Assembly (NCBI RefSeq): GCF_008364845.1 | Contig: NZ_VTTP01000010.1 | Span: 1 to 64,000, forward strand | DNA length: 64,000 nucleotides | Direction of reading: 5' to 3' | Origin: Actinotalea subterranea | Lineage (GTDB): Bacteria; Actinomycetota; Actinomycetes; Actinomycetales; Cellulomonadaceae | Part shown: positions 1 through 64,000 of the stretch, piece after piece | How the letters are laid out: each line of letters begins with the position of its first letter | How positions within the stretch are numbered: the first letter of the stretch is position 1 | Made by a program: the position numbers and the translations under genes | Notes under the pieces: generated by a model | The model's database searches: none | The model's input: the letters and a program-made list of their open reading frames with translations, nothing else | Told to the model about the DNA's origin: nothing

Positions 1-140
1 GGGCGGCGGGGGCTGCGGCGGGGGGCGCCGCGCCGCCCCTGGCCCGGAGCGGCGCGCCCGGGCCGCGCCCCCCCCCCCCCCCCGCGGCGGCCCCCCCCGC
101 CCCCCCCCCCCCGCCCCCCCCCCCGCGGGGGCGCCCCCCC
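1..140. other. Low-complexity C/G run at the sequence edge, probable assembly artefact
   Basis: Positions 48-141 contain no A or T at all, and 68-83 and 90-124 are nearly pure C, broken by single G bases. No reading frame here continues from lnt or resembles coding sequence of the neighbours, which always mix A and T. Homopolymer C/G of this kind is typical of poor-quality reads at a contig end. I would not annotate genes in it. The gene that normally follows lnt in actinobacteria (a polyprenol-phosphate mannosyltransferase) may have been lost here. The short good-quality stretch 141-227 holds a 12-bp perfect palindrome at 159-170 and nothing else convincing. Confidence 0.7.
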
Positions 141-227
141 CTCGTCATGCCCGCGCACGTCACGCGTGACGGCACCGCTCCCGACGGAGACGCCACCCCC
201 GACGTGGACGTCACTCCCGCCCGGACC

Positions 228-1862
228 TCACTGAGGCGACGGGCGGTCCGCGCGACGGATCCGCGCCGCACCGACCATGCCGGCCACGGTGCAGACGACC
301 GCGAGCCCGCGGACCGCCCACGCCAGCGCGTCGCCGAATCGCGTCGCCGGAGTCAGCTCCGAGCGCAGCGGCAGCGACGCGACCATCTGCTCCGCGGTGA
401 ACAGGTCGGTCTCCTGCGTGAGCGCGCCGCTCGGTGTGATGACACCGCTCACGCCCACCGTCGAGATCTGCACCGTCGCGCGGCCGTGCTCGATGGCCCG
501 CAGCCGGGACATCGCGAGCTGCTGCGTGCCCTCGTCGGTCTCGCCGAACGTCGCGTTGTTCGTCTGGACCACGAGGACCTCTCCCCCGGCCGCGACGGCG
601 TCCCGCACCAGGTCGTCGTACGCGACCTCGAAGCAGATCACGTCGCCGATCCCGACCGTGCGCCCGAGTCGCTCCGAGTCGAGCTCCACGAGGCCCACCT
701 CCGTGCCGGGCAGCATGTCCGTGCGCACGCGGTCCACGTCCTCGGAGAAGATCCGTGCGACCTCCCGCATCGGGATGTACTCCGCGAAGGGCGCCGGGTG
801 CTGCTTCGCGTAGGAGTCGACGGGTCCGGCGTCAGGCTCCCAGAGCAGGGAGATGTTGAGCCGGCCGCCGCCGGCCGGGTACTCGAGCGTCCCGACGAGG
901 ATGGGGGCGTCGACGGCCTGCGCGACCGACGAGACAGCCGCACCGGCCTCCGCGTCCATGCGCGGGTCGATGTCCGACCCGTTCTCCGGCCAGAGCACGA
1001 CGTCGAGCTCACCCGGCTCGACCTGGTCGAGCAGCGCCGTCGTCCCGAGCACGTGGTTGGCCAGGACCTCACGCTCCTGGTCGAAGGAGTCGAGCCCCCT
1101 GTTCGGCACGTTGCCCTGGACCGCGCCGACCTTGAGCGTGCCCTCCTGCGGGGCCGTGTCCAGCGGCAGGAGGATGCCGGAGCCCAGCAGGGCCGCGCCG
1201 AGCAGCACGTGCGCGCTGGCCGTGCCCACGTCGACCCGGCGCACGGCGAGCAGGGCGAGGGCCAGGAGCACACCGAGCACGACGACCAGGCCCGAGACGA
1301 GCGGCGCACCGCCCGCCCACGCCCATCGCCCCAGTGGGGAGTCGGCCTGCGAGAACGCGAGGCGCCCCCACGGGAACCCGCCGAACGGTGCGATCGACCG
1401 CGCCTCCTCCATGCCCACCCACAGGAGCGCGAAGACGGGGACCTGCAACCGGGCCTTCGTCCAGATCACCGCACCGCGCCTGGCCCACGCCCAGGCGGCA
1501 CCGAAGAGGCCGACGAACCCCGCCTCGGCGAGAGAGAGCGCGACCCACGGGACCGGGCCCACCGCCTCGTACGCCCAGAGGATGTGCGGCAGGAAGAACG
1601 CGAGGCCGAACAGGAGGCCGACGAGGGCGTTCCACCGTGCGCTGTCACGGCCCAGCGCCACGAACAGCAGGGCCACACCCACGAAGGTGAGCGGCCACAG
1701 GCCCCACCCGGGGAAGCCCGCATCGGTGACGAGGCCCGCGACGACGGCAAGGACAAGGGTCGCCCGACGACCGGGAGCTGCGAACGGCACACCACACCCT
1801 AAGCCGCCGCGATCGGTGCGCCGGCCCGGGAGCGGCTGTGCTGCCGTGGCCGGGCCGGTCAC
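228..1862 (-). CDS. lnt: Apolipoprotein N-acyltransferase
   Basis: Transfers the third acyl chain to the N-terminal cysteine of lipoproteins, in the cytoplasmic membrane. The N-terminal half (residues 35-235) has about seven hydrophobic segments. The C-terminal half is a nitrilase-type CN-hydrolase domain with the expected triad: Glu293 in WPENGS, Lys353 in KQHPAPF, Cys410 in VICFE. Length (544 aa) fits the family. The start is uncertain: GTG at 1862 is the longest form, while GTG at 1790 gives 520 aa and removes a Pro/Arg-rich tail. A long leader with a sigma-70-like promoter lies upstream (2031-2058). In many actinobacteria the next gene encodes a polyprenol mannosyltransferase that works with Lnt; the sequence ends before one could be seen. 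Confidence 0.9.
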   Translation of the reverse strand: MTGPATAAQPLPGRRTDRGGLGCGVPFAAPGRRATLVLAVVAGLVTDAGFPGWGLWPLTFVGVALLFVALGRDSARWNALVGLLFGLAFFLPHILWAYEAVGPVPWVALSLAEAGFVGLFGAAWAWARRGAVIWTKARLQVPVFALLWVGMEEARSIAPFGGFPWGRLAFSQADSPLGRWAWAGGAPLVSGLVVVLGVLLALALLAVRRVDVGTASAHVLLGAALLGSGILLPLDTAPQEGTLKVGAVQGNVPNRGLDSFDQEREVLANHVLGTTALLDQVEPGELDVVLWPENGSDIDPRMDAEAGAAVSSVAQAVDAPILVGTLEYPAGGGRLNISLLWEPDAGPVDSYAKQHPAPFAEYIPMREVARIFSEDVDRVRTDMLPGTEVGLVELDSERLGRTVGIGDVICFEVAYDDLVRDAVAAGGEVLVVQTNNATFGETDEGTQQLAMSRLRAIEHGRATVQISTVGVSGVITPSGALTQETDLFTAEQMVASLPLRSELTPATRFGDALAWAVRGLAVVCTVAGMVGAARIRRADRPSPQ

Positions 1863-2030
1863 CGACCGACTGGCCCGCGCGTCCTTCGGACCGGACGACG
1901 TCGTCCCGTGAGGGGCATCGTCCGTTGTCTACTGAACGCGCGGGCCCAGCCGGTGTCCTCCGCCTCTGGGGTGGGCCCGCGCGCTGGTGAGCGCGGGCAG
2001 GCCCTGACGACCACGGGGAGGAACACCCGA
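1863..2030 (-). promoter_or_regulatory. Structured leader of lnt with mutually exclusive hairpins
   Basis: This stretch between the amidohydrolase gene and lnt has no plausible gene. Transcription from the promoter at 2031-2058 would give a leader of about 160 nt. It contains a perfect 12-bp inverted repeat (1937-1948 with 1972-1983, 23-nt loop). The 1972-1984 arm can instead pair with 1991-1998 (8-bp stem). The 5' end of the leader can also pair with an AGGACAC stretch inside the loop of the large hairpin. The pairing options are visible in the sequence; a switching function is inference, and GC-rich DNA gives hairpins easily. Confidence 0.4.
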
Positions 2031-2058
2031 AACCTATCGGCTCCACCGGGTGAGTCAA
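2031..2058 (-). promoter_or_regulatory. Sigma-70-type promoter for lnt leader
   Basis: On the minus strand TTGACT (2053-2058), 16 bp, TAGGTT (2031-2036). Both hexamers are close to actinobacterial housekeeping consensus and this is the best -35/-10 pair in the gap. It points toward lnt. Directly upstream of the -35 is a 17-bp direct repeat. Confidence 0.55.
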
Positions 2059-2063
2059 GGTGG

Positions 2064-2099
2064 CGTCGTCGCAGGTCAGCACCGTCGCCGCAGGTCAGC
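2064..2099. repeat. 17-bp direct repeat with 19-bp period upstream of the lnt -35 element
   Basis: Copies at 2064-2080 and 2083-2099 agree at 16 of 17 positions (core GTCRTCGCAGGTCAGC-like, Y at one site). Two near-identical half-sites on almost the same face as two helical turns, ending 5 bp before the -35, would suit a dimeric activator or repressor. Function is inferred. Confidence 0.4.
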
Positions 2100-2167
2100 C
2101 ACGGGGAGGCCGAATGGGTGAGTTGGCGCATCAGCGGCGTGTCGCCCCGGCGTGTCGCCCGACGGCC

Positions 2168-3838
2168 TCAGGACGGGCCGAGGGCGTCGTGCAGCACCAC
2201 GCCGTCCCGCAGCGTACGCAGGCACGCGGGGGCCGGTGCGCCCTCCCCGAGCTCCGGGAGCAGGGGCGTGCCGGCCCTGGGGTCGGTGCTCCAGGCGGCG
2301 ACGCGGCTGTCGGGCGCCTGGACGGCGAGCGGTCCGGCCGCCCAGATCGCGAGCGTGGCGGGCGCACCCAGCCGGATCTCACCGGCACCCGTGTGCATGA
2401 GCCGTCCGGCCCGCCACCCGCCGCGCGTGTGCGCCCTGAACGCCGCCCGGGCCGAGATCCTCTGCGTGGGGTCGTGGTGGCGCATCGCGGCGAGCACCGC
2501 CGCCCACGGGTCGAACGGTGTCACCGGGGAGTCCGACCCGAAGGCCAGCGGCACCCCCGCGGCCGCGAGGTCGGCGAACGGGTTGAGGGCGGCGGCCCGC
2601 CCGGCACCGAGGCGACGCTCGTACATCTGGCCGGGGCCGCCCCACAGGGCGTCGAACCGCGGCTGAGCGCTCACGGTGAGGCCGTGCAGCACGAGCTCGG
2701 CGAGGGTCCGGGTGTCCACCATCTCCGCGTGCTCGAGGCGGTGGCCCGCGGTGCGCAACGCCGGGACACCTTCGACGTCCGACGCCGCACGGATGCCCAG
2801 CAGCACCTCGTCCATCGCCCGGTCCCCGATCACGTGGAACGCCGCCTGGGCGCCCGCACGCGTCACCGAGGCCACGTGGTTGGCGACCTCCTCGGCCGTG
2901 AGGAGCAGGCGTCCGGTCGGGTGCTCGGCCACGAGCCTCGGGCCCGTCGCGAGGTCGGCGTACGGGGCCCGCAGCGCCGCCGTCCGCGAGCCGAGGGACC
3001 CGTCGACCACCAGGTCTCCGCCGAGGCCTGTGAGGCCCGGGACCGCCTCGAGCACGGCGCGCGCGTCGTCGGCCGTCTCGCACAGCTCGGCGCGGTAGCC
3101 GACGACGAGCGGGAGACCGCTCGCCGCGTCACGCGTCAGCTCCAGCAGCGCCGCCAGCCCGTCACGCGAGTCGAGCGACGGCGTGGAGTGCTCATGGACG
3201 CTCGCGATCCCGTGCCGCGCGGCCGCCGTCAGGGCGTCGCGGTACAGCTCCTCGCGCGCACCCGGTGACATCGTGCGGGCGGCGGCCTGGGCCCGGTGGT
3301 GGGCATCGCCCGTGACGAGGCCGTCATCGGACCACCCGTCCGCACCGACGCACCCGGCGACCTGCGCGAACGAGCTCGAGACGACGGCGGAGTGCACGTC
3401 GCGGCGTGCCAGGTACACCGGGGCCCCGTCCGTGGCGCGGTCCACCTCGCTGCGTGTCGGAGGGCGTCCCTCGGGCCACCGGGTCTCGTCCCACCCGTGG
3501 CCGAGCAGCGGCGCGTCGAGGCCCTGCGCCCGGGCCGCCCGAGCGGCGGCGGCCACCGCGTCGAGCACGTCCGCCAGGCCCCGGATCCCGGCGGCGGGCG
3601 AGAGGTCGAGCCCGCGCAGCGCCAGCCCGGTCTCGAGCAGGTGGACGTGCGCGTCGACGAAGGCGGGCGTCACGAGGGCGCCGTCGAGGTCGACCACCTC
3701 GTCGGCACCGTCGAGCACGGTGTGGACCGTGCTCTCGCTCCCGAGCCATGCGACGACGCCGTCCGCCACGAGGACCGCCTCGGCGAACGGTTCCGCCTGG
3801 GAGTGGATCACGCCGTTGCGGTAGAGGGTGGAGCGCAC
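2168..3838 (-). CDS. Amidohydrolase family 3 protein (YtcJ-like)
   Basis: Metal-dependent hydrolase of the amidohydrolase superfamily; the substrate cannot be read from sequence. Visible family features, in order: an N-terminal beta strand domain, the metal motif HxH in VDAHVHLLETG, a GHGWDETRWPEGR segment typical of the YtcJ group, HVIGDRAMDEVL with the conserved histidine, and near the C terminus FGSDSPVTPFDPW with the catalytic Asp. About 556 aa, normal for Amidohydro_3. The start chosen is GTG at 3838, just before RSTLYRNG; longer forms would run into helY. It sits 20 nt after the helY stop, so the two are probably co-transcribed. Confidence 0.8.
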   Translation of the reverse strand: MRSTLYRNGVIHSQAEPFAEAVLVADGVVAWLGSESTVHTVLDGADEVVDLDGALVTPAFVDAHVHLLETGLALRGLDLSPAAGIRGLADVLDAVAAAARAARAQGLDAPLLGHGWDETRWPEGRPPTRSEVDRATDGAPVYLARRDVHSAVVSSSFAQVAGCVGADGWSDDGLVTGDAHHRAQAAARTMSPGAREELYRDALTAAARHGIASVHEHSTPSLDSRDGLAALLELTRDAASGLPLVVGYRAELCETADDARAVLEAVPGLTGLGGDLVVDGSLGSRTAALRAPYADLATGPRLVAEHPTGRLLLTAEEVANHVASVTRAGAQAAFHVIGDRAMDEVLLGIRAASDVEGVPALRTAGHRLEHAEMVDTRTLAELVLHGLTVSAQPRFDALWGGPGQMYERRLGAGRAAALNPFADLAAAGVPLAFGSDSPVTPFDPWAAVLAAMRHHDPTQRISARAAFRAHTRGGWRAGRLMHTGAGEIRLGAPATLAIWAAGPLAVQAPDSRVAAWSTDPRAGTPLLPELGEGAPAPACLRTLRDGVVLHDALGPS

Positions 3839-3858
3839 GCGCTGAACGTAGCGCAGCG

Positions 3859-6747
3859 TCAGACCGAGCTGTAGGCCACGACGCCCCGGCGCAGCTGGTC
3901 GACGGCCCGACGCGCCGTCGTGCGGGTGGACGCCGTCGGTGCCGCCTGGCTGAGCTGGTCGAGCAGGTCGATGACCTGCTTGCACCACCGGACGAAGTCC
4001 CCGGCCGCGAGGTCCGTGCCCGTCAGCACGGTGGCGAGGCTGCGCCCGCTCGCCCAGCGGTGGACGGCCTCGACGAGCCCCAGGTCGAGCGGCCGGGTCG
4101 CGGAGAGCCCGTGGGCGACCTCGAGGTCCTCGAGCCGCGACCAGAGGCGCACCGTCTCGTCGAGCGCGGTCGCGAGGCGCCCGTGGGGGCCGCCGGGGAC
4201 GGGTGGCGCGCCCTCCCGCTCCTCACGGCGGGCCTCGAAGACGACGGCGGACACGGCTGCGGCCAGGCTCGGTGCGTCGAGGCCGTCCCACACGTGGGTG
4301 CGCAGGCACTCGGCGACGAGCAGGTCGCTCTCGGCGTAGAGCCTGCGCAGGAACTGGCCCGCCGGGGTGACGGTCGTGCGCCCCGGGCCGGCGGGCGCCG
4401 GCACCGTCGGGCCGGCCTCCCGCGTCGCGTCCGCACCGCCCGGGTCGCCGAGGTCGGCGGTGCGCTCGAGGTAGCCCGTCTGCTCGAGGACGTCGCAGAT
4501 CTTGTCGAACACGCGCGCGATCGAGCTCGTGCGGCCCTCGATCCGCCGGACGAGCGCGTCGTGCTCCTTCTTCAGCCGGTGGTAGCGCTCTGCCCAGCGT
4601 GCGTGGTCCTCGCGCTCGGAGCAGCCGTGGCAGGGGTGGCTGCGGATGCGGCGGCGCAGGCCGTTGATCGTCGCGTCGTCGGCCGCGGGTGCCCGGTCGG
4701 TGGCGCCGCGACCGGGGCGGCCCGCGGGGACGTCCCGGGGCGGCTCGGCCAGGGCGGTACGCATCGCGGACGCGAGGTCCCGCTTCGCGGCGGCGTTGCG
4801 CGGCGTGAAGTGCTTCGGGACGCGGATGCGGGTCACGGTGCGGACACCGGCGGGGAGCTCGCTCGCCGACAGGGTGCGGACCTGGCGCTCCGCCGTGAGC
4901 ACGGTGGGCCGGGGCCCGCCGAGGCCCGCGTCGGCGCCGGGGTCGAGGACGACGGCGTACCCGGCGCGCCGTCCGGTCGGGATCTGCACGACGTCGCCGA
5001 CGCGCAGCGCCTGCAGGCTCTCGAGCGCCTCGTTGCGACGGGCCCTCGCCGCCTCACGCGAGAGGTCCTGCTCGCGGTCGGACAGGCGACGCCGCAGCGT
5101 CGAGTACTCCGCGAAGTCCCCGAGGTGGCAACGCATCGCCGCGGCGTAGCCGTCCAGGGCCTCCGCGTGCGCCTGGGCCTGGCGGGCCAGACCCACGACC
5201 GCGCGGTCCGCCTGGAACTGCGCGAAGCTCGTCTCGAGGACCTCGCGCGCCCGCTCGCGGCCCACCTGCGCCACGAGGTTCACGGCCATGTTGTAGGTGG
5301 GGCGGAAGCTCGAGCGCAGCGGGTACGTGCGCCGTGACGCGAGCCCCGCGAGACCCACAGGGTCGAGCGCGCCGTGGTCGACGACGACGGCGTGGCCCTC
5401 CACGTCGATCCCCCGGCGCCCGGCGCGGCCCGTGAGCTGCGTGTACTCCCCCGGCGTGATGTCGACGTGGGCGCTGCCGTCCCACTTCGTGAGCTTGTCG
5501 AGCACGACGGACCGCGCGGGCATGTTGATGCCGAGCGCGAGGGTCTCCGTCGCGAACACGACCTTGACGAGACCCCGCGAGAACAGGTCCTCGACGGTCT
5601 CCTTGAAGAGCGGCAGCAGCCCGGCGTGGTGGGCTGCGATGCCCCGCTCGAGCGCCTGGCTCCACTCCCAGAACCCCAGCACCGCGAGGTCCTGCGGCGG
5701 GATCGACGCGCAGCGTTCCTCCACGGTCTGTCGGATCTGCGCCTCCTGCTCGGCCGTCGTCAGGCGCAGGCCCGCGCGCAGGCACTGCTGCACGGCCGCG
5801 TCGCACCCGGCGCGCGAGAAGATGAAGAAGATCGCGGGGAGCAGCGCGTCGGAGTCCAGCACGTCCACGACAGCGAAGCGAGGCAGAGGCTTGCGGCCCG
5901 GCCCGCCCGCGACCCGCCCGGCCGCCGCTCGCCCGCCGCGCCCCCGGTACCCGCGGTCCCCTGCGCCGCGCCCGCGCCACGGCCCGTCGACACGGTCGGC
6001 GCGCCGCAGCGCGAGCGCGAGGTCGGGGTTGATGGGCGGGTCCACGCCGGGCGCCGTCGGGTCGACGTGCCCCGCGTACAGGTCGAAGAGCCCGTCACCC
6101 GTCATCACGTGCTGCCACAGCGGGACCGGCCGCACCTCGCTCACGACGACCGCCGTGTCACCCCGGACCATGGTCAGCCAGTCGCCGAACTCCTCGGCGT
6201 TCGAGACGGTGGCGGACAGCGAGACCAGCTGGACGTCGTCGGGCAGGTGGATGATCACCTCTTCCCAGACCGGGCCCCGGAAGCGGTCCGCGAGGTAGTG
6301 CACCTCGTCCATGACGACGTACCCCAGGCCGTCGAGCGTCCTGGAGCCGGAGTAGAGCATGTTGCGCAGAACCTCCGTCGTCATGACGACGACGGGGGCC
6401 TCACCGTTGATCGTGGTGTCACCGGTGAGCAGGCCGACGGACTCGACCCCGTGCCGCCGCACGAGGTCGCCGTACTTCTGGTTGCTCAGGGCCTTGATCG
6501 GCGTGGTGTAGAACGCCTTGCGGCCCTGCGCCAGGGCCAGGTGCACGGCGAACTCGCCGACGACGGTCTTGCCCGCGCCCGTCGGCGCGGCCACGAGCAC
6601 GCCGCGTCCGCCCTCGAGGGCCGTGCACGCCTCGACCTGGAACGGGTCGAGCTCGAACTCGAAGCTGCGCGAGAAGCTCGCGAGCTCCGTGCGGAGCTCG
6701 GCCGCCCGGCGACGGGACGCTGCGTATCGTTCGGCCGGGGTGGACAT
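3859..6747 (-). CDS. helY: Ski2/Mtr4-like DEAD/DEAH RNA helicase HelY
   Basis: Superfamily 2 ATP-dependent helicase of the Ski2/Mtr4 group, probably acting on RNA. Seen: Walker A APTGAGKT (54-61), DEVH box (147-150), SAT motif, the motif VI region QLTGRAGRRG, and the C-terminal helical (DSHCT-like) half with a CHGC-type cysteine cluster. 962 aa is normal. An unusual RG-rich insert (about residues 250-290, around 5880-5990) precedes motif IV and resembles an RGG-type RNA-binding segment. ATG at 6747 follows a TAGGCT -10 by 6 nt, so the mRNA is probably leaderless. In many actinobacteria this gene follows tatC, as here apart from the lipid kinase. Confidence 0.9.
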   Translation of the reverse strand: MSTPAERYAASRRRAAELRTELASFSRSFEFELDPFQVEACTALEGGRGVLVAAPTGAGKTVVGEFAVHLALAQGRKAFYTTPIKALSNQKYGDLVRRHGVESVGLLTGDTTINGEAPVVVMTTEVLRNMLYSGSRTLDGLGYVVMDEVHYLADRFRGPVWEEVIIHLPDDVQLVSLSATVSNAEEFGDWLTMVRGDTAVVVSEVRPVPLWQHVMTGDGLFDLYAGHVDPTAPGVDPPINPDLALALRRADRVDGPWRGRGAGDRGYRGRGGRAAAGRVAGGPGRKPLPRFAVVDVLDSDALLPAIFFIFSRAGCDAAVQQCLRAGLRLTTAEQEAQIRQTVEERCASIPPQDLAVLGFWEWSQALERGIAAHHAGLLPLFKETVEDLFSRGLVKVVFATETLALGINMPARSVVLDKLTKWDGSAHVDITPGEYTQLTGRAGRRGIDVEGHAVVVDHGALDPVGLAGLASRRTYPLRSSFRPTYNMAVNLVAQVGRERAREVLETSFAQFQADRAVVGLARQAQAHAEALDGYAAAMRCHLGDFAEYSTLRRRLSDREQDLSREAARARRNEALESLQALRVGDVVQIPTGRRAGYAVVLDPGADAGLGGPRPTVLTAERQVRTLSASELPAGVRTVTRIRVPKHFTPRNAAAKRDLASAMRTALAEPPRDVPAGRPGRGATDRAPAADDATINGLRRRIRSHPCHGCSEREDHARWAERYHRLKKEHDALVRRIEGRTSSIARVFDKICDVLEQTGYLERTADLGDPGGADATREAGPTVPAPAGPGRTTVTPAGQFLRRLYAESDLLVAECLRTHVWDGLDAPSLAAAVSAVVFEARREEREGAPPVPGGPHGRLATALDETVRLWSRLEDLEVAHGLSATRPLDLGLVEAVHRWASGRSLATVLTGTDLAAGDFVRWCKQVIDLLDQLSQAAPTASTRTTARRAVDQLRRGVVAYSSV

Positions 6748-6753
6748 GGCCTC

Positions 6754-6759
6754 AGCCTA
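6754..6759 (-). promoter_or_regulatory. Leaderless-type -10 element for helY
   Basis: TAGGCT on the minus strand, 6 nt before the helY ATG, fits TANNNT. No good -35 is visible. Transcription would begin at or next to the start codon. Confidence 0.45.
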
Positions 6760-6854
6760 GGCACCGCCCGGGCACCCCACCCGCGGTGCGGGGTCCCGGC
6801 GCGCCGGTCCTGGCCGGCGGTGGACCGAGCGGCGTCAGCCGCGTCGACCCGTGG

Positions 6855-7781
6855 TCAGGCGAGCACCCGCAGCGCTCCTGGACGGACCTCCGCGCGCAGC
6901 GGCAGCGGACCCGTGCGCTCCCCGTCGGCGAACGCCACCGGCGGGTGGGGACCCAGCGGGCTCGCCTCGATGAGCACCGAGCGGGTTCGGAGCACCTGGC
7001 ACGCGGGATGCCGGACGTGCGCACCCGAGAACACGCGCGGGAAGATCGCCAGCAGCCCCGCGCGCGTCAGGCCGCTGGCGACGACCACGTCGAGGAGGCC
7101 GTCGTCCATCCGCGCGTCGGGCGCGATGCGCATCCCGCCGCCGAACGACGGGCCGTTCGCGACGGCCACGAGGGTGCCCGTCGACTCCCACGTCTCGTCG
7201 TCGAGCGTGATCCGGTACCCGTAGGGGCGGAACCGACGGATCTCGTCGAGGAGCGCGACCACGTACCGAGCGGTGCCCTGGGGGCGGCGCAGCTCGTTCG
7301 CACGCGCGTTGACGGCCGCGTCGAAGCCGGCGGACAGCACGCCGACGAACCACTCGTGGGCGCTGTAGTCGGGCGCTCCGGTCAGCACGGCGTCGATGCG
7401 CCGGGGGCCACCGTCCATGCCGTCCTCGATGCGCCGCAGGGCGGCGTCGACGTCGTGCAGCGGCAGCCCCAGGGCGCGCGCGACGTCGTTGCCCGAGCCC
7501 GCCGCCACGATCCCGAGCGGGAGGTCCGTCTCGGCGACGACGTTCGCCCCCAGGTGCGTCATGCCGTCCCCGCCGACGACGATCAACGCGTCGAGCCCGT
7601 CGACGACGGCCTGCCGTGCGTGCTGCGTCGCGGCCGTGAGGTCGGCGGCCGTCAGGTCCAGCACGTCGTGCCCGCGCCTGCCCAGCGCCGCGATCACGTG
7701 CTCACCGCGCGCCGAGCCCCGCCCGGAGCCGGCCGTGGGGTTGACGACGACGCCGAGCCGCAGACCCCGCGCGGACGTCAT
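6855..7781 (-). CDS. Diacylglycerol kinase family lipid kinase (YegS/DagK-like)
   Basis: Phosphorylates a lipid such as diacylglycerol at the inner face of the membrane; the exact substrate is not resolved. Seen: N-terminal VVNPTAGSGRG (12-22), nucleotide-binding GGDG (70-73), and AAGSGNDVARALG, all diagnostic of the DAGK catalytic domain, then the C-terminal beta-sandwich with GMRIAPDARMDDG. 308 aa matches the family. ATG at 7781 overlaps the tatC stop (ATGA), which fixes the start and implies translational coupling. Reading frames extending further upstream only mirror tatC. Confidence 0.88.
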   Translation of the reverse strand: MTSARGLRLGVVVNPTAGSGRGSARGEHVIAALGRRGHDVLDLTAADLTAATQHARQAVVDGLDALIVVGGDGMTHLGANVVAETDLPLGIVAAGSGNDVARALGLPLHDVDAALRRIEDGMDGGPRRIDAVLTGAPDYSAHEWFVGVLSAGFDAAVNARANELRRPQGTARYVVALLDEIRRFRPYGYRITLDDETWESTGTLVAVANGPSFGGGMRIAPDARMDDGLLDVVVASGLTRAGLLAIFPRVFSGAHVRHPACQVLRTRSVLIEASPLGPHPPVAFADGERTGPLPLRAEVRPGALRVLA

Positions 7782-8653
7782 GCCGGCTCGGCCGCCGCCG
7801 AACGGTCGGCGGGGTCCGACGCCGCGCCCGTGTCCTCGTCGAGGAGCGCGCGGCGGTCCGCACGCCGGTCGTGCAGCGCGCACACCCCGACGGCCCCGAA
7901 GTACAGGGCGACCATCGGCAGTGCGAGGGCGAACAGCGAGATGGCGTCCGCGGTGGGGGTCGCGATGGCCGCGAAGACGAACGTGAGGAGCACCGCCCAG
8001 CGCCAGCCGCCCAACCAGGTCGAGCCGCGCACGAGACCGGCGAGGTTCAGCCCGACCATGACCACCGGGAGGAGGAACGCGAGGCCGAACGCCAGGACCA
8101 TGCGCATGATGAAGCCCAGGTACACCTGGGCGTCGATCATGTTGACCGCGTCCTGAGGCGTGAAGCCCGCGAGGAGCCCCACAGCCATCGGCAGGACCAT
8201 CCACGCGACGCCGGCCCCGGCGAGGAACAGGGGCACGCCCGCCGCGAGGAAGCCGATCGTGGTCCACCGCTCACGACGCGTGAGCCCCGGTGTGACGAAC
8301 GCCCACAGCTGGTAGATCCACCACGGAGAGCTGAGGATCACGCCCGCGAACAGCGCGACCTTGATCTGCATGTCCAGGGGTGTGGCGACGCCACCGAAGT
8401 TCAGCGCGATGACCTCGGTGCGGCGGCTCGCGAGCTCCACCACCGGACGCTGGAGGGCCGCGAAGATCTGCGGATAGAAGGCCCAGCCGACGACCGCGCC
8501 GGCGAGCAGCCCTAGCGTGGCGAGGAGCACCCGGTTGCGCAGCTCGCGGATGTGCGCGCGCAGGGGCATGCGCCCGTCCGGGCTCCGGTGCCCGACCGTG
8601 CCTCGGCGCGCACCCCGGCCCGGGCGGCCCGCCTCAGGGGCGCGGCCGGCCAC
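7778..8653 (-). CDS. tatC: Sec-independent (twin-arginine) translocase subunit TatC
   Basis: Receptor for twin-arginine signal peptides, an integral membrane protein with six helices. After [19 protein letters not shown], a sequence typical of actinobacterial TatC, six hydrophobic segments follow, with the family motifs [15 protein letters not shown] and [11 protein letters not shown] 40-residue charged tail follows. The start is a choice: GTG at 8653 (291 aa) overlaps tatA by 20 nt and keeps the conserved SPDGRMPL stretch; ATG at 8569 gives 263 aa. The gene overlaps the lipid kinase gene downstream. Confidence 0.9.
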
Positions 8654-8903
8654 CGTCGTCGTCGGCCGTGGGTGCCGTGGCCTGCGGGGCTGCCTCGCCG
8701 GGCACCGTCGGGCCCTCGGCGGGCAGGGAGTCGTCGCCGGACGTGCGTGGCGGGTCGCCACGGATGTCCTTGACCTCGGACTTGAAGATCTTCATGGACC
8801 GGCCGACGCTCCGGGCCAGGTCCGGCAGGCGCCGCGCACCGAACAGGAGGAGCACGATCAGCAGGAGGATGATCCACTCCCAGCCCTGCAGGTTCCTCAG
8901 CAT
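8634..8903 (-). CDS. tatA: Twin-arginine translocase subunit TatA
   Basis: Pore-forming Tat subunit. 89 aa: an N-terminal membrane helix ([15 protein letters not shown]), the [21 protein letters not shown] amphipathic helix typical of TatA, and an acidic disordered tail. ATG at 8903 is preceded by a good Shine-Dalgarno GGGAGGAA. Located directly before tatC with overlapping ends, so co-expressed. A TatB gene was not found in the window. Confidence 0.93.
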
Positions 8904-8931
8904 CGCGTTCCTCCCGGGTTCAGGTCGCACC

Positions 8932-8937
8932 ATGCTA
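8932..8937 (-). promoter_or_regulatory. -10 element for tatA
   Basis: TAGCAT on the minus strand, 28 nt before the tatA ATG, leaving room for the GGGAGGAA ribosome-binding site. No clear -35. Confidence 0.35.
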
Positions 8938-8953
8938 GCCCGGGCCGCGACGT

Positions 8954-8971
8954 GCCCCGCGCGCGCGGGGC
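8954..8971 (-). terminator. GC hairpin between the small membrane gene and tatA
   Basis: Perfect 18-nt palindrome (GCCCCGCGCGCGCGGGGC) 24 nt after the stop of the upstream gene. There is no T run, so it could be a factor-assisted terminator or only a processing site. Confidence 0.35.
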
Positions 8972-8995
8972 CTGGCGGACCGCAGGGTGCGGGGG

Positions 8996-9322
8996 TCAGT
9001 GGGACAGCGCCCGCCAGCGGGCGTAGGTGGCCTCGTGCCGTGCCGCGCGCCGTGCGGCACGGGCAGCCTTGGCCTGCCGCGCCACCGCGACACGGGCGCG
9101 CGCGGGCTCGGCGTCGTCGAGGTGCACCGGCTGCACGGGGTGGCGTGCCGTGGCGGCCTCGGCCAGCGCATCGGCCCGGTCCGCGAGGTCCCCGAACACC
9201 TGCGCCGCGTGGTCGAGCTCGACGAGGAGGGCCTTGCCCGCGCGGTACAGGCGCCGGAGCAGGAAGAACGCACCGACGAGCGTCCCGACGACCAGGACGA
9301 GCCACACGGAGAACCAGAGCAC
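8996..9322 (-). CDS. Small single-pass membrane protein of unknown function
   Basis: 108 aa. One N-terminal membrane helix ([20 protein letters not shown]) followed by a long charged, Ala/Arg-rich, probably helical or coiled-coil cytoplasmic part. I do not recognise a named family. It lies between pafC and tatA, starting 9 nt from the pafC stop, so it may be co-transcribed; yet a TAGGCT -10 lies 6 nt before its GTG start, which would give it its own leaderless transcript. Codon use matches the neighbours. Confidence 0.7.
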
Positions 9323-9328
9323 CGCGCC

Positions 9329-9334
9329 AGCCTA
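9329..9334 (-). promoter_or_regulatory. Leaderless-type -10 for the small membrane gene
   Basis: TAGGCT on the minus strand overlapping the pafC stop codon, 6 nt before the GTG at 9322. Confidence 0.35.
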
Positions 9335-10339
9335 GTCGCGACCGTCGGGCAGGCCACCGCCCGCGACGGAGGAGGACGCCCCGGGCTCGTACGCCGCGAG
9401 GGCCCGGCGCGCCGCGGCGGCGGCGTCCTCCGCGACCTCGGGCGGCTCGACGTCGCGCACACGCGGGGCCAGGCGCAGCAGCAGGTGCCGCAGCCACGCC
9501 GACGACGCCACGCGGAGCGACACGCGGAAGCCGCCGTCGGGCAGCTCCTCGATCTCGTCGACCGGGAGCTGCTCGGCGACCCAGCGGGCCGTGCCGTCGA
9601 GCTCGATCCGGACGCGCTCGTGCGCGTCCGCGGGCTGGAACGTCGGCCGCACGGGGCCGGGCGGGTGCTCGAGACCCGCGCCGAGCACCTCGGCCGAGAG
9701 CACGCGGTCGAGGCGGAAGAGCCGCTCACCGCGTGCGCTGTGGCACCACGCCTGGAGGTAGGAGTGCTCGTCACCGGTCACGAGCTGCCAGGGGTCGACC
9801 TCGCGCACGCTCGTCTCGTCCGCGGCGTTGACGTAGCGCAGGCGCAGGCGGCGCCCCTCCCCGACCGCTGCCGCGACGGCAACGAGCACCTCGGGAGCGG
9901 CGTCGACCGAGAGCTGCACGTCGACCGCAGCGGCCGCCTCACCCGTCGCGGCGGTCAGCGCCTCGAGGGTGCTGGCCATGACGTCACGCTGCTGCGGGTC
10001 GAGGGCGGGGCCGACGGCCTCCTGCAGCGCACGGAGCGCCGCGATGAGCGCGACGGCCTCACGCGTGCCCAGGCGCAGGGCGTGGCCCATGCCACGGGAC
10101 TGCGTCAGGCGGATGACCCCCGTCTCGAGAGACCCCGCGTCGAAGTCGATCAGGTCGTCCGGCCAGTACCCCGGCGTCCCCGACATCCAGAGCGTGTCGA
10201 CGTCCCGCAGCACCTGCTCGGGCGTGACGCCGAAGTGTGCCGCGAGCTGCTCGACCTGCACGCCGGGGTTGCGGTCCAGGAAGGCCACCATGCCGAGGAG
10301 CCGCACGAGCCGCTCGGGGGTCCGCTCAGCCACGGTCAC
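9332..10339 (-). CDS. pafC: WYL-domain transcriptional regulator PafC
   Basis: Partner of PafB; in mycobacteria the PafBC complex activates the LexA-independent DNA-damage response. 335 aa: N-terminal winged helix ([24 protein letters not shown]), central WYL domain ([24 protein letters not shown] region, with the Trp/Tyr/Leu core diverged to HSYLQAWC), and a C-terminal WCX extension. GTG at 10339 overlaps the pafB end by 14 nt. The mycobacterial genes sit beside the proteasome accessory gene pafA; here they sit beside tat, a common actinobacterial order. Confidence 0.88.
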
Positions 10340-11333
10340 CCCCCGAGAGCCGCTCGCCCATCTCCACGGCCGCGCGCAGGCGCCGGACCACGCTCTCGCG
10401 CAGCTCCGGCGGGTCGAGGACCACCACCGCGTCCGTGTACCCGACGACCTCCGCCGCCAGGTCCCCGGCGCGCACGTAGGGCACCGCGAGCAGGTCCATG
10501 CCCGCGGGCGCCGTCATGGCGGCCGGTGCCTCCTGCGCCACGGCCCGCGACCGCAGGGCCCCCGCACGGTCGGGTGCCACGGCGAGCCACGCGGTGCGCT
10601 GCTCCTGCTGCTGGGCGTCGTCGAGCACGTGCGCGGGGTCCACGCCGTCGGGCACCGTGAACGCCCCCGGGGCGCCCGTGGTGCGCACGGCGCCCTCGAT
10701 CCGGGACAGGCGGAACACGCGCGCGTCGGCGCGGTCGCGGTCGTGCCCGACCAGGTACCACCCGCCCCTGCTCGCGATGACCCGCCACGGCTCGACGTGC
10801 CGCTCACGGACCTCGCCCGTGCTCGCCGTCCGGTAGGTGAAGGTCACGGCCTGCCGGTCGTGGGTCGCGTCCAGCAGCGGCGCGAGGGCCGGGCCCGCGG
10901 GGTGCAGCCGCGGCGAGAGGCCCGCGACGGCGTCGGTCTCCGAGGGCGTCGAGCCGACGACCCGGAGCTTGGTCAGGGCGCGTGCCGCATCCGTGCGCAG
11001 GGTCTGGCCCTGCCAGAACTCGGCCGCCAGCGCGAGGACACCGAGCTGCGCGGCGCTGAGCTCCATCGGCGGCAGACGGTAGGCGTCCGGGTCGACGCGG
11101 TACCCCTGGTCATCGCCGTGCGCGGCGCTCGAGACCGTCAGCACCGGGACGCCCAGCTCCCGGAGCACCTCCTTGTCGCGCTCGAACATGCGCTCGAAGG
11201 CCTCGGCGGTGCCGGCACGCTCGTAGCCCGCGACGGAGGTGCGGATCTGCTCCTTCGTCATGCGCCCCTGGGTGTTGACCAGGGCGATGACGAGGTTGAG
11301 CAGCCGCTCGGCGGGAGGCAGGGAGTCGGACAT
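10326..11333 (-). CDS. pafB: WYL-domain transcriptional regulator PafB
   Basis: First gene of the pafBC pair. 335 aa: N-terminal helix-turn-helix (ERLLNLVIALVNTQGRMTKEQIR), WYL domain (FTYRTASTGEVRERHVEPW, then GGWYLVGHDRDR with the canonical WYL), C-terminal WCX domain. Known role of the family: ligand-sensing activation of DNA-repair genes; single-stranded DNA has been proposed as ligand. ATG at 11333 has a TAGCGT -10 eight nt upstream, so it is probably leaderless and divergent from the DUF3866 gene. Confidence 0.9.
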   Translation of the reverse strand: MSDSLPPAERLLNLVIALVNTQGRMTKEQIRTSVAGYERAGTAEAFERMFERDKEVLRELGVPVLTVSSAAHGDDQGYRVDPDAYRLPPMELSAAQLGVLALAAEFWQGQTLRTDAARALTKLRVVGSTPSETDAVAGLSPRLHPAGPALAPLLDATHDRQAVTFTYRTASTGEVRERHVEPWRVIASRGGWYLVGHDRDRADARVFRLSRIEGAVRTTGAPGAFTVPDGVDPAHVLDDAQQQEQRTAWLAVAPDRAGALRSRAVAQEAPAAMTAPAGMDLLAVPYVRAGDLAAEVVGYTDAVVVLDPPELRESVVRRLRAAVEMGERLSGGDRG

Positions 11334-11341
11334 CACCGCAC

Positions 11342-11360
11342 ACGCTAGTGCCGGTAGCGT
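11342..11360. promoter_or_regulatory. Back-to-back leaderless promoters of pafB and the DUF3866 gene
   Basis: Two copies of TAGCGT in opposite orientation: 11342-11347 on minus, 8 nt before the pafB ATG, and 11355-11360 on plus, 6 nt before the GTG at 11367. The 33-bp gap leaves no room for leaders, so both mRNAs should start at the start codon and the two polymerase sites must overlap. Confidence 0.5.
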
Positions 11361-11366
11361 GATCGG

Positions 11367-12512
11367 GTGATCACCTGGCGCAGCGGAACCGTGGTGTCGC
11401 TCGGGCCGGCGTGGTCCGGCGCCGCCGAGCTGATCGTCCGTACCGAGGACGGGCCGGAGGCGGGCACCGACGTGCGGGCGCTCGCCCACCCGGGTCTCGT
11501 CGGCTCCCCCGCCGTCGGCGACCGTGTCCTGGTCAACGTCTCCGCGCAGGCGCGGGGGCTCGGCACAGGCGGGTACGCACTCGTCGTCGCGCTCCCGGAC
11601 GCGCTTCCGCCCGACCCCGCACCCGGGCCCGGGCACCTCGTCAAGGCGCGCTACACGCCGCTCCAGACCATGGTGCTGGGCGTCGACGAGCAGGAGTCGC
11701 CGCACCACGCGCTGCTCCGTGACGCCGACGACCTCGACGGCACGCCGGTGGTCGTGGCGGACCTCCACTCGGCGCTGCCGGCCGTCGTCGCGGGCGCCCG
11801 CGCCGCCGCAGCCGCGGCCGGCCGGCCCGCGCCGCGCGTCACCTACGTCATGACCGACGGCGGCGCGTTGCCGGCCTGGTTCTCCCGGACCGTCGCCGGT
11901 CTGCGTGAGGCGGGCTGGCTCGACGCCTGCGTGACCGTGGGGCAGGCGTTCGGCGGTGACCTCGAGGCGGTGACCGTGCACACGGGCCTGCTCTCCGCCC
12001 GGCTCGTGTGCGCTGCCGACCTCGTCGTCGTGACGCAGGGTCCGGGCAACCTCGGGACGGGGACCCGGTGGGGCTTCTCCGGCGTCGCCGCGGGCGAGGC
12101 GGTCAACGCCGCGGGCGTCCTGGGCGGCCGACCCGTCGCGGCCCTGCGCGTCTCGGGCGCCGACCCCCGCGAACGCCATCTCGGCGTGTCCCACCACTCG
12201 ATGACCGCCTACGGGCGCGTGGCCCTGACCACCGCGGACGTGGTCGTCCCCGTCGCGCACGGGGACGACGCGTCGGCCGGCGACCGCGCCGCCCTGCTCG
12301 ACCGCGTGCACGCGCAGGCCCGCGAGGTCTGCGCACCCGCGGGCAGGCACCGGCTCGTCGAGGTCCCGACGGGCGCCGCGATGCTCGACGCCCTGCGCGC
12401 CTGCCCCGTACGGCTGTCCACGATGGGACGAGGCCTCGACGCCGACCCCGAGGCGTTCCTCGCCTCGGCTGCGGCTGGTGCGCACGCCGCGGACCTCCTC
12501 GCACCCGCCTGA
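11367..12512 (+). CDS. DUF3866 family protein
   Basis: 381 aa, conserved in actinobacteria beside pafBC; function unknown. Visible family landmarks: an N-terminal small beta domain (ITWRSGTVVSLG), GHLVKARYTPLQTMVLGVDEQESPHH, then an alpha/beta half with VTYVMTDGGALPAWFSR, VVTQGPGNLGTGTRWGFSG and GVSHHSMTAYGR. The conserved Gly-rich loop and His pair could bind a nucleotide or metal, but no catalytic assignment is possible. No signal peptide or membrane helix. GTG start at 11367 is set by the leaderless -10. Ends tail-to-tail with the PH-domain gene. Confidence 0.8.
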   Translation: MITWRSGTVVSLGPAWSGAAELIVRTEDGPEAGTDVRALAHPGLVGSPAVGDRVLVNVSAQARGLGTGGYALVVALPDALPPDPAPGPGHLVKARYTPLQTMVLGVDEQESPHHALLRDADDLDGTPVVVADLHSALPAVVAGARAAAAAAGRPAPRVTYVMTDGGALPAWFSRTVAGLREAGWLDACVTVGQAFGGDLEAVTVHTGLLSARLVCAADLVVVTQGPGNLGTGTRWGFSGVAAGEAVNAAGVLGGRPVAALRVSGADPRERHLGVSHHSMTAYGRVALTTADVVVPVAHGDDASAGDRAALLDRVHAQAREVCAPAGRHRLVEVPTGAAMLDALRACPVRLSTMGRGLDADPEAFLASAAAGAHAADLLAPA

Positions 12513-12559
12513 CCGGTCGGCCGGCGCTTCGTGACCCGGCAGGCGCACCGCGGGGCCGG

Positions 12560-13066
12560 TCAGTCGTCGCGGGGCGTCAGCGAGTGCCGCGCGACGAGGG
12601 TCGCCATCCGGCGGGCCTCCGCCCTGGCGCGGGCGCCGTCGGCCGCCTGGACCGCCATCACGGCGAGCGTGTCGCCGTCGGCGAGGTCGAGCTGCACCCA
12701 GGGGCGACCGTGGCCGAAGCGCACGGACACGACCTCCGGCCACGCGACGCGCCGGGTCACCACGAGGTTGCGGACGGTGAGCCCCTGCGCGTCCGGGTCC
12801 GCCCGCACGTTGGCCTGCCGCACCAGGAACCACGCGACGAGCACACCGAACCCGACGATGCCGGCACGGTCGAGGACCGACTGGCGTCCCGGCGCGACCT
12901 CCGGCAGGAGCCACGCGATGGCGACCATCATCGCGAGGACCGCGACCGCGAGGACCCCTGAGACGACACGGGCCGCGCGCGGGCGGAACGGCCGGTAGAG
13001 GTCAGGCCGTCGAGCGTCCGGCCGCCGCTCCGGCGTGCCGCTGGACGAGTCGCTCGGGGAGGCCAC
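12560..13066 (-). CDS. PH-domain membrane protein
   Basis: 168 aa. Residues 30-55 and 68-84 are two hydrophobic segments; the rest is a bacterial PH-like beta domain (GLTVRNLVVTRRVAWPEVVSVRFG..PWVQLDLADGDTLAVMAVQ) as in the actinobacterial bPH2-type family often encoded next to hisG. No enzymatic function is known. GTG at 13066 lies 12 nt after the hisG stop, so it is probably the last gene of the his-linked transcript. Confidence 0.75.
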   Translation of the reverse strand: MASPSDSSSGTPERRPDARRPDLYRPFRPRAARVVSGVLAVAVLAMMVAIAWLLPEVAPGRQSVLDRAGIVGFGVLVAWFLVRQANVRADPDAQGLTVRNLVVTRRVAWPEVVSVRFGHGRPWVQLDLADGDTLAVMAVQAADGARARAEARRMATLVARHSLTPRDD

Positions 13067-13078
13067 CGTGGGGCTCGC

Positions 13079-13930
13079 TCAGAGTCGGCACGCGTGGATC
13101 GAGGTGACGAGGATGGCGCGCGCCCCGACGTCGTACAGCGCGTCCATGACCCGGTTGGTCTCGTCCCGGCGCACCATCGCCCGCACGGCCGCCCACTCCC
13201 GGTTGTGCAGCGGCGACACCGTCGGCGACTCGAGCCCCGGTGTGATCGCGACCGCCTGGTCCACGAGCGCGAGCGGCACGTCGTAGTCCATCAGGACGTA
13301 CTGCCGCGCCGTCAGGACACCCTGGAGGCGCCGGGTGAGCACGTCGAGCCCCGCGGGCTCCGCGCCGTCCGTGCGGCGCACGAGGACCGCCTGCGACTTC
13401 AGGATCGGCTCGCCGAAGATCTCGAGACCCGCGGCGCGCAACGTCGTGCCGGTCTCCACGACGTCCGCGATGACGTCCGCGACGCCGAGGCGGATCGCGG
13501 TCTCCACCGCCCCGTCGAGCCGGACGACCCCCGAGGCCGTGACACCGTGCGAGCGCAGGTACTCGCCGACGAGCACCGGGTAGGACGTCGCGACGCGGCG
13601 GCCGTCGACCTCGGAGACGTCACGCAGGCCCTGCGTCGCGGGCGCCGCGAACCGGAACGTGGAGCGGCCGAAGCCCAGCTCGAGGTGCTCGGTCGCCGAC
13701 GACGCCGAGTCGAGCAGGAGGTCACGGCCGGTGATGCCGACGTCGACCGTTCCTGCTCCGACGTACACCGCGATGTCGCGGGGGCGCAGGAAGAAGAACT
13801 CGACGTCGTTGTCCGGGTCCGGCAGGACGAGCTCGCGCGAGTCCCGGCGCTGGCGGTACCCGGCCTCGCGCAGCATCTCGGCGGCGGGCTCCGACAGGGA
13901 GCCCTTGTTGGGGACGGCGATCCGCAGCAC
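13079..13930 (-). CDS. hisG: ATP phosphoribosyltransferase (long form)
   Basis: First step of histidine synthesis: ATP + PRPP to phosphoribosyl-ATP. 283 aa matches the long HisG type with a C-terminal regulatory (ACT-like) domain that binds histidine, so no HisZ is needed. Seen: [15 protein letters not shown] at the N terminus, [11 protein letters not shown], the PRPP loop region [19 protein letters not shown], and the C-terminal domain. GTG at 13930 has GCGAGGA six nt upstream. Follows hisE on the same strand after a 164-nt gap with short GC hairpins. Confidence 0.95.
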
Positions 13931-14094
13931 GGTGTCCTCGCGATTCGTGGGAAGGGGCTCGGGTCGGCTCCGGGCGGAGGCCGGTCCCTCGGCCGGTCGG
14001 GATGGGGCTGGGCGGGCGGTGCGGGTCGTGCCTGGCCGGACGGGCGGGCGCCTGGTGGTCGTCGGCCCGGCGGGGCCGGGCGGGCCCCAGGGGC

Positions 14095-14358
14095 CTACAG
14101 GTGCGTGTAGACGTCCTCGAGCGTGAGGCCCTTCGCGAGCATGAGGACCTGCAGGTGGTAGAGCAGCTGGGAGATCTCCTCGGCCGTCCGCTCGTCGCCC
14201 TCGTGCTCGGCGGCCATCCAGACCTCGGCGGCCTCCTCGACGATCTTCTTGCCGATGGCATGGACGCCGGCGTCCAGCTCCGCGACCGTGCCTGAGCCGG
14301 CGGGGCGGGTCCTGGCCTTCTCGGCCAGCTCGTCGAACAGCGCGTCGAACGTCTTCAC
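14095..14358 (-). CDS. hisE: Phosphoribosyl-ATP pyrophosphatase
   Basis: Second step of histidine synthesis, hydrolysing phosphoribosyl-ATP to phosphoribosyl-AMP. 87 aa, the normal all-alpha MazG-like size. Seen: [14 protein letters not shown], then [20 protein letters not shown] with the metal-binding EExxE/ExxD pattern and the [14 protein letters not shown] helix. GTG at 14358 gives exactly the family N terminus, and TAGGCT (14367-14372) eight nt upstream suggests a leaderless transcript. Confidence 0.93.
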
Positions 14359-14366
14359 GTCGGTAG

Positions 14367-14372
14367 AGCCTA
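14367..14372 (-). promoter_or_regulatory. Leaderless-type -10 for hisE
   Basis: TAGGCT on the minus strand, 8 nt before the hisE GTG. It separates hisEG from the riboflavin operon upstream. Confidence 0.45.
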
Positions 14373-14407
14373 GACGCACGACGACGACGCGGCTCCCGTG
14401 TCCGCCG

Positions 14408-15103
14408 TCAGGCGGTCCCCGTGCCCGCACCGACGGCTGCCGCGGCAGTGATCTGCTGCGCCTCCTGCGTGCGTTGCGCGCGGAGCCACACGGTGAAGCC
14501 GTAGAGCACGACCCCGCCGTAGACGAGGTACAGCACGGCCGAGGGGTAGTAGCCCGCACGCAGCAGGAGGGGCACCCCGACGACGTCGACGGCGATCCAG
14601 ATGAGCCAGAACTCGGTCCAGCCGCGCGCCATCCCGTACGTGGCGAGCAGGCTCCCCGTGAAGATCCAGGCGTCGGCCCACGGCCCCCACGAGCCGAGCG
14701 CCCGGAACACGAGCCCGAAGGTCACGGTCCCGACGACCGCGACCACCAGGATCTGGGTCCAGCCGGCTCGACCCGCCCAGCGCGGGACCACCGCCGGCGC
14801 GTCGGGCCCGGCGAGCCGCAGCGTGCGCCGCCACCGGACCCAGCCGAAGGCGGCGACCACGACGAAGAACACCTGCCGGCCCGCCTGCCCGTACAGGTCG
14901 CGGTCCTGCGGCGTGTCGAAGACGCCGCCGAGGAACACCGTGAGCAGCAGGACGTTCCCGACGATGCCGACGGGCCACGCCCAGACCTTGCGACGCATGC
15001 CGCCGACCGCGGACGCGAGGCCGAACAGGTTGCCCACGACCTCGCGCCACAGGATGGGGTGCCCCGCGAGCACGAGCTGGGCGTCGAAGAGCCAGTCGAG
15101 CAT
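14408..15103 (-). CDS. PnuC-family vitamin transporter, probably riboflavin-specific (PnuX-type)
   Basis: 231 aa integral membrane protein with about seven helices and PnuC family features ([26 protein letters not shown], then [15 protein letters not shown] with a GWxxW element). Family members import nicotinamide riboside, thiamine or, for PnuX of corynebacteria, riboflavin. Here it is the last gene of the FMN-riboswitch operon, 5 nt after ribH, so riboflavin uptake is the best inference. Substrate choice cannot be proven from the sequence. ATG at 15103. Confidence 0.82.
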
Positions 15104-15108
15104 CGTCG

Positions 15109-15576
15109 TCAGATCCCGCGGAGGGCCAGGACCGTCGCGACCGCAGCCTGAGCGGCCTCCGCGCCCTTGTCCTCGCGCGAGCCCGGCAGGCCCGCGCGGT
15201 CGAGCGCCTGCGCCTCGTCGTCGCAGGTGAGCACCCCGAACCCGATCGGCACCCCCGTGCGCACGGTCACCTGGGTCAGGCCCTGCGTCGCGGCCGAGCA
15301 CACGTAGTCGAAGTGGGGCGTGCCGCCACGGATCACGACCCCGAGCGCGACGATCGCGTCGACGCTCGTGCGGGCGAGCCGTGCCGCGGCCACGGGGAGC
15401 TCGAACGAGCCCGGCACCCGCAGCAAGCGCACGTCGTGCACCCGCATCTCCTCGAGCGCGCGGACGGCACCCGCGATCAGGCCGTCCATGACGACGTCGT
15501 GCCAGCTCGCGGCGACGACCGTCACCGCGAGGCCCGAGCCGTCCAGCTCGAGCGTGGGTGCACCGGCTCCGCTCAT
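15109..15576 (-). CDS. ribH: 6,7-dimethyl-8-ribityllumazine synthase
   Basis: Condenses 5-amino-6-ribitylamino-uracil with dihydroxybutanone phosphate to lumazine, the riboflavin precursor. 155 aa, normal. Seen: [46 protein letters not shown] (catalytic His) and [18 protein letters not shown] at 15576 overlaps the ribBA stop (ATGA). Part of the FMN-riboswitch operon. Confidence 0.96.
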
Positions 15577-16925
15577 CGGGGGTCCTCCGTCATGTCGTGG
15601 GTCAGCAGGTGGCCCATCGCCACCGCCTTGGTGTGCAGGTACGCCGCGTTCTCGACCGTCCGCCCGACCTCGATCGGCACCATCGCCTCGACCTCGATCC
15701 CGTGGGCCGTCAGGCCGTTGACCTTGGCGGGGTTGTTGGTGAGCAGCCGCAGCCGCGTGAGCCCGAGGTCCGCGAGGATCGCGGCCGCCGCGCCGTACTC
15801 GCGACGGTCAGCGGGCAGGCCGAGGTCGAGGTTCGCCTCGACGGTGTCCCGGCCCGCGTCCTGCAGCGCGTACGCGTCGATCTTCGCGAGCAGGCCGATC
15901 CCCCGACCTTCGTGGCCCCGCAGGTACACGACCGCGCCGCCCTCTGCGGCCACGCGTGCCATCGCGGTCTCGAGCTGGGGCCCGCAGTCGCAGCGGATCG
16001 AGGCGAACGCGTCACCGGTCAGGCACTCGCTGTGGACCCGCACGAGCGGGGCCGCCGGCTGGGGCGCGCCCGCCGGCGGCACCTGCGGCGGCTCCGCGGG
16101 GACCAGCGCGACGTGCGCCGCACCCGTCGTGAGGTCGCGGTAGCCGTGCACCGTGAAGGCCCCGTGCCGCGTCGGCAGCCGGGCGGAGCCCGTCGGGTGC
16201 ACGCGAGGGGCGGTCGGCGCGTCGGACGTCCCCGGGAGGTCGTCGTGCTCGCGTCGCCACGCTGCGAGGTCCTCGATGGTGAGCGTCACGAGGCCGGTGT
16301 CACGGGCCAGGTCGAGGACGGCGTCGAGCCGCATCATCGAGCCGTCGTCGTGGACCAGCTCCGCGATGCCCGCCACGGGCTCGAGGCCCGCGAGCCGGCA
16401 CAGGTCGACGGCCGCCTCGGTGTGGCCCGCGCGGTGCAGCACGCCACCGGGGACCGCGCGCAGCGGGAGCACGTGGCCGGGACGGATGACGCTCGCGGGT
16501 CCCGCGGACGGGTCGGCGAGGACCCGGAGGGTCCGGGTGCGGTCCGCGGCCGAGATGCCGGTGGTGACGCCGTCGGCCGCGTCCACCGTCACGGTGTACG
16601 CGGTGCGCCGCGGGTCCTGGCTCGTCGGGACCATGAGCGGGAGCTGCAGGGCGTCGGCACGGGCCGCGGGCATCGGCGCGCACAGGTAACCGGACGAGTG
16701 CCGGATCGTCCAGCCCACCCACTCCGCCGTCGCCGACTGCGCGGCCAGGATGACGTCGGCCTCGTTCTCCCTGTCGGGCGAGTCCGCGACGAGGACGGGC
16801 CGGCCCGCGCGCAGGGCGTCGAGGGCCTCCTCGACGGTTCCCAGGCCCGTGGGCACGTCGCGCGCTCCGGGTGCGGCGGCGCCGCCCGGCTCCCCCGCGG
16901 ACGGGAGTCCCGCGACAGCGCTCAT
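15573..16925 (-). CDS. ribBA: Bifunctional 3,4-dihydroxybutanone phosphate synthase / GTP cyclohydrolase II
   Basis: Makes both riboflavin precursors. 450 aa. N-terminal RibB domain (about 25-225): [15 protein letters not shown] with the acidic metal cluster, and [15 protein letters not shown]-terminal RibA domain: [12 protein letters not shown] followed by IRCDCG (three zinc cysteines), then [10 protein letters not shown] with the catalytic Arg, and LLTNNPAKV. An unusual linker of about 45 residues, rich in Pro/Ala, splits the RibA entry. ATG at 16925 overlaps the ribE stop. Confidence 0.95.
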
Positions 16926-17524
16926 GCGTCCGCCCCCCGTGCGCCGAGCAGGCGCTCCACGTACTTGGCGATCACGTCGACCTCCAGGTTGACCGGGTCG
17001 CCGACCCGCAGGCGGCCGAGCGTGGTCGCCTCGAGGGTGGTGGGGATGAGGGAGACGCCGAACGTGTCGTCGCCGACGCGGGTCACCGTCAGCGAGACCC
17101 CGGAGACGGCGATCGACCCCTTCTCCGCGACGTAGCGCGCGAGGGTCGAGGGCAGGCGCACGACGAGGTCGTCCCACCGCGCCCCGGGCGTGCGGCTGAC
17201 GAGCTCGCCGACCCCGTCCACGTGCCCCTGCACGAGGTGCCCGTCGAGACGCCCGTCCGCGCGCACGGCCCGCTCGAGGTTCACGGCGCTGCCGGCCACG
17301 AGGCGACCGAGCGCGCTGCGCTCGAGCGTCTCGGGCATCACGTCCACCGTGAACGTGCCGGCCGTCAGGTCGGTCACGGTCAGGCAGACGCCGTCGACCG
17401 CTATCGAGTCGCCCAGGCGCGTGCCGTCGACGACGACCCCCGCCCGGACGGTGAGCCGCGCGTCGGCGCCATGCCGCTCGAGCGCGGCGACGTCCCCGAC
17501 CTCTTCGACGATCCCCGTGAACAT
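16922..17524 (-). CDS. ribE: Riboflavin synthase alpha chain
   Basis: Dismutates two lumazines to riboflavin. 200 aa built of two tandem lumazine-binding barrels, each with its signature: MFTGIVEEVG at residue 1 and a second VQGHVDGVGELVSRT near residue 98; also VDGVCLTVT and VSGVSLTVT. Start ATG at 17524 overlaps the ribD stop by one base (TGATG), so translation is coupled. Confidence 0.95.
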   Translation of the reverse strand: MFTGIVEEVGDVAALERHGADARLTVRAGVVVDGTRLGDSIAVDGVCLTVTDLTAGTFTVDVMPETLERSALGRLVAGSAVNLERAVRADGRLDGHLVQGHVDGVGELVSRTPGARWDDLVVRLPSTLARYVAEKGSIAVSGVSLTVTRVGDDTFGVSLIPTTLEATTLGRLRVGDPVNLEVDVIAKYVERLLGARGADA

Positions 17525-18681
17525 CAGCTCTCCTCCATCGGTCCGGTACCCGTCGGGGGCACCGTCAGGTCGGTGGCGTCCGGACGCCCGTGCGGCTCGT
17601 CGGACGCGTCCGGGGTGCTCGCCGCGGGGCGCTGCGGGACGGCGACCAGCAGCACGTCCGGCCCGACGGTCTGCACCGAGACCGTGCGCAGGCGCAGCGC
17701 CTCGCCGATCGTGGTGACGCCCAGGTCGCCCACGGCTACCGGCCCGGCGCCGAGCAGCACGGGGGCGACGTAGGCGTGCACCTCGTCGACGAGGCCCGCG
17801 CCCAGGAACGCGGCGGCGAGCGTGGGCCCGCCCTCGACGAGGACGTGACGGACCTCGCGCGCGCCGAGGGCGGCCAGCACCTCACCGGCGTCGTGCGTGC
17901 GGGCCTGGACGAGCTCGCCGCCCGGGCCGCGGAGCCTCGCGGCCGCAGGGAGGTCACGCATGCCGACGACGACGCGCAGCGGCTGGTGCGCCGCCAGGTC
18001 CCCGCCGGTGGTCCGGGCGGTCAGCGCCGGGTCGTCCGCCAGCGCGGTCCCCGTCCCGACGACGATCGCGTCCACCTCCGCCCGACGCCGGTGCGCGTCG
18101 GCGCGCGCCTCGGCCGAGGTGATCCACCGGCTCGAGCCGTCGGCGGCGGCGACCCGGCCGTCGAGCGACGTGGCGACCTTGAGCGTGACGAACGGTCGGC
18201 CGGAGCGCAGCGCGTGCAGCCACGTGCGCAGGAGCGCCTCGCCCTCCAACCGCCTCACGCCGCCGACCACCTCGAGGCCCGCGGCGCGCAGCTGGGCCGC
18301 CCCGCCGGTCGCCACGGGGTTCGGGTCGTCCACCGCGTGCAGCACCCGGCCGACGCCCGCCTCGACTAGCACCCGCGTGCACGGACCTGTGCGGCCCGTG
18401 TGCGCGCAGGGCTCGAGCGAGACGACGGCCGTACTGCCCCTGAGGTCGACGCCGCTCGACCAGGCCGCGGCCACCGCGGCAGCCTCGGCGTGCGGCGTCC
18501 CGGCGCCCGCGTGGAAGCCCTCCCCCAGCCGCGTGCCGTCCGGGGCGAGGAGCACGCACCCGACGCGCGGGTTCGGCCCGTGCACGGGACCACGGAGAGC
18601 GAGCTCGAGCGCGCGGTCCATCGCCGAGAGCTCGTGGGACGTCGGGGGCGCGACGGCGCTGCTGCGCTGCGTGTCGACCAC
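17524..18681 (-). CDS. ribD: Bifunctional riboflavin deaminase/reductase
   Basis: Second and third steps of riboflavin synthesis from GTP. 385 aa. N-terminal deaminase with zinc ligands His64 and catalytic Glu66 in HAEA, Cys92 in PCAHTGRTGPC and Cys101. C-terminal reductase with TLKVATSLDGRVA, AIVVGTGTALADDPALT and VLVEGGPTLAAAFL. GTG at 18681 is chosen because GGGAGG (18687-18692) lies 5 nt upstream; longer forms would enter the riboswitch. The first gene of the operon, under FMN control. Confidence 0.94.
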   Translation of the reverse strand: MVDTQRSSAVAPPTSHELSAMDRALELALRGPVHGPNPRVGCVLLAPDGTRLGEGFHAGAGTPHAEAAAVAAAWSSGVDLRGSTAVVSLEPCAHTGRTGPCTRVLVEAGVGRVLHAVDDPNPVATGGAAQLRAAGLEVVGGVRRLEGEALLRTWLHALRSGRPFVTLKVATSLDGRVAAADGSSRWITSAEARADAHRRRAEVDAIVVGTGTALADDPALTARTTGGDLAAHQPLRVVVGMRDLPAAARLRGPGGELVQARTHDAGEVLAALGAREVRHVLVEGGPTLAAAFLGAGLVDEVHAYVAPVLLGAGPVAVGDLGVTTIGEALRLRTVSVQTVGPDVLLVAVPQRPAASTPDASDEPHGRPDATDLTVPPTGTGPMEES

Positions 18682-18683
18682 CG

Positions 18684-18714
18684 GCACCTCCCGAGCTCTC
18701 AGGCTCCGGGGTGC
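18684..18714 (-). promoter_or_regulatory. Ribosome-binding-site sequestering hairpin (FMN riboswitch expression platform)
   Basis: The segment 18703-18714 (minus strand GCACCCCGGAGC) can pair with 18684-18698 (GAGCTCGGGAGGTGC) with one small bulge. The second arm contains the ribD Shine-Dalgarno GGGAGG. No T-tract terminator is present, so translational control of ribD is the likely mode. This is inference from pairing only. Confidence 0.5.
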
Positions 18715-18771
18715 GCGGCGCGAGGCCGTCGACGCCGCGCGGGTGCGCACGACGGCTCACCCGCTCGACGC

Positions 18772-18935
18772 CACGTGCTTCCTCCCATCCGGACTTTCAC
18801 CGTCGGTCCTGGAGTTCCACCAGGTCAACCGCACCTGTCGCGAGGACCCGCCCTCATGAGGACGGGCCACCGGACGTGGTGCGGGTCGCGGACTGTCACC
18901 GCCGGCTCGGACTTTCACCGACCCCGGAGCACGTA
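18772..18935 (-). ncRNA. FMN riboswitch (RFN element)
   Basis: On the minus strand the conserved blocks appear in order: GGTCGGTGAAAGTCCGAGCC, GGCGGTGACAGTCCGCGACC, a variable arm, GGTTGACCTGGTGGAACTCC, and CCGACGGTGAAAGTCCGGAT, ending GGGAGGAAGCACGT. The closing P1 helix pairs ACGTGCT (18934-18928) with AGCACGT (18779-18773). It senses FMN and controls the ribD-ribE-ribBA-ribH-pnuC-type operon. A CACACT at 18953-18958 could be its -10, weakly. Confidence 0.95.
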
Positions 18936-19078
18936 CGTGTAGCGAGGCCAGTGTGCCACAGGGTGCCGGTGCCCCGAGGAGGACCGGACGCGCGTGCCAC
19001 GGACCGACGCGATGCCGGTGGGAAGCGCAGGCCTGGCCGGCCGCGCAGGGGTCGCTCCGGCGCCCTGGCGCGCCCGGC

Positions 19079-19744
19079 TCAGTGCCGGTGGGACGCCCGG
19101 GCTAGCTCGCGCAACTCGGCGATGCGCGCCGCCGCGTCCTCGGATCCGTAGACCGCGGAGCCGGCGACGAAGACGTTCGCACCCGCGTCGGCCGCCCGCT
19201 CGACCGTCGCGGCGGAGATCCCGCCGTCGACCTGGACCCACACGTCCAGCCCCTGCTCGCTGATGGCCTGCCGCGTGCGGCGGATCTTGGGCAGCGTGCC
19301 CTCGAGGAAGGACTGACCGCCGAAGCCGGGCTCGACGGTCATGACGAGCACCATGTCGAACTCGCCGAGGAGGTCGAGGAACGGCTCGACGGGGGTCGCG
19401 GGGCGCAGCGCGAGACCCGCCCGTGCACCGAGGCGTCGCAGCTCCCGTGCGAGGCGGACGGGCGCCCGGGCGGCCTCCGCGTGGAAGGTCACCGACGCGG
19501 CACCGGCCTCCGCGAAGCCCGGGGCCCACTGATCGGGGTCCTCGATCATGAGGTGGGTGTCGATCGGCACCGGCGAGACCTGCACGATGCGCTCGACGAC
19601 CGGCAGGCCGAGCGTCAGGTTCGGCACGAAGTGGTTGTCCATCACGTCGACGTGCGCGAAGTCGGCCGACGCGATGCGCGCCAGCTCGGCCTCCAGGTTG
19701 ACGAAGTCGGCGGACAGGATGCTCGGGGCGATGGCGACGTCCAT
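19079..19744 (-). CDS. rpe: Ribulose-phosphate 3-epimerase
   Basis: Interconverts ribulose 5-phosphate and xylulose 5-phosphate; ribulose 5-phosphate also feeds the adjacent riboflavin pathway. 221 aa TIM barrel. Seen: [30 protein letters not shown] (metal His/Asp), [22 protein letters not shown] and VDGGIS. ATG at 19744, 4 nt after the rsmB stop, so it closes the fmt-rsmB-rpe transcript. Confidence 0.96.
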
Positions 19745-19748
19745 GTGC

Positions 19749-21386
19749 TCAGTCTCCCGCTCCCGACGTCAGCGCGCTGCCTGCGTCGTCCGAGGGCTCG
19801 ACCTTGCGCAGCAGCGCGAGGTACATGGCGTCCGTCCCGTGCACGTGCGGCCACAGCTGGACCCCAGGCCCCTCGCCCAGCTCGATCTCCGGGCCGGCGA
19901 CCGCCCGCACGGCGTCACGGGCGTCGAGCTGCACGACGTCCGCCCGGCGGCGCGTCACGTCGCGCACGACCAGCTGCGTCTCGGCAAGGTGCGGCGAGCA
20001 GGTGACGTAGGCGACGACGCCGCCCACGCGGACCGCGTCGAGCGCTGCCGCGAGGAGCGAGCGCTGGGCCTCACCGAGGGGTCCGAGGTCCGCCGGCCGG
20101 CGGCGCCACCTGGCCTCGGGGCGCCGGCGCAGGGCACCGAGGCCGGTGCACGGCGCGTCGACGAGGATGCGGTGGTACACCTCGGGCTCCTCAGTGCCGA
20201 CGGTCCGCCCGTCGCCGCACCGGACCCGGACGACACCCGCCGGCACGGCGGCGACAGCGCGCTCGACCAGGAGGGCGCGGTGCGGCTGGACCTCGTTCGC
20301 GACGAGGGTCGCCCCGCGCTCCGCGGCCACGGCACCCAGCAGGGCCGCCTTGCCCCCGGGTCCGGCGCACAGGTCGAGCCAGCGCTCGGGGCCCGGCTCT
20401 GCCACGTCGACGGCTGCGAGGGCGAGCGCGACGAGCTGGCTGCCCTCGTCCTGGACACCGACACGGCCCTCACGGACCCCGGGGACGCCCGCCGGGTCCC
20501 CACCGCGCAGGACGACGGCTGTCGGTGCCCACCGGCCGGCGACGGCGCCCGGTGCCGCACCGAGCACGTCGTCGCGGTCGGCGAGCCCCGGCCGGACCAC
20601 CGCGGTGACCGTGGGTGAGGCGTTGTCCGCGACCAGCAGGGTCTCGAGCTCCTCGGGTGCGCGGTGGTCGGCGACGAGGCTCTGCCTCAGGGCCCGGCCG
20701 ATCCACGCGGGGTGGCTGTGCACGACGCTCAACCGGTCGACCACGTCCGGCCCGGCCGCGTCGCCGATGCGCTGGAGCCACTCCTCGAGCGGGACCGAGG
20801 AGATCTTGCGGAGCACCGCGTTGACGAACTGAGCGGCCCCGGCGCCGACGCGCGAGCGTGCCAGCGCGACCGTCTCGGACACCGCGGCATGCGGTGGGAC
20901 CCGCATCGCGAGGAGCTGGTGCGCACCCAGCCGCAGGAGGTCGAGGACCGGAGGATCGATCGCCTCGACCGACCGCTCCGCCGCGATCGCGACGATCGCG
21001 TCGTACCGCCCGCGCATGCGCAGGGTGCCGTAGGCGAGCTCGGTCGCGAACCCCGCGTCCCGACCCGTCAGGCCGCGGTGGCGGAGCATCGGCGGCAGGA
21101 CGAGGTTGGCGTAGGAGTCGGACTCCGCGACGTCCCGCAGGACGTCGAACGCGACGGTGCGCGACGGGTCACCCGAGCGCCGTCGCTCCGACGGCGCCTG
21201 CGCACCCCGCGGGGCCGGTCGGCCGGACGTACGGGCAGGGCCACGCTCGCGCCCGGCCGCGTCCCGGCCCGTGCCGCTCTCGCGGCGACCGTGGCGGTCG
21301 CCCCGCTCGGACCCGTCCGAACCCTCGGGTCGTCGGGCGCGGTCGGGTCGACCGGAGCCGTCACGCCGGCGGGAGTCGTCGCTCAT
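19749..21386 (-). CDS. rsmB: 16S rRNA (cytosine-5-)-methyltransferase RsmB family
   Basis: SAM-dependent m5C methyltransferase for 16S rRNA. 545 aa: an Arg/Gly/Asp-rich disordered N-terminal tail (1-80, unusually long), a NusB-like RNA-binding domain (82-230), and the methyltransferase with [15 protein letters not shown] (SAM site), [19 protein letters not shown] (catalytic Cys) and [13 protein letters not shown] (second Cys). ATG at 21386 overlaps the fmt stop (ATGA). Confidence 0.92.
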
Positions 21387-22321
21387 GCCTGGCCTCCCCA
21401 CTGCTCACCCTCGGCCGGGCGGGCTCCGCGCGCCCAGTCCACGGCCGTCATCATGCGGCGGCCCGCGGGCGCGACGTCACCGAGCTGGACGGCGTGCGTG
21501 CCGGTCCCCACGAGCACCTCGTCCTTCGACGCCCGCACGACTCCCGCCGGGAGGTCCGTGACGTCGGGCCGTAGCCGCACGGGGCCGAGCTTGACCCGGG
21601 TCCCGTCGCCCGCGGTCGTCCAGGCGCCCGGGGAGGGCGTCACCGCGCGGACACGGCGGTCGGTGGCGAGCGCCGGGTGCTCCCAGCGGACCCGGGCGTC
21701 CTCGGTGGTGAGGCGGGGCGCGAGGCTCACGCCGTCGGCGGGCTGCGGGACGGCGACCAGCGAGCCGTCCTCGAGGGCGTCGAGCGTCGCCACGAGGAGA
21801 CCGGCGCCCGCCGTCGCGAGGCGACCGAGCAGGTCACCCGCGGTGTCCCGGGCGCGCACGGTCTCGGTGAGCGTCCCGAGCACGGGCCCGGTGTCCAGGC
21901 CCTGCTCGATCCTGAAGGTCGTGGCGCCCGTGACCTCGTCACCGTGCAGCAGCGCGTGCTGGACGGGCGCCGCGCCGCGCCATGCGGGCAGCAGCGAGAA
22001 GTGGAGGTTGACCCAGCCGTGGGTGGGCACGTCGAGCACCGACGCGGGCAGCAGGCCGCCGTACGCGACCACAGGGGCGCAGTCGGGCGCGAGCTCCGCG
22101 AGCCGCGCCCCGAAGGCGGGGTCACGAGGCGAGGCCGGGGTGAGGACCTCGAGACCCAGCTCGGCCGCGCGGCGCTTGACGGGGCTGACGGCGACGCCAC
22201 GGCCGCGACCCGCCGGCGCGTCCGGCCTGGTGAGCACCGCGACCACCTCGTGCCTGGAGTCGACGAGGGCATCGAGGGCGGGAAGGGCGACGTCGGGCGT
22301 CCCCGCGAACAGCAGGCGCAT
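21383..22321 (-). CDS. fmt: Methionyl-tRNA formyltransferase
   Basis: Formylates initiator Met-tRNA. 312 aa. Seen: [40 protein letters not shown] (the SLLPxxRGxAPxxxA signature with catalytic His), [18 protein letters not shown] and the C-terminal OB-like domain. The ATG at 22321 is preceded by TAGGAT at 6 nt, so leaderless initiation is likely, which fits the GGA-rich spacing too. Confidence 0.96.
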
Positions 22322-22327
22322 CCCTCG

Positions 22328-22333
22328 ATCCTA
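22328..22333 (-). promoter_or_regulatory. Leaderless-type -10 for fmt
   Basis: TAGGAT on the minus strand, 6 nt before the fmt ATG. Confidence 0.4.
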
Positions 22334-22373
22334 GGTGCGGGCCGCGCGCCCGCCGCACCGCGTGCGTGCCTCA

Positions 22374-22436
22374 CCCGAGGTGCCCGCCCGGCCCGACCGG
22401 CCCGAGCTGCCCGCCCGGCCGGCCCCACCCGACCGG
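22374..22436. repeat. Imperfect tandem repeat in the fmt-HAD gap
   Basis: A 20-bp unit (plus strand CCCGAGSTGCCCGCCCGGCC) occurs at 22374-22393 and 22401-22420 with 19 of 20 identities, each followed by CCCGACCGG. The 122-bp gap otherwise holds only the fmt promoter. Could be a regional GC repeat without function. Confidence 0.45.
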
Positions 22437-22443
22437 CCCTCCC

Positions 22444-23067
22444 CTACCGTCGGGCGGCGATCGGGACACCGAGCGCGACGAGGTGGCTGCGCAGCCCCTG
22501 GGCGCCCGACCAGGTGTGCGCCCGGTAGCCGACGCGGCGCGCGGCCACGACGTTGGCCTCGGAGTCGTCCGTGAACACCGTTCGCGCGGGGTCGAGGCCC
22601 AGCTGCTCGGCGGCCAGCCGGAAGATGCGCGGGTCGGGCTTGGCGAGGCCCACCTCGCCCGAGACGACGACATCCTCGAGCAGTGCCACGGCCGGGATCG
22701 TCGCGGGCGCGAGCGGGTACGTCTCCGCGGACCAGTTGGTCAGGCCGAGCACCCGGACACCCGCAGCCCTCAGGTCCTCGACGAGCTCGAACGAGCCGGG
22801 CACCGGGCCGCTGACGGCGTGCGCGAACCGTTCCCGGTACAGGTCGAGCATCGGGAGGTGGTGGGGGTGGGTGCGCGCGAGCGACGCCCGTGCGTCGGCG
22901 TAGGACCGGCCCGCGTCCTGCTCGTGGTTGAACGCGGCGAAGTCGATCTCGTCGAAGAACCGCTGCACCTCGTCCCGCGGGCGCAGGCCCGCGTAGGGCG
23001 CGTACGGGTCCCACACGACGAGAACCTGCCCGAGGTCGAACAGGACGGCGTCCACGACGGCGCTCAC
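22444..23067 (-). CDS. HAD-superfamily phosphatase (YihX-like)
   Basis: 207 aa haloacid-dehalogenase fold hydrolase. Motif I is FDLGQVLVVWDP (Asp nucleophile), motif II LTNWS, motif III Lys in GLAKPDPRIF, motif IV TDDSEANV. The DLGxVLVxWD form and the cap helix pattern (FFDEIDFAAFNHEQDAGRSY) match the glucose-1-phosphate phosphatase-like subgroup; substrate unknown. GTG at 23067 overlaps the priA stop, indicating coupling to priA. Confidence 0.82.
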   Translation of the reverse strand: MSAVVDAVLFDLGQVLVVWDPYAPYAGLRPRDEVQRFFDEIDFAAFNHEQDAGRSYADARASLARTHPHHLPMLDLYRERFAHAVSGPVPGSFELVEDLRAAGVRVLGLTNWSAETYPLAPATIPAVALLEDVVVSGEVGLAKPDPRIFRLAAEQLGLDPARTVFTDDSEANVVAARRVGYRAHTWSGAQGLRSHLVALGVPIAARR

Positions 23068-25241
23068 ACGACCTCCGGTGGTTCGACCTGCACCCGGAGC
23101 TGGCCGGGCTCCCGCCGGGCGCTGCGGGTGGCGAGCGCGGCCGCGACCGCCGCGGTCGTCGCCGCCGCGGCGGACCACGGCCCGCGGACGAGCGCACGCA
23201 CCGGTCGGAGCGTCTCTGGGTCGAGCACGCCCTGGGCGTCCTCGACGCGCCGCGGGGCGTCCACGACGGCGAGCGGCCCGAGCACCGCGGTCCCGGCGGG
23301 GAGGTCCAGGCCACCCAGGAGGCGCTCGACCGCCTCGCGTGGGCCCTCCACGCTGATCATGTGGACGGCAGGAGGCAGGGACAGCTCCGTCCGCTCCGTC
23401 AGCTCGCGCTCCGCGAGCCAGGCCGGGTCCCAGCGCACGAGCGCCTGCGTGGGCGCGGGTGCCGCGTCGCCGACCAGGAGCACGACGCCACCGTCGGACG
23501 CGGGCCGCACCAGGGCGGCAGCGGCCAGCCAGGTGCGCAGGGCCTGCTCGGGCACGTCGAGGCCTGCGCGCCCCGTGACGACCGCGGCGTCGAGCAGCAG
23601 CCCGGCCGAGTACCCGCCCTCCGCCCGTGGCTCAGCGCCGGGCGTCGCGACGACGAGCGCGGGACGCGGCCCCACGTGCGCGACCACACCCGCCGAGGCG
23701 CTCGCTCCCGAGACCCGGACGGGTACGCCGGGGAACGCCCGGCCCAGCTCCTCGGCCGTCCGCAGCTGACCGACCCGCACGGAACGCAGCGCGGTGCCGG
23801 AGCACTCGGGGCAGCGCCAGTCCGTCGCGAGGCGCCCGCACCAACGGCACCGCGGCGGGCGGCCTGCGGCGGTGACCTCGAGCGGTCCGCTGCACGCCGT
23901 GCAGCGCGCCAGGGCGCGGCACGTGCCGCAGGCGGTGCTCGGCACGTACCCGGCGCGCGGCACCTGGACGAGGACCGGTCCCCGCACGAGCCCGTCGCGC
24001 ACGGCGCGCCAGGCCGGTGCGGGCAGTCGGGCAGCCGCGGCCGGGCCCTCCGGGGCGAGCTCCACGGCCGTGAGCGCCCGGACCCGCGGTGTGCGGGTGC
24101 GCACCGTCTCCCGCGGGGCGACGAGGGGCCGCGCCGACCCGTCCCGCAGCCAGCGCTCGGTCGCGACCGTCCGGGCGAAGCCGCCGACGAGCAGCGCCGA
24201 GCCCTCGACGTCGGCGCGGATCGCGAGCACCTCGCGGGTGTGCGGGTACGGCGCACGGGGCTCCGCGTGGAGCTGGTCGCCATCGTCCCAGCACGCGAGG
24301 AGACCGGGCCTGCGCACGGGGGCGAACGCCGCGGCGCGCGTGCCGATCACGACGTCCGCCAGGCCGCGGCTCGCGGCGAGGAATGCCCGGTACCGACCGG
24401 CGGGGCCGTCGTCCGCCATGAGCCGCACCCAGCCGCCGAGCGCGCCCGGCGCCCACGGGGCGACGCCGGCGGCGACGAGCGCCTCCGCCATGACCGTGAC
24501 CTCCGCCGCGGACGGCAGCACGACGAGCGCTCCCCGACCGCCCGCGCGCGCCGCCCGGACGGCGTGCGCGAGGGCGTCCGCCCAGGTGTCGCCGTCCTGG
24601 CCCGGCAGCGCCTGCCACACCGCACGCGGCGCCTCCCCCGCGGCGAGCCGGCGCAGGAAGGCCGGGCCGCCCGTCCAGGCGTCCCAGCCGGGCGCGGGCT
24701 GGGTGACCTCGGCCATCGGCGCGGTCGGTGCGACCTCGCCCGTGGAGTCCTCGGGCGCCGGCCACTCCTCCTGCTCGACGCGTGCATGGCGCGGCGGCAC
24801 CGCCAGACGCAGCACGTCCGGCAGGGTGCCCGCGTAGCGCCGGGCGACGGCCCGGGCCGTCGCGAGCACGGCGGGCTGCAGGACGACCTCGGGCGAGACG
24901 ACCCGGCGCAGCGGCGTCAGCGCTCCCTCGTGCGAGGCGACGTCCGCGCGCGCCACCACGTAGCCGTCGAGGTCCTGCCCTGAGAAGCGCACCTTGACGC
25001 GCACCCCGGGCGACGCGGCCGCGGAGAGCGTCTGCGGCACGGCGTACTCGAACACGCGGTCGAGGTGGGGCTGCGAGCGGTCGACGACCACCTGGGCGAC
25101 CGGGAGGTCGGCGGCGAGGGCGGTGGGCCCGGCCGCGCGTCGACGACGGGACCCACCCGGGCCCGTGGGCGCACGGTCCGCCAGGCCCGCGAGGGTCGGC
25201 TGGACGGCCGACTCCCCCTCGGTCACGCCCGTCCCGTCCAC
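23064..25241 (-). CDS. priA: Primosomal protein N' (PriA), helicase motifs degenerate
   Basis: Replication-restart protein. About 725 aa. The DNA-binding N terminus (VVVDRSQPHLDRVFEYAVP, VKVRFSGQDLDGYVV) is clear, and the zinc-binding cysteines are retained (CGTCRALARCTAC, CRWCG, CPECSG). But the Walker A position reads GQDGDTW and the DEEH position reads WDDGDQLH, so ATPase activity is unlikely. This is known for actinobacterial PriA and suggests a structural, not unwinding, role. Start is uncertain: GTG 25241 or GTG 25226. Confidence 0.9.
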   Translation of the reverse strand: MDGTGVTEGESAVQPTLAGLADRAPTGPGGSRRRRAAGPTALAADLPVAQVVVDRSQPHLDRVFEYAVPQTLSAAASPGVRVKVRFSGQDLDGYVVARADVASHEGALTPLRRVVSPEVVLQPAVLATARAVARRYAGTLPDVLRLAVPPRHARVEQEEWPAPEDSTGEVAPTAPMAEVTQPAPGWDAWTGGPAFLRRLAAGEAPRAVWQALPGQDGDTWADALAHAVRAARAGGRGALVVLPSAAEVTVMAEALVAAGVAPWAPGALGGWVRLMADDGPAGRYRAFLAASRGLADVVIGTRAAAFAPVRRPGLLACWDDGDQLHAEPRAPYPHTREVLAIRADVEGSALLVGGFARTVATERWLRDGSARPLVAPRETVRTRTPRVRALTAVELAPEGPAAAARLPAPAWRAVRDGLVRGPVLVQVPRAGYVPSTACGTCRALARCTACSGPLEVTAAGRPPRCRWCGRLATDWRCPECSGTALRSVRVGQLRTAEELGRAFPGVPVRVSGASASAGVVAHVGPRPALVVATPGAEPRAEGGYSAGLLLDAAVVTGRAGLDVPEQALRTWLAAAALVRPASDGGVVLLVGDAAPAPTQALVRWDPAWLAERELTERTELSLPPAVHMISVEGPREAVERLLGGLDLPAGTAVLGPLAVVDAPRRVEDAQGVLDPETLRPVRALVRGPWSAAAATTAAVAAALATRSARREPGQLRVQVEPPEVV

Positions 25242-25338
25242 CCGCTCATCCCACCACGCACCGCCGACGCGTCCGTCCCGCGCACCCAGCGCGGCACCTG
25301 CGGCGCGCGGCCTGCGGCGCGCACGACGCCTCGGACGG

Positions 25339-26541
25339 TCAGGCGAGGGCCGAGTGCAGGTCGAGGACGCGGTCGGTCCGCTCCCACGTGAAGTCGGCGA
25401 GCTCCCGACCGAAGTGGCCGTACGCCGCGGTCCGGGAGTAGATCGGGCGCAGCAGGTCCAGGTCGCGCACGATCGCCGCGGGGCGCAGGTCGAAGACCTC
25501 ACGGATCGCGTCGGTCAGGCGGTCGACCGGGACCGTCTCGGTGCCGAACGTCTCGACGTACAGGCCCACGGGGTGCGACGCGCCGATCGCGTAGGCGACC
25601 TGCACCTCGCAGCGACGTGCGAAGCCGGCGGCCACCACGTTCTTCGCGACCCAGCGCATCGCGTACGCCGCGGACCGGTCGACCTTCGACGGGTCCTTGC
25701 CCGAGAAGGCACCGCCGCCGTGCCGCGCCATGCCCCCGTACGTGTCGACGATGATCTTGCGGCCCGTGAGGCCTGCATCGCCCTGCGGCCCGCCGATGAC
25801 GAACTGGCCCGTGGGGTTGATGAGCAGCCGGTGGCCGGTCGTGTCGAGCTCGAGCTCCTCCAGGACGGGGACGACGACGTGCTCCGCGACCTCGGGGGCG
25901 AGGGTCCCGTCGAGCGAGATGCCCGGGTCGTGCTGCGTCGAGAGGACCACCGTGTCGAGCCGCACGGCTCGGTCGCCGTCGTAGCCGATCGTCACCTGCG
26001 TCTTGCCGTCCGGGCGCAGGTAGTCGAGCGTGCCCTCCTTGCGGACCATCGCGAGACGCTCGGCGAGGCGGTGCGCGACCCAGATGGGCAGCGGCATGAG
26101 CGACGGCGTGTCGTCGCACGCGTAGCCGAACATGAGGCCCTGGTCGCCGGCGCCCTGCTGGTCCAGCGGGTCGAGGTCCTGGGCGTCCTGGCGGACCTCC
26201 CAGGCCTTGTCGACGCCCGCGGCGATGTCGGGCGACTGCTGGCCGATCGACACGGACACGCCGCACGAGTGCGCGTCGAAGCCGATGGTCGACGAGGTGT
26301 AGCCGATCCGGTTGAGGACCTCGCGCACGACCTGCGGGATCTCGACGTAGGCCTCGGTCGTGACCTCGCCCGCCACATGGACCAGGCCCGTGGTGACCAT
26401 GGTCTCGACGGCCACGCGGGCGCCTGGGTCCTGCTGGATCATCGCGTCGAGGATGCCGTCCGAGATCTGGTCGCAGACCTTGTCCGGGTGGCCCTCGGTC
26501 ACGGACTCGGACGTGAACAGGCGCAGGGCGGCAGCAGTCAT
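25339..26541 (-). CDS. metK: S-adenosylmethionine synthetase
   Basis: Makes SAM from methionine and ATP. 400 aa. Seen: [20 protein letters not shown], the hexapeptide-type [12 protein letters not shown] (ATP signature) and [16 protein letters not shown] (P-loop-like signature 2). ATG at 26541 follows a TAGGCT by 7 nt. Only 5 nt separate it from the coaBC stop, so it can be both read-through and separately transcribed. SAM serves rsmB and others. Confidence 0.97.
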
Positions 26542-26546
26542 GCCGG

Positions 26547-27800
26547 TCAGCCTAGCGGCGGAGCACCGTCCGCCGCCGCCTCGGCCGGTGGGGCGAGGAG
26601 CGGGACGACGGCGTCCCACACCACGTCCGCGACCGCGTCCTTCGAGCCGCTCGCCCGCGCGACGTCGCGCCCCTGCGCGTCGACGACCGTGACGGCGTTC
26701 TCCGCCACGGCGAAGCCCAGCCCGGGGCCGACGGCGTTCACGACGAGGAGGTCGGCGCCCTTGCGGCGGGCCTTGGCGCGGCCGTGCTCGAGCACGTCGC
26801 CGTCGTCGTCCCCCGTCTCTGCGGCGAAGCCGACCACGACCTGCCCAGGTCGCAGCCGTGCGGTGGCGAGCTCGGCGAGCACGTCGGGCGTCCGGACGAG
26901 CTCGAGCGTGAGCCCCTCGTCGCCCGCGGACTTCTTGATCTTGTGCTCCGCCGGTCGGGCGGGCGTGAAGTCGGCGACCGCAGCGGCCATCACGACGACG
27001 TCTGCGTCGACGGCCGCGGCCCGGACGCGGTCGCGCAGCTCGGCGGTCGTCTCGACGTGCACCACGGTGGCGCCGACCGGATCCGCGAGCGACACGTTGG
27101 CGGCCACGACGGTGACACTGGCCCCACGACGCGCCGCCGCGGCGGCGAGCGCGTACCCCTGCCGACCCGTCGAGCGGTTCCCGAGGAAGCGCACGGGGTC
27201 GAGGGGCTCCCGCGTGCCCCCGGCGGAGACGACGACGTGACGTCCGGCGAGGTCGGTCTCCCCCGGCGAGGACCCCTCGCCGACGAGGGCGAGGGCCGCC
27301 GCGGCGATCTCCGCGGGCTCGGGGAGCCGGCCAGGGCCGCTGTCGACGCCCGTGAGCCGCCCGGAGGCGGGCTCGAGCACGGTGACGCCGCGGCTGCGCA
27401 GCGTGGCGACGTTCGCGCGCGTCGCGGGGTGCTCCCACATCTCGGTGTGCATCGCCGGGGCCATGAGCACGGGGCACCTGGCCGTCAGGAGCGCGGCGGT
27501 GAGCAGGTCGTCGCTGCGGCCCGCAGCCGCCCGCGCGAGCAGGTCCGCCGTGGCGGGGGCGACGATCACGAGGTCGGCGCTCTTGCCGAGGCGCACGTGC
27601 TCGACCGACGGGACGTCCTCGAACACCTCGCTCGTCACGGGCTGGCCCGAGAGGGCCTCCCACGTCGCGCGGCCGACGAACTCGAACGACGCACGCGTGG
27701 GCACGACCCGGACGTCGTGCCCCGCCTCGGTCAGCAGACGCAGCAGGAGCGCGGACTTGTAGGCGGCGATGCCGGCGCTCACCCCCAGCAGGATGCGCAC
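26547..27800 (-). CDS. coaBC: Bifunctional phosphopantothenoylcysteine decarboxylase / phosphopantothenate-cysteine ligase
   Basis: Two steps of coenzyme A synthesis. 417 aa. N-terminal CoaC flavoprotein domain: [15 protein letters not shown], catalytic His in [12 protein letters not shown], and [13 protein letters not shown] (the PxMN motif with His for Asn, as in other actinobacteria). C-terminal CoaB domain: [31 protein letters not shown] and AEHKIKK. ATG at 27800. Lies after rpoZ, behind a hairpin. Confidence 0.95.
26549..26554 (-). promoter_or_regulatory. Leaderless-type -10 for metK
   Basis: TAGGCT on the minus strand, 7 nt before the metK ATG and overlapping the last codons of coaBC. 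Confidence 0.4.
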
Positions 27801-27847
27801 GTCGTCCCCGTCCCTCGTCGCTCGGTCGTGCAGCTCTGGGTGCCGCC

Positions 27848-27878
27848 GCAGGGGCGCAGCCGGCGGGCCGGCCCCTGC
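27848..27878 (-). terminator. GC hairpin after rpoZ
   Basis: Arms GCAGGGG and CCCCTGC (outer 7 bp) plus an inner GCCGGC/GCCGGC stem, 16 nt past the rpoZ stop. No T run follows. It may lower readthrough into coaBC. Confidence 0.45.
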
Positions 27879-27894
27879 GCGACGACCCTGCGGA

Positions 27895-28158
27895 TCAGCC
27901 CTCGGTCGGGGTGACCGTCAGGAGCCCGGCGTTGATCTCGCGCATCGCGATCGAGAGCGCCTTCTCCTGGTGGCGGGCCTCGACGAGCGGGCCCACGTAC
28001 TCGAGGAGGCCCTCGTTCAGCTGCGAGTAGTACGCGTTGATCTGACGCGCGCGCTTCGCCGAGTAGATGACGAGCGCGTACTTCGAGTCGGCCGCGGCGA
28101 GGAGCTCGTCGATCGGCGGGTCGGTGATGCCCTCGGGGGCTGCGACGGTTCCGGACAT
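27895..28158 (-). CDS. rpoZ: RNA polymerase omega subunit
   Basis: 87 aa. Helps assemble and stabilise RNA polymerase through beta'. Seen: [34 protein letters not shown] (the omega core helix) and the C-terminal actinobacterial extension [18 protein letters not shown] at 28158. Standard place after gmk; the 108-nt gap shows nothing certain beyond a GGAG-type ribosome-binding site near the start. Confidence 0.96.
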
Positions 28159-28266
28159 GTCTGCACTCCGTGGTGGTCTCGAGGCTGTCGGGCCGCTGTC
28201 TCGCGGCCGCGTCCCCCGGGCTTCCGATCACGCTGACGGGCGCCGGGCCGGGGCAACCTGGCGATT

Positions 28267-28923
28267 CTACCGCCTCTGCAGGCCCATGACCTCGATGAGC
28301 TCGTCCGTGGCGCGGTGCACGTCGTCGTTCACGATGACGTGGTCGAACTCCCGCTCGGCGGCGAGCTCGACCCGTGCGGTCGCGAGGCGGCGCTCACGCT
28401 CCTCGGCGTCCTCCGTGCCGCGGCCCACGAGGCGGCGCACGAGCTCGTCCCAGCTGGGCGGGGCGAGGAAGACGAACCGTGCCTCCGGCATCGCGAGCCG
28501 GACCTGCCGCGCCCCGGCGAGATCGATCTCGAGGAGCGCTGGACGCCCCTCGGCGAGCCGTTCGAGGACGGGGCCGCGAGGTGTGCCGTAGCTGTTGCGG
28601 CCGTGCACGACCGCCCACTCGAGCAGCTCACCCTCGGCGACCATGCGGGCGAAGGCCTCGGTCCCGACGAAGTGGTAGTGCACGCCGTCGACCTCGCCGG
28701 GCCGGGGCGCACGTGTCGTCGCCGAGACCGAGAGCCACACCTCGGGGTACCGCGCGCGGATGTCGGCCGAGACCGTGCCCTTGCCGACAGCCGTCGGGCC
28801 GGCGAGCACCGTGAGGCGGGAGGGGTGCGGCGCAGGAGCGCCCGGATGGTCCGGCAGGCCCGCGCCGGGCGGGGCGACGTGCGTGTCGCCCGACGCGGGG
28901 GCGTCGTCGTCAGGTACGGGCAA
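28267..28923 (-). CDS. gmk: Guanylate kinase
   Basis: Phosphorylates GMP to GDP. 218 aa with an extra 35-residue Pro/Ala-rich N-terminal tail. P-loop GPTAVGKGT (canonical GPSGVGKGT), GMP-binding residues in [13 protein letters not shown] and VDGVHYHF, and the lid region. The start is TTG at 28923, 6 nt after the mihF stop; no in-frame ATG or GTG lies between it and the P-loop strand except GTG directly before the P-loop, which would cut the first strand. Start confidence is moderate. Confidence 0.9.
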
Positions 28924-28929
28924 GGAGTC

Positions 28930-29241
28930 TCAGCCGAACCGCTCGATGAGGGCCTGGGCCTGGTGCGGCCCGAGGCCCCGGAGACGACGCGTCTCCGAGA
29001 TGCCGATGTCCGCCATGATCGCGCGGGCCTTGATCTTGCCGACACCCGGGAGCGACTCGAGCAGCGCGGAGACCTTGAGCTTGCCGATCACGTCGTCCGT
29101 ACGGCCCTGCTCGATCACCTCGGCGAGGGAGCCCTGCGAGTACTTGAGACGGTTCTTCACCTCAGCTCGTGCCTGACGGGCGGCAGCAGCCTTCTCGAGG
29201 GCAGCGGCGCGCTGTTCAGGGGTCAGCGGGGGTAGGGCCAC
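28930..29241 (-). CDS. mihF: Integration host factor, actinobacterial type
   Basis: 103 aa nucleoid-associated protein unrelated in sequence to the proteobacterial IHF; it binds DNA through an H2TH-type fold (s13-like). Seen: ALPPLTPEQRAAALEKA, KNRLKYSQGSLAEVIEQG, LLESLPGVGKIKARAIM and RLRGLGPHQAQALIERFG, which are close to invariant in actinobacteria. GTG at 29241 with a GAAGG about nine nt upstream. Heads the mihF-gmk-rpoZ transcript from a promoter at 29283-29312. Confidence 0.96.
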   Translation of the reverse strand: MALPPLTPEQRAAALEKAAAARQARAEVKNRLKYSQGSLAEVIEQGRTDDVIGKLKVSALLESLPGVGKIKARAIMADIGISETRRLRGLGPHQAQALIERFG

Positions 29242-29272
29242 GCGGGCTCACCTTCTTCGCAGAGGGGGTGTC

Positions 29273-29312
29273 GGACGGGTCGAACCTAGCGAGGTCGACC
29301 CGTCCAGGGCAA
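29273..29312 (-). promoter_or_regulatory. mihF promoter overlapped by an 11-bp inverted repeat
   Basis: Minus strand: TTGCCC (29307-29312), 18 bp, TAGGTT (29283-29288). A perfect inverted repeat, GGACGGGTCGA (29295-29305 as its complement) with TCGACCCGTCC (29273-29283), 11-nt loop, spans the -10 and start site. Either it is an operator or it is the pyrF terminator sharing space with the promoter. Confidence 0.5.
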
Positions 29313-29363
29313 CGCGGTCCGCGGCGGAAGGCCTGGTCAGCCCCTGCCGCGGTCGCACGACGA

Positions 29364-30280
29364 TCATCGCAGGGCGGCGGCCGCCTCGTGCGCCGCTCGG
29401 GCTGCGGCCTCCTGCAGCCCCGCGGCGGACGGTCCGGCCTGGAGCACCGCGCGGGACGTCGAGGCCAGGACGTCGCCCCGGGCCGCCCCGAACACGTGCT
29501 CGAGCTCACGTGCGCCGGCACCCTGGGCACCGACCCCGGGTGCGAGCAGGGGGCCGCGGACGGCCGCGAGGTCGATGCCCAGCCGGGCGGCCGCGTCCCC
29601 CGTCGTCGCCCCCACCACGAGGCCCACCGAGCCCAGCAGGCGCGGCGCGCCGTCGACCCCCTCCCGGTCCTCGAGCTCCGTGCGGTTGAGCCCGGCGGCG
29701 GCGCGCGCGACGAGGCCCGCGACGCAGGACCCGTCGGCCGTGCGGGCATGCTGCACCCCAGCACCCTCCGGGTTGCTCGTGAGCGCGAGGACGAACACTC
29801 CGCGCCCGGTCGCTCGTGCCGCCGAGAGCGCGGGCTCGAGGGACCCGAACCCGAGGTACGGGCTCACGGTGAGGGCGTCGCACGCGAGCGGCGCACCGTC
29901 GCGCAGGTAGGCGTCGGCGTAGCCGTCCATCGTCGAGCCGATGTCGCCCCGCTTGGCGTCGAGCACGACCTGCGTGCCTCCGTCGGCCGCACGGACCAGC
30001 GCCAGGACCTCCTCGAGCACGGCCACGCCCGCCGAGCCGTGCCGCTCGAAGAACGCCGACTGCGGCTTGAGCGCCGCCACCCGCCCGACGAGGGACTCCG
30101 CGACCGTCAGCGCGAACGCCCGCAGGCCCGCTGCGTCGTCCGTGAGCCCCCACGCGCGCAGGAGGCCGGGGTGCGGGTCGATCCCGACGCACAGGGGACC
30201 GTAGCGGTCCATGGCGTCGGCAAGCCGGGCGCCGAACGTCGGCCGGACGCCCGGTACGTCCTCGCCCGCGGCCCCGGGCC

Positions 30281-30284
<4 letters not shown>
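29364..30284 (-). CDS. pyrF: Orotidine 5'-phosphate decarboxylase, type 2
   Basis: Last step of UMP synthesis. 306 aa, the longer type-2 form. Seen: [21 protein letters not shown], and the catalytic [18 protein letters not shown] (Asp-Lys-Asp). GTG at 30284 overlaps the carB stop by 4 nt. An N-terminal tail of 15 residues precedes the barrel. Last gene of the pyr operon here; pyrD is not in the window. Confidence 0.95.
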
Positions 30285-33632
<3,348 letters not shown>

Positions 33633-33649
<17 letters not shown>

Positions 33650-34844
33650 CGGGTGCGGTCTCCTCGTGGGTGGTCTTCGCGGAGGTCATCAGGGCGAGGA
33701 ATCGGTCGAACAGGTAGGCGGCGTCGTGCGGTCCCGCCGCGGCCTCCGGGTGGTACTGGACGGAGAACGCCGGCAGGTCGAGGCACTCGAGACCCTCGAC
33801 GACGTCGTCGTTCAGCGCGACGTGGGAGACGGTGACCCGCCCGTAGCGCCCGCCGTCGTACGGCGCGACCGACTCGCCCTCGAGCGGGGCGTCGACCGCG
33901 AAGCCGTGGTTGTGCGCGGTGATCTCGACCTTGCGCGTGCGCCTGTCCATGACCGGCTGGTTCACGCCGCGGTGGCCGTACGTGAGCTTGTAGGTGCCGT
34001 ACCCGAGGGCCCGGCCCAGCAGCTGGTTGCCGTAGCAGATGCCGAAGAACGGGATGCGCCGGTCGAGCACGTCGCGCAGCAGCTCGATCTCGTGCCGCGC
34101 GGACGCCGGGTCCCCGGGGCCGTTCGAGTAGAAGACGCCGTCGGGCTCGAGCGCCAGCACCTGCTCGGTCGTGGCCGTCGAGGGCAGGACGTGCGTGCGC
34201 ACCCCGCGCTCGGCGAGGCGCTGCGGCGTCATGGACTTGATGCCGAGGTCGATCGCGACCACCGTCGCGACGGGCTCGGTGCCGCTCGCGGGGCCGCGGA
34301 CGGGCTCGACGGTGTACGGCTCCGCCACCGTGACCTCGCTCGCGAGGTCCGCCCCCGTCATGACCGGGGCGGCCATGACCTCGTCGAGCAGGTCCTGGTC
34401 CGTGCGGCGACGGCCCGAGGAGTCGACCAGCGAGGGGCCGGAGAAGATGCCCGCACGCATCACGCCGCGCTCACGCAGGTGCCGGGTGAGCGCTCGTGTG
34501 TCGATCCCGCTCAGGCCCACGATCCCCTCGGCCACGAGGCCGTCGTCGAGCGAACGCGCCGAGCGCCAGCTGGACGGGCGGATCGCCGGGTCGCGCACGA
34601 CGAACCCCGCGACCCACATCCGCGCGGACTCCGGGTCCTCGTCGTTCAGGCCCGTGTTGCCGACGTGCGGCGCCGTCATCACGACGATCTGCCGGTGGTA
34701 CGACGGGTCGGTGAGGGTCTCCTGGTACCCCGTCATGCCGGTGTTGAAGACGATCTCGCCCACGGTGCGGCCCACCGCACCGTAGGGCTCGCCCGTGAAG
34801 GTGCGGCCGTCCTCGAGTACCAGGACGGCGGTCTGCTCGGTCAT
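33633..34844 (-). CDS. carA: Carbamoyl-phosphate synthase small subunit
   Basis: Glutamine amidotransferase that supplies ammonia to CarB. 403 aa. N-terminal swivelling domain ([18 protein letters not shown]) and a class I GATase with [16 protein letters not shown] (nucleophilic Cys) and [13 protein letters not shown] (His, Glu). ATG at 34844 overlaps the preceding membrane gene. Confidence 0.97.
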
Positions 34845-35395
34845 CGGGTGCGCTCCTCGGAGACGTCGGGGTCGCTGCCGGCCGGGCCCGGCTGCGCGGT
34901 GGTGATCAGGGGCCGGACCGCGTCGAGCAGCGTCGCGCGGTCGGCCGCGTGCCGGGGACGCAGGCCCGTGTCGAGCCCGTTGCCGTCGAGCTCCCAGCGG
35001 AGCACGACGAGCCCGTCCCTGCCGACGACCTTCCCTGCGATGCCGGGCGAGCGCATCACGTCGCGCAAGGCGGCGGCCGGGATGAAGACGTCGCGTGCGC
35101 CGGTCCTCGCGACGAGCACCCCCGAGGGGTGGATGCTGACGTCCGCGCGCGAGCGGACCCCGAGGTCGTGGGCCGCGACGCGGTCGAGCCAGTCACCCGC
35201 GGCGGTCGTCGAGACGTACGTGGCCTCCGCGGGGCCCCAGGTCGGGTCGCCGAGCGCAGCGGCGTCGGGCACGGCCGGGATCGGGCCGACGGACGCCTCC
35301 GAGCGGGCGACGCGGTGCCGCCAGCCGAGGCGCATGGCCGCCAGGGCGACGACCACGAGCGCGGCGAGCGCCGCGATGCCGAGCGGGTCCTTCAC
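34841..35395 (-). CDS. PH-like membrane protein of the pyrimidine operon
   Basis: 184 aa with one N-terminal helix ([21 protein letters not shown]) and a soluble beta-rich domain ([23 protein letters not shown], then [19 protein letters not shown]). A gene of this type sits between pyrC and carA in mycobacteria, streptomycetes and relatives, annotated as a membrane or export protein of unknown role. GTG at 35395 overlaps the pyrC stop. A link to pyrimidine salvage or export is only inference. Confidence 0.75.
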
Positions 35396-36740
35396 CGCAC
35401 CCCTCCGGGCACCGGCGCGGGTGCCTCCACGGGTGCGCCGTCGAGCACCGTGGGCCGCCCGCGCAGGAACGTCGCCACGACCCGTCCGGCGAGCTCGCGG
35501 CCGCCGTACGGGGTGTTGCGGCTCGCGCTGGCGAGCGCGGCGGGGTCGACGACCCAGCGGGCCGCCGTGTCCACGAGCGTCACGTTCGCCGGCTCGCCGA
35601 CCTCGAGGGGGCGCCCCTGGGCCTGCGCACCCTCGTCGACCCGACCGATGCGGGCGGGTGCCGAGGACAGCACGCGTGCGACGTCCGCCCAGCTCATGCG
35701 CCCCGTCTCGACCATCGCCGTCTGGACGATCGACAGCGCCGTCTCCAGGCCGGTCATGCCGAACGCGGCGGCCGCCCACTCGCAGTCCTTGTCCTCGCGC
35801 GTGTGGGGTGCGTGGTCGGTCCCGACGATGTCGATGGTGCCGTCGGCGAGCCCCTCGCGGACGGCCTCGACGTCGGCGGCGGTCCGCAGGGGCGGGTTGA
35901 CCTTGTAGAGCGGGTCGTACGTGCGCGCGAGCTCGTCGGTCAGCAGCAGGTGGTGGGGCGTGACCTCGGCGGTCACGTCGATGCCACGCGCCTTCGCCCA
36001 GCGGATGATCTCCACCGACCCGGCCGTCGACAGGTGGCACACGTGCAGCCGCGAGCCCACGTGCTCGGCGAGCAGCACGTCACGCGCGATGATCGCCTCC
36101 TCCGCGACGGCCGGCCATCCGGCGAGGCCCACCTCGGCCGACACGACGCCCTCGTGCATCTGGGCGCCGCGGGTCAGCCGGGGCTCCTGCGAGTGCTGTG
36201 CGATGACGCCGTCGAACGCCTTGACGTACTCGAGCGCACGGCGCATCAGCACCGGGTCGTGGACGCACATGCCGTCGTCGGAGAACACCCGGACCCGCGC
36301 GGCCGAGTGGGCCATCGCACCGAGCTCGGCGAGCTGCTCGCCCGCGAGGCCGACGCTCACGGCACCCACAGGGTGCACGTCGACCCAGCCCGCGTCGCGG
36401 CCCAGGCGCCAGACCTGCTCGACGACGCCCGCGGTGTCGGCGACGGGTGAGGTGTTCGCCATGGCGTGCACGGCCGTGAAGCCGCCGAGCGCAGCCGCAC
36501 GCGTGCCGGTGCGGACCGTCTCGGCGTCCTCCCGCCCGGGCTCGCGCAGGTGCGTGTGCAGGTCCACCAGGCCGGGCAGGGCGACCAGGCCGTCGGCCTC
36601 GACCACCACGGCGCCCGCGCCGGCTCGCTCGCGGGCCTCGTCGCCCGTCGCGGCGATCACGCCGTCGGCCAGCAGGAGGTCGGTCGCGGGGCCGCCGAGC
36701 GGTCGCACGCCCCTCAGCAGGTAGGGCACGGTCGTCCCGC

Positions 36741-36744
<4 letters not shown>
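35392..36744 (-). CDS. pyrC: Dihydroorotase
   Basis: Cyclises carbamoyl-aspartate to dihydroorotate. 450 aa, class I. Seen: [17 protein letters not shown] (HxH metal site), the later histidines in VIAQHSQEP and [11 protein letters not shown], and [12 protein letters not shown] with catalytic Asp. The usual carboxylated-lysine site appears changed, as in several actinobacterial dihydroorotases. ATG at 36744 overlaps the pyrB stop. Confidence 0.96.
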
Positions 36745-38416
<1,672 letters not shown>

Positions 38417-38500
38417 TCTTAAAGGATGTCTGACGGTTCGCGAGCCTACTCCACCGCGTGCCCGGGCGCCGCGGCGTCCACGCCGGGGCACGATGGGCCG

Positions 38501-41500
38501 ATGACCACCGACCTGAGCAGCATCGCGGACGACGCCGCCGACCTCGCCGGCCGGTGGCTGGCGACGACGGCCCGCTCCCAGACACGTGCCGAGCAGCGCA
38601 CGACCGGCCGGCTCGCGGCGCTCGTGTCCGACCCGTCGGGGCTCGAGCTCGCCGTCCGCTTCGTCGACCGCGTCGCGCGGCCGACCGACCCGGTCGTCGC
38701 GGCGCGCGAGCTCGCGGCGCTGGCGCCCTGGACGCGCGCCGCGCGGGGCTTCCTCGGGCCCGCCGACCGTGCGCTCCTGGCGGCGGGCACGCGGGTCGCC
38801 CCGCTCGCCCCGTCCGTCGTCGTGCCCGCCGCCCGGTTCCGGCTGCGGCAGCTCGTGGGCCACCTCGTGGCCGACGCCGGGCCCGGCCTCGGGCACCACA
38901 TCGCCCGTGCGCGTGCGGCGGGCTTCCGGCTCAACCTCAACCTCCTCGGTGAGGCGGTGCTCGGCGAGGCCGAGGCCGTGGGTCGGCTCGAGCGCGTGAC
39001 CGCGCTGGTGCGCAGGCCCGACGTCGACTACGTGTCGGTCAAGGTGTCGGCGGTCGCCGCGCAGCTGTCGACGTGGGACACCGCGGGGAGCCGGGACCGG
39101 GTCCTCGACCGGCTCCTGCCCCTGTACCGGACCGCGGCGACGCACGGCACGTTCCTCAACCTCGACATGGAGGAGTACCGGGACCTCGCCCTCACGGTCG
39201 GTGTCTTCGGGCGCCTGCTGGAGCAGGACGACCTGCGCGACCGACCGATGGGCATCGTCCTGCAGGCGTACCTGCCTGATTCGTTGGCCGCGCTCGACGA
39301 GGTGACCACGCTGGCGGCCCGGCGCACGGCGCGTGGCGGCGCACCCGTCAAGGTGCGGCTCGTCAAGGGCGCGAACCTGGCCATGGAGCGGGTCGAGGCC
39401 GAGCTGCACGGCTGGGAGCAGGCGCCCTACCCGACCAAGGCCGACGTCGACGCGAGCTACGTCCGCCTGCTCGACCGGGCGCTCGACCCGGGCCGCACCC
39501 CGCACGTGCGGGTCGGCCTCGCGAGCCACAACCTCTTCCACGTCGCCCTGGGACACCTCGCGGCGACCGCGCGCGGCGTCACCGGTGCCCTCGACGTCGA
39601 GATGCTCCAGGGCATGGCGCCGGCGCAGGCGCGAGCGGTGCGCGAGACGGTCGACGCGGCGGGTCCGGCGGGGCGCCTGCTCCTGTACACGCCGGTGGTC
39701 GCGCGCGCGGACTTCGACGTCGCGATCGCCTACCTCATCCGCCGGCTCGAGGAGAACGCGGCGGGAGAGAACTTCCTCCACGCCGTGTTCTCGAGCGCCC
39801 AGCCCGCGGCGCTCGACGCTCAGCAGGAGGCCTTCCACGCGTCGGTGCGCGACAGCACCGCCGTCAGCGCCGAGCCGCGACGACGCCCACGGCCGGCCCC
39901 CGACACCGCCCCCGCTCCGCACCTCGGCACCCCGGGGACGGCGACCTCCAGCAGCACCGGCGGCGCCCCGACCGGGAGCGCCGCCCTGACGGCGTCGGAC
40001 GCACCGGGCTTCACCAACGCGCCCGACACGGACCCCGCGGTCGGCGCCTCACGCGACTGGGCGCGCGCGCTGCTCACCGCGACCGTCGCGGCGCCCCCGG
40101 CGACCGTGGTCACCTCCCGGACCGACGTCGACGACGTCGTCGCCCGTGCCGTCGCCGCGAGCGAGACCTGGGCAGCCGTACCGCCGGAGCGCCGAGCGCG
40201 CGTGCTGCGCCGCGCCGCCGACCACCTGGAGGCCGCCCGCGCCGACCTCGTCGCCACGATGGTCCAGGAAGCGGGCAAGACTGTCGCGGAGGCGGATTCC
40301 GAGGTGAGCGAGGCCGTCGACTTCGCGCGGTACTACGCGGAGCAGGCCCTGCTCCTGGCCGACGGCGCCGTGGCCGGTGCGCGCTTCGCCCCCGCGGGGC
40401 CCACGGTGGTCACACCGCCATGGAACTTCCCGGTCGCGATCCCGCTCGGCTCGGCCCTCGCCGCACTCGCCGCCGGCTCGGCCGTGGTGCTCAAGCCCGC
40501 GCCGCCGACACCACGGTGCGTGCAGGTCGGTGCGGCCGCCGTGCACCGGGCGCTCGCCGACGAGGGCATCGCTCCCGGGGTGCTCGACGTGGTGCTCAGC
40601 CCCGAGGGCGAGGTCGGCAGGCACCTCGTGAGCCACCCCGCGGTGGCCCGCGTCCTGCTCACCGGCTCGATCGAGACGGCCCGCCTCTTCGCGTCCTGGC
40701 GCGAGGACCTCGAGGTGCTCGCCGAGACGTCGGGCAAGAACGCGCTCGTCGTCACGGCCTCCGCCGACGTGGACCTCGCGGTCGCCGACGCGGTGCGCTC
40801 GGCCTTCGGCCACGCGGGGCAGAAGTGCTCAGCGGCATCCCTGCTCATCCTCGTCGGCTCCGCGGGGCGGTCCGAGCGCCTCCGCCGCCAGCTGGGCGAC
40901 GCCGTCGCGTCGCTCGCGGTCGGCCCGGCCACGGAGCTCGCCACCACGATGGGTCCGCTCACGGAGCCGGCCCAGGGCAAGCTCCTGCGCGCCCTCACCA
41001 CGCTCGACCCCGGGGAGGCCTGGCTCGTCCGGCCCCGGCAGCTCGACGCCGAGGGGCGCCTGTGGACCCCCGGGGTCAAGCACGGCGTCGCACCGGGTTC
41101 GTTCTTCCACCTGACCGAGTGCTTCGGCCCCGTGCTGGGCGTGATGCGCACCGAGACCCTCGACGAGGCGATCGCGCTCCAGAACGCCGTCGCCTTCGGC
41201 CTGACCGGTGGGCTGCACTCGCTCGACGAGGCGGAGATCGACCACTGGCTCGAGCGGGTCGAGGTCGGCAACGCCTACGTCAACCGGCACATCACCGGCG
41301 CGATCGTGCGGCGCCAGCCCTTCGGCGGGTGGAAGGCGTCGGTCGTGGGACCCGGCGCCAAGGCGGGCGGCCCCAACTACGTCGCCCAGCTCGGCACCTG
41401 GCGGGACGGCCCGGACCTACCGGTCGACGACGAGGCCTGGCTCGCCTGGGCTCGGGCGGACGACGAGCGGGTGTGGGCGTCGGACCTCGGCGTCGAGCAC

Positions 41501-41893
41501 GACCCCTCGGGTCTGCACGCGGAGTCGAACGTGCTCCGCTACCGGCCGGTCCCCCGCCTGACCGTGCGCGTCGGACCCGACGCGCGTGAGCGCGACGTCG
41601 CCCGGGTCCGCCTCGCGGCATCCCGTGCGGGCGTCCCGGTGACGGTCAGCGGCGCGGCGGAGGAGACCGACGCGGCGTTCGTGCGCCGGGTGCGCGACGG
41701 CGCCGTGACGGGCCGGATCAGGGCCGTGGGGACCTGCGCCGGCCTGCGCGCGGCCGCCGCCGAGCGGCTGGGCGAGGTCACCGTCCTGGACGGCCCGGTC
41801 CTCGCCTCCGGCCGCCGCGAGCTGCTCACGGTCCTTCGCGAGCAGGCGGTCAGCCGCACGCGACACCGGTTCGGGCACCTCTCGGGCACCTGA
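38501..41893 (+). CDS. putA: Bifunctional proline dehydrogenase / L-glutamate gamma-semialdehyde dehydrogenase
   Basis: Converts proline to glutamate. 1130 aa. N-terminal PRODH barrel (about 60-440: DYVSVKVSAVAAQL, VKVRLVKGANLAMER, IAYLIRRLEENAAGENF), a disordered Pro/Thr/Ser linker (about 455-520), an aldehyde dehydrogenase (about 520-985: TPPWNFPVAIPLG, ETSGKNALV, catalytic Cys776 in GQKCSAAS, ECFGPVLGV), and a C-terminal 130-residue domain. There is no ribbon-helix-helix at the N terminus, so it does not self-repress. ATG at 38501, divergent from pyrR. Confidence 0.95.
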   Translation: MTTDLSSIADDAADLAGRWLATTARSQTRAEQRTTGRLAALVSDPSGLELAVRFVDRVARPTDPVVAARELAALAPWTRAARGFLGPADRALLAAGTRVAPLAPSVVVPAARFRLRQLVGHLVADAGPGLGHHIARARAAGFRLNLNLLGEAVLGEAEAVGRLERVTALVRRPDVDYVSVKVSAVAAQLSTWDTAGSRDRVLDRLLPLYRTAATHGTFLNLDMEEYRDLALTVGVFGRLLEQDDLRDRPMGIVLQAYLPDSLAALDEVTTLAARRTARGGAPVKVRLVKGANLAMERVEAELHGWEQAPYPTKADVDASYVRLLDRALDPGRTPHVRVGLASHNLFHVALGHLAATARGVTGALDVEMLQGMAPAQARAVRETVDAAGPAGRLLLYTPVVARADFDVAIAYLIRRLEENAAGENFLHAVFSSAQPAALDAQQEAFHASVRDSTAVSAEPRRRPRPAPDTAPAPHLGTPGTATSSSTGGAPTGSAALTASDAPGFTNAPDTDPAVGASRDWARALLTATVAAPPATVVTSRTDVDDVVARAVAASETWAAVPPERRARVLRRAADHLEAARADLVATMVQEAGKTVAEADSEVSEAVDFARYYAEQALLLADGAVAGARFAPAGPTVVTPPWNFPVAIPLGSALAALAAGSAVVLKPAPPTPRCVQVGAAAVHRALADEGIAPGVLDVVLSPEGEVGRHLVSHPAVARVLLTGSIETARLFASWREDLEVLAETSGKNALVVTASADVDLAVADAVRSAFGHAGQKCSAASLLILVGSAGRSERLRRQLGDAVASLAVGPATELATTMGPLTEPAQGKLLRALTTLDPGEAWLVRPRQLDAEGRLWTPGVKHGVAPGSFFHLTECFGPVLGVMRTETLDEAIALQNAVAFGLTGGLHSLDEAEIDHWLERVEVGNAYVNRHITGAIVRRQPFGGWKASVVGPGAKAGGPNYVAQLGTWRDGPDLPVDDEAWLAWARADDERVWASDLGVEHDPSGLHAESNVLRYRPVPRLTVRVGPDARERDVARVRLAASRAGVPVTVSGAAEETDAAFVRRVRDGAVTGRIRAVGTCAGLRAAAAERLGEVTVLDGPVLASGRRELLTVLREQAVSRTRHRFGHLSGT

Positions 41894-41904
41894 TCCGGAC
41901 ACAT

Positions 41905-41934
41905 CGGGTGAAAACTCGCGGCGAGTCGGGCTCA
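41905..41934 (+). promoter_or_regulatory. Upstream element shared with pilA
   Basis: CGGGTGAAAAC (41905-41915), 12 nt, GGGCTCA (41928-41934). The same arrangement occurs before pilA at 60581-60552 on the minus strand. A CCGGACACAT word also lies beside both. Confidence 0.4.
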
Positions 41935-41958
41935 AGGCGAGGGCTCCACGCACCGATA
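41931..41958 (+). promoter_or_regulatory. Sigma-28-like promoter of the membrane GGDEF-EAL gene
   Basis: CTCAAG (41931-41936), 16 nt, CCGATA (41953-41958), then GTG at 41967. The -10 to start distance of 8 nt implies leaderless or nearly leaderless mRNA. Same layout as the promoters of pilM, pilA and pilT. Confidence 0.6.
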
Positions 41959-41966
41959 CTTCCCCT

Positions 41967-44234
41967 GTGTCTGGTACCGCCCTGCCCTGGCCCACACTCG
42001 TGCAGTGTCTCGTGGCCGGGGTCGTGATCGGCCTCTGTGCCATGCACGCCGGCTGGTGGCGCGACGGGCTGCGCCGCACCGAGGCCACCTGGACGCTCGC
42101 CTGGTCGGCGAGCCTCGCCGGTGTCAGCCTCGTCAACGGTCTCGCCGGCGCGGTCCCGCCCGGGGCGGCGACCTCGGGCCTCCTCTTCGCCCGTCACGTC
42201 CTGATCGGCGCGGCCATCACCCTGAGCCTCCCTGCCGTGCGCGCGTTCACCGGGGCACGGGGCATCCGCTGGCTCGTCGTGGGCGTGTCCACCTGGTACG
42301 CGGCGGGCGCCGTGCTGTGGCTCAGCACCGACCTCGTGTACGCCCACCGCATCGTGGACGGCCTGCCCCAGTACGGCCCGCTCGCGCCCGCCGCGAGCCT
42401 CCTGCCGCTCCTCGTCGTCGCCGTGTATGTGATGCGCGCCGTGCGCGGGATGACGCTCACGATCGTCGGCGCCGTGGTGGTCGTCACCGGGACCGTGTCC
42501 ACGATGCTCCTCGTGCTCTCCGCCGTGCCGCCGCCGAGCGCGTTCACCGAGCTGCTCATGGGCGTGTGGGCGCTGCCCCTCGTGCTCGGGCTCCAGGTCG
42601 TCGCCGCCGCGCGCATCGGGGCCGTCCGCCGGGAGGGCGACCGCAGGGCCGCGATGCGCGACGCCCTCGCATCCGTGTCGAACGCGGCGTGGCTGGCCAA
42701 GACGCCCGAGCAGATCCTCGAGCGCGCGTGCGACGAGGCCCGCTCGCTGCTCGCCGATCCGTCGATCGAGGGCACGCTGCGTCCGTTGGCGCGTCACCGG
42801 TTCATCACGGAGTTCTACTCCGTCGCCGGCCGGACGCTGGACGCGGACGAGGCGGCGTTCCTGCGCGACCTCGCGCGCATGGTGTCCGGGTCGGCCGAGC
42901 GTCAGGCGCTCACGACGCGGCTGCGGCGGGCGGCCTACACGGACTCCCTGACGGACCTGCACAACCGCCACGCGCTCGACCGCTACCTCGCGGCCGCCCT
43001 CGAGAAGGCGAACGTCGAGCGGAGCCGCGTCGCGGTCCTGTTCTGCGACCTGGACGGGTTCAAGCTCGCGAACGACAGGCACGGCCACGAGTGGGGCGAC
43101 TCGCTCCTCGTCCTCGTGGCAGGTCACCTGCACGCGGTGCTCGGCCCGGACGCCTACGTCGCGCGGCACGGGGGCGACGAGTTCGTGGCCGTCGTCGAGC
43201 GCGCACCGGACGCCGCTGCGCTCCGGGCGCTCGCGCGCCGCATCCGGGACGAGTTCGAGTCCCCGGGCGACGACGTGGTCCGCACCGCGCTGACCGTCGG
43301 CATCTCCGTCTGGTCGCCCGGCGACATCGTCGACCCCTCCGCCCTCGTGCGTGAGGCCGACCTCGCGATGCTCGAGGGCAAGCGGTCGCACGTCGGCGTC
43401 GCGATGTACGACGCGCGGCTGCGGGCGCGCGTCACCGCCGTCACCACGGCGCGCCGGGACCTCGAGGCCGGGGTCCGGGACGGCCAGATCATCGCCCACT
43501 TCCAGCCGCTCACGGACGCCCTGACCCTCGAGGTCGTGGGGCTCGAGGTGCTCGCACGGTGGCGTCGCGACGGCCGGCTGCGCCGCCCAGCGGACTGGCT
43601 GCCGATGGCCGAGGACTCCGGGCTCATCGTCGAGATCGGCCGGCAGATGTTCGCCGCCGCCCGCCGTGGCATGGAGCGCTTCGACCTCCCGGTCGCGGTC
43701 AACGTCGCTGCGCGGCAGCTCGACGAGCCCGACTTCGTCGCGCACGTCGAGGAGGCCTGGGGCACGACCGACTGGGACCGGCTCACGATCGAGGTGACCG
43801 AGAGCGCGCTGCTGTACGACGCCGCGCACGTGCGTGCGTCGCTCGCGACGCTCGTCGACCGCGGCGTACGGATCGCGCTGGACGACTTCGGCACGGGCTA
43901 CAACTCGCTGTCGCGGCTCGGAGAGCTCCCGCTCCACGTCCTGAAGATCGACCGCACGTTCGTGCACGACATCGGGACCACGGAGGGCGCCGCGGTGCTG
44001 CGGGCGATCCTGGCCCTGGCCGAGGCGCACGGCCTCGAGGTCGTCGCCGAGGGCGTCGAGCGGGCCGAGGAGCTCACGGCGCTCGTCGAGATGGGTGTCG
44101 CGACGGTCCAGGGTCACATGCTCGGCCGCCCCGCGGCGAACCTGCCGGTCCGGGGCCGTCGGCCCCGCGCCGTGCCCCGGCCGACACGGCCGACGCTCTT
44201 CGAGTCGTTGCCGTCGGTCCTCGTCCGGAGCTGA
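41967..44234 (+). CDS. Membrane-bound GGDEF-EAL cyclic-di-GMP enzyme
   Basis: 755 aa. Residues 8-215 form about seven membrane helices, probably a sensor. The GGDEF domain is intact (RHGGDEF, 402-406; CDLDGFKLAND) but has no RxxD inhibitory site. The EAL domain has EVL (527-529), VNVAARQL, EVTESALL, DDFGTGYNSL (639-648), LKIDRTFV and AEGVE, all residues for phosphodiesterase activity. So it may both make and break cyclic-di-GMP. GTG at 41967 is set by the sigma-28-like promoter. No Shine-Dalgarno is present. Confidence 0.92.
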   Translation: MSGTALPWPTLVQCLVAGVVIGLCAMHAGWWRDGLRRTEATWTLAWSASLAGVSLVNGLAGAVPPGAATSGLLFARHVLIGAAITLSLPAVRAFTGARGIRWLVVGVSTWYAAGAVLWLSTDLVYAHRIVDGLPQYGPLAPAASLLPLLVVAVYVMRAVRGMTLTIVGAVVVVTGTVSTMLLVLSAVPPPSAFTELLMGVWALPLVLGLQVVAAARIGAVRREGDRRAAMRDALASVSNAAWLAKTPEQILERACDEARSLLADPSIEGTLRPLARHRFITEFYSVAGRTLDADEAAFLRDLARMVSGSAERQALTTRLRRAAYTDSLTDLHNRHALDRYLAAALEKANVERSRVAVLFCDLDGFKLANDRHGHEWGDSLLVLVAGHLHAVLGPDAYVARHGGDEFVAVVERAPDAAALRALARRIRDEFESPGDDVVRTALTVGISVWSPGDIVDPSALVREADLAMLEGKRSHVGVAMYDARLRARVTAVTTARRDLEAGVRDGQIIAHFQPLTDALTLEVVGLEVLARWRRDGRLRRPADWLPMAEDSGLIVEIGRQMFAAARRGMERFDLPVAVNVAARQLDEPDFVAHVEEAWGTTDWDRLTIEVTESALLYDAAHVRASLATLVDRGVRIALDDFGTGYNSLSRLGELPLHVLKIDRTFVHDIGTTEGAAVLRAILALAEAHGLEVVAEGVERAEELTALVEMGVATVQGHMLGRPAANLPVRGRRPRAVPRPTRPTLFESLPSVLVRS

Positions 44235-44354
44235 GCTCCGGACGTCCGCGGCTACCCTCCGCGCTCGTCGCGGGCGCGCGTGACGCCTGCGGCGACAGTT
44301 CCCGGACGGCCCGCGTCGACGGGCGTCAGGCAGGCGTGCGTCGGCCGGCGGGGC

Positions 44355-44771
44355 TCAGGCGAGCAGTGTGGGCTTCAGGTCGACGAGCCGGCCGAGCAGG
44401 CCGTTGACGAAGCCGGGTGACTCGTCGGTGGACAGCGCGCGCGCCAGCTCGAGCGCCTCGTCCACCGCGACGGCGTCGGGCACCTCGTCGTTGAAGAGGA
44501 TCTCCCACGCACCGAGGCGCAGGATCGCGCGGTCGACGGCGGGCATGCGCTCGAGCGTCCAGCCGTGCGAGTACGTGGCGATCAGCTCGTCGATGCGCTC
44601 CTGCCGGCCCAGGACGCCCTCGACGAGCTCGACCGCGTACTGGGGCAGCACCGACTCGGCGCCCGGCTGCGCGATCCGCGCGGCCAGGACGTCGAGCGGC
44701 GGGAGGCCCCGCTGGTCCGCCTCGAAGAGGACGTCCAGCGCGCGCTTGCGCGCCTTGCTGCGTGCGCTCAC
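44355..44771 (-). CDS. nusB: Transcription antitermination factor NusB
   Basis: 138 aa, RNA-binding partner of NusE in ribosomal RNA antitermination. Seen: RSKARKRALDVLFEADQRG (conserved N-terminal helix), WTLERMPAVDRAILRLGAWEIL and PDAVAVDEALELARALSTDESPGFVNGLLGRL, which is nearly invariant. GTG at 44771, 4 nt after the efp stop. The 120-bp tail-to-tail gap with the GGDEF-EAL gene holds only weak hairpins. Confidence 0.96.
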   Translation of the reverse strand: MSARSKARKRALDVLFEADQRGLPPLDVLAARIAQPGAESVLPQYAVELVEGVLGRQERIDELIATYSHGWTLERMPAVDRAILRLGAWEILFNDEVPDAVAVDEALELARALSTDESPGFVNGLLGRLVDLKPTLLA

Positions 44772-44775
44772 CTGG

Positions 44776-45339
44776 TCAGTCGTTCACTCGGCCGAGGTAC
44801 GAGCCGTCACGCGTGTCGACCTTCACCCGCGTGCCGGTCTCGAGGAACAGCGGCACCTGGATCTCGGCGCCCGTCTCGAGCGTCGCGGGCTTGGTGCCGC
44901 CCGTCGAGCGGTCGCCCTGCAGGCCCGGCTCCGTGTAGGTGATCTCGAGCACGACCGACGGCGGGAGCTCGACGTAGAGCGGGCTGCCCTCGTGCGTCGC
45001 GACCATCGCCTGCTGGTTCTCGAGCAGGTAGTTCGCCGCGTCGCCCACGGTCGCGGCCGGGACGTACAGCTGGTCGTACGTCGAGGAGTCCATGAAGACG
45101 AAGTCGGTGCCGTCCTTGTACAGGTACTGCATGTCGCGCTTGTCGACGTTGGCCGTCTCGACCTTGGTGCCCGCGTTGAACGTCTTGTCGACGACCTTGC
45201 CCGAGAGCACGTTCTTGAGCTTGGTGCGGACGAACGCGCCACCCTTGCCCGGCTTGACGTGCTGGAACTCGACGACGGCCCACAGCTGGCCGTCCAGGTT
45301 GAGCACGGTCCCGTTCTTCAGGTCATTGGTGGTCGCCAC
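44776..45339 (-). CDS. efp: Elongation factor P
   Basis: Relieves ribosome stalling at polyproline. 187 aa, three beta-barrel domains (KOW-like, OB, C-terminal OB). The tip loop is [11 protein letters not shown] with Lys32 for modification or direct action. GTG at 45339 follows AGGAAG at 7 nt; a longer reading frame would add an Arg-rich stretch not seen in EF-P. Followed at once by nusB. Confidence 0.97.
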
Positions 45340-45449
45340 GTCGAGTCTTCCTGTCGAGTTCGCAAGGATCGGAGTCCGGCGCCGCCCGGCCACGGCCCGG
45401 CGGTCGCTGCCGCGGTGCCGGGTGGCCGCCTGCGGCGAGGACGCCGGAC

Positions 45450-45455
45450 AGTCTA
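45450..45455 (-). promoter_or_regulatory. Candidate -10 for efp-nusB
   Basis: TAGACT on the minus strand about 111 nt before the efp start; the -35 region is poor. It is the only TANNNT match in this 164-nt gap. Confidence 0.3.
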
Positions 45456-45503
45456 GCGCCGCGGCCCCGCGCGGCCGACCGGGACCCGACGTCGGGTGGC
45501 GCG

Positions 45504-45956
45504 TCAGGCGCCCATGACGGCACGCATCGCGGCGCCCACGGCGACCGCCCAGAGCATCGAGGCGAACGTGCCGATGACGAACCGCTCCGAGGTGCTGGGA
45601 TTCTCACGGAGCTCGGGGTACCGGCCGAGGCCCTTGATCGCGATGACGAAGGCGATGCCCGCCGGGTACCCCGCGAGGAGCGAGCCGGTGATGGCGAGGC
45701 GTTCCAGGATGCCGATCCAGGTGCCGCCTCGCAGGCCCTCCTCGGACGTCACGTCCGGCGCCGCGCCGGCGTCGTCCGTGGCGTCCGGACCGGTCGGGTC
45801 GCCTTCGACCGAGGTGTCGCCGGACGGGCCGTGCCCGGCGTCGGTCGAGCGCGAGGCGAGCTGGAGCACAGCCGTGGTCAGCGGCCAGCCGCCGACGGCG
45901 CTCAGCGCGAGCCCGACGAGGCCGACGAGCACAAGCAGCCAGGCGTCCATGGTCAA
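45504..45956 (-). CDS. Membrane protein paired with the SatD-like regulator (DUF3307/SatC-like C terminus)
   Basis: 150 aa. An N-terminal helix ([21 protein letters not shown]), an acidic linker (about 38-70), and a C-terminal pair of helices with [31 protein letters not shown] and [12 protein letters not shown]. The last part looks like the C terminus of DUF3307/SatC-type proteins, which are encoded with SatD. ATG at 45956, 26 nt after the regulator. Function unknown; a membrane partner of the regulator is inference. Confidence 0.7.
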
Positions 45957-45981
45957 CTCCCCCGTGCTGCCGCGCCCGGGC

Positions 45982-46650
45982 TCAGCGGTCCGCCGAGCCC
46001 GTCACCTGCGGCTGCTCCCGTCCGGCATCTTCCCCGAGGTCGCCCGCGAGCGACAGCAGACGCGCCGCCGCGGGTCGCGCGGCCTCCTCCTCGGCCCAGA
46101 GAGCGGTCCGCAGCCGCTGGCTCACGGCCTGCTGGGTGATCCCGAGGCGGGCAGCGACGTCCTCCTGGCGCTGCTCGTGCCCGCCACCCGACCTGCAGCC
46201 CAGGAGGGCGTCCACGGCGTCCCAGCCGGCGGGGCTGCGCCGGGCGGCCGTCGCTCCCAGCAGGACGAGCACCGCCTCGGCCTCGGCCGCGAGGGCGGCG
46301 TCGGCACCGCGCACCGCTAGGGGGACGGGCCGCACCCGGCTCTTGGCGGCCTCGACGGCCTCCCGCGCGTGGATGAATGCCGGGCCCTGCGCGGCACGCA
46401 CCGAGTCCGGGAGCGGCACGTCGACACGGCCGGCGCCGATGCCGATGCTCCACCCGCCCAGGCGCAGCACCTGGAGCGCGAGGTCCACGACCGCCCGGGG
46501 GTCGTCGAGCACCGCCTGGACCTCGTCGCCGACGGTGCGCTCGAACGGGCGGACGACTCCGCGCGTCACGGGCGCGACCTCGCGCAGGAGGTCCTCGACG
46601 CGGTCGCCGACCTGGCGACTGCCTTGCTGGTCGATCGTCATGACGAGCAC
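45982..46650 (-). CDS. SatD-family-like protein with helix-turn-helix
   Basis: 222 aa. N-terminal half resembles SatD: IDQQGSRQVGD, the acidic TVGDEVQAVL (40-48), and GIGAGRVDV then QGPAFIHAREAVEAAK. The C-terminal half has a clear helix-turn-helix (163-183, VAARLGITQQAVSQRL). The GDEVQ motif in a small alpha/beta domain suggests a palm-like fold as in nucleotide cyclases, but this is only inference. GTG at 46650 is fixed by a -10 element 6 nt upstream, so no leader. Co-encoded with the membrane protein after it. Confidence 0.68.
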   Translation of the reverse strand: MLVMTIDQQGSRQVGDRVEDLLREVAPVTRGVVRPFERTVGDEVQAVLDDPRAVVDLALQVLRLGGWSIGIGAGRVDVPLPDSVRAAQGPAFIHAREAVEAAKSRVRPVPLAVRGADAALAAEAEAVLVLLGATAARRSPAGWDAVDALLGCRSGGGHEQRQEDVAARLGITQQAVSQRLRTALWAEEEAARPAAARLLSLAGDLGEDAGREQPQVTGSADR

Positions 46651-46656
46651 GCGACA

Positions 46657-46687
46657 AGGCTAGGTCTTTGTTCCTTCGCACACAAGG
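46657..46687 (-). promoter_or_regulatory. Leaderless promoter and possible operator of the SatD-like gene
   Basis: TTGTGT (46680-46685), 17 bp, TAGCCT (46657-46662), then GTG 6 nt later at 46650. An inverted repeat, CTTTGT (46666-46671) with ACAAGG (46682-46687), lies over the spacer and the -35. Such a palindrome suits autoregulation by the helix-turn-helix protein. Confidence 0.6.
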
Positions 46688-46743
46688 CGGTGAACCTGTG
46701 AACACGGACGGGCGTCCGGCCACATGTGGACCGGCATGGGCCG

Positions 46744-47199
46744 TCAGGCTCCGACATCCACCTCACGCGCCGCGACCGCTCGCAGGGCGAGGGCGTACGA
46801 CAGGAGGCCGAATCCCGCGACCGTCCCGGTGGCGACACCCGCGACGACGCTCAGGTGACGGAACTCCTCACGAGCGGCGGGGTTCGACAGGTGCACCTCG
46901 ACGAGGGTCAGGCCGGCGCGCGTGACCTGCGCGGCCGCGTCGCGCAGGGCGTACGAGTAGTGCGTGAAGGCCGCGGGGTTCAGGACCACGTGCGTCCCGG
47001 TGTCGACCGCTCCGTGCAGCCACCCGACGAGCTCGGACTCGTCGTCGGTCTGGCGCACCTCGACCTCCAGGCCGAGCTCACGCCCCCAGGCCTGCACCGC
47101 GACCACGAGGTCGGCGTGCGACGCCGTCCCGTAGACGTCCGGCTCACGCACGCCGAGGCGACCGAGGTTGGGTCCGTTGAGGACGAGCACGCGGGTCAT
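46744..47199 (-). CDS. aroQ: Type II 3-dehydroquinate dehydratase
   Basis: Third step of the shikimate pathway. 151 aa, flavodoxin-like fold. Seen: [21 protein letters not shown] (catalytic Tyr), [33 protein letters not shown] and [18 protein letters not shown] (catalytic His). ATG at 47199, with TAGCCT 7 nt upstream, so possibly its own leaderless transcript. Last gene of the aro cluster. Confidence 0.95.
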
Positions 47200-47206
47200 G
47201 GGCGCA

Positions 47207-47212
47207 AGGCTA
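47207..47212 (-). promoter_or_regulatory. Leaderless-type -10 for aroQ
   Basis: TAGCCT on the minus strand, 7 nt before the aroQ ATG. Confidence 0.35.
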
Positions 47213-47256
47213 GAGGAGGCGCAGGGGCCCGGGGGCACCGTCCACCGGGCGGGCCG

Positions 47257-48390
47257 TCAGAGCGCGATCGCCCGGCCCGACGGCGCCTCGCGACTGACCT
47301 CCGCGTACGCCGCCGCGAGCAGCGCCGGGTCCGGGCCCTCGAGGCGGGTGGGACGCGCGAGCCCGTCGAGCACCACGAACCGGAGCAGGTCGCCGCGCGT
47401 CTTCTTGTCCCGTCGCATCGCCGCGAGGAGCTGGTCCCAGCGGTCACCGCGGTAGGTCACGGGAAGCCCCACGGACGTCAGCACCGACCGGTGCCGAGCC
47501 ACGACGTCGTCGTCCAGGCGACCGGCCAGCCGCGCGAGCTCGGCGGCGAACACCATGCCCACGGACACCGCCGCACCGTGCCGCCACGAGAACCGCTCGA
47601 CGTGCTCGATCGCGTGGCCGAAGGTGTGCCCGTAGTTGAGGATCTCGCGCAGGTCGGCCTCGCGGAGGTCCTCGCCGACGACCCGGGCCTTCACGACGAC
47701 CGCGCGCTCGACGAGCTCCCGCAGGACGGCGCGCCCGCTCGCGTCGAGCTCGGGCCGGGTGAGGCGGCCGGGGTCCTCCTCGACGAGCTCGAGGATCCGG
47801 GGGTCCGCGATGAACCCGGCCTTGATGATCTCGGCGAGGCCCGCGGTCCGGTCGTGGACGGGTAGGGAGCCCAGCGCGACGAGGTCGCACAGGACCCCGG
47901 CGGGCGGGTGGAACGCCCCGACGAGGTTCTTGCCCTCCGCCGTGTTGATGCCGGTCTTGCCCCCGACGGCGGCGTCGACCATGGCGAGGACGGTCGTCGG
48001 GACGTGGACGACCCGCATGCCGCGCAGCCACGTGGCCGCGACGAACCCCGCGAGGTCGGTCGTCGCCCCGCCGCCGAGGCCGACGATCGCGTCGCTGCGC
48101 GTGAAGTCGGCCTGCCCGAGCACCTGCCACAGGAACGCGGCGACCTGGACGCTCTTGGACTCCTCCGCCTCGGGCACCTCGGCGAGGAACACCTGGTAGC
48201 CCTGCTCCACGAGGTCGTCCCGCACGGCCTCGGCGGACGCGGTCAGCGCGCCGGGGTGGATCACCAGCACGCGCTGGACGCCGCCGCCGAGCATGGTCGG
48301 CAGCTCGCCGAGGAGCCGGTCGCCGATGACGACCTCGTAGGGACGTTCGCCGGGCACCGTGATCCGGGTCGGCGCGACTGCCTCAGGCAC
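47257..48390 (-). CDS. aroB: 3-dehydroquinate synthase
   Basis: Second step of the shikimate pathway, zinc and NAD dependent. 377 aa. Seen: [64 protein letters not shown] and [13 protein letters not shown] (zinc His). GTG at 48390 overlaps the aroK end by 8 nt, with GGGAG at a good distance upstream. Confidence 0.96.
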
Positions 48391-48979
48391 CTGCTGCTCC
48401 CTGCGTCGGGTCGGGCGTCGGGTCGGGCGTCGGGTCGGAAGCCGGGTCGAGGGCTTCGACGATCTGGGCCGCGACCTGGTTGGGCCGCGCGTCGTCCGTG
48501 AGGACCCGCACCGTCGCCACGCGCTGGTAGACGGGCCGCCGCGCGTCCATGAGCGCCTGCCACTGCGCGCGCGGGTTGCCGAGCAGGAGGGGGCGCGCGG
48601 TGTTGAAGCCGACGCGCGGTGCCGCGTGGGCGAGGGACACGTCGAGGAACACGACGACGCCGCCGTCCGAGCAGTACCGCAGCAGGAGCTGTTCCGTGAG
48701 CGGGTCCAGGACCGCTCCCCCGCCGAGCGCGAGGACGCCCGGGTGCTCGGCGAGCGCCGTCGCCACGGCCACGCGCTCGAGCGTGCGGAAGTGGGCCTCG
48801 CCGTCCTCCACGAAGATGTCCGAGATGCTGCGGCCCGCGAGGCTCTCGACGTCCGTGTCGGTGTCGCGCACGGGGAGGTCGAGGCGGTGGCCGAGGATCC
48901 GCGCGACCGTGGACTTGCCGGCACCGGGCGGCCCGATCAGCACGACGCGCGGACGGGTCCCGGAAGGCTGGTCGATCAC
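48383..48979 (-). CDS. aroK: Shikimate kinase
   Basis: Phosphorylates shikimate. 198 aa. P-loop [32 protein letters not shown] (shikimate site), [10 protein letters not shown], and the lid RPLLLG. The C terminus carries [12 protein letters not shown] encoded by three 12-bp tandem repeats. GTG at 48979 is preceded by TAGCGT at 7 nt. Confidence 0.94.
48403..48438. repeat. Three exact 12-bp tandem repeats at the end of aroK
   Basis: Unit GCGTCGGGTCGG at 48403, 48415 and 48427. It encodes a PDPT repeat on the minus strand; a unit divisible by three changes length but not frame. It lies directly before the aroB ribosome-binding site. Confidence 0.8.
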
Positions 48980-48986
48980 GTGCCGA

Positions 48987-48992
48987 ACGCTA
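48987..48992 (-). promoter_or_regulatory. Leaderless-type -10 for aroK
   Basis: TAGCGT on the minus strand, 7 nt before the aroK GTG. The -35 is not convincing. Confidence 0.35.
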
Positions 48993-49036
48993 CCCCGTGG
49001 CCGACGGGCCGGTGGACGCGTCCGCACGGTGGCCCG

Positions 49037-50935
49037 TCAGGCGGCCGGCGGCCTGACGGACGCGGCGTCCGTGGCGCCGATCCAGGCGACGACCTCGTGC
49101 GCCGGCATGGGCCGCGCGATGTGGAAGCCCTGGACGTGGTCGACGCCGAGCCTGCGCAGGGCCGTGAGCTGGTGGCCGTGCTCGACACCCTCCGCGGTCA
49201 CGGCGAGGCCGCGGGACGCCGCGAGCTCGACCATGAGCTCGACGAGCGCGGCGCACCCCGGCTCGTCACGCAGGCCGTCGACGAGCCACCGGTCGATCTT
49301 GATGCCGTCCACCGCGAGACCGGTGAGGTGGCGCACGCTGGTCAGCGCGCTGCCGACGTCGTCGAGCGTGACGAGGACGCCCGTCGCACGGAGCTCCTCG
49401 AGCGCCGGACGCGCGGCGACGACCTCCTCGTAGGAGCACAACTCGGGTATCTCGAGGCGCAGGCTCGTCGCCGGCAGGTGGGCGCGCTCGACCACGCCGC
49501 GCACGCGGCGCGCGAGGTCGGGCGCCCGCAGGGCCGCGGGGCTGAGGTTGACGTCGAGGTGTTCGGGGGCAGCGGGGCCGAGCACCCGACGCCACGCGAC
49601 GACGGCCTGGGCGGCCTGACCGAGGACCCACAGGTCGAGCTCGAGGCCGAGGTCGTCCTGGGCGGCGAGCGCGAGGGGCCCGCCCGGCCCCTGGAGCTCG
49701 CCGTCGGGCGTCCGGTGGCGCAGGAGCGCCTCGACGCTGCGGATGGCACCGCCCGTCGTGTCGACGATGGGCTGGAAGTGCACCTCGAGCCTGCCCTCGA
49801 GCGGGAGGGCGCACGGCAGGCCGTCGGCCCCCATGCCGAGCACGAACCCACCGGATGCCCGGGGCCCGCGCGCGTGGGCGCCCCGGCTCGCGACGTCGAG
49901 CACCGAGACGCGCACCGCGTCGCCTCCCGCGCGCTTCGCCGCGTACATCGTCAGGTCCGCGTGCTGGAGGAGGTCGTCCCGGTCGAAGACCGACGTGGTC
50001 AGCGCGATTCCGATGCTCGCACGCGTGTCGGCGGGGCCGACGGTCGTGCGCGGGCCCGGCACGGCGCCCTCGGCCGGGGCGCCGCCATGGCCCGCGAGGT
50101 CCGTGATGGTGGCGCGCAGCCGCTCCCCCAGCGCGTGCGCGTCGGCGACCAGGGCGCGCACGCTCTCCTCGCGCCCCCGGGTGGCGTCGGGGGCGGCGAC
50201 GAGCCGCGCGACCGCGAACTCGTCGCCACCGAGCCGGCCGAGGAGCTCGTCGGGGCCCAGCCCGGCGGCGAGGCGGTGCGCCACGCCGCGCAGGAGCGCG
50301 TCGCCCACCGTGTGCCCGCGGGTGTCGTTGACCTCCTTGAGACGGTCGAGGTCGATGTACGCGAGGAGCAGCGCGTGCCCCGCCTCGCGCGCGAAGTCGC
50401 ACATCTGCCCCAGCCCCGCGTGGAACGACGCGCGGCTGGACAGGCCCGTCAGGGCGTCGCGGGAGGCGTGCCGCGCGAACCTGTCGGCGAGCGCCTCCAT
50501 GACCGCCGTCGGGCGGAGGACGCCGACGGGTGTCATCGCGGCGTCGACGACGACGAGGTCGTGGTAGGTCTCCTTGCGCGCGCCGGTCGTGAGCATCGCC
50601 GCGGCCTCCGTGAGCGGGGCGGTGTCGGCGATCAGCCGGGGCGACCAGTCGGTGACCTCCGCGACGGGTCGCTTCTCCCACAGCGCGCGCCCGTAGCCGT
50701 ACTGCCCGGTCATGGTGCTCATGAACGCGTCACGCGACACGATCCCGAGGCGCGGGCCGCCCGCGCCACCGCGGACGAGGACCGACGTGGTGCTCCACCG
50801 CGACCGCAGCTCGCGGTCCACGGTGCCGCACGAGACGGACGCCTCGACCACGACGGGCGGGTCGGCGAGGTCGCGCAGCGCGATGCGGCCGTCGGCCTCG
50901 AGGTCGATCCAGCGGGCTGAGGTCGTAGCGGTCAC
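49037..50935 (-). CDS. CBS-GGDEF-EAL protein
   Basis: 632 aa, soluble. N terminus (about 25-150) looks like a CBS-pair with the FMSTMTGQYGYGRALWEKRPV segment found in such GGDEF/EAL proteins. GGDEF is intact (LGGDEF, 236-240) without an inhibitory RxxD. EAL is present (402-404), with VNLSP and AEGVE, but loop 6 reads LDDVGSALTS rather than DDFGTG, so phosphodiesterase activity may be weak. GTG at 50935 is preferred over 50992 since a sigma-28-like promoter overlaps the longer form. The gene interrupts the aro cluster. Confidence 0.88.
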   Translation of the reverse strand: MTATTSARWIDLEADGRIALRDLADPPVVVEASVSCGTVDRELRSRWSTTSVLVRGGAGGPRLGIVSRDAFMSTMTGQYGYGRALWEKRPVAEVTDWSPRLIADTAPLTEAAAMLTTGARKETYHDLVVVDAAMTPVGVLRPTAVMEALADRFARHASRDALTGLSSRASFHAGLGQMCDFAREAGHALLLAYIDLDRLKEVNDTRGHTVGDALLRGVAHRLAAGLGPDELLGRLGGDEFAVARLVAAPDATRGREESVRALVADAHALGERLRATITDLAGHGGAPAEGAVPGPRTTVGPADTRASIGIALTTSVFDRDDLLQHADLTMYAAKRAGGDAVRVSVLDVASRGAHARGPRASGGFVLGMGADGLPCALPLEGRLEVHFQPIVDTTGGAIRSVEALLRHRTPDGELQGPGGPLALAAQDDLGLELDLWVLGQAAQAVVAWRRVLGPAAPEHLDVNLSPAALRAPDLARRVRGVVERAHLPATSLRLEIPELCSYEEVVAARPALEELRATGVLVTLDDVGSALTSVRHLTGLAVDGIKIDRWLVDGLRDEPGCAALVELMVELAASRGLAVTAEGVEHGHQLTALRRLGVDHVQGFHIARPMPAHEVVAWIGATDAASVRPPAA

Positions 50936-50944
50936 ATGATCAGG

Positions 50945-50972
50945 GATCGGCGCCCGAAGGCCCGGCCGTGAG
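50945..50972 (-). promoter_or_regulatory. Sigma-28-like promoter of the CBS-GGDEF-EAL gene
   Basis: CTCACG (50967-50972), 16 nt, CCGATC (50945-50950), then GTG at 50935 ten nt further. One mismatch from the CTCAAG seen at the pil promoters. Confidence 0.5.
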
Positions 50973-51002
50973 CGGTCGACGTGACCGTTCACGCAGTGTT
51001 CG

Positions 51003-51056
51003 CCTCCCGGTCAGCGACCTCGGTGCGGGGCGAGGCGACGTGGGGCGAGGCGAGGT
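51003..51056 (-). repeat. Short direct repeats between aroC and the GGDEF-EAL gene
   Basis: Two copies of GCCTCGCCCC (minus strand), flanked by GACCTCG and CGAGGTC which could form a 7-bp stem. The stem may mark the aroC end. No T run. Confidence 0.35.
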
Positions 51057-52276
51057 CAGCGCTGCAGGTCGGGGATCGCGTCGACGTACGCCCGGTGGTT
51101 CCTGGCGACCTCGGCGACGCTGTCACCGCCGAACTTCTCGAGCACCGCGTCGGCGAGCACGAGCGCGACCATGGCCTCGGCAACCACGGCTGCCGGCGGC
51201 ACGGCACACACGTCGGACCGCTGGTGGATCGCGCGGGCCGCGTCGCCCGTCGCGACATCCGTCGTGTCGAGCGCCCTCGGGACGGTCGAGATCGGCTTCA
51301 TCGCCGCGCGGACGCGCAGCACCTCGCCGTTGGACATGCCGCCCTCGACGCCGCCCGCGCGGTTCGTGCGCCGGCGGATGAGGCCCGTCTGCGGGTCGCG
51401 CTCGATCTCGTCGTGCGCCTGCGAGCCGCGACGCGCCGCAGTACGGAACCCGTCGCCGATCTCGGCGCCCTTGATCGCCTGGATCCCCAGCAGCGCGGCC
51501 GCGAGGCGCGCGTCGAGCCGCCGGTCCCAGTGGGTGTAGCTGCCGAGCCCCGTGGGGACGTCGTAGGCGAGCACCTCGACGACCCCGCCGAGCGTGTCGC
51601 CCGCCTTCTGGCACTCGTCGATCTCCGCGACCATCGCCTCCGACGTCTGGACGTGGAAGCAGCGCACCGGATCGGCGTCGAGCGCCGCGACGTCGTCGGG
51701 GGTGGGCAGCACCGCGTCGTCGGGCGAGCCGACCGGGCCGATCTGCACCACGTGCGACACGAGCCGCACGCCGACGGACTGCTCGAGGAAGCGCGCGGCG
51801 ACGGCCCCGAGGGCGACGCGCATCGCCGTCTCACGCGCCGAGGCGCGCTCGAGCACGGGCCGGGCGTCGTCGAACCCGTACTTGCGCATGCCCACGAGGT
51901 CGGCGTGGCCCGGCCGGGGCCGGGTCAACGGACGGTTGCGCGCGATCTCCCGCTCGTCCCCCGTGCCCGCGTCCAGGACCAGGCTCTCGGGCGGCACCGG
52001 GTCGGCCGCCATCACGTCGACCCACTTGGGCCACTCCGTGTTGGCGACCTCGATCGCGAGCGGGCCGCCCTGGCTCACCCCGTGGCGCAGCCCCGCGAGG
52101 ACCCGCACCTCGTCCTGCTCGAAGCTCATGCGGGCGCCCCGGCCGTAGCCGAGCCGTCGCCGGGCCAGGGCGTCCGAGACGTCGGCGGTCGTCACCTCGA
52201 CCCCGGCGGGCAGCCCTTCGAGGATGCCCACGAGGGCCTGACCGTGCGACTCACCCGAGGTCAACCAGCGCAGCAT
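51056..52276 (-). CDS. aroC: Chorismate synthase
   Basis: Last step of the shikimate pathway, FMN-dependent. 406 aa. Seen: [64 protein letters not shown], and [15 protein letters not shown] at 52276 with GGAAGGA nine nt upstream. Separated from pilO by a strong 20-bp hairpin, so independently transcribed from a short gap. Confidence 0.97.
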
Positions 52277-52302
52277 GGCCCCGATCCTTCCACGGGCCCG
52301 GA

Positions 52303-52347
52303 CGCACGTCGGCCCACGTCCGGGCTGCGGACGTGGGCCGACGTGCG
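52303..52347 (-). terminator. Strong hairpin after pilMNO
   Basis: A perfect 20-bp inverted repeat (arms 52303-52322 and 52328-52347, 5-nt loop) begins 18 nt past the pilO stop. No T run follows, as is common in GC-rich actinobacteria. It isolates aroC from the pilus operon. Confidence 0.65.
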
Positions 52348-52364
52348 ACGGGTCGGGCTCGGTG

Positions 52365-53156
52365 TCAGCCGACCGGCGCGAACGGGTTGCGATCGCTCGA
52401 GGGGAGCGGCGTCTCGGTCGGCTCGGTCGGCTCGTCCGTGGGTGCGACGACTGCCGTCGGGTCCTCGGGCAGCACGTAGATGAACCCGTCGATCGTCAGG
52501 TCGAGGTCGCCCCGCGCACTCGCCGGCTTCCCACCCGACGCCTCGGCGTCGTCGAGCGTCGTCGCGTTGATCGCGGAGACGAGGTACAGGCGCTGGTTCC
52601 CCGTCTGGACCGTCTCGAGGAAGGCCGTCGTGTTCGCATACGTACCCATGACCTGGATCGAGACGGGCACCGACACGAGCCGGCTCGTCGGAGCGGCGGG
52701 GGCCGTCGCGGTGCCGTCCGTGGCGCCGGCGTCATCGGCCGCGTCGGCGTCCTCAGCGGGAGCGTCCGCGACGCTCTCCGGCTCCACGGCCACGACGGCC
52801 GTGACAGGCACGAGCGCCGTGGGCGTGCCCGGCGTGACGCCGACGATCGTGACGCCGGTCGTCTCTGCGGCGGCCTGGAGCTGGCGGATGTACCCGGTCA
52901 GGTCGGCCACGGCAGGGATCTGGCCCTGGATCGCGGCGAGCTCGGCCTTGTAGGTGTCGAGCTCCTCGAACTGCGTGCGCAGCGTCTCGAGCTGGACCCG
53001 CAGCATGTCCTGGCGCGCGAGGGCGTCGTCCACGGCGACCCGCGTCTCCCCCGCCTCCTTGAGCTTGGGGGCTGCCGCGAGGAACCACGTGCCGACGAGG
53101 ATCACGACGGCGAGCAGCGCCGTGCCCACCGCCCAGGTGCGTGTCTTGGATGCCAT
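52365..53156 (-). CDS. pilO: Type IV pilus inner-membrane alignment protein PilO
   Basis: 263 aa. A single N-terminal helix ([21 protein letters not shown]), a coiled coil (about 35-85, [19 protein letters not shown]), then a ferredoxin-like domain typical of PilO ([22 protein letters not shown]). Acidic ([14 protein letters not shown]) and Thr/Pro-rich tails are extra. Pairs with PilN. ATG at 53156, 1 nt after the pilN stop. Confidence 0.88.
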
Positions 53157-53157
53157 C

Positions 53158-53856
53158 TCAGCTCTCCTCCTCGGCGACGAAGCGCTCGGCGTACGCGTCC
53201 GCCGTGAGCAGGATCGTGCCGCTCACCTGGTAGTAGATGGTCCCGTCGTCGTCCGCGAGCTGCGCGGAGCTGAACCAGGGGTTCGTGAAGCCGCGGACGC
53301 CGGCCAGCTGCTCGACCCACTGCGACGTGTCGGGCAGCGTCAGGGACCGCGCGTCGAACGTGATCATCCCGACGGTGGCCAGGGGCGCGAGCGGGTCGGT
53401 CGTGGGCGCGATCGGCGCCGCTGACGCGGGCGTCACGGTGGTCACGCTGATGCCGTCGACGCTCACCCCCGCCGGCGCGGTCGCGGCGATCGCCGAGAAG
53501 TACTGGCGCCACACGGTCTCGGTGGACATGCCGAGCGTACGGGCGTCGGTCGCCTCCTTGAGCTGGTTGAGCACGCGGGGCACCTCGGCGAACTCGGCCT
53601 GCTGGGCGGTCAGGTTGGCGTTCTGCTCCTCGACCTCGGCGAGCTCGTTCTGCGCCTGGGTCGCGGAGAACGCAGCGAAGACGAACATGAGGCCTGCGAG
53701 CAGGATCGTCACGAGGATCGCGACGCCGAGCCACCCGCGGACGCGCCCGAACTGCCGGGTGGAGCGCACCTCGGGCGGCAGCAGGTTGACCTGGGGGGCG
53801 GGCGGCGCGCCGGGGACGGACGCACGCCGGACCGGGGCGAGGGTGGGGGCGCTCAT
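53158..53856 (-). CDS. pilN: Type IV pilus assembly protein PilN
   Basis: 232 aa. Begins with a cytoplasmic tail carrying VNLLPPEVR, the motif by which PilN docks to PilM, then a membrane helix (about 43-66), a coiled coil, and a periplasm-side domain (here outside the membrane). ATG at 53856 overlaps pilM by 4 nt. Confidence 0.9.
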   Translation of the reverse strand: MSAPTLAPVRRASVPGAPPAPQVNLLPPEVRSTRQFGRVRGWLGVAILVTILLAGLMFVFAAFSATQAQNELAEVEEQNANLTAQQAEFAEVPRVLNQLKEATDARTLGMSTETVWRQYFSAIAATAPAGVSVDGISVTTVTPASAAPIAPTTDPLAPLATVGMITFDARSLTLPDTSQWVEQLAGVRGFTNPWFSSAQLADDDGTIYYQVSGTILLTADAYAERFVAEEES

Positions 53857-54908
53857 GCGGCAACTCCGTACGCGAGACCCATGGGGATGGCCATGAGCGA
53901 ACCCGAGGCGGGCAGCTGACCGGTCGCCGTGCCGGCGACCTTGACGTGGACGAGCGGGTCACCGAAGGCGACGGGCAGCCGGCTCGCGGTGGACAGGTAC
54001 TGGCCGAGGCCGGGCAGGTGCCCCCCACCGCCCGTCAGGAGCACGACGTCGATGCCCGCGCCGGGGTTGTTGCCCTGGTAGTACACGAACGTGTTGCGCA
54101 CCGCCTCGACGAGGCCACGCGTGACCTCGGAGATCGCGTTCGCCCCCGCGCTCAGCTCCGCGGGCACCGCGAAGCCGATCCCGATCTCGCGCTTGAGCTT
54201 CTCCGCCTCGAGCGCCGCGATGGACAGGTGACCGGCCACCGCGTCCGTGACGTCCTGGCCACCCGACGGCAGCGTCCGTGCGAAGCGCGGGACACCACGC
54301 GCGGCGACGATGACGTTGGTCACGCGCGCGCCGACGTCGACGATCGCCACGACCTGCTCGGCGAGCTCGCCGCGCGCGAGCGACCGCAGGAGGGCGAAGG
54401 CGTTCAGGTCGACCATCTGGGGCCGCAGGCCCGCGCTCTCGACGGCCATGACGTTCGACCGGACGGTCTGGCGCGTCGCGGCCACGAGGACGCCGTGCAG
54501 CGTGCGACCGGTGCCCGTCTCGGACTCGCCCGTCGGGTAGTAGTCGAGCAGGGCGTCCTCGACCGGCATCGGGAGGAGCTCCTGGACCTGGAACGGCAGG
54601 GCCGCGCGGAGCTGTGCCATGGGCATCCAGGGCAGGTCGAGGTCACGGACGACGACGCGCGGGTTCCCGACGCCGATGATCACGTCACGCGTGCTGAACC
54701 GGCCCACCTTCCACAGCTCGCGCAGCACGCTGGCGACGGTCTCGGGCTCGGCGACCTCGGCGTCCTGGACGGCGCCCGGGGGCAGCGGCAGCTCGGCGTA
54801 CCGGACCAGCGTCGCGGCGCCCTTGCCGGGCCCCCCGGAGAACATGAGCTCCACGGCGCGAACGGCGGTCGAGCCGATGTCGAGCCCGATCACATGCGAC
54901 TTGGCCAT
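53853..54908 (-). CDS. pilM: Type IV pilus assembly protein PilM
   Basis: 351 aa actin-like ATPase-fold protein (FtsA family) on the cytoplasmic face. Seen: VIGLDIGSTAVRAVEL at the N terminus, LPFQVQELLPMPVEDALLDYYP, VAIVDVGARVTNVIV and VVLLTGGGGHLPGL. It binds the PilN tail. ATG at 54908 after GAAGGACGG. First gene of pilMNO, from a sigma-28-like promoter. Confidence 0.95.
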   Translation of the reverse strand: MAKSHVIGLDIGSTAVRAVELMFSGGPGKGAATLVRYAELPLPPGAVQDAEVAEPETVASVLRELWKVGRFSTRDVIIGVGNPRVVVRDLDLPWMPMAQLRAALPFQVQELLPMPVEDALLDYYPTGESETGTGRTLHGVLVAATRQTVRSNVMAVESAGLRPQMVDLNAFALLRSLARGELAEQVVAIVDVGARVTNVIVAARGVPRFARTLPSGGQDVTDAVAGHLSIAALEAEKLKREIGIGFAVPAELSAGANAISEVTRGLVEAVRNTFVYYQGNNPGAGIDVVLLTGGGGHLPGLGQYLSTASRLPVAFGDPLVHVKVAGTATGQLPASGSLMAIPMGLAYGVAA

Positions 54909-54947
54909 GGCCGTCCTTCACCTGTCGATAAGTGCTTGCTCGATGAC

Positions 54948-54975
54948 TATCGGGCGATGCACGGGCTGTCTTGAG
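54948..54975 (-). promoter_or_regulatory. Sigma-28-like promoter of pilMNO
   Basis: CTCAAG (54970-54975), 16 nt, CCGATA (54948-54953). A leader of about 32 nt follows before the pilM ATG. Confidence 0.65.
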
Positions 54976-55014
54976 GGTTACCGCCGCGCGATGTGCTGCC
55001 CGGCGGCGGGTGCG

Positions 55015-55806
55015 TCACAGCATCAGGCCCAGGTACGCGGACCAGAGGGCCTCACCCCAGCCGATGCCGATCGCTGCGCCCAGGATCATCCACGGACCGA
55101 AGGGGATCCCCGACTTGCGCCCGGCCCGCCTGAGCAGGACCAGGGTGACGGCGAACAGGCCACCGACGAGGAACGCGGCGAACGCGCCCACGACGAGCGA
55201 GCCCCAGCCGAGCCACGCAAGAGCGCCACCCACGACGCCCGCGAGCTTGACGTCGCCGCGGCCCATCCCGGCGGGGTAGACCACCCAGAGCAAGCCGTAG
55301 AAGGCGAACAGGGCGGCGGCGCCGATCGCGGCGCGCAGGAGCGAGCCCCAGTCCCCCGAGCCCCAGGACGCGGCGGCGAGCAGCACCGCGACGACGGGGT
55401 ACGCGGGCAGGACGATGGCGTCGGGCAGCCGGTGCACGTCGAGGTCGATCAGCGCGAGCGCGACAGCGATCGCCCCGAGGTACAGGTACGCCGGGACGGC
55501 CCACGGCTGGTCCGTCCAGAAGCGGAGCATCACGAGCGCGAACACGGCGCCCGTCGACGCCTCGACCAGGGGGTACCGCCGCGAGATCGGCGCGCCGCAG
55601 TCACGGCACCTGCCCCGCAGCACGAGCCACGAGAGGACGGGCACGTTGTCCCGCGCCCTGATGCGCGCCCCGCACTGCGGGCAGGCGCTCGGCGGCGAGA
55701 CCACGGACTCTCGGCGAGGTACACGCCACACGACGACGTTGAGGAACGATCCGACCAGCAGCCCGAGGAACGCGGCAGCCAGGGTCACGAGCACGATCGG
55801 GTCCAT
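55015..55806 (-). CDS. pilD: Prepilin peptidase PilD
   Basis: 263 aa polytopic membrane aspartic peptidase that cleaves prepilin leaders and N-methylates. Four zinc cysteines (42, 45, 67, 70: CPQC and CRDC), catalytic Asp in LIDLDVHRLPD (123 region) and GRGDVKL (185). Typical eight helices. ATG at 55806; GTG at 55815 is possible. Follows the lectin pilin by 14 nt, so is translated with the minor pilins. Confidence 0.94.
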   Translation of the reverse strand: MDPIVLVTLAAAFLGLLVGSFLNVVVWRVPRRESVVSPPSACPQCGARIRARDNVPVLSWLVLRGRCRDCGAPISRRYPLVEASTGAVFALVMLRFWTDQPWAVPAYLYLGAIAVALALIDLDVHRLPDAIVLPAYPVVAVLLAAASWGSGDWGSLLRAAIGAAALFAFYGLLWVVYPAGMGRGDVKLAGVVGGALAWLGWGSLVVGAFAAFLVGGLFAVTLVLLRRAGRKSGIPFGPWMILGAAIGIGWGEALWSAYLGLML

Positions 55807-55820
55807 GCCGGTCACCGCGC

Positions 55821-57410
55821 TCAGGGGAGCTCCTGGTAGCCGTCGAGCGACGCGGAGATCGTCATCGGCGGGGCGTTCCACTTCTGGCCGAGGCCGCTGT
55901 TGCACGTCTGGGTCGTCATCTTCGACCAGGCGTTGTCGTACTTGTCGCCGATCCCGATGCACCGGCCCCAGGAGTCCGTGAACGTGTAGGACGTGTCGTA
56001 GCTACCGGTGTTCGCGCGCCGGACCCACTTCTGGCTCGCGAGGTTCGGGTTGCAGCTGCTGGTGAGGGTCACGTAGCCGTTCTCGGTGCCGGGCGAGACG
56101 AGGCAGTACTTCTTGCCCGGGTCGTTGTACTGCATGATGTAGATCGGCTGCGCGGCCGTCGATCCGACGTTGCTCGGGGGCTCGTTGTAGTACCACTTGT
56201 GGTTCCAGAGCAGGTTCGGCTGGCCTGGGATCGGGTCCTGCTTGCAGGGGTACACGATCATGAACGACGAGCCGACCTGCTCACCGGTGACGTCGAAGCA
56301 CCGCCCGAACTCCAGGTAGTTGACGATCTGGTGGGTCTCGTAACCCGCCGCCCCGGCGCCGACGCGCGGGTCCGGGTTGAAGGAACCCCACTCGTTGTTC
56401 GACGGAGACTGGTTCCAGATGTGCAGGTACTTGCCGTTGGGGTCGCTCTTCTGGCCCGAGGACAGCCAGTAGTCCGAGTAGCCGCCGATGATCGAGTCCT
56501 TCTGCCCCCGCCACTTGGCACCGCCCTCCCAGCTGAAGAGCTGGTTCCAGCGCGCCGCGTCGTTCCCCGCCTTGCACACCTGGAGGGTCGCCTTCACGGC
56601 GGTCGAGCCGTTCGGCGTGGCCGTGATGCACAGGGGGGTCAGGCCCATGCCGACGAGCGTCGTGCTCGCGAGCTTGATGCGGTAGTCCTTGTCGTAGATC
56701 CAGAGCTGGTGCACGTCGTTGGTCCCGCAGTCCACCGCCGGGACGTACTTGACGAACGCACCCACGGTCGCGGACTCGGCCTCGAGGCAGTAGCGGTCAG
56801 GTGTCTTGCTCGGCTCGAAGCTGTAGATGAGGCCGCCGGGGATGTTGTTGTTCGTCACCTGGAACTCGTAGATCACCGAGACGGTGCGGTCGCCGGCGTC
56901 CGCGTCCATGCCGGCGACGCCGTCGCCGAGCCCGGTCGAGGTCACGAGCGCGTAGCCCGGGTCCTTGTTCGGCCCGGTCCCCGGCGTGCACGGGATCGCG
57001 TTCGTGGCGACCCAGCTGGCGCTCTTGCCCGTGGGGTCGGTCACGAAGTACTGGACCGTCGCCGAGTAGGTGAGGGTCGCACCCGCGCCGTCGACCGGGC
57101 CCTGGGCGGTGCAGGGCAGCTTGCCGCGGTCGCCGTAGACGGTGTTCGTGGCGTCCGGCGGCGCGGCGGCCGTGCGGATCTGGCCCACCACGGCGTTGAC
57201 GCCGGCCTCGGCCGCGAAGACCGTCTGGCTGCTCGCACGGACGTACGTCGTCGGCAGGGCCTGGGACATGAGGATGCCGAGCAGAAGGATGCTCAGCATC
57301 GCGGTGATCATGATCGCGAGCAGGGTCGTGACCATCGCCACGCCCTCGTCTCCGCTCCGGGCGGTGCGTGACAGGGGACGCCGGCGCAGGCTGGCGAGCA
57401 GGGATCTCAT
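55821..57410 (-). CDS. PilX-like minor pilin with C-terminal ricin-type lectin domain
   Basis: 529 aa. N terminus has a short basic leader ending in DEG then a hydrophobic helix (VAMVTTLLAIMITAMLSILL, about 24-48), as in PilX-type proteins, though the usual Glu at +5 is missing. After a linker come beta-trefoil repeats: QLW (235-237), CLE, CFDV (371), CLVS (436), QKW (460-462), CIGI (484) and QKW (509-511), with twelve cysteines likely in disulfides. Such QxW repeats bind sugars. ATG at 57410 overlaps the next gene upstream. Confidence 0.82.
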   Translation of the reverse strand: MRSLLASLRRRPLSRTARSGDEGVAMVTTLLAIMITAMLSILLLGILMSQALPTTYVRASSQTVFAAEAGVNAVVGQIRTAAAPPDATNTVYGDRGKLPCTAQGPVDGAGATLTYSATVQYFVTDPTGKSASWVATNAIPCTPGTGPNKDPGYALVTSTGLGDGVAGMDADAGDRTVSVIYEFQVTNNNIPGGLIYSFEPSKTPDRYCLEAESATVGAFVKYVPAVDCGTNDVHQLWIYDKDYRIKLASTTLVGMGLTPLCITATPNGSTAVKATLQVCKAGNDAARWNQLFSWEGGAKWRGQKDSIIGGYSDYWLSSGQKSDPNGKYLHIWNQSPSNNEWGSFNPDPRVGAGAAGYETHQIVNYLEFGRCFDVTGEQVGSSFMIVYPCKQDPIPGQPNLLWNHKWYYNEPPSNVGSTAAQPIYIMQYNDPGKKYCLVSPGTENGYVTLTSSCNPNLASQKWVRRANTGSYDTSYTFTDSWGRCIGIGDKYDNAWSKMTTQTCNSGLGQKWNAPPMTISASLDGYQELP

Positions 57411-58087
57411 GGACGGTCCAGGTGGCTCGAGCAGATCGGGTGGTCGCTGACCCCGTCAGCCGGGGTGGTGTCGGCGTTGCTCTGCGAGGAGTACGAGCTG
57501 TTGCGCGCGACGAACGCGGTGGAGACGTCGGCGCCCACGACCTGGGTCGAGCCGGCCACGCCACGGCCGACGTCGACGCTCACCCGGAGCTGCTGGTGGG
57601 TCAGCCCGGCGCTGCCCGCCGGGTCGAACGCGAACGGGACGTCCGGGGGCGAGGCCGTCAGGTCGTTGCGCACGTCGTCGGCGATGACACGCCAGGGCGT
57701 CCGCGTCCCGGTCGGAACGTCACGCCAGGTCCGGTACGCGAGCGTCCGGGCGGTGGGGTCGAAGCGCCACTGCGTGCAGAGCGGGTCCTGGCCGTCGGGC
57801 AGCGAGGTCGCGACGAACTCGACGTAGTGCGACCCGCTCGGGCCGACGCCGGGCCGGTTCACGGCCGACGCGTAGCGGATCTGCTTGTCCATGGTCTGGA
57901 AGGCCATGCGCACGGCGTCACCCGCGTCGGTGACGTCCTGGGCCCGCACCGTGCTGCGCGTCATGGTGATGAGGCCACCCATGAACACCACGATGACGAT
58001 CGTGAAGATGCCCATCGCGGCGAGGAGCTCGACGAGGGTGAGGCCTGCGTCCTTGTCCGCCGGACGGTCGGCGGGGTGCCGGGCCAT
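57407..58087 (-). CDS. PilW-like minor prepilin
   Basis: 226 aa. Class III signal: fifteen-residue leader ending KDAG, then LTLVELLAAMGIFTIVIVVF with Glu at +5. The body has TMDKQIRYASAVNRPG, typical of PilW-type minor pilins. ATG at 58087 overlaps the next upstream stop (TGATG), showing tight coupling. It probably primes or caps the pilus with its two neighbours. Confidence 0.82.
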   Translation of the reverse strand: MARHPADRPADKDAGLTLVELLAAMGIFTIVIVVFMGGLITMTRSTVRAQDVTDAGDAVRMAFQTMDKQIRYASAVNRPGVGPSGSHYVEFVATSLPDGQDPLCTQWRFDPTARTLAYRTWRDVPTGTRTPWRVIADDVRNDLTASPPDVPFAFDPAGSAGLTHQQLRVSVDVGRGVAGSTQVVGADVSTAFVARNSSYSSQSNADTTPADGVSDHPICSSHLDRP

Positions 58088-59922
58088 CACCGGTACACCT
58101 GCCACGTGAACGTCACCGGCGGTGAGGCGAGCATCTGGTTGGGCGCGACGCCCTGGATCGTGTACGTCGCGGAGCACGACTTGGGCGAGCTGTTCCACGC
58201 CACGTCAGGTGCGTTGTAGTAGGTCGTGCCCGAGCTCGTGCTGAACGAGCCGCAGTTGGCACTCGGCGTCCCCAGGACGATCTCGGTGGCACTCGCGCCG
58301 CCGACGACCGGGAAGTCGTTGGCGCCGAGGCGCGCGACCGGGTCGAACACGGGCTTGGTGTTCCGCTTGAAGGAGCCCACGTCCTCCGGCGTACCCGACG
58401 GGAGCACCTGGATCGTCACGCTCCGGGGGGCACTCACCGAGCCGTCCGTGCGGGCGAGGGCGTACTGGAACGTGTAGGTGCCGACCTTGTTCGCGGGGTC
58501 GTACCGGACCACGGTGCCCGGAGCGCTCGTGCCCGAGCTGTACGTCGCGCCGTCGACCTGAAGGGTCCCGTCGGCAGGCTTGGGCCCGGCGACGATCACG
58601 CGCATGGTCGCGAGGTCGGTGTTCCCCGCGGTGAGCATGGGCGTGAGGTCGGTCCACTGGGGCAGCGTCGCGCTGTGCGTGATGGCGATCGTGCGGTCCT
58701 GGATGGCGATGTTGTCGATCTTCACCGTGACCGTCGCGGGCGGGCTCACCTGGCCTGAGGGGTCCGTGTACGTGTAGGTGAACGAGTCGGTGCCGCTCGT
58801 CACGCCCGCGTTGGGCTTGTAGCTCACGGCGGTACCGGAGATCGTGAGGGACCCACGGCCGGGCGCCGCGGTCACGGCCACGGTCGCCTTGGTGCCCAGG
58901 TCGTTCGCGAGGATGTCGATGGGGTTGGACTGGCCCGCCATGACGCGGACGGAGTCGTTGCTCGACTGGGGCGGGATCGTGAGCGTCACCGTGCCCGGGT
59001 CGGACTGCGCGCCCCGGGCGTCCTTGATGCGGTACGTGAACGTGAAGATGCCCGACGCGTTGGGCGGCACGGTGTACTTGAGCACGCCGGCTCCGGTCGG
59101 CGCCGTGAGCGTCCCCTGCGCCGGGGTGCTCAGGACCTGGACCGGGTTCGAGCCCACCGGGCCCATGAGGTCGTTCGCGAGGACCTTGATCTCCCGCTGC
59201 GGCTCGTTGATCACGAAGTTCTCGAAGTCGTTGACCGCCACCGGCTCGACGACCTGGTTCCACTTGAGGTCACCCGAGCGGTCCACGAGGCCGCTGAGCT
59301 GGTAGCTGCACAGCCCTCCGGTGCACTCTCCCGCGGTCGGCTCCCACGTCACGAGCGTCGTGATCCGCAGCATGCGCACCATGGCGGCGGGCGTGGCCGC
59401 GTCCCCGGGGTCGCTCGCGTACCCGGGGAGCTTCTGGCAGGTCTGGTCCGTCGCCACCGTGTTGCGGGCCCGGAAGCAGCTCCCGACGAGCGTCGTCACG
59501 TTGTACGTCTGGCCCGAGTGCTCGGTCTCGTACTTGACCGGGAGCGCTGCGGCGCTGGAGCTCGTGGCGGTCGGGTCCCACAGTGCGTAGCTCTGCGCGA
59601 GGCCCTCCGCGCCGAGACCGGACGCGGTGCTCCACGCCGAGACGACGTCAGCCTGCGCGCGTCCCACGACGATCGAGGGGGTCGTCGTACCGATCTTGTC
59701 CTTGGGGTCGAGCCCGTAGGCGCGCTCCATCGCCTCGTTCGCGACGGCCACCGCGTTCTGCGACCGCTGGAGGTGGCTCGTGGTGCGCGTGCCCTCGAGG
59801 AAGAAGTAGAGCGACGCGGTGGCGACGATGCCGAGCAGGACGAGGGACACCACGACCTCGATGAGCGTGAAGCCGCTCTCGTCGTCCTGGAGCGGGCGCA
59901 TCACACGCGGCAGTCTGGGCAT
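58087..59922 (-). CDS. Large prepilin with tandem cadherin/Ig-like domains
   Basis: 611 aa. Leader of 17 residues ending DDESG, then FTLIEVVVSLVLLGIVATA with Glu at +5 (Glu22). Pilin body to about 225. Then four beta domains, of which the first two fit the cadherin-like/VCBS-type repeat (EIKVLANDLMGP.. about 228-317 and PIDILANDLGTKAT..GTDSFTYTYTDPSG about 320-402). The last two (405-507, 520-611) are related. A surface adhesin role at the tip is inferred. Confidence 0.85.
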   Translation of the reverse strand: MPRLPRVMRPLQDDESGFTLIEVVVSLVLLGIVATASLYFFLEGTRTTSHLQRSQNAVAVANEAMERAYGLDPKDKIGTTTPSIVVGRAQADVVSAWSTASGLGAEGLAQSYALWDPTATSSSAAALPVKYETEHSGQTYNVTTLVGSCFRARNTVATDQTCQKLPGYASDPGDAATPAAMVRMLRITTLVTWEPTAGECTGGLCSYQLSGLVDRSGDLKWNQVVEPVAVNDFENFVINEPQREIKVLANDLMGPVGSNPVQVLSTPAQGTLTAPTGAGVLKYTVPPNASGIFTFTYRIKDARGAQSDPGTVTLTIPPQSSNDSVRVMAGQSNPIDILANDLGTKATVAVTAAPGRGSLTISGTAVSYKPNAGVTSGTDSFTYTYTDPSGQVSPPATVTVKIDNIAIQDRTIAITHSATLPQWTDLTPMLTAGNTDLATMRVIVAGPKPADGTLQVDGATYSSGTSAPGTVVRYDPANKVGTYTFQYALARTDGSVSAPRSVTIQVLPSGTPEDVGSFKRNTKPVFDPVARLGANDFPVVGGASATEIVLGTPSANCGSFSTSSGTTYYNAPDVAWNSSPKSCSATYTIQGVAPNQMLASPPVTFTWQVYR

Positions 59923-59959
59923 CGCCGTCCTCGTCCGAAGCTGTTCGTGCGGAACCGTC

Positions 59960-59991
59960 GATGGGCCGGGACCGTGCGGTCCCGGCCCATC
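59960..59991 (-). terminator. Hairpin between pilA and the minor pilin genes
   Basis: Perfect 15-bp stem (59960-59974 with 59977-59991) with a minimal loop, 11 nt after the pilA stop. No T run. It likely acts as an attenuator or 3' stabiliser that lets pilA mRNA exceed the minor pilins. Confidence 0.65.
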
Positions 59992-60002
59992 AAGCGGTCA
60001 GA

Positions 60003-60455
60003 TCAGGCGCCGCAGGCGACGTTGAGGCCGCCACCGGTGCTGTTGTACGTGATCGCCGTGCCGTCGTTCTTCGCGTTGCCGCTGGCGTTGTAGCCCTTGA
60101 GGCAGTAGCCACCGTCCGCCTGGACCTTGTACGTCACGACGTTGTCAGAGCTGACCTTGACGTCGATCGCCGTGGGCGACGCGACGTCCGGCGTCACGAC
60201 GACCGCGGCACCGGCTGCGGTCTGCGCGACGGTCTTCGGCTGCTTCTGCGTGTCCACGACCACCGTCTCGATCGTCGTGGCCACCGTGCGGAGGTCCGAC
60301 TTGACCGAGGAGTCGACAGCGGACTTGCGCTGGTTCAGGAAGACCGGGATGGCGATCGCGGCAAGGATGCCGATGATGATCATGACAACGAGGAGCTCGA
60401 TCAGGGTGAAGCCCTGGTCCTTCTCGTCGATGGACTTGCGGATGCGCGAGATCAT
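60003..60455 (-). CDS. pilA: Major type IV pilin PilA
   Basis: 150 aa. Leader MISRIRKSIDEKDQG, cleaved before Phe16; then FTLIELLVVMIIIGILAAIA with Glu20 (+5). Body: alpha-C helix (VKSDLRTVATTIETVV), a beta region and one likely disulfide (Cys118-Cys148), ending ACGA. Classic type IVa. ATG at 60455 after GAGGGAG. Its own sigma-28-like promoter and a 3' hairpin suggest high expression. Confidence 0.95.
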   Translation of the reverse strand: MISRIRKSIDEKDQGFTLIELLVVMIIIGILAAIAIPVFLNQRKSAVDSSVKSDLRTVATTIETVVVDTQKQPKTVAQTAAGAAVVVTPDVASPTAIDVKVSSDNVVTYKVQADGGYCLKGYNASGNAKNDGTAITYNSTGGGLNVACGA

Positions 60456-60484
60456 TGCGCTCCCTCTCGTGTGCAGAGTGAATT

Positions 60485-60500
60485 CGCCGGGTTCCCGGCG
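60485..60500 (-). promoter_or_regulatory. Hairpin in the pilA leader
   Basis: CGCCGGG and CCCGGCG arms with an AA loop within the roughly 60-nt untranslated leader. Could protect the abundant pilin mRNA from decay. Confidence 0.4.
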
Positions 60501-60520
60501 CCTGAGTGATACGTGCAGTT

Positions 60521-60548
60521 CATCGGAGCCTCGCGCGCAGACCTTGAG
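60521..60548 (-). promoter_or_regulatory. Sigma-28-like promoter of pilA
   Basis: CTCAAG (60543-60548), 16 nt, CCGATG (60521-60526). The upstream CGGGTGAAAAC element (60571-60581) is shared with the GGDEF-EAL gene at 41967. Confidence 0.65.
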
Positions 60549-60609
60549 GCGTGAGCCCGGACACATGCGCGTTTTCACCCGGTCGGCCCAGACGGTGGCG
60601 CCAGCCCCA

Positions 60610-61839
60610 CTACTCGATGAGCTCGAAGATGTTGAAGATGGGCATGTACAGCGCGATGATCATGGTCCCGACGATGCCGCCGAGGACCGCGATCATGAGG
60701 GGCTCGATGAGCGACGTGAGCTGCTCGGTCGTCGCCTCGACCTCCTGGTCGTAGAAGTCCGCGATCTTCGCGAGCATCTCGTCGAGCGCGCCCGTGTCCT
60801 CGCCCACGGCCATCATCTGCACGACCATCGGCGGGAAGACCGGGTGCTTGGACAGCGGCCCCGTGAGGGACTCACCGCTGCGCACCGAGTCTCCGATGTC
60901 CTTGGTCGCGCGCTCGATGACCACGTTGCCGCTCGTCGCACCCACGATGCTCAGGGCCTGCAGGATCGGGACGCCGGCGTGGATCATGGTGCCGAAATTG
61001 CGGGTAAATCGGGCAACTGCGATCTTTTGGAACAACTTGCCGAAAATCGGCACCTTGAGCTTGAGCGGGTCCACCTTGTCCCGCACCGACTGCTTGTGCT
61101 TGTTCTTCGCCCACCAGAACGAGAAGATGACGGCTGCGACCAGGAGAACGGGCCCGCCGATCTTCATCCAGTCAGACAGCGTGACCAGGATCTGCGTGGG
61201 CAGCGGCAGCTCGCCGCCGAGGTTCGCGAACATGTTCGCGAAGATGGGGACGATGAACAGGAGCATGCCGACCACGGCGAGGATCGCGATCGCGAACACG
61301 ACGATGGGGTAGGTCATCGCGGACTTGACCTTGCCGCGCAGCTTGACCTCGGACTCGAAGTTCTCGGCGACCGAGACGAGCACCTGGTCGAGGAAGCCGC
61401 CGACCTCGCCCGCCTTGATCATGTTGAGCATGAGGGGCGGGAACACCTCGGGGTGCTTGCCGAGGGCCACAGAGAGGGCGGAGCCCGTCTCGACGTCGCT
61501 CCGCACACCGCCAACGATCTTGGCGAGGGCCTTGTTCTCGGTCTGGTCCGCCAGGATCGACAGAGCGCGCAGGATCGACAGGCCCGAGTTGATCATCGTG
61601 GCCAGCTGGCGCGCGAGGATCGCTAGGTCCTTGAGGCTGATCCGGTCCGAGAGGCCGGGGATCTTGATCTCGGCCTGCAGGCCGGTGGTCGACACCTCGG
61701 TGATCGAGACCGGTGCCATGCCCATGCTGCGCAGGCGACCGACCACGGCGTTCTGGTTCGACGCCTCGATGCGGCCCTTGACGAGCTTGCCGCCCGAGTC
61801 CCTGACGGCGTACTCGAAGACCTTGGTCGCGGTGGCCAT
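60610..61839 (-). CDS. pilC: Type IV pilus platform protein PilC
   Basis: 409 aa, GspF family inner-membrane platform. N-terminal cytoplasmic domain (TKVFEYAVRDSGGKLVKGRIEA), two repeated GspF domains (LAILARQLATMINSGLSILRAL and FTRNFGTMIHAGVPILQAL), three membrane helices, and a typical end LIEPLMIAVLGGIVGTMIIALYMPIF. ATG at 61839 overlaps the pilT stop by one base. Confidence 0.95.
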   Translation of the reverse strand: MATATKVFEYAVRDSGGKLVKGRIEASNQNAVVGRLRSMGMAPVSITEVSTTGLQAEIKIPGLSDRISLKDLAILARQLATMINSGLSILRALSILADQTENKALAKIVGGVRSDVETGSALSVALGKHPEVFPPLMLNMIKAGEVGGFLDQVLVSVAENFESEVKLRGKVKSAMTYPIVVFAIAILAVVGMLLFIVPIFANMFANLGGELPLPTQILVTLSDWMKIGGPVLLVAAVIFSFWWAKNKHKQSVRDKVDPLKLKVPIFGKLFQKIAVARFTRNFGTMIHAGVPILQALSIVGATSGNVVIERATKDIGDSVRSGESLTGPLSKHPVFPPMVVQMMAVGEDTGALDEMLAKIADFYDQEVEATTEQLTSLIEPLMIAVLGGIVGTMIIALYMPIFNIFELIE

Positions 61840-63485
61840 CAGATCGCCATCCCGTAGTTCGGCGACATCGGGTCGGCCTGCATCGCGGCTGTCATGCCCT
61901 GCGTGACGCTCGAGGTGCGCCCGACGAGGCGGTTGAAGTCCTCGACGTGATGGCACTTCTCGAGGCCGGCCTCGTAGGAGATGCGGTTGCTGCGCACAAG
62001 GTCGGCGATGTGCTGATCCATGGTGTGCATGCCCTGCTTGGCGCCCGCCTGCATCGCCGAGTAGATCTGGTGCGTCTTGCCCTCACGGATGAGGTTCCGG
62101 ACCGCCGGTGTCGCCAGCAGCACCTCGGTCGCGACCGCACGGCCGCCACCGACGCGCTTGCACAGCGTCTGGCAGACGACGCCCTGGAGCGCGCTGGCGA
62201 GCTGTGTGCGCACCTGGTCCTGCTGGTGGGCGGGGAACACGTCGATGACGCGGTCGATCGTCTGCGCCGCGTCCTGCGTGTGCAGGGTCGCGAAGACCAG
62301 GTGGCCGGTCTCCGCGGCGGTCAGCGCCACGGAGATCGTCTCCAGGTCGCGCATCTCGCCGACGAGGATGATGTCCGGGTCCTGGCGCAGCACGTGCTTG
62401 AGCGCGTTCGCGAACGAGTGCGTGTCGGCACCGACCTCACGCTGGTTGATCAGCGACTTCTTGTGCCGGTGGAGGAACTCGATCGGGTCCTCGACGGTCA
62501 TGATGTGGTCGCTGCGCGTGCGGTTGGCGAGATCGATCAGGGCCGCGAGCGTCGTCGACTTGCCCGAGCCCGTCGGGCCCGTCACGAGAACCAGACCACG
62601 CGGCAGGCCCGCGAAGTTCCCGACCACGGCAGGCACGCCGAGGTCCTCGAGCGGCTTGATCTCGTACGGGATGGTGCGGAACGCCGCGCCGAGCGAGTCA
62701 CGCTGGCGGTAGACGTTGACACGGAACCGGGAGACTCCCCGTACGGCGTAGGCGAAGTCGAGCTCGAGCGCCTGCTCGAACGTCTCGCGCTGACGCTGGC
62801 TGAGGATCGCGTAGAGCGTGCGCTGGAGCGAGTCCGGGTAGAGCGTCGGGAAGCCCTCGAGCGGCTTCAGACCGCCGTCCTGGCGGATCATCGGCGGTGC
62901 GCCGGACGTCAGGTGCAGGTCGGAGGCACCCAGCTCGATCATCGCGCGGAGCGCGTTGTCGAGGTCGATGTCGCCCTGCTCGATCGCCTGCGCGAGGCCG
63001 ACGCGGGACGTGCCTGCAGCGCTCCGACGAGTCGTGCGCTGCTCCGGCGGGGCACCCGCGGGCGCGGCAGGTCCGGCGGGCGGTCCCGCCTGTCCGCGCG
63101 GCGGGCCGGCGGGCGGTGCGGGCGGGTACGCAGCCGGGGCCGCCGTCGCCGACGGCACGGGCAGGGACGGCGCCAGCGGGCGCGCGACAGGGGGCACGGC
63201 GGGCGCCGCGCCAGGCTGGCCGGCGGCCCCGAAGGGGCTCGGACCGCCGAGCGGTACCGCCTGCGCGTACGGGGCGGCCTGCGACGGCTGGACCGGGGCG
63301 TGCGACGGGTACGCGGGACCGGAGCGGGACGTGTCGGTGTACCCGGCCGGCGGAACCGGGGTCTCCCCCGTTGCCGGGCGGTACCGGCCGTCGACCACGC
63401 GGGCGTCTGGCGCGGCTGCAGCGAGCGGTGGCGGCGCCAAGGGGTGCACCGGCTCGCTGCCGTTCGCAGGGTGGTACTCGTTCAC
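61839..63485 (-). CDS. pilT: Type IV pilus retraction ATPase PilT
   Basis: 548 aa. A 165-residue Pro/Ala/Gly-rich disordered N terminus is far beyond the usual PilT size. The rest is a standard PilT: ASDLHLTSGAPP, Walker A GPTGSGKST (303-311), DPDIILVGEMRDLETI, HLVFATLHT, and AVRNLIREGKTHQ, the AIRNLIRE motif specific for PilT. So retraction, and probably twitching, is possible. GTG at 63485 after GAGAGG. Confidence 0.95.
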   Translation of the reverse strand: MNEYHPANGSEPVHPLAPPPLAAAAPDARVVDGRYRPATGETPVPPAGYTDTSRSGPAYPSHAPVQPSQAAPYAQAVPLGGPSPFGAAGQPGAAPAVPPVARPLAPSLPVPSATAAPAAYPPAPPAGPPRGQAGPPAGPAAPAGAPPEQRTTRRSAAGTSRVGLAQAIEQGDIDLDNALRAMIELGASDLHLTSGAPPMIRQDGGLKPLEGFPTLYPDSLQRTLYAILSQRQRETFEQALELDFAYAVRGVSRFRVNVYRQRDSLGAAFRTIPYEIKPLEDLGVPAVVGNFAGLPRGLVLVTGPTGSGKSTTLAALIDLANRTRSDHIMTVEDPIEFLHRHKKSLINQREVGADTHSFANALKHVLRQDPDIILVGEMRDLETISVALTAAETGHLVFATLHTQDAAQTIDRVIDVFPAHQQDQVRTQLASALQGVVCQTLCKRVGGGRAVATEVLLATPAVRNLIREGKTHQIYSAMQAGAKQGMHTMDQHIADLVRSNRISYEAGLEKCHHVEDFNRLVGRTSSVTQGMTAAMQADPMSPNYGMAI

Positions 63486-63536
63486 GACGGGCCTCTCGAT
63501 CGAACAGCGCAGGTTGTGCTGGGCTACCCGTGGTTC

Positions 63537-63564
63537 TATCGACCGGGCAGCCGTCGGGCTTGAG
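63537..63564 (-). promoter_or_regulatory. Sigma-28-like promoter of pilT-pilC
   Basis: CTCAAG (63559-63564), 16 nt, TCGATA (63537-63542), in the 100-bp gap after pilB. Confidence 0.6.
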
Positions 63565-63585
63565 CGGATCCGTGCCGCTCGCAGG

Positions 63586-64000
63586 TCACGCGACGACGCG
63601 AAGGATCTCCTCGATGGAGGTGTCCCCCAGCAGGACCTTCGTCCAGCCGTCGTCGCGGAGCGTGATCATCCCCTGCTCGCGGGCCGTCCGGCCGATGTCG
63701 GCGGACGACGAGTGCGCGACGGCGTGCCGCTCGATGTCCTCCGTCACGCGCATGACCTCATGGATGGCCATCCGGCCCTTGTAGCCGGTACCGGAGCAGG
63801 ACGAGCACCCCGCGGGGCGGTACAGCGTCGGGATCTCCTCCCCCGGGCTCCACGGGAAACGGGCGGCGATGAGCTCGACCTCGCTCGGGCCGTACGCCTC
63901 CTTGCACTTGGGGCACAGGCGCCGCGCGAGGCGCTGCGCGACCACGCAGTCGAGCGCCGAGCCGACGAGGAACGGCTCGATGCCCATCTCGACGAGCCGC
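63586..64000 (-). CDS. pilB: Type IV pilus assembly ATPase PilB, C-terminal part
   Basis: The gene runs off the window; 138 C-terminal codons are seen. GIEPFLVGSALDCVVAQRLARRLC, then two CxxC pairs (CPKC and CSSC) forming the zinc site of PilB/GspE ATPases, GRMAIHEVM, and the C-terminal helix GMITLRDDGWTKVL. The zinc site distinguishes it from PilT. First gene seen of the pilus cluster. Confidence 0.92.
   Translation of the reverse strand, partial: RLVEMGIEPFLVGSALDCVVAQRLARRLCPKCKEAYGPSEVELIAARFPWSPGEEIPTLYRPAGCSSCSGTGYKGRMAIHEVMRVTEDIERHAVAHSSSADIGRTAREQGMITLRDDGWTKVLLGDTSIEEILRVVA

Follow-up and report, generated by a model that had tools for sequence, protein, structure and literature searches.

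The window, by which we mean the whole 64,000-nucleotide stretch of Actinotalea subterranea DNA analyzed, contains type IV pilus genes and two genes for GGDEF-EAL proteins, and five of these genes are preceded by a two-block motif, CTCAMG-N16-YCGAT. Its features are:

41931-41957, + strand: predicted WhiG-class promoter, CTCAAG-N16-CCGAT, with a GTG start 9 nt downstream
41967-44234, + strand: membrane GGDEF-EAL protein (Pfam GGDEF, 117 bits; EAL, 185 bits; membrane part as read in the original prediction)
49037-50935, - strand: GGDEF-EAL protein, CBS match below threshold; start placed by frame reading at GTG 50935, 10 nt past the motif
50946-50972, - strand: candidate promoter, CTCACG-N16-CCGAT, the weakest of the five
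52365-53156, - strand: pilO-like gene, downstream in the cluster (Pfam PilO, 26.8 bits; cut-off 22)
53853-54908, - strand: pilM (Pfam PilM_2, 138 bits)
54949-54975, - strand: predicted WhiG-class promoter of the pilM operon, exact in the named relatives
55015-55962, - strand: prepilin peptidase, pilD-like (Pfam A24_N_bact and Peptidase_A24)
60003-60455, - strand: pilA, major pilin (Pfam N_methyl, 37.9 bits, on the open reading frame 60003-60578)
60522-60548, - strand: predicted WhiG-class promoter of pilA, based on relatives' upstream DNA
60610-61956, - strand: pilC (T2SSF; Pfam, 222 bits)
61839-63485, - strand: pilT-like ATPase with an N-terminal extension (Pfam T2SSE, 155 bits)
63538-63564, - strand: predicted WhiG-class promoter of pilT, CTCAAG-N16-TCGAT, based on relatives' upstream DNA
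63586-63987, - strand: C-terminal portion of a T2SSE ATPase encoded upstream and cut by the window end (Pfam T2SSE positions 258-370), probably pilB

The CBS domain of the 49037-50935 protein falls under the Pfam cut-off (15.4 versus 24 bits), and the pilA ATG, placed by frame reading, would lie 66 nt past the motif. The pilT-like protein is 45-47% identical to 362-aa PilT-like proteins and 77-79% identical to the L241 protein. Long C and G runs lie within positions 1-140 of the window, at the contig start, and are possibly an assembly or read-end artefact.

The original prediction held that five two-block motifs with a fixed 16-nt spacer are real signals, and the counts bear this out. Exactly five CTCAMG-N16-YCGAT matches occur in the window compared with a mean of 0.13 in 100 dinucleotide shuffles, the shuffle maximum being one match and none of the 100 reaching five. 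All five aim at a start codon, as had been claimed; the predicted sites were correct, but their 28-nt spans were off by one at one end, the motif being 27 nt long. Across the genome (4.03 Mb, 28 contigs), the pattern matches 17 times and its reversed form once. When judged from open frames and GC content by codon position, without a gene caller, six of the 12 matches outside the window are intragenic (L006, L007, L014-L017) and six are upstream-positioned (L008-L013), one of the latter having a poor matrix score (L010). With the five in the window, 11 of the 17 matches are upstream-positioned, which speaks against the possibility, raised with the original prediction, that the motif is equally common inside genes.

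The GGDEF family has 22 matches genome-wide, four of them with an exact site upstream, and two of those four are in the window. Among the upstream-positioned motifs outside the window, one precedes a GGDEF gene (L009), one precedes a LuxR/GerE-type gene (L013), and one, CTCACG-N16-CCGATAA, precedes a DUF7793/SpoIIAA-like gene that overlaps a GGDEF gene in an operon (L008; L075, G000:C8:1-1491). The CTCACG member in the window, claimed for the CBS-GGDEF-EAL gene, is present as a motif, but its strength sets it apart: it scores 14.2 bits with our own matrix, compared with 22.4-25.9 bits for the remaining 13 training sites, making it the least certain of the five. The flanks of the six named relatives yielded no ortholog of this gene; the matches obtained there, at 30-34%, were to other GGDEF-EAL genes.

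These six relatives are three Actinotalea genomes (PilM identity, 74-76%), followed by Cellulomonas gelida, Pengzhenrongella frigida and C. timonensis (62-64%). CTCAAG-N16-CCGAT is found exactly upstream of pilM in 6/6, with unrelated spacers. Upstream of pilA, [CT]TCAAG-N16-CCGAT is present in four of the six, the other two having CTTAAG-N16-ACGAT (L028) and CTCAAG-N15-CCGAT (L029), and an N16 site lies within 700 nt upstream of pilT in all four relatives that have upstream sequence (CTCAAG in three, GTTAAG in L025). The control neighbour gene aroC has a site in none of the six. For the membrane GGDEF-EAL gene, the same site arrangement, 9 nt before the start, recurs in L250 (68% identical) and L315 (69%); the ortholog in L030 has a variant site, and no site was found upstream of those in L026 and L027. 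Sites obtained at L025 with two GGDEF queries were locus-end artefacts and were left out. Among the 30 best-scoring loci of 71 PilM matches in 69 family genomes, the regex site is found in 26, with four missed by the first regex and judged by eye and score; both N16 spacing and an AG after the tetramer are found in 29, although the G081 and G102 sites lie beyond the scored 115 nt and their N16 comes from a separate pilM-locus scan.

As predicted, no sigma gene lies in the window, where the FliA/WhiG family has no match, and the expectation that the genome carries a fliA/whiG gene proved correct twice over. The FliA/WhiG model scores 272.2 bits (cut-off, 189.6) for a gene on contig C11 (G000:C11:33182-33862), flanked by a xerC-like recombinase gene and rpsB-tsf-pyrH, with a further open reading frame intervening (names assigned by eye), and 159 bits for a flagellin-adjacent gene in the flagellar cluster of contig C22. 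Among solved structures, the C11 sigma matches WhiG from the RsiG complex 6pfj best (333.5 bits), and the top FliA reaches 164.7; by these bit scores, the C11 sigma appears nearer to WhiG than to FliA. The C22 protein scores ~100 bits against both kinds. The flagellar cluster also contains a 110-aa open reading frame that has no Pfam match. Both sigma types are found in all six named relatives, and three family genomes (G082, G108, G121) have three FliA/WhiG-family matches each, one WhiG and two FliA-like.

Genomes with a single sigma gene separate the two factors. We counted a match above the family cut-off as WhiG and a weaker one (128-187 bits) as FliA, so that this assignment rests on bit scores. 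The 150 family genomes contain 446 CTCAAG-N16-CCGAT matches compared with 23 for the reversed pattern. The mean is 5.71 copies in the 56 genomes with both sigmas (PilM in 54, flagellin in 54), 4.77 in the 13 with WhiG only (PilM in 11, flagellin in 1), 1.22 in the nine with FliA only (PilM in 1, flagellin in 9), and 0.74 in the 72 with neither (PilM in 3, flagellin in 4). Copies are higher in WhiG-only than in FliA-only genomes (p 0.0008), while FliA-only genomes do not differ from those with neither sigma (p 0.39); both comparisons are between related genomes and are uncorrected for shared ancestry. Even genomes with neither sigma remain above the reversed control (0.74 vs 0.19).

PilM tracks WhiG (65 genomes with both, four with WhiG alone, four with PilM alone), and flagellin tracks FliA at the threshold used (63 with both, two with FliA alone, five with flagellin alone). 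The four genomes that have PilM without WhiG have lower PilM scores (75-104 bits), and the pilM site is retained in each of the five WhiG-only genomes represented in the 30 pilM loci. Two genomes are exceptions. G021 has FliA, no WhiG above the cut-off, a low-scoring PilM and seven motif matches, none of them in its pilM region or upstream of fliA, and G149 has both sigmas and PilM and no exact match, its pilM site reading CTCATC. Four genomes of one genus (G065, G079, G101, G110) have flagellin and no FliA/WhiG match at E 1e-36; perhaps their sigma is a more diverged form.

These counts bear on whether the motif belongs to another regulator altogether or has arisen by chance in GC-rich DNA. 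Two genomes have CTCAAG-N16-CCGAT ahead of MerR/BldC-like genes (L249, L313), the spacers being similar, and because a similar word is present in G033, which has neither sigma, that particular site may serve another regulator. For the motif as a whole, however, two blocks at fixed spacing around a freely diverging spacer, a fixed position before starts, the 446 to 23 ratio and the co-occurrence with WhiG make this explanation scarcely credible. We reject a chance origin on the shuffles and on the reversed pattern, both in the genome and in the 150 family genomes.

The flagellar region has a different spacing. The original prediction expected the motif to be enriched before flagellar and chemotaxis genes, but our flagellar region (C22:290000-333299) has no CTCA-N18-CCGAT, which corresponds to the CTCAMG-N16 class, and has nine CTCA-N17-CCGAT instead. 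The window has five N18 sites and no N17; the pilT site, with TCGAT, falls outside these five, and the fifth, at 60871(+) inside pilC, is additional to the predicted sites and probably due to chance. Six of the N17 sites precede open reading frames read as a glycosyltransferase, fliC, flgB, flbD, fliM and cheA, of which flagellin alone was confirmed by family search; one precedes a lipoprotein-like open reading frame, and two more lie at 294923 and 302183+. In 30 flagellin upstream regions from the family, the gap from tetramer to CCGAT is 17 (N15) in 24, 16 (N14) in five and 19 in one, and never 18, the value in 29/30 pilM loci. An AG follows the tetramer in three of the 30 when scored identically to pilM. 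Thus, the classical FliA pattern, in which one motif precedes both flagellin and chemotaxis genes, failed: N16 spacing is found in 0/30 flagellin upstream regions.

That the flagellar FliA-like sigma alone drives the pilus and c-di-GMP genes as one classical flagellar regulon is therefore very improbable. FliA-family promoters do look like the motif, and a fliA gene is present in every named relative, but flagellin is unmatched in 12 of the 13 WhiG-only genomes, a group that averages 4.8 copies, the pilM site persists in the five of them that were sampled, and the flagellar region has its different spacing. Given the single-sigma genomes and the spacing split, we reject the idea that flagellar FliA reads the pilus class. 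The predicted sigma-28 regulon for pili and c-di-GMP holds as to family, based on conservation and co-occurrence, the sigma of the pilus class most likely being the WhiG ortholog and not flagellar FliA.

The two regulons appear to meet at fliA. The only WhiG-class site of our flagellar region lies upstream of our own fliA and ends in CCGAA. Using a pattern relaxed after inspection of the sequences, [CT]TCAAG-N16-NCGAN, we found a site before fliA in 12/17 two-sigma genomes (our own, the six named relatives and ten further genomes, two of the 17 being close relatives), compared with 0/9 FliA-only genomes, which are all nine in the family (p 0.0007); five of the 17 have no fliA site. The final -10 base is never T (CGAA in seven, CGAG in three, CGAC in two), and because their -10 elements lack this T, a thresholded matrix scan missed the relatives' fliA sites.

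The WhiG-class -35 of fliA is one of several observations that would fit a single overlapping regulon of pili and flagella, in which both sigmas read both classes and spacing only tunes strength. The two -10 elements are almost identical, our own fliC site (CTCAAG-N15-CCGAT) comes near the pilus class, and G021 retains motif matches with FliA alone. We consider such an overlap unlikely, since the pilus class is kept in WhiG-only genomes while FliA-only genomes are at background, and since N16 spacing is found in 29/30 pilM but 0/30 fliC upstream regions.

We inspected all 38 exact matches from five genomes (G014, G142, G137, G127, G105), assigning genes by Pfam, location match, similarity or eye. 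Pilus targets comprise five pilM, four pilA and seven PilT/PilB-type ATPase genes, and regulatory and c-di-GMP targets comprise three GGDEF-EAL, four LuxR/GerE-type and two MerR/BldC-like genes; three lie before genes of one unknown family, and the remaining ten, whose assignments are other or unclear, include at least one that is probably intragenic. In about 12 of the 38, the start codon lies 9-10 nt past CCGAT, as in the first window gene, which suggests leaderless messages; the mRNA from the 41931-41957 promoter is probably leaderless. A LuxR/GerE-type regulator follows a WhiG-class site in our own genome, G142, G014, G137 and G105 (L013, L242, L254, L300, L314). The proteins of these five genomes are 54-78% identical to each other, and the regulator is a possible new member of the regulon.

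Taken together, we assign a probability of about 0.82 to the reading that a WhiG-type sigma-28 factor serving pili and c-di-GMP uses the window sites as promoters, with FliA reading the N17 class, a pairing of sigma to promoter class that we infer from sequence comparison. WhiG would read YTCAAG-N16-CCGATR and switch on the pilus operons (pilM, pilA, pilT) together with several genes for c-di-GMP synthesis or hydrolysis. It would also activate the LuxR/GerE-type regulator gene and, in many lineages, that of the flagellar FliA-like sigma. This second sigma would read CTCA-N17-CCGAT before flagellin and, by position, before other flagellar and chemotaxis genes, and the two regulons would be separated by the one-base difference in spacing together with the AG that follows CTCA. 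We give an even chance to the wider proposal that two sigma-28 paralogs of one cell are separated by a one-base shift between the -35 and -10 elements, that WhiG stands above FliA by driving fliA, and that c-di-GMP enzymes are an output of the sigma factor and not its input, WhiG having lost both RsiG and its c-di-GMP contact.

RsiG is the c-di-GMP-binding partner of WhiG elsewhere. According to the accessible text of PMC8325347, Rubrobacter RsiG with c-di-GMP holds WhiG, whose promoters precede pil and DGC/PDE genes, Actinoplanes has WhiG and lacks RsiG, and WhiG Lys57 contacts c-di-GMP in the solved complex. An RsiG helix profile had no match at E ≤0.001 in any of the 150 family genomes (the top one, at 0.0089, covers 11 of 27 positions), although a strongly diverged RsiG could escape it; as a control, the profile found matches in 88/246 genomes of the class. 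Lys57 is replaced by Thr, Ser or Asn in all 36 WhiG loci, covering 33/33 distinct genomes, while G61 is changed in 16/33 and R62 is kept in 32/33. Because RsiG was not found and Lys57 is replaced, these genomes probably lack the coupling of c-di-GMP to WhiG seen in Rubrobacter and Streptomyces; on the same two grounds we reject RsiG control of WhiG.

Our literature search, with most subscription papers outside its scope, found no description of such a promoter code in Cellulomonadaceae. The arrangement offers a simple code by which two close sigma factors could share a cell, with single-sigma genomes as its natural test cases, and it suggests that a WhiG regulon of pili and c-di-GMP genes outlasts its c-di-GMP-sensing anti-sigma factor. 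Rubrobacter radiotolerans has a comparable regulon: the accessible part of PMC8325347 describes a WhiG-type sigma whose predicted promoters lie in the type IV pilus cluster (3 of 12 with mapped starts) and ahead of DGC/PDE genes (5 of 12). RsiG is present there, whereas we found none here, the -35 was searched as TAAA and not TCAAG, and that part of the source does not mention a further, flagellar sigma that has a spacing of its own. Actinoplanes missouriensis, in the accessible parts of PMC8325347 and PMC13293333, has WhiG without RsiG and three FliA-family sigmas, and its WhiG-like sigmas direct pili and flagella genes. It differs in being filamentous and sporangium-forming, and we saw in those parts neither sigma-by-sigma promoter spacing nor a link to c-di-GMP genes. 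Streptomyces WhiG-RsiG (PDB 6pfj, 6pfv) supplies the solved structure nearest to the C11 sigma, but it controls sporulation and requires RsiG and c-di-GMP, and the Lys57 with which its WhiG contacts c-di-GMP is replaced in our 33/33 genomes. Classical flagellar FliA (sigma-28) regulons share the promoter type and correspond to the N17 class before flagellar genes, whereas here a second paralog would serve pili.
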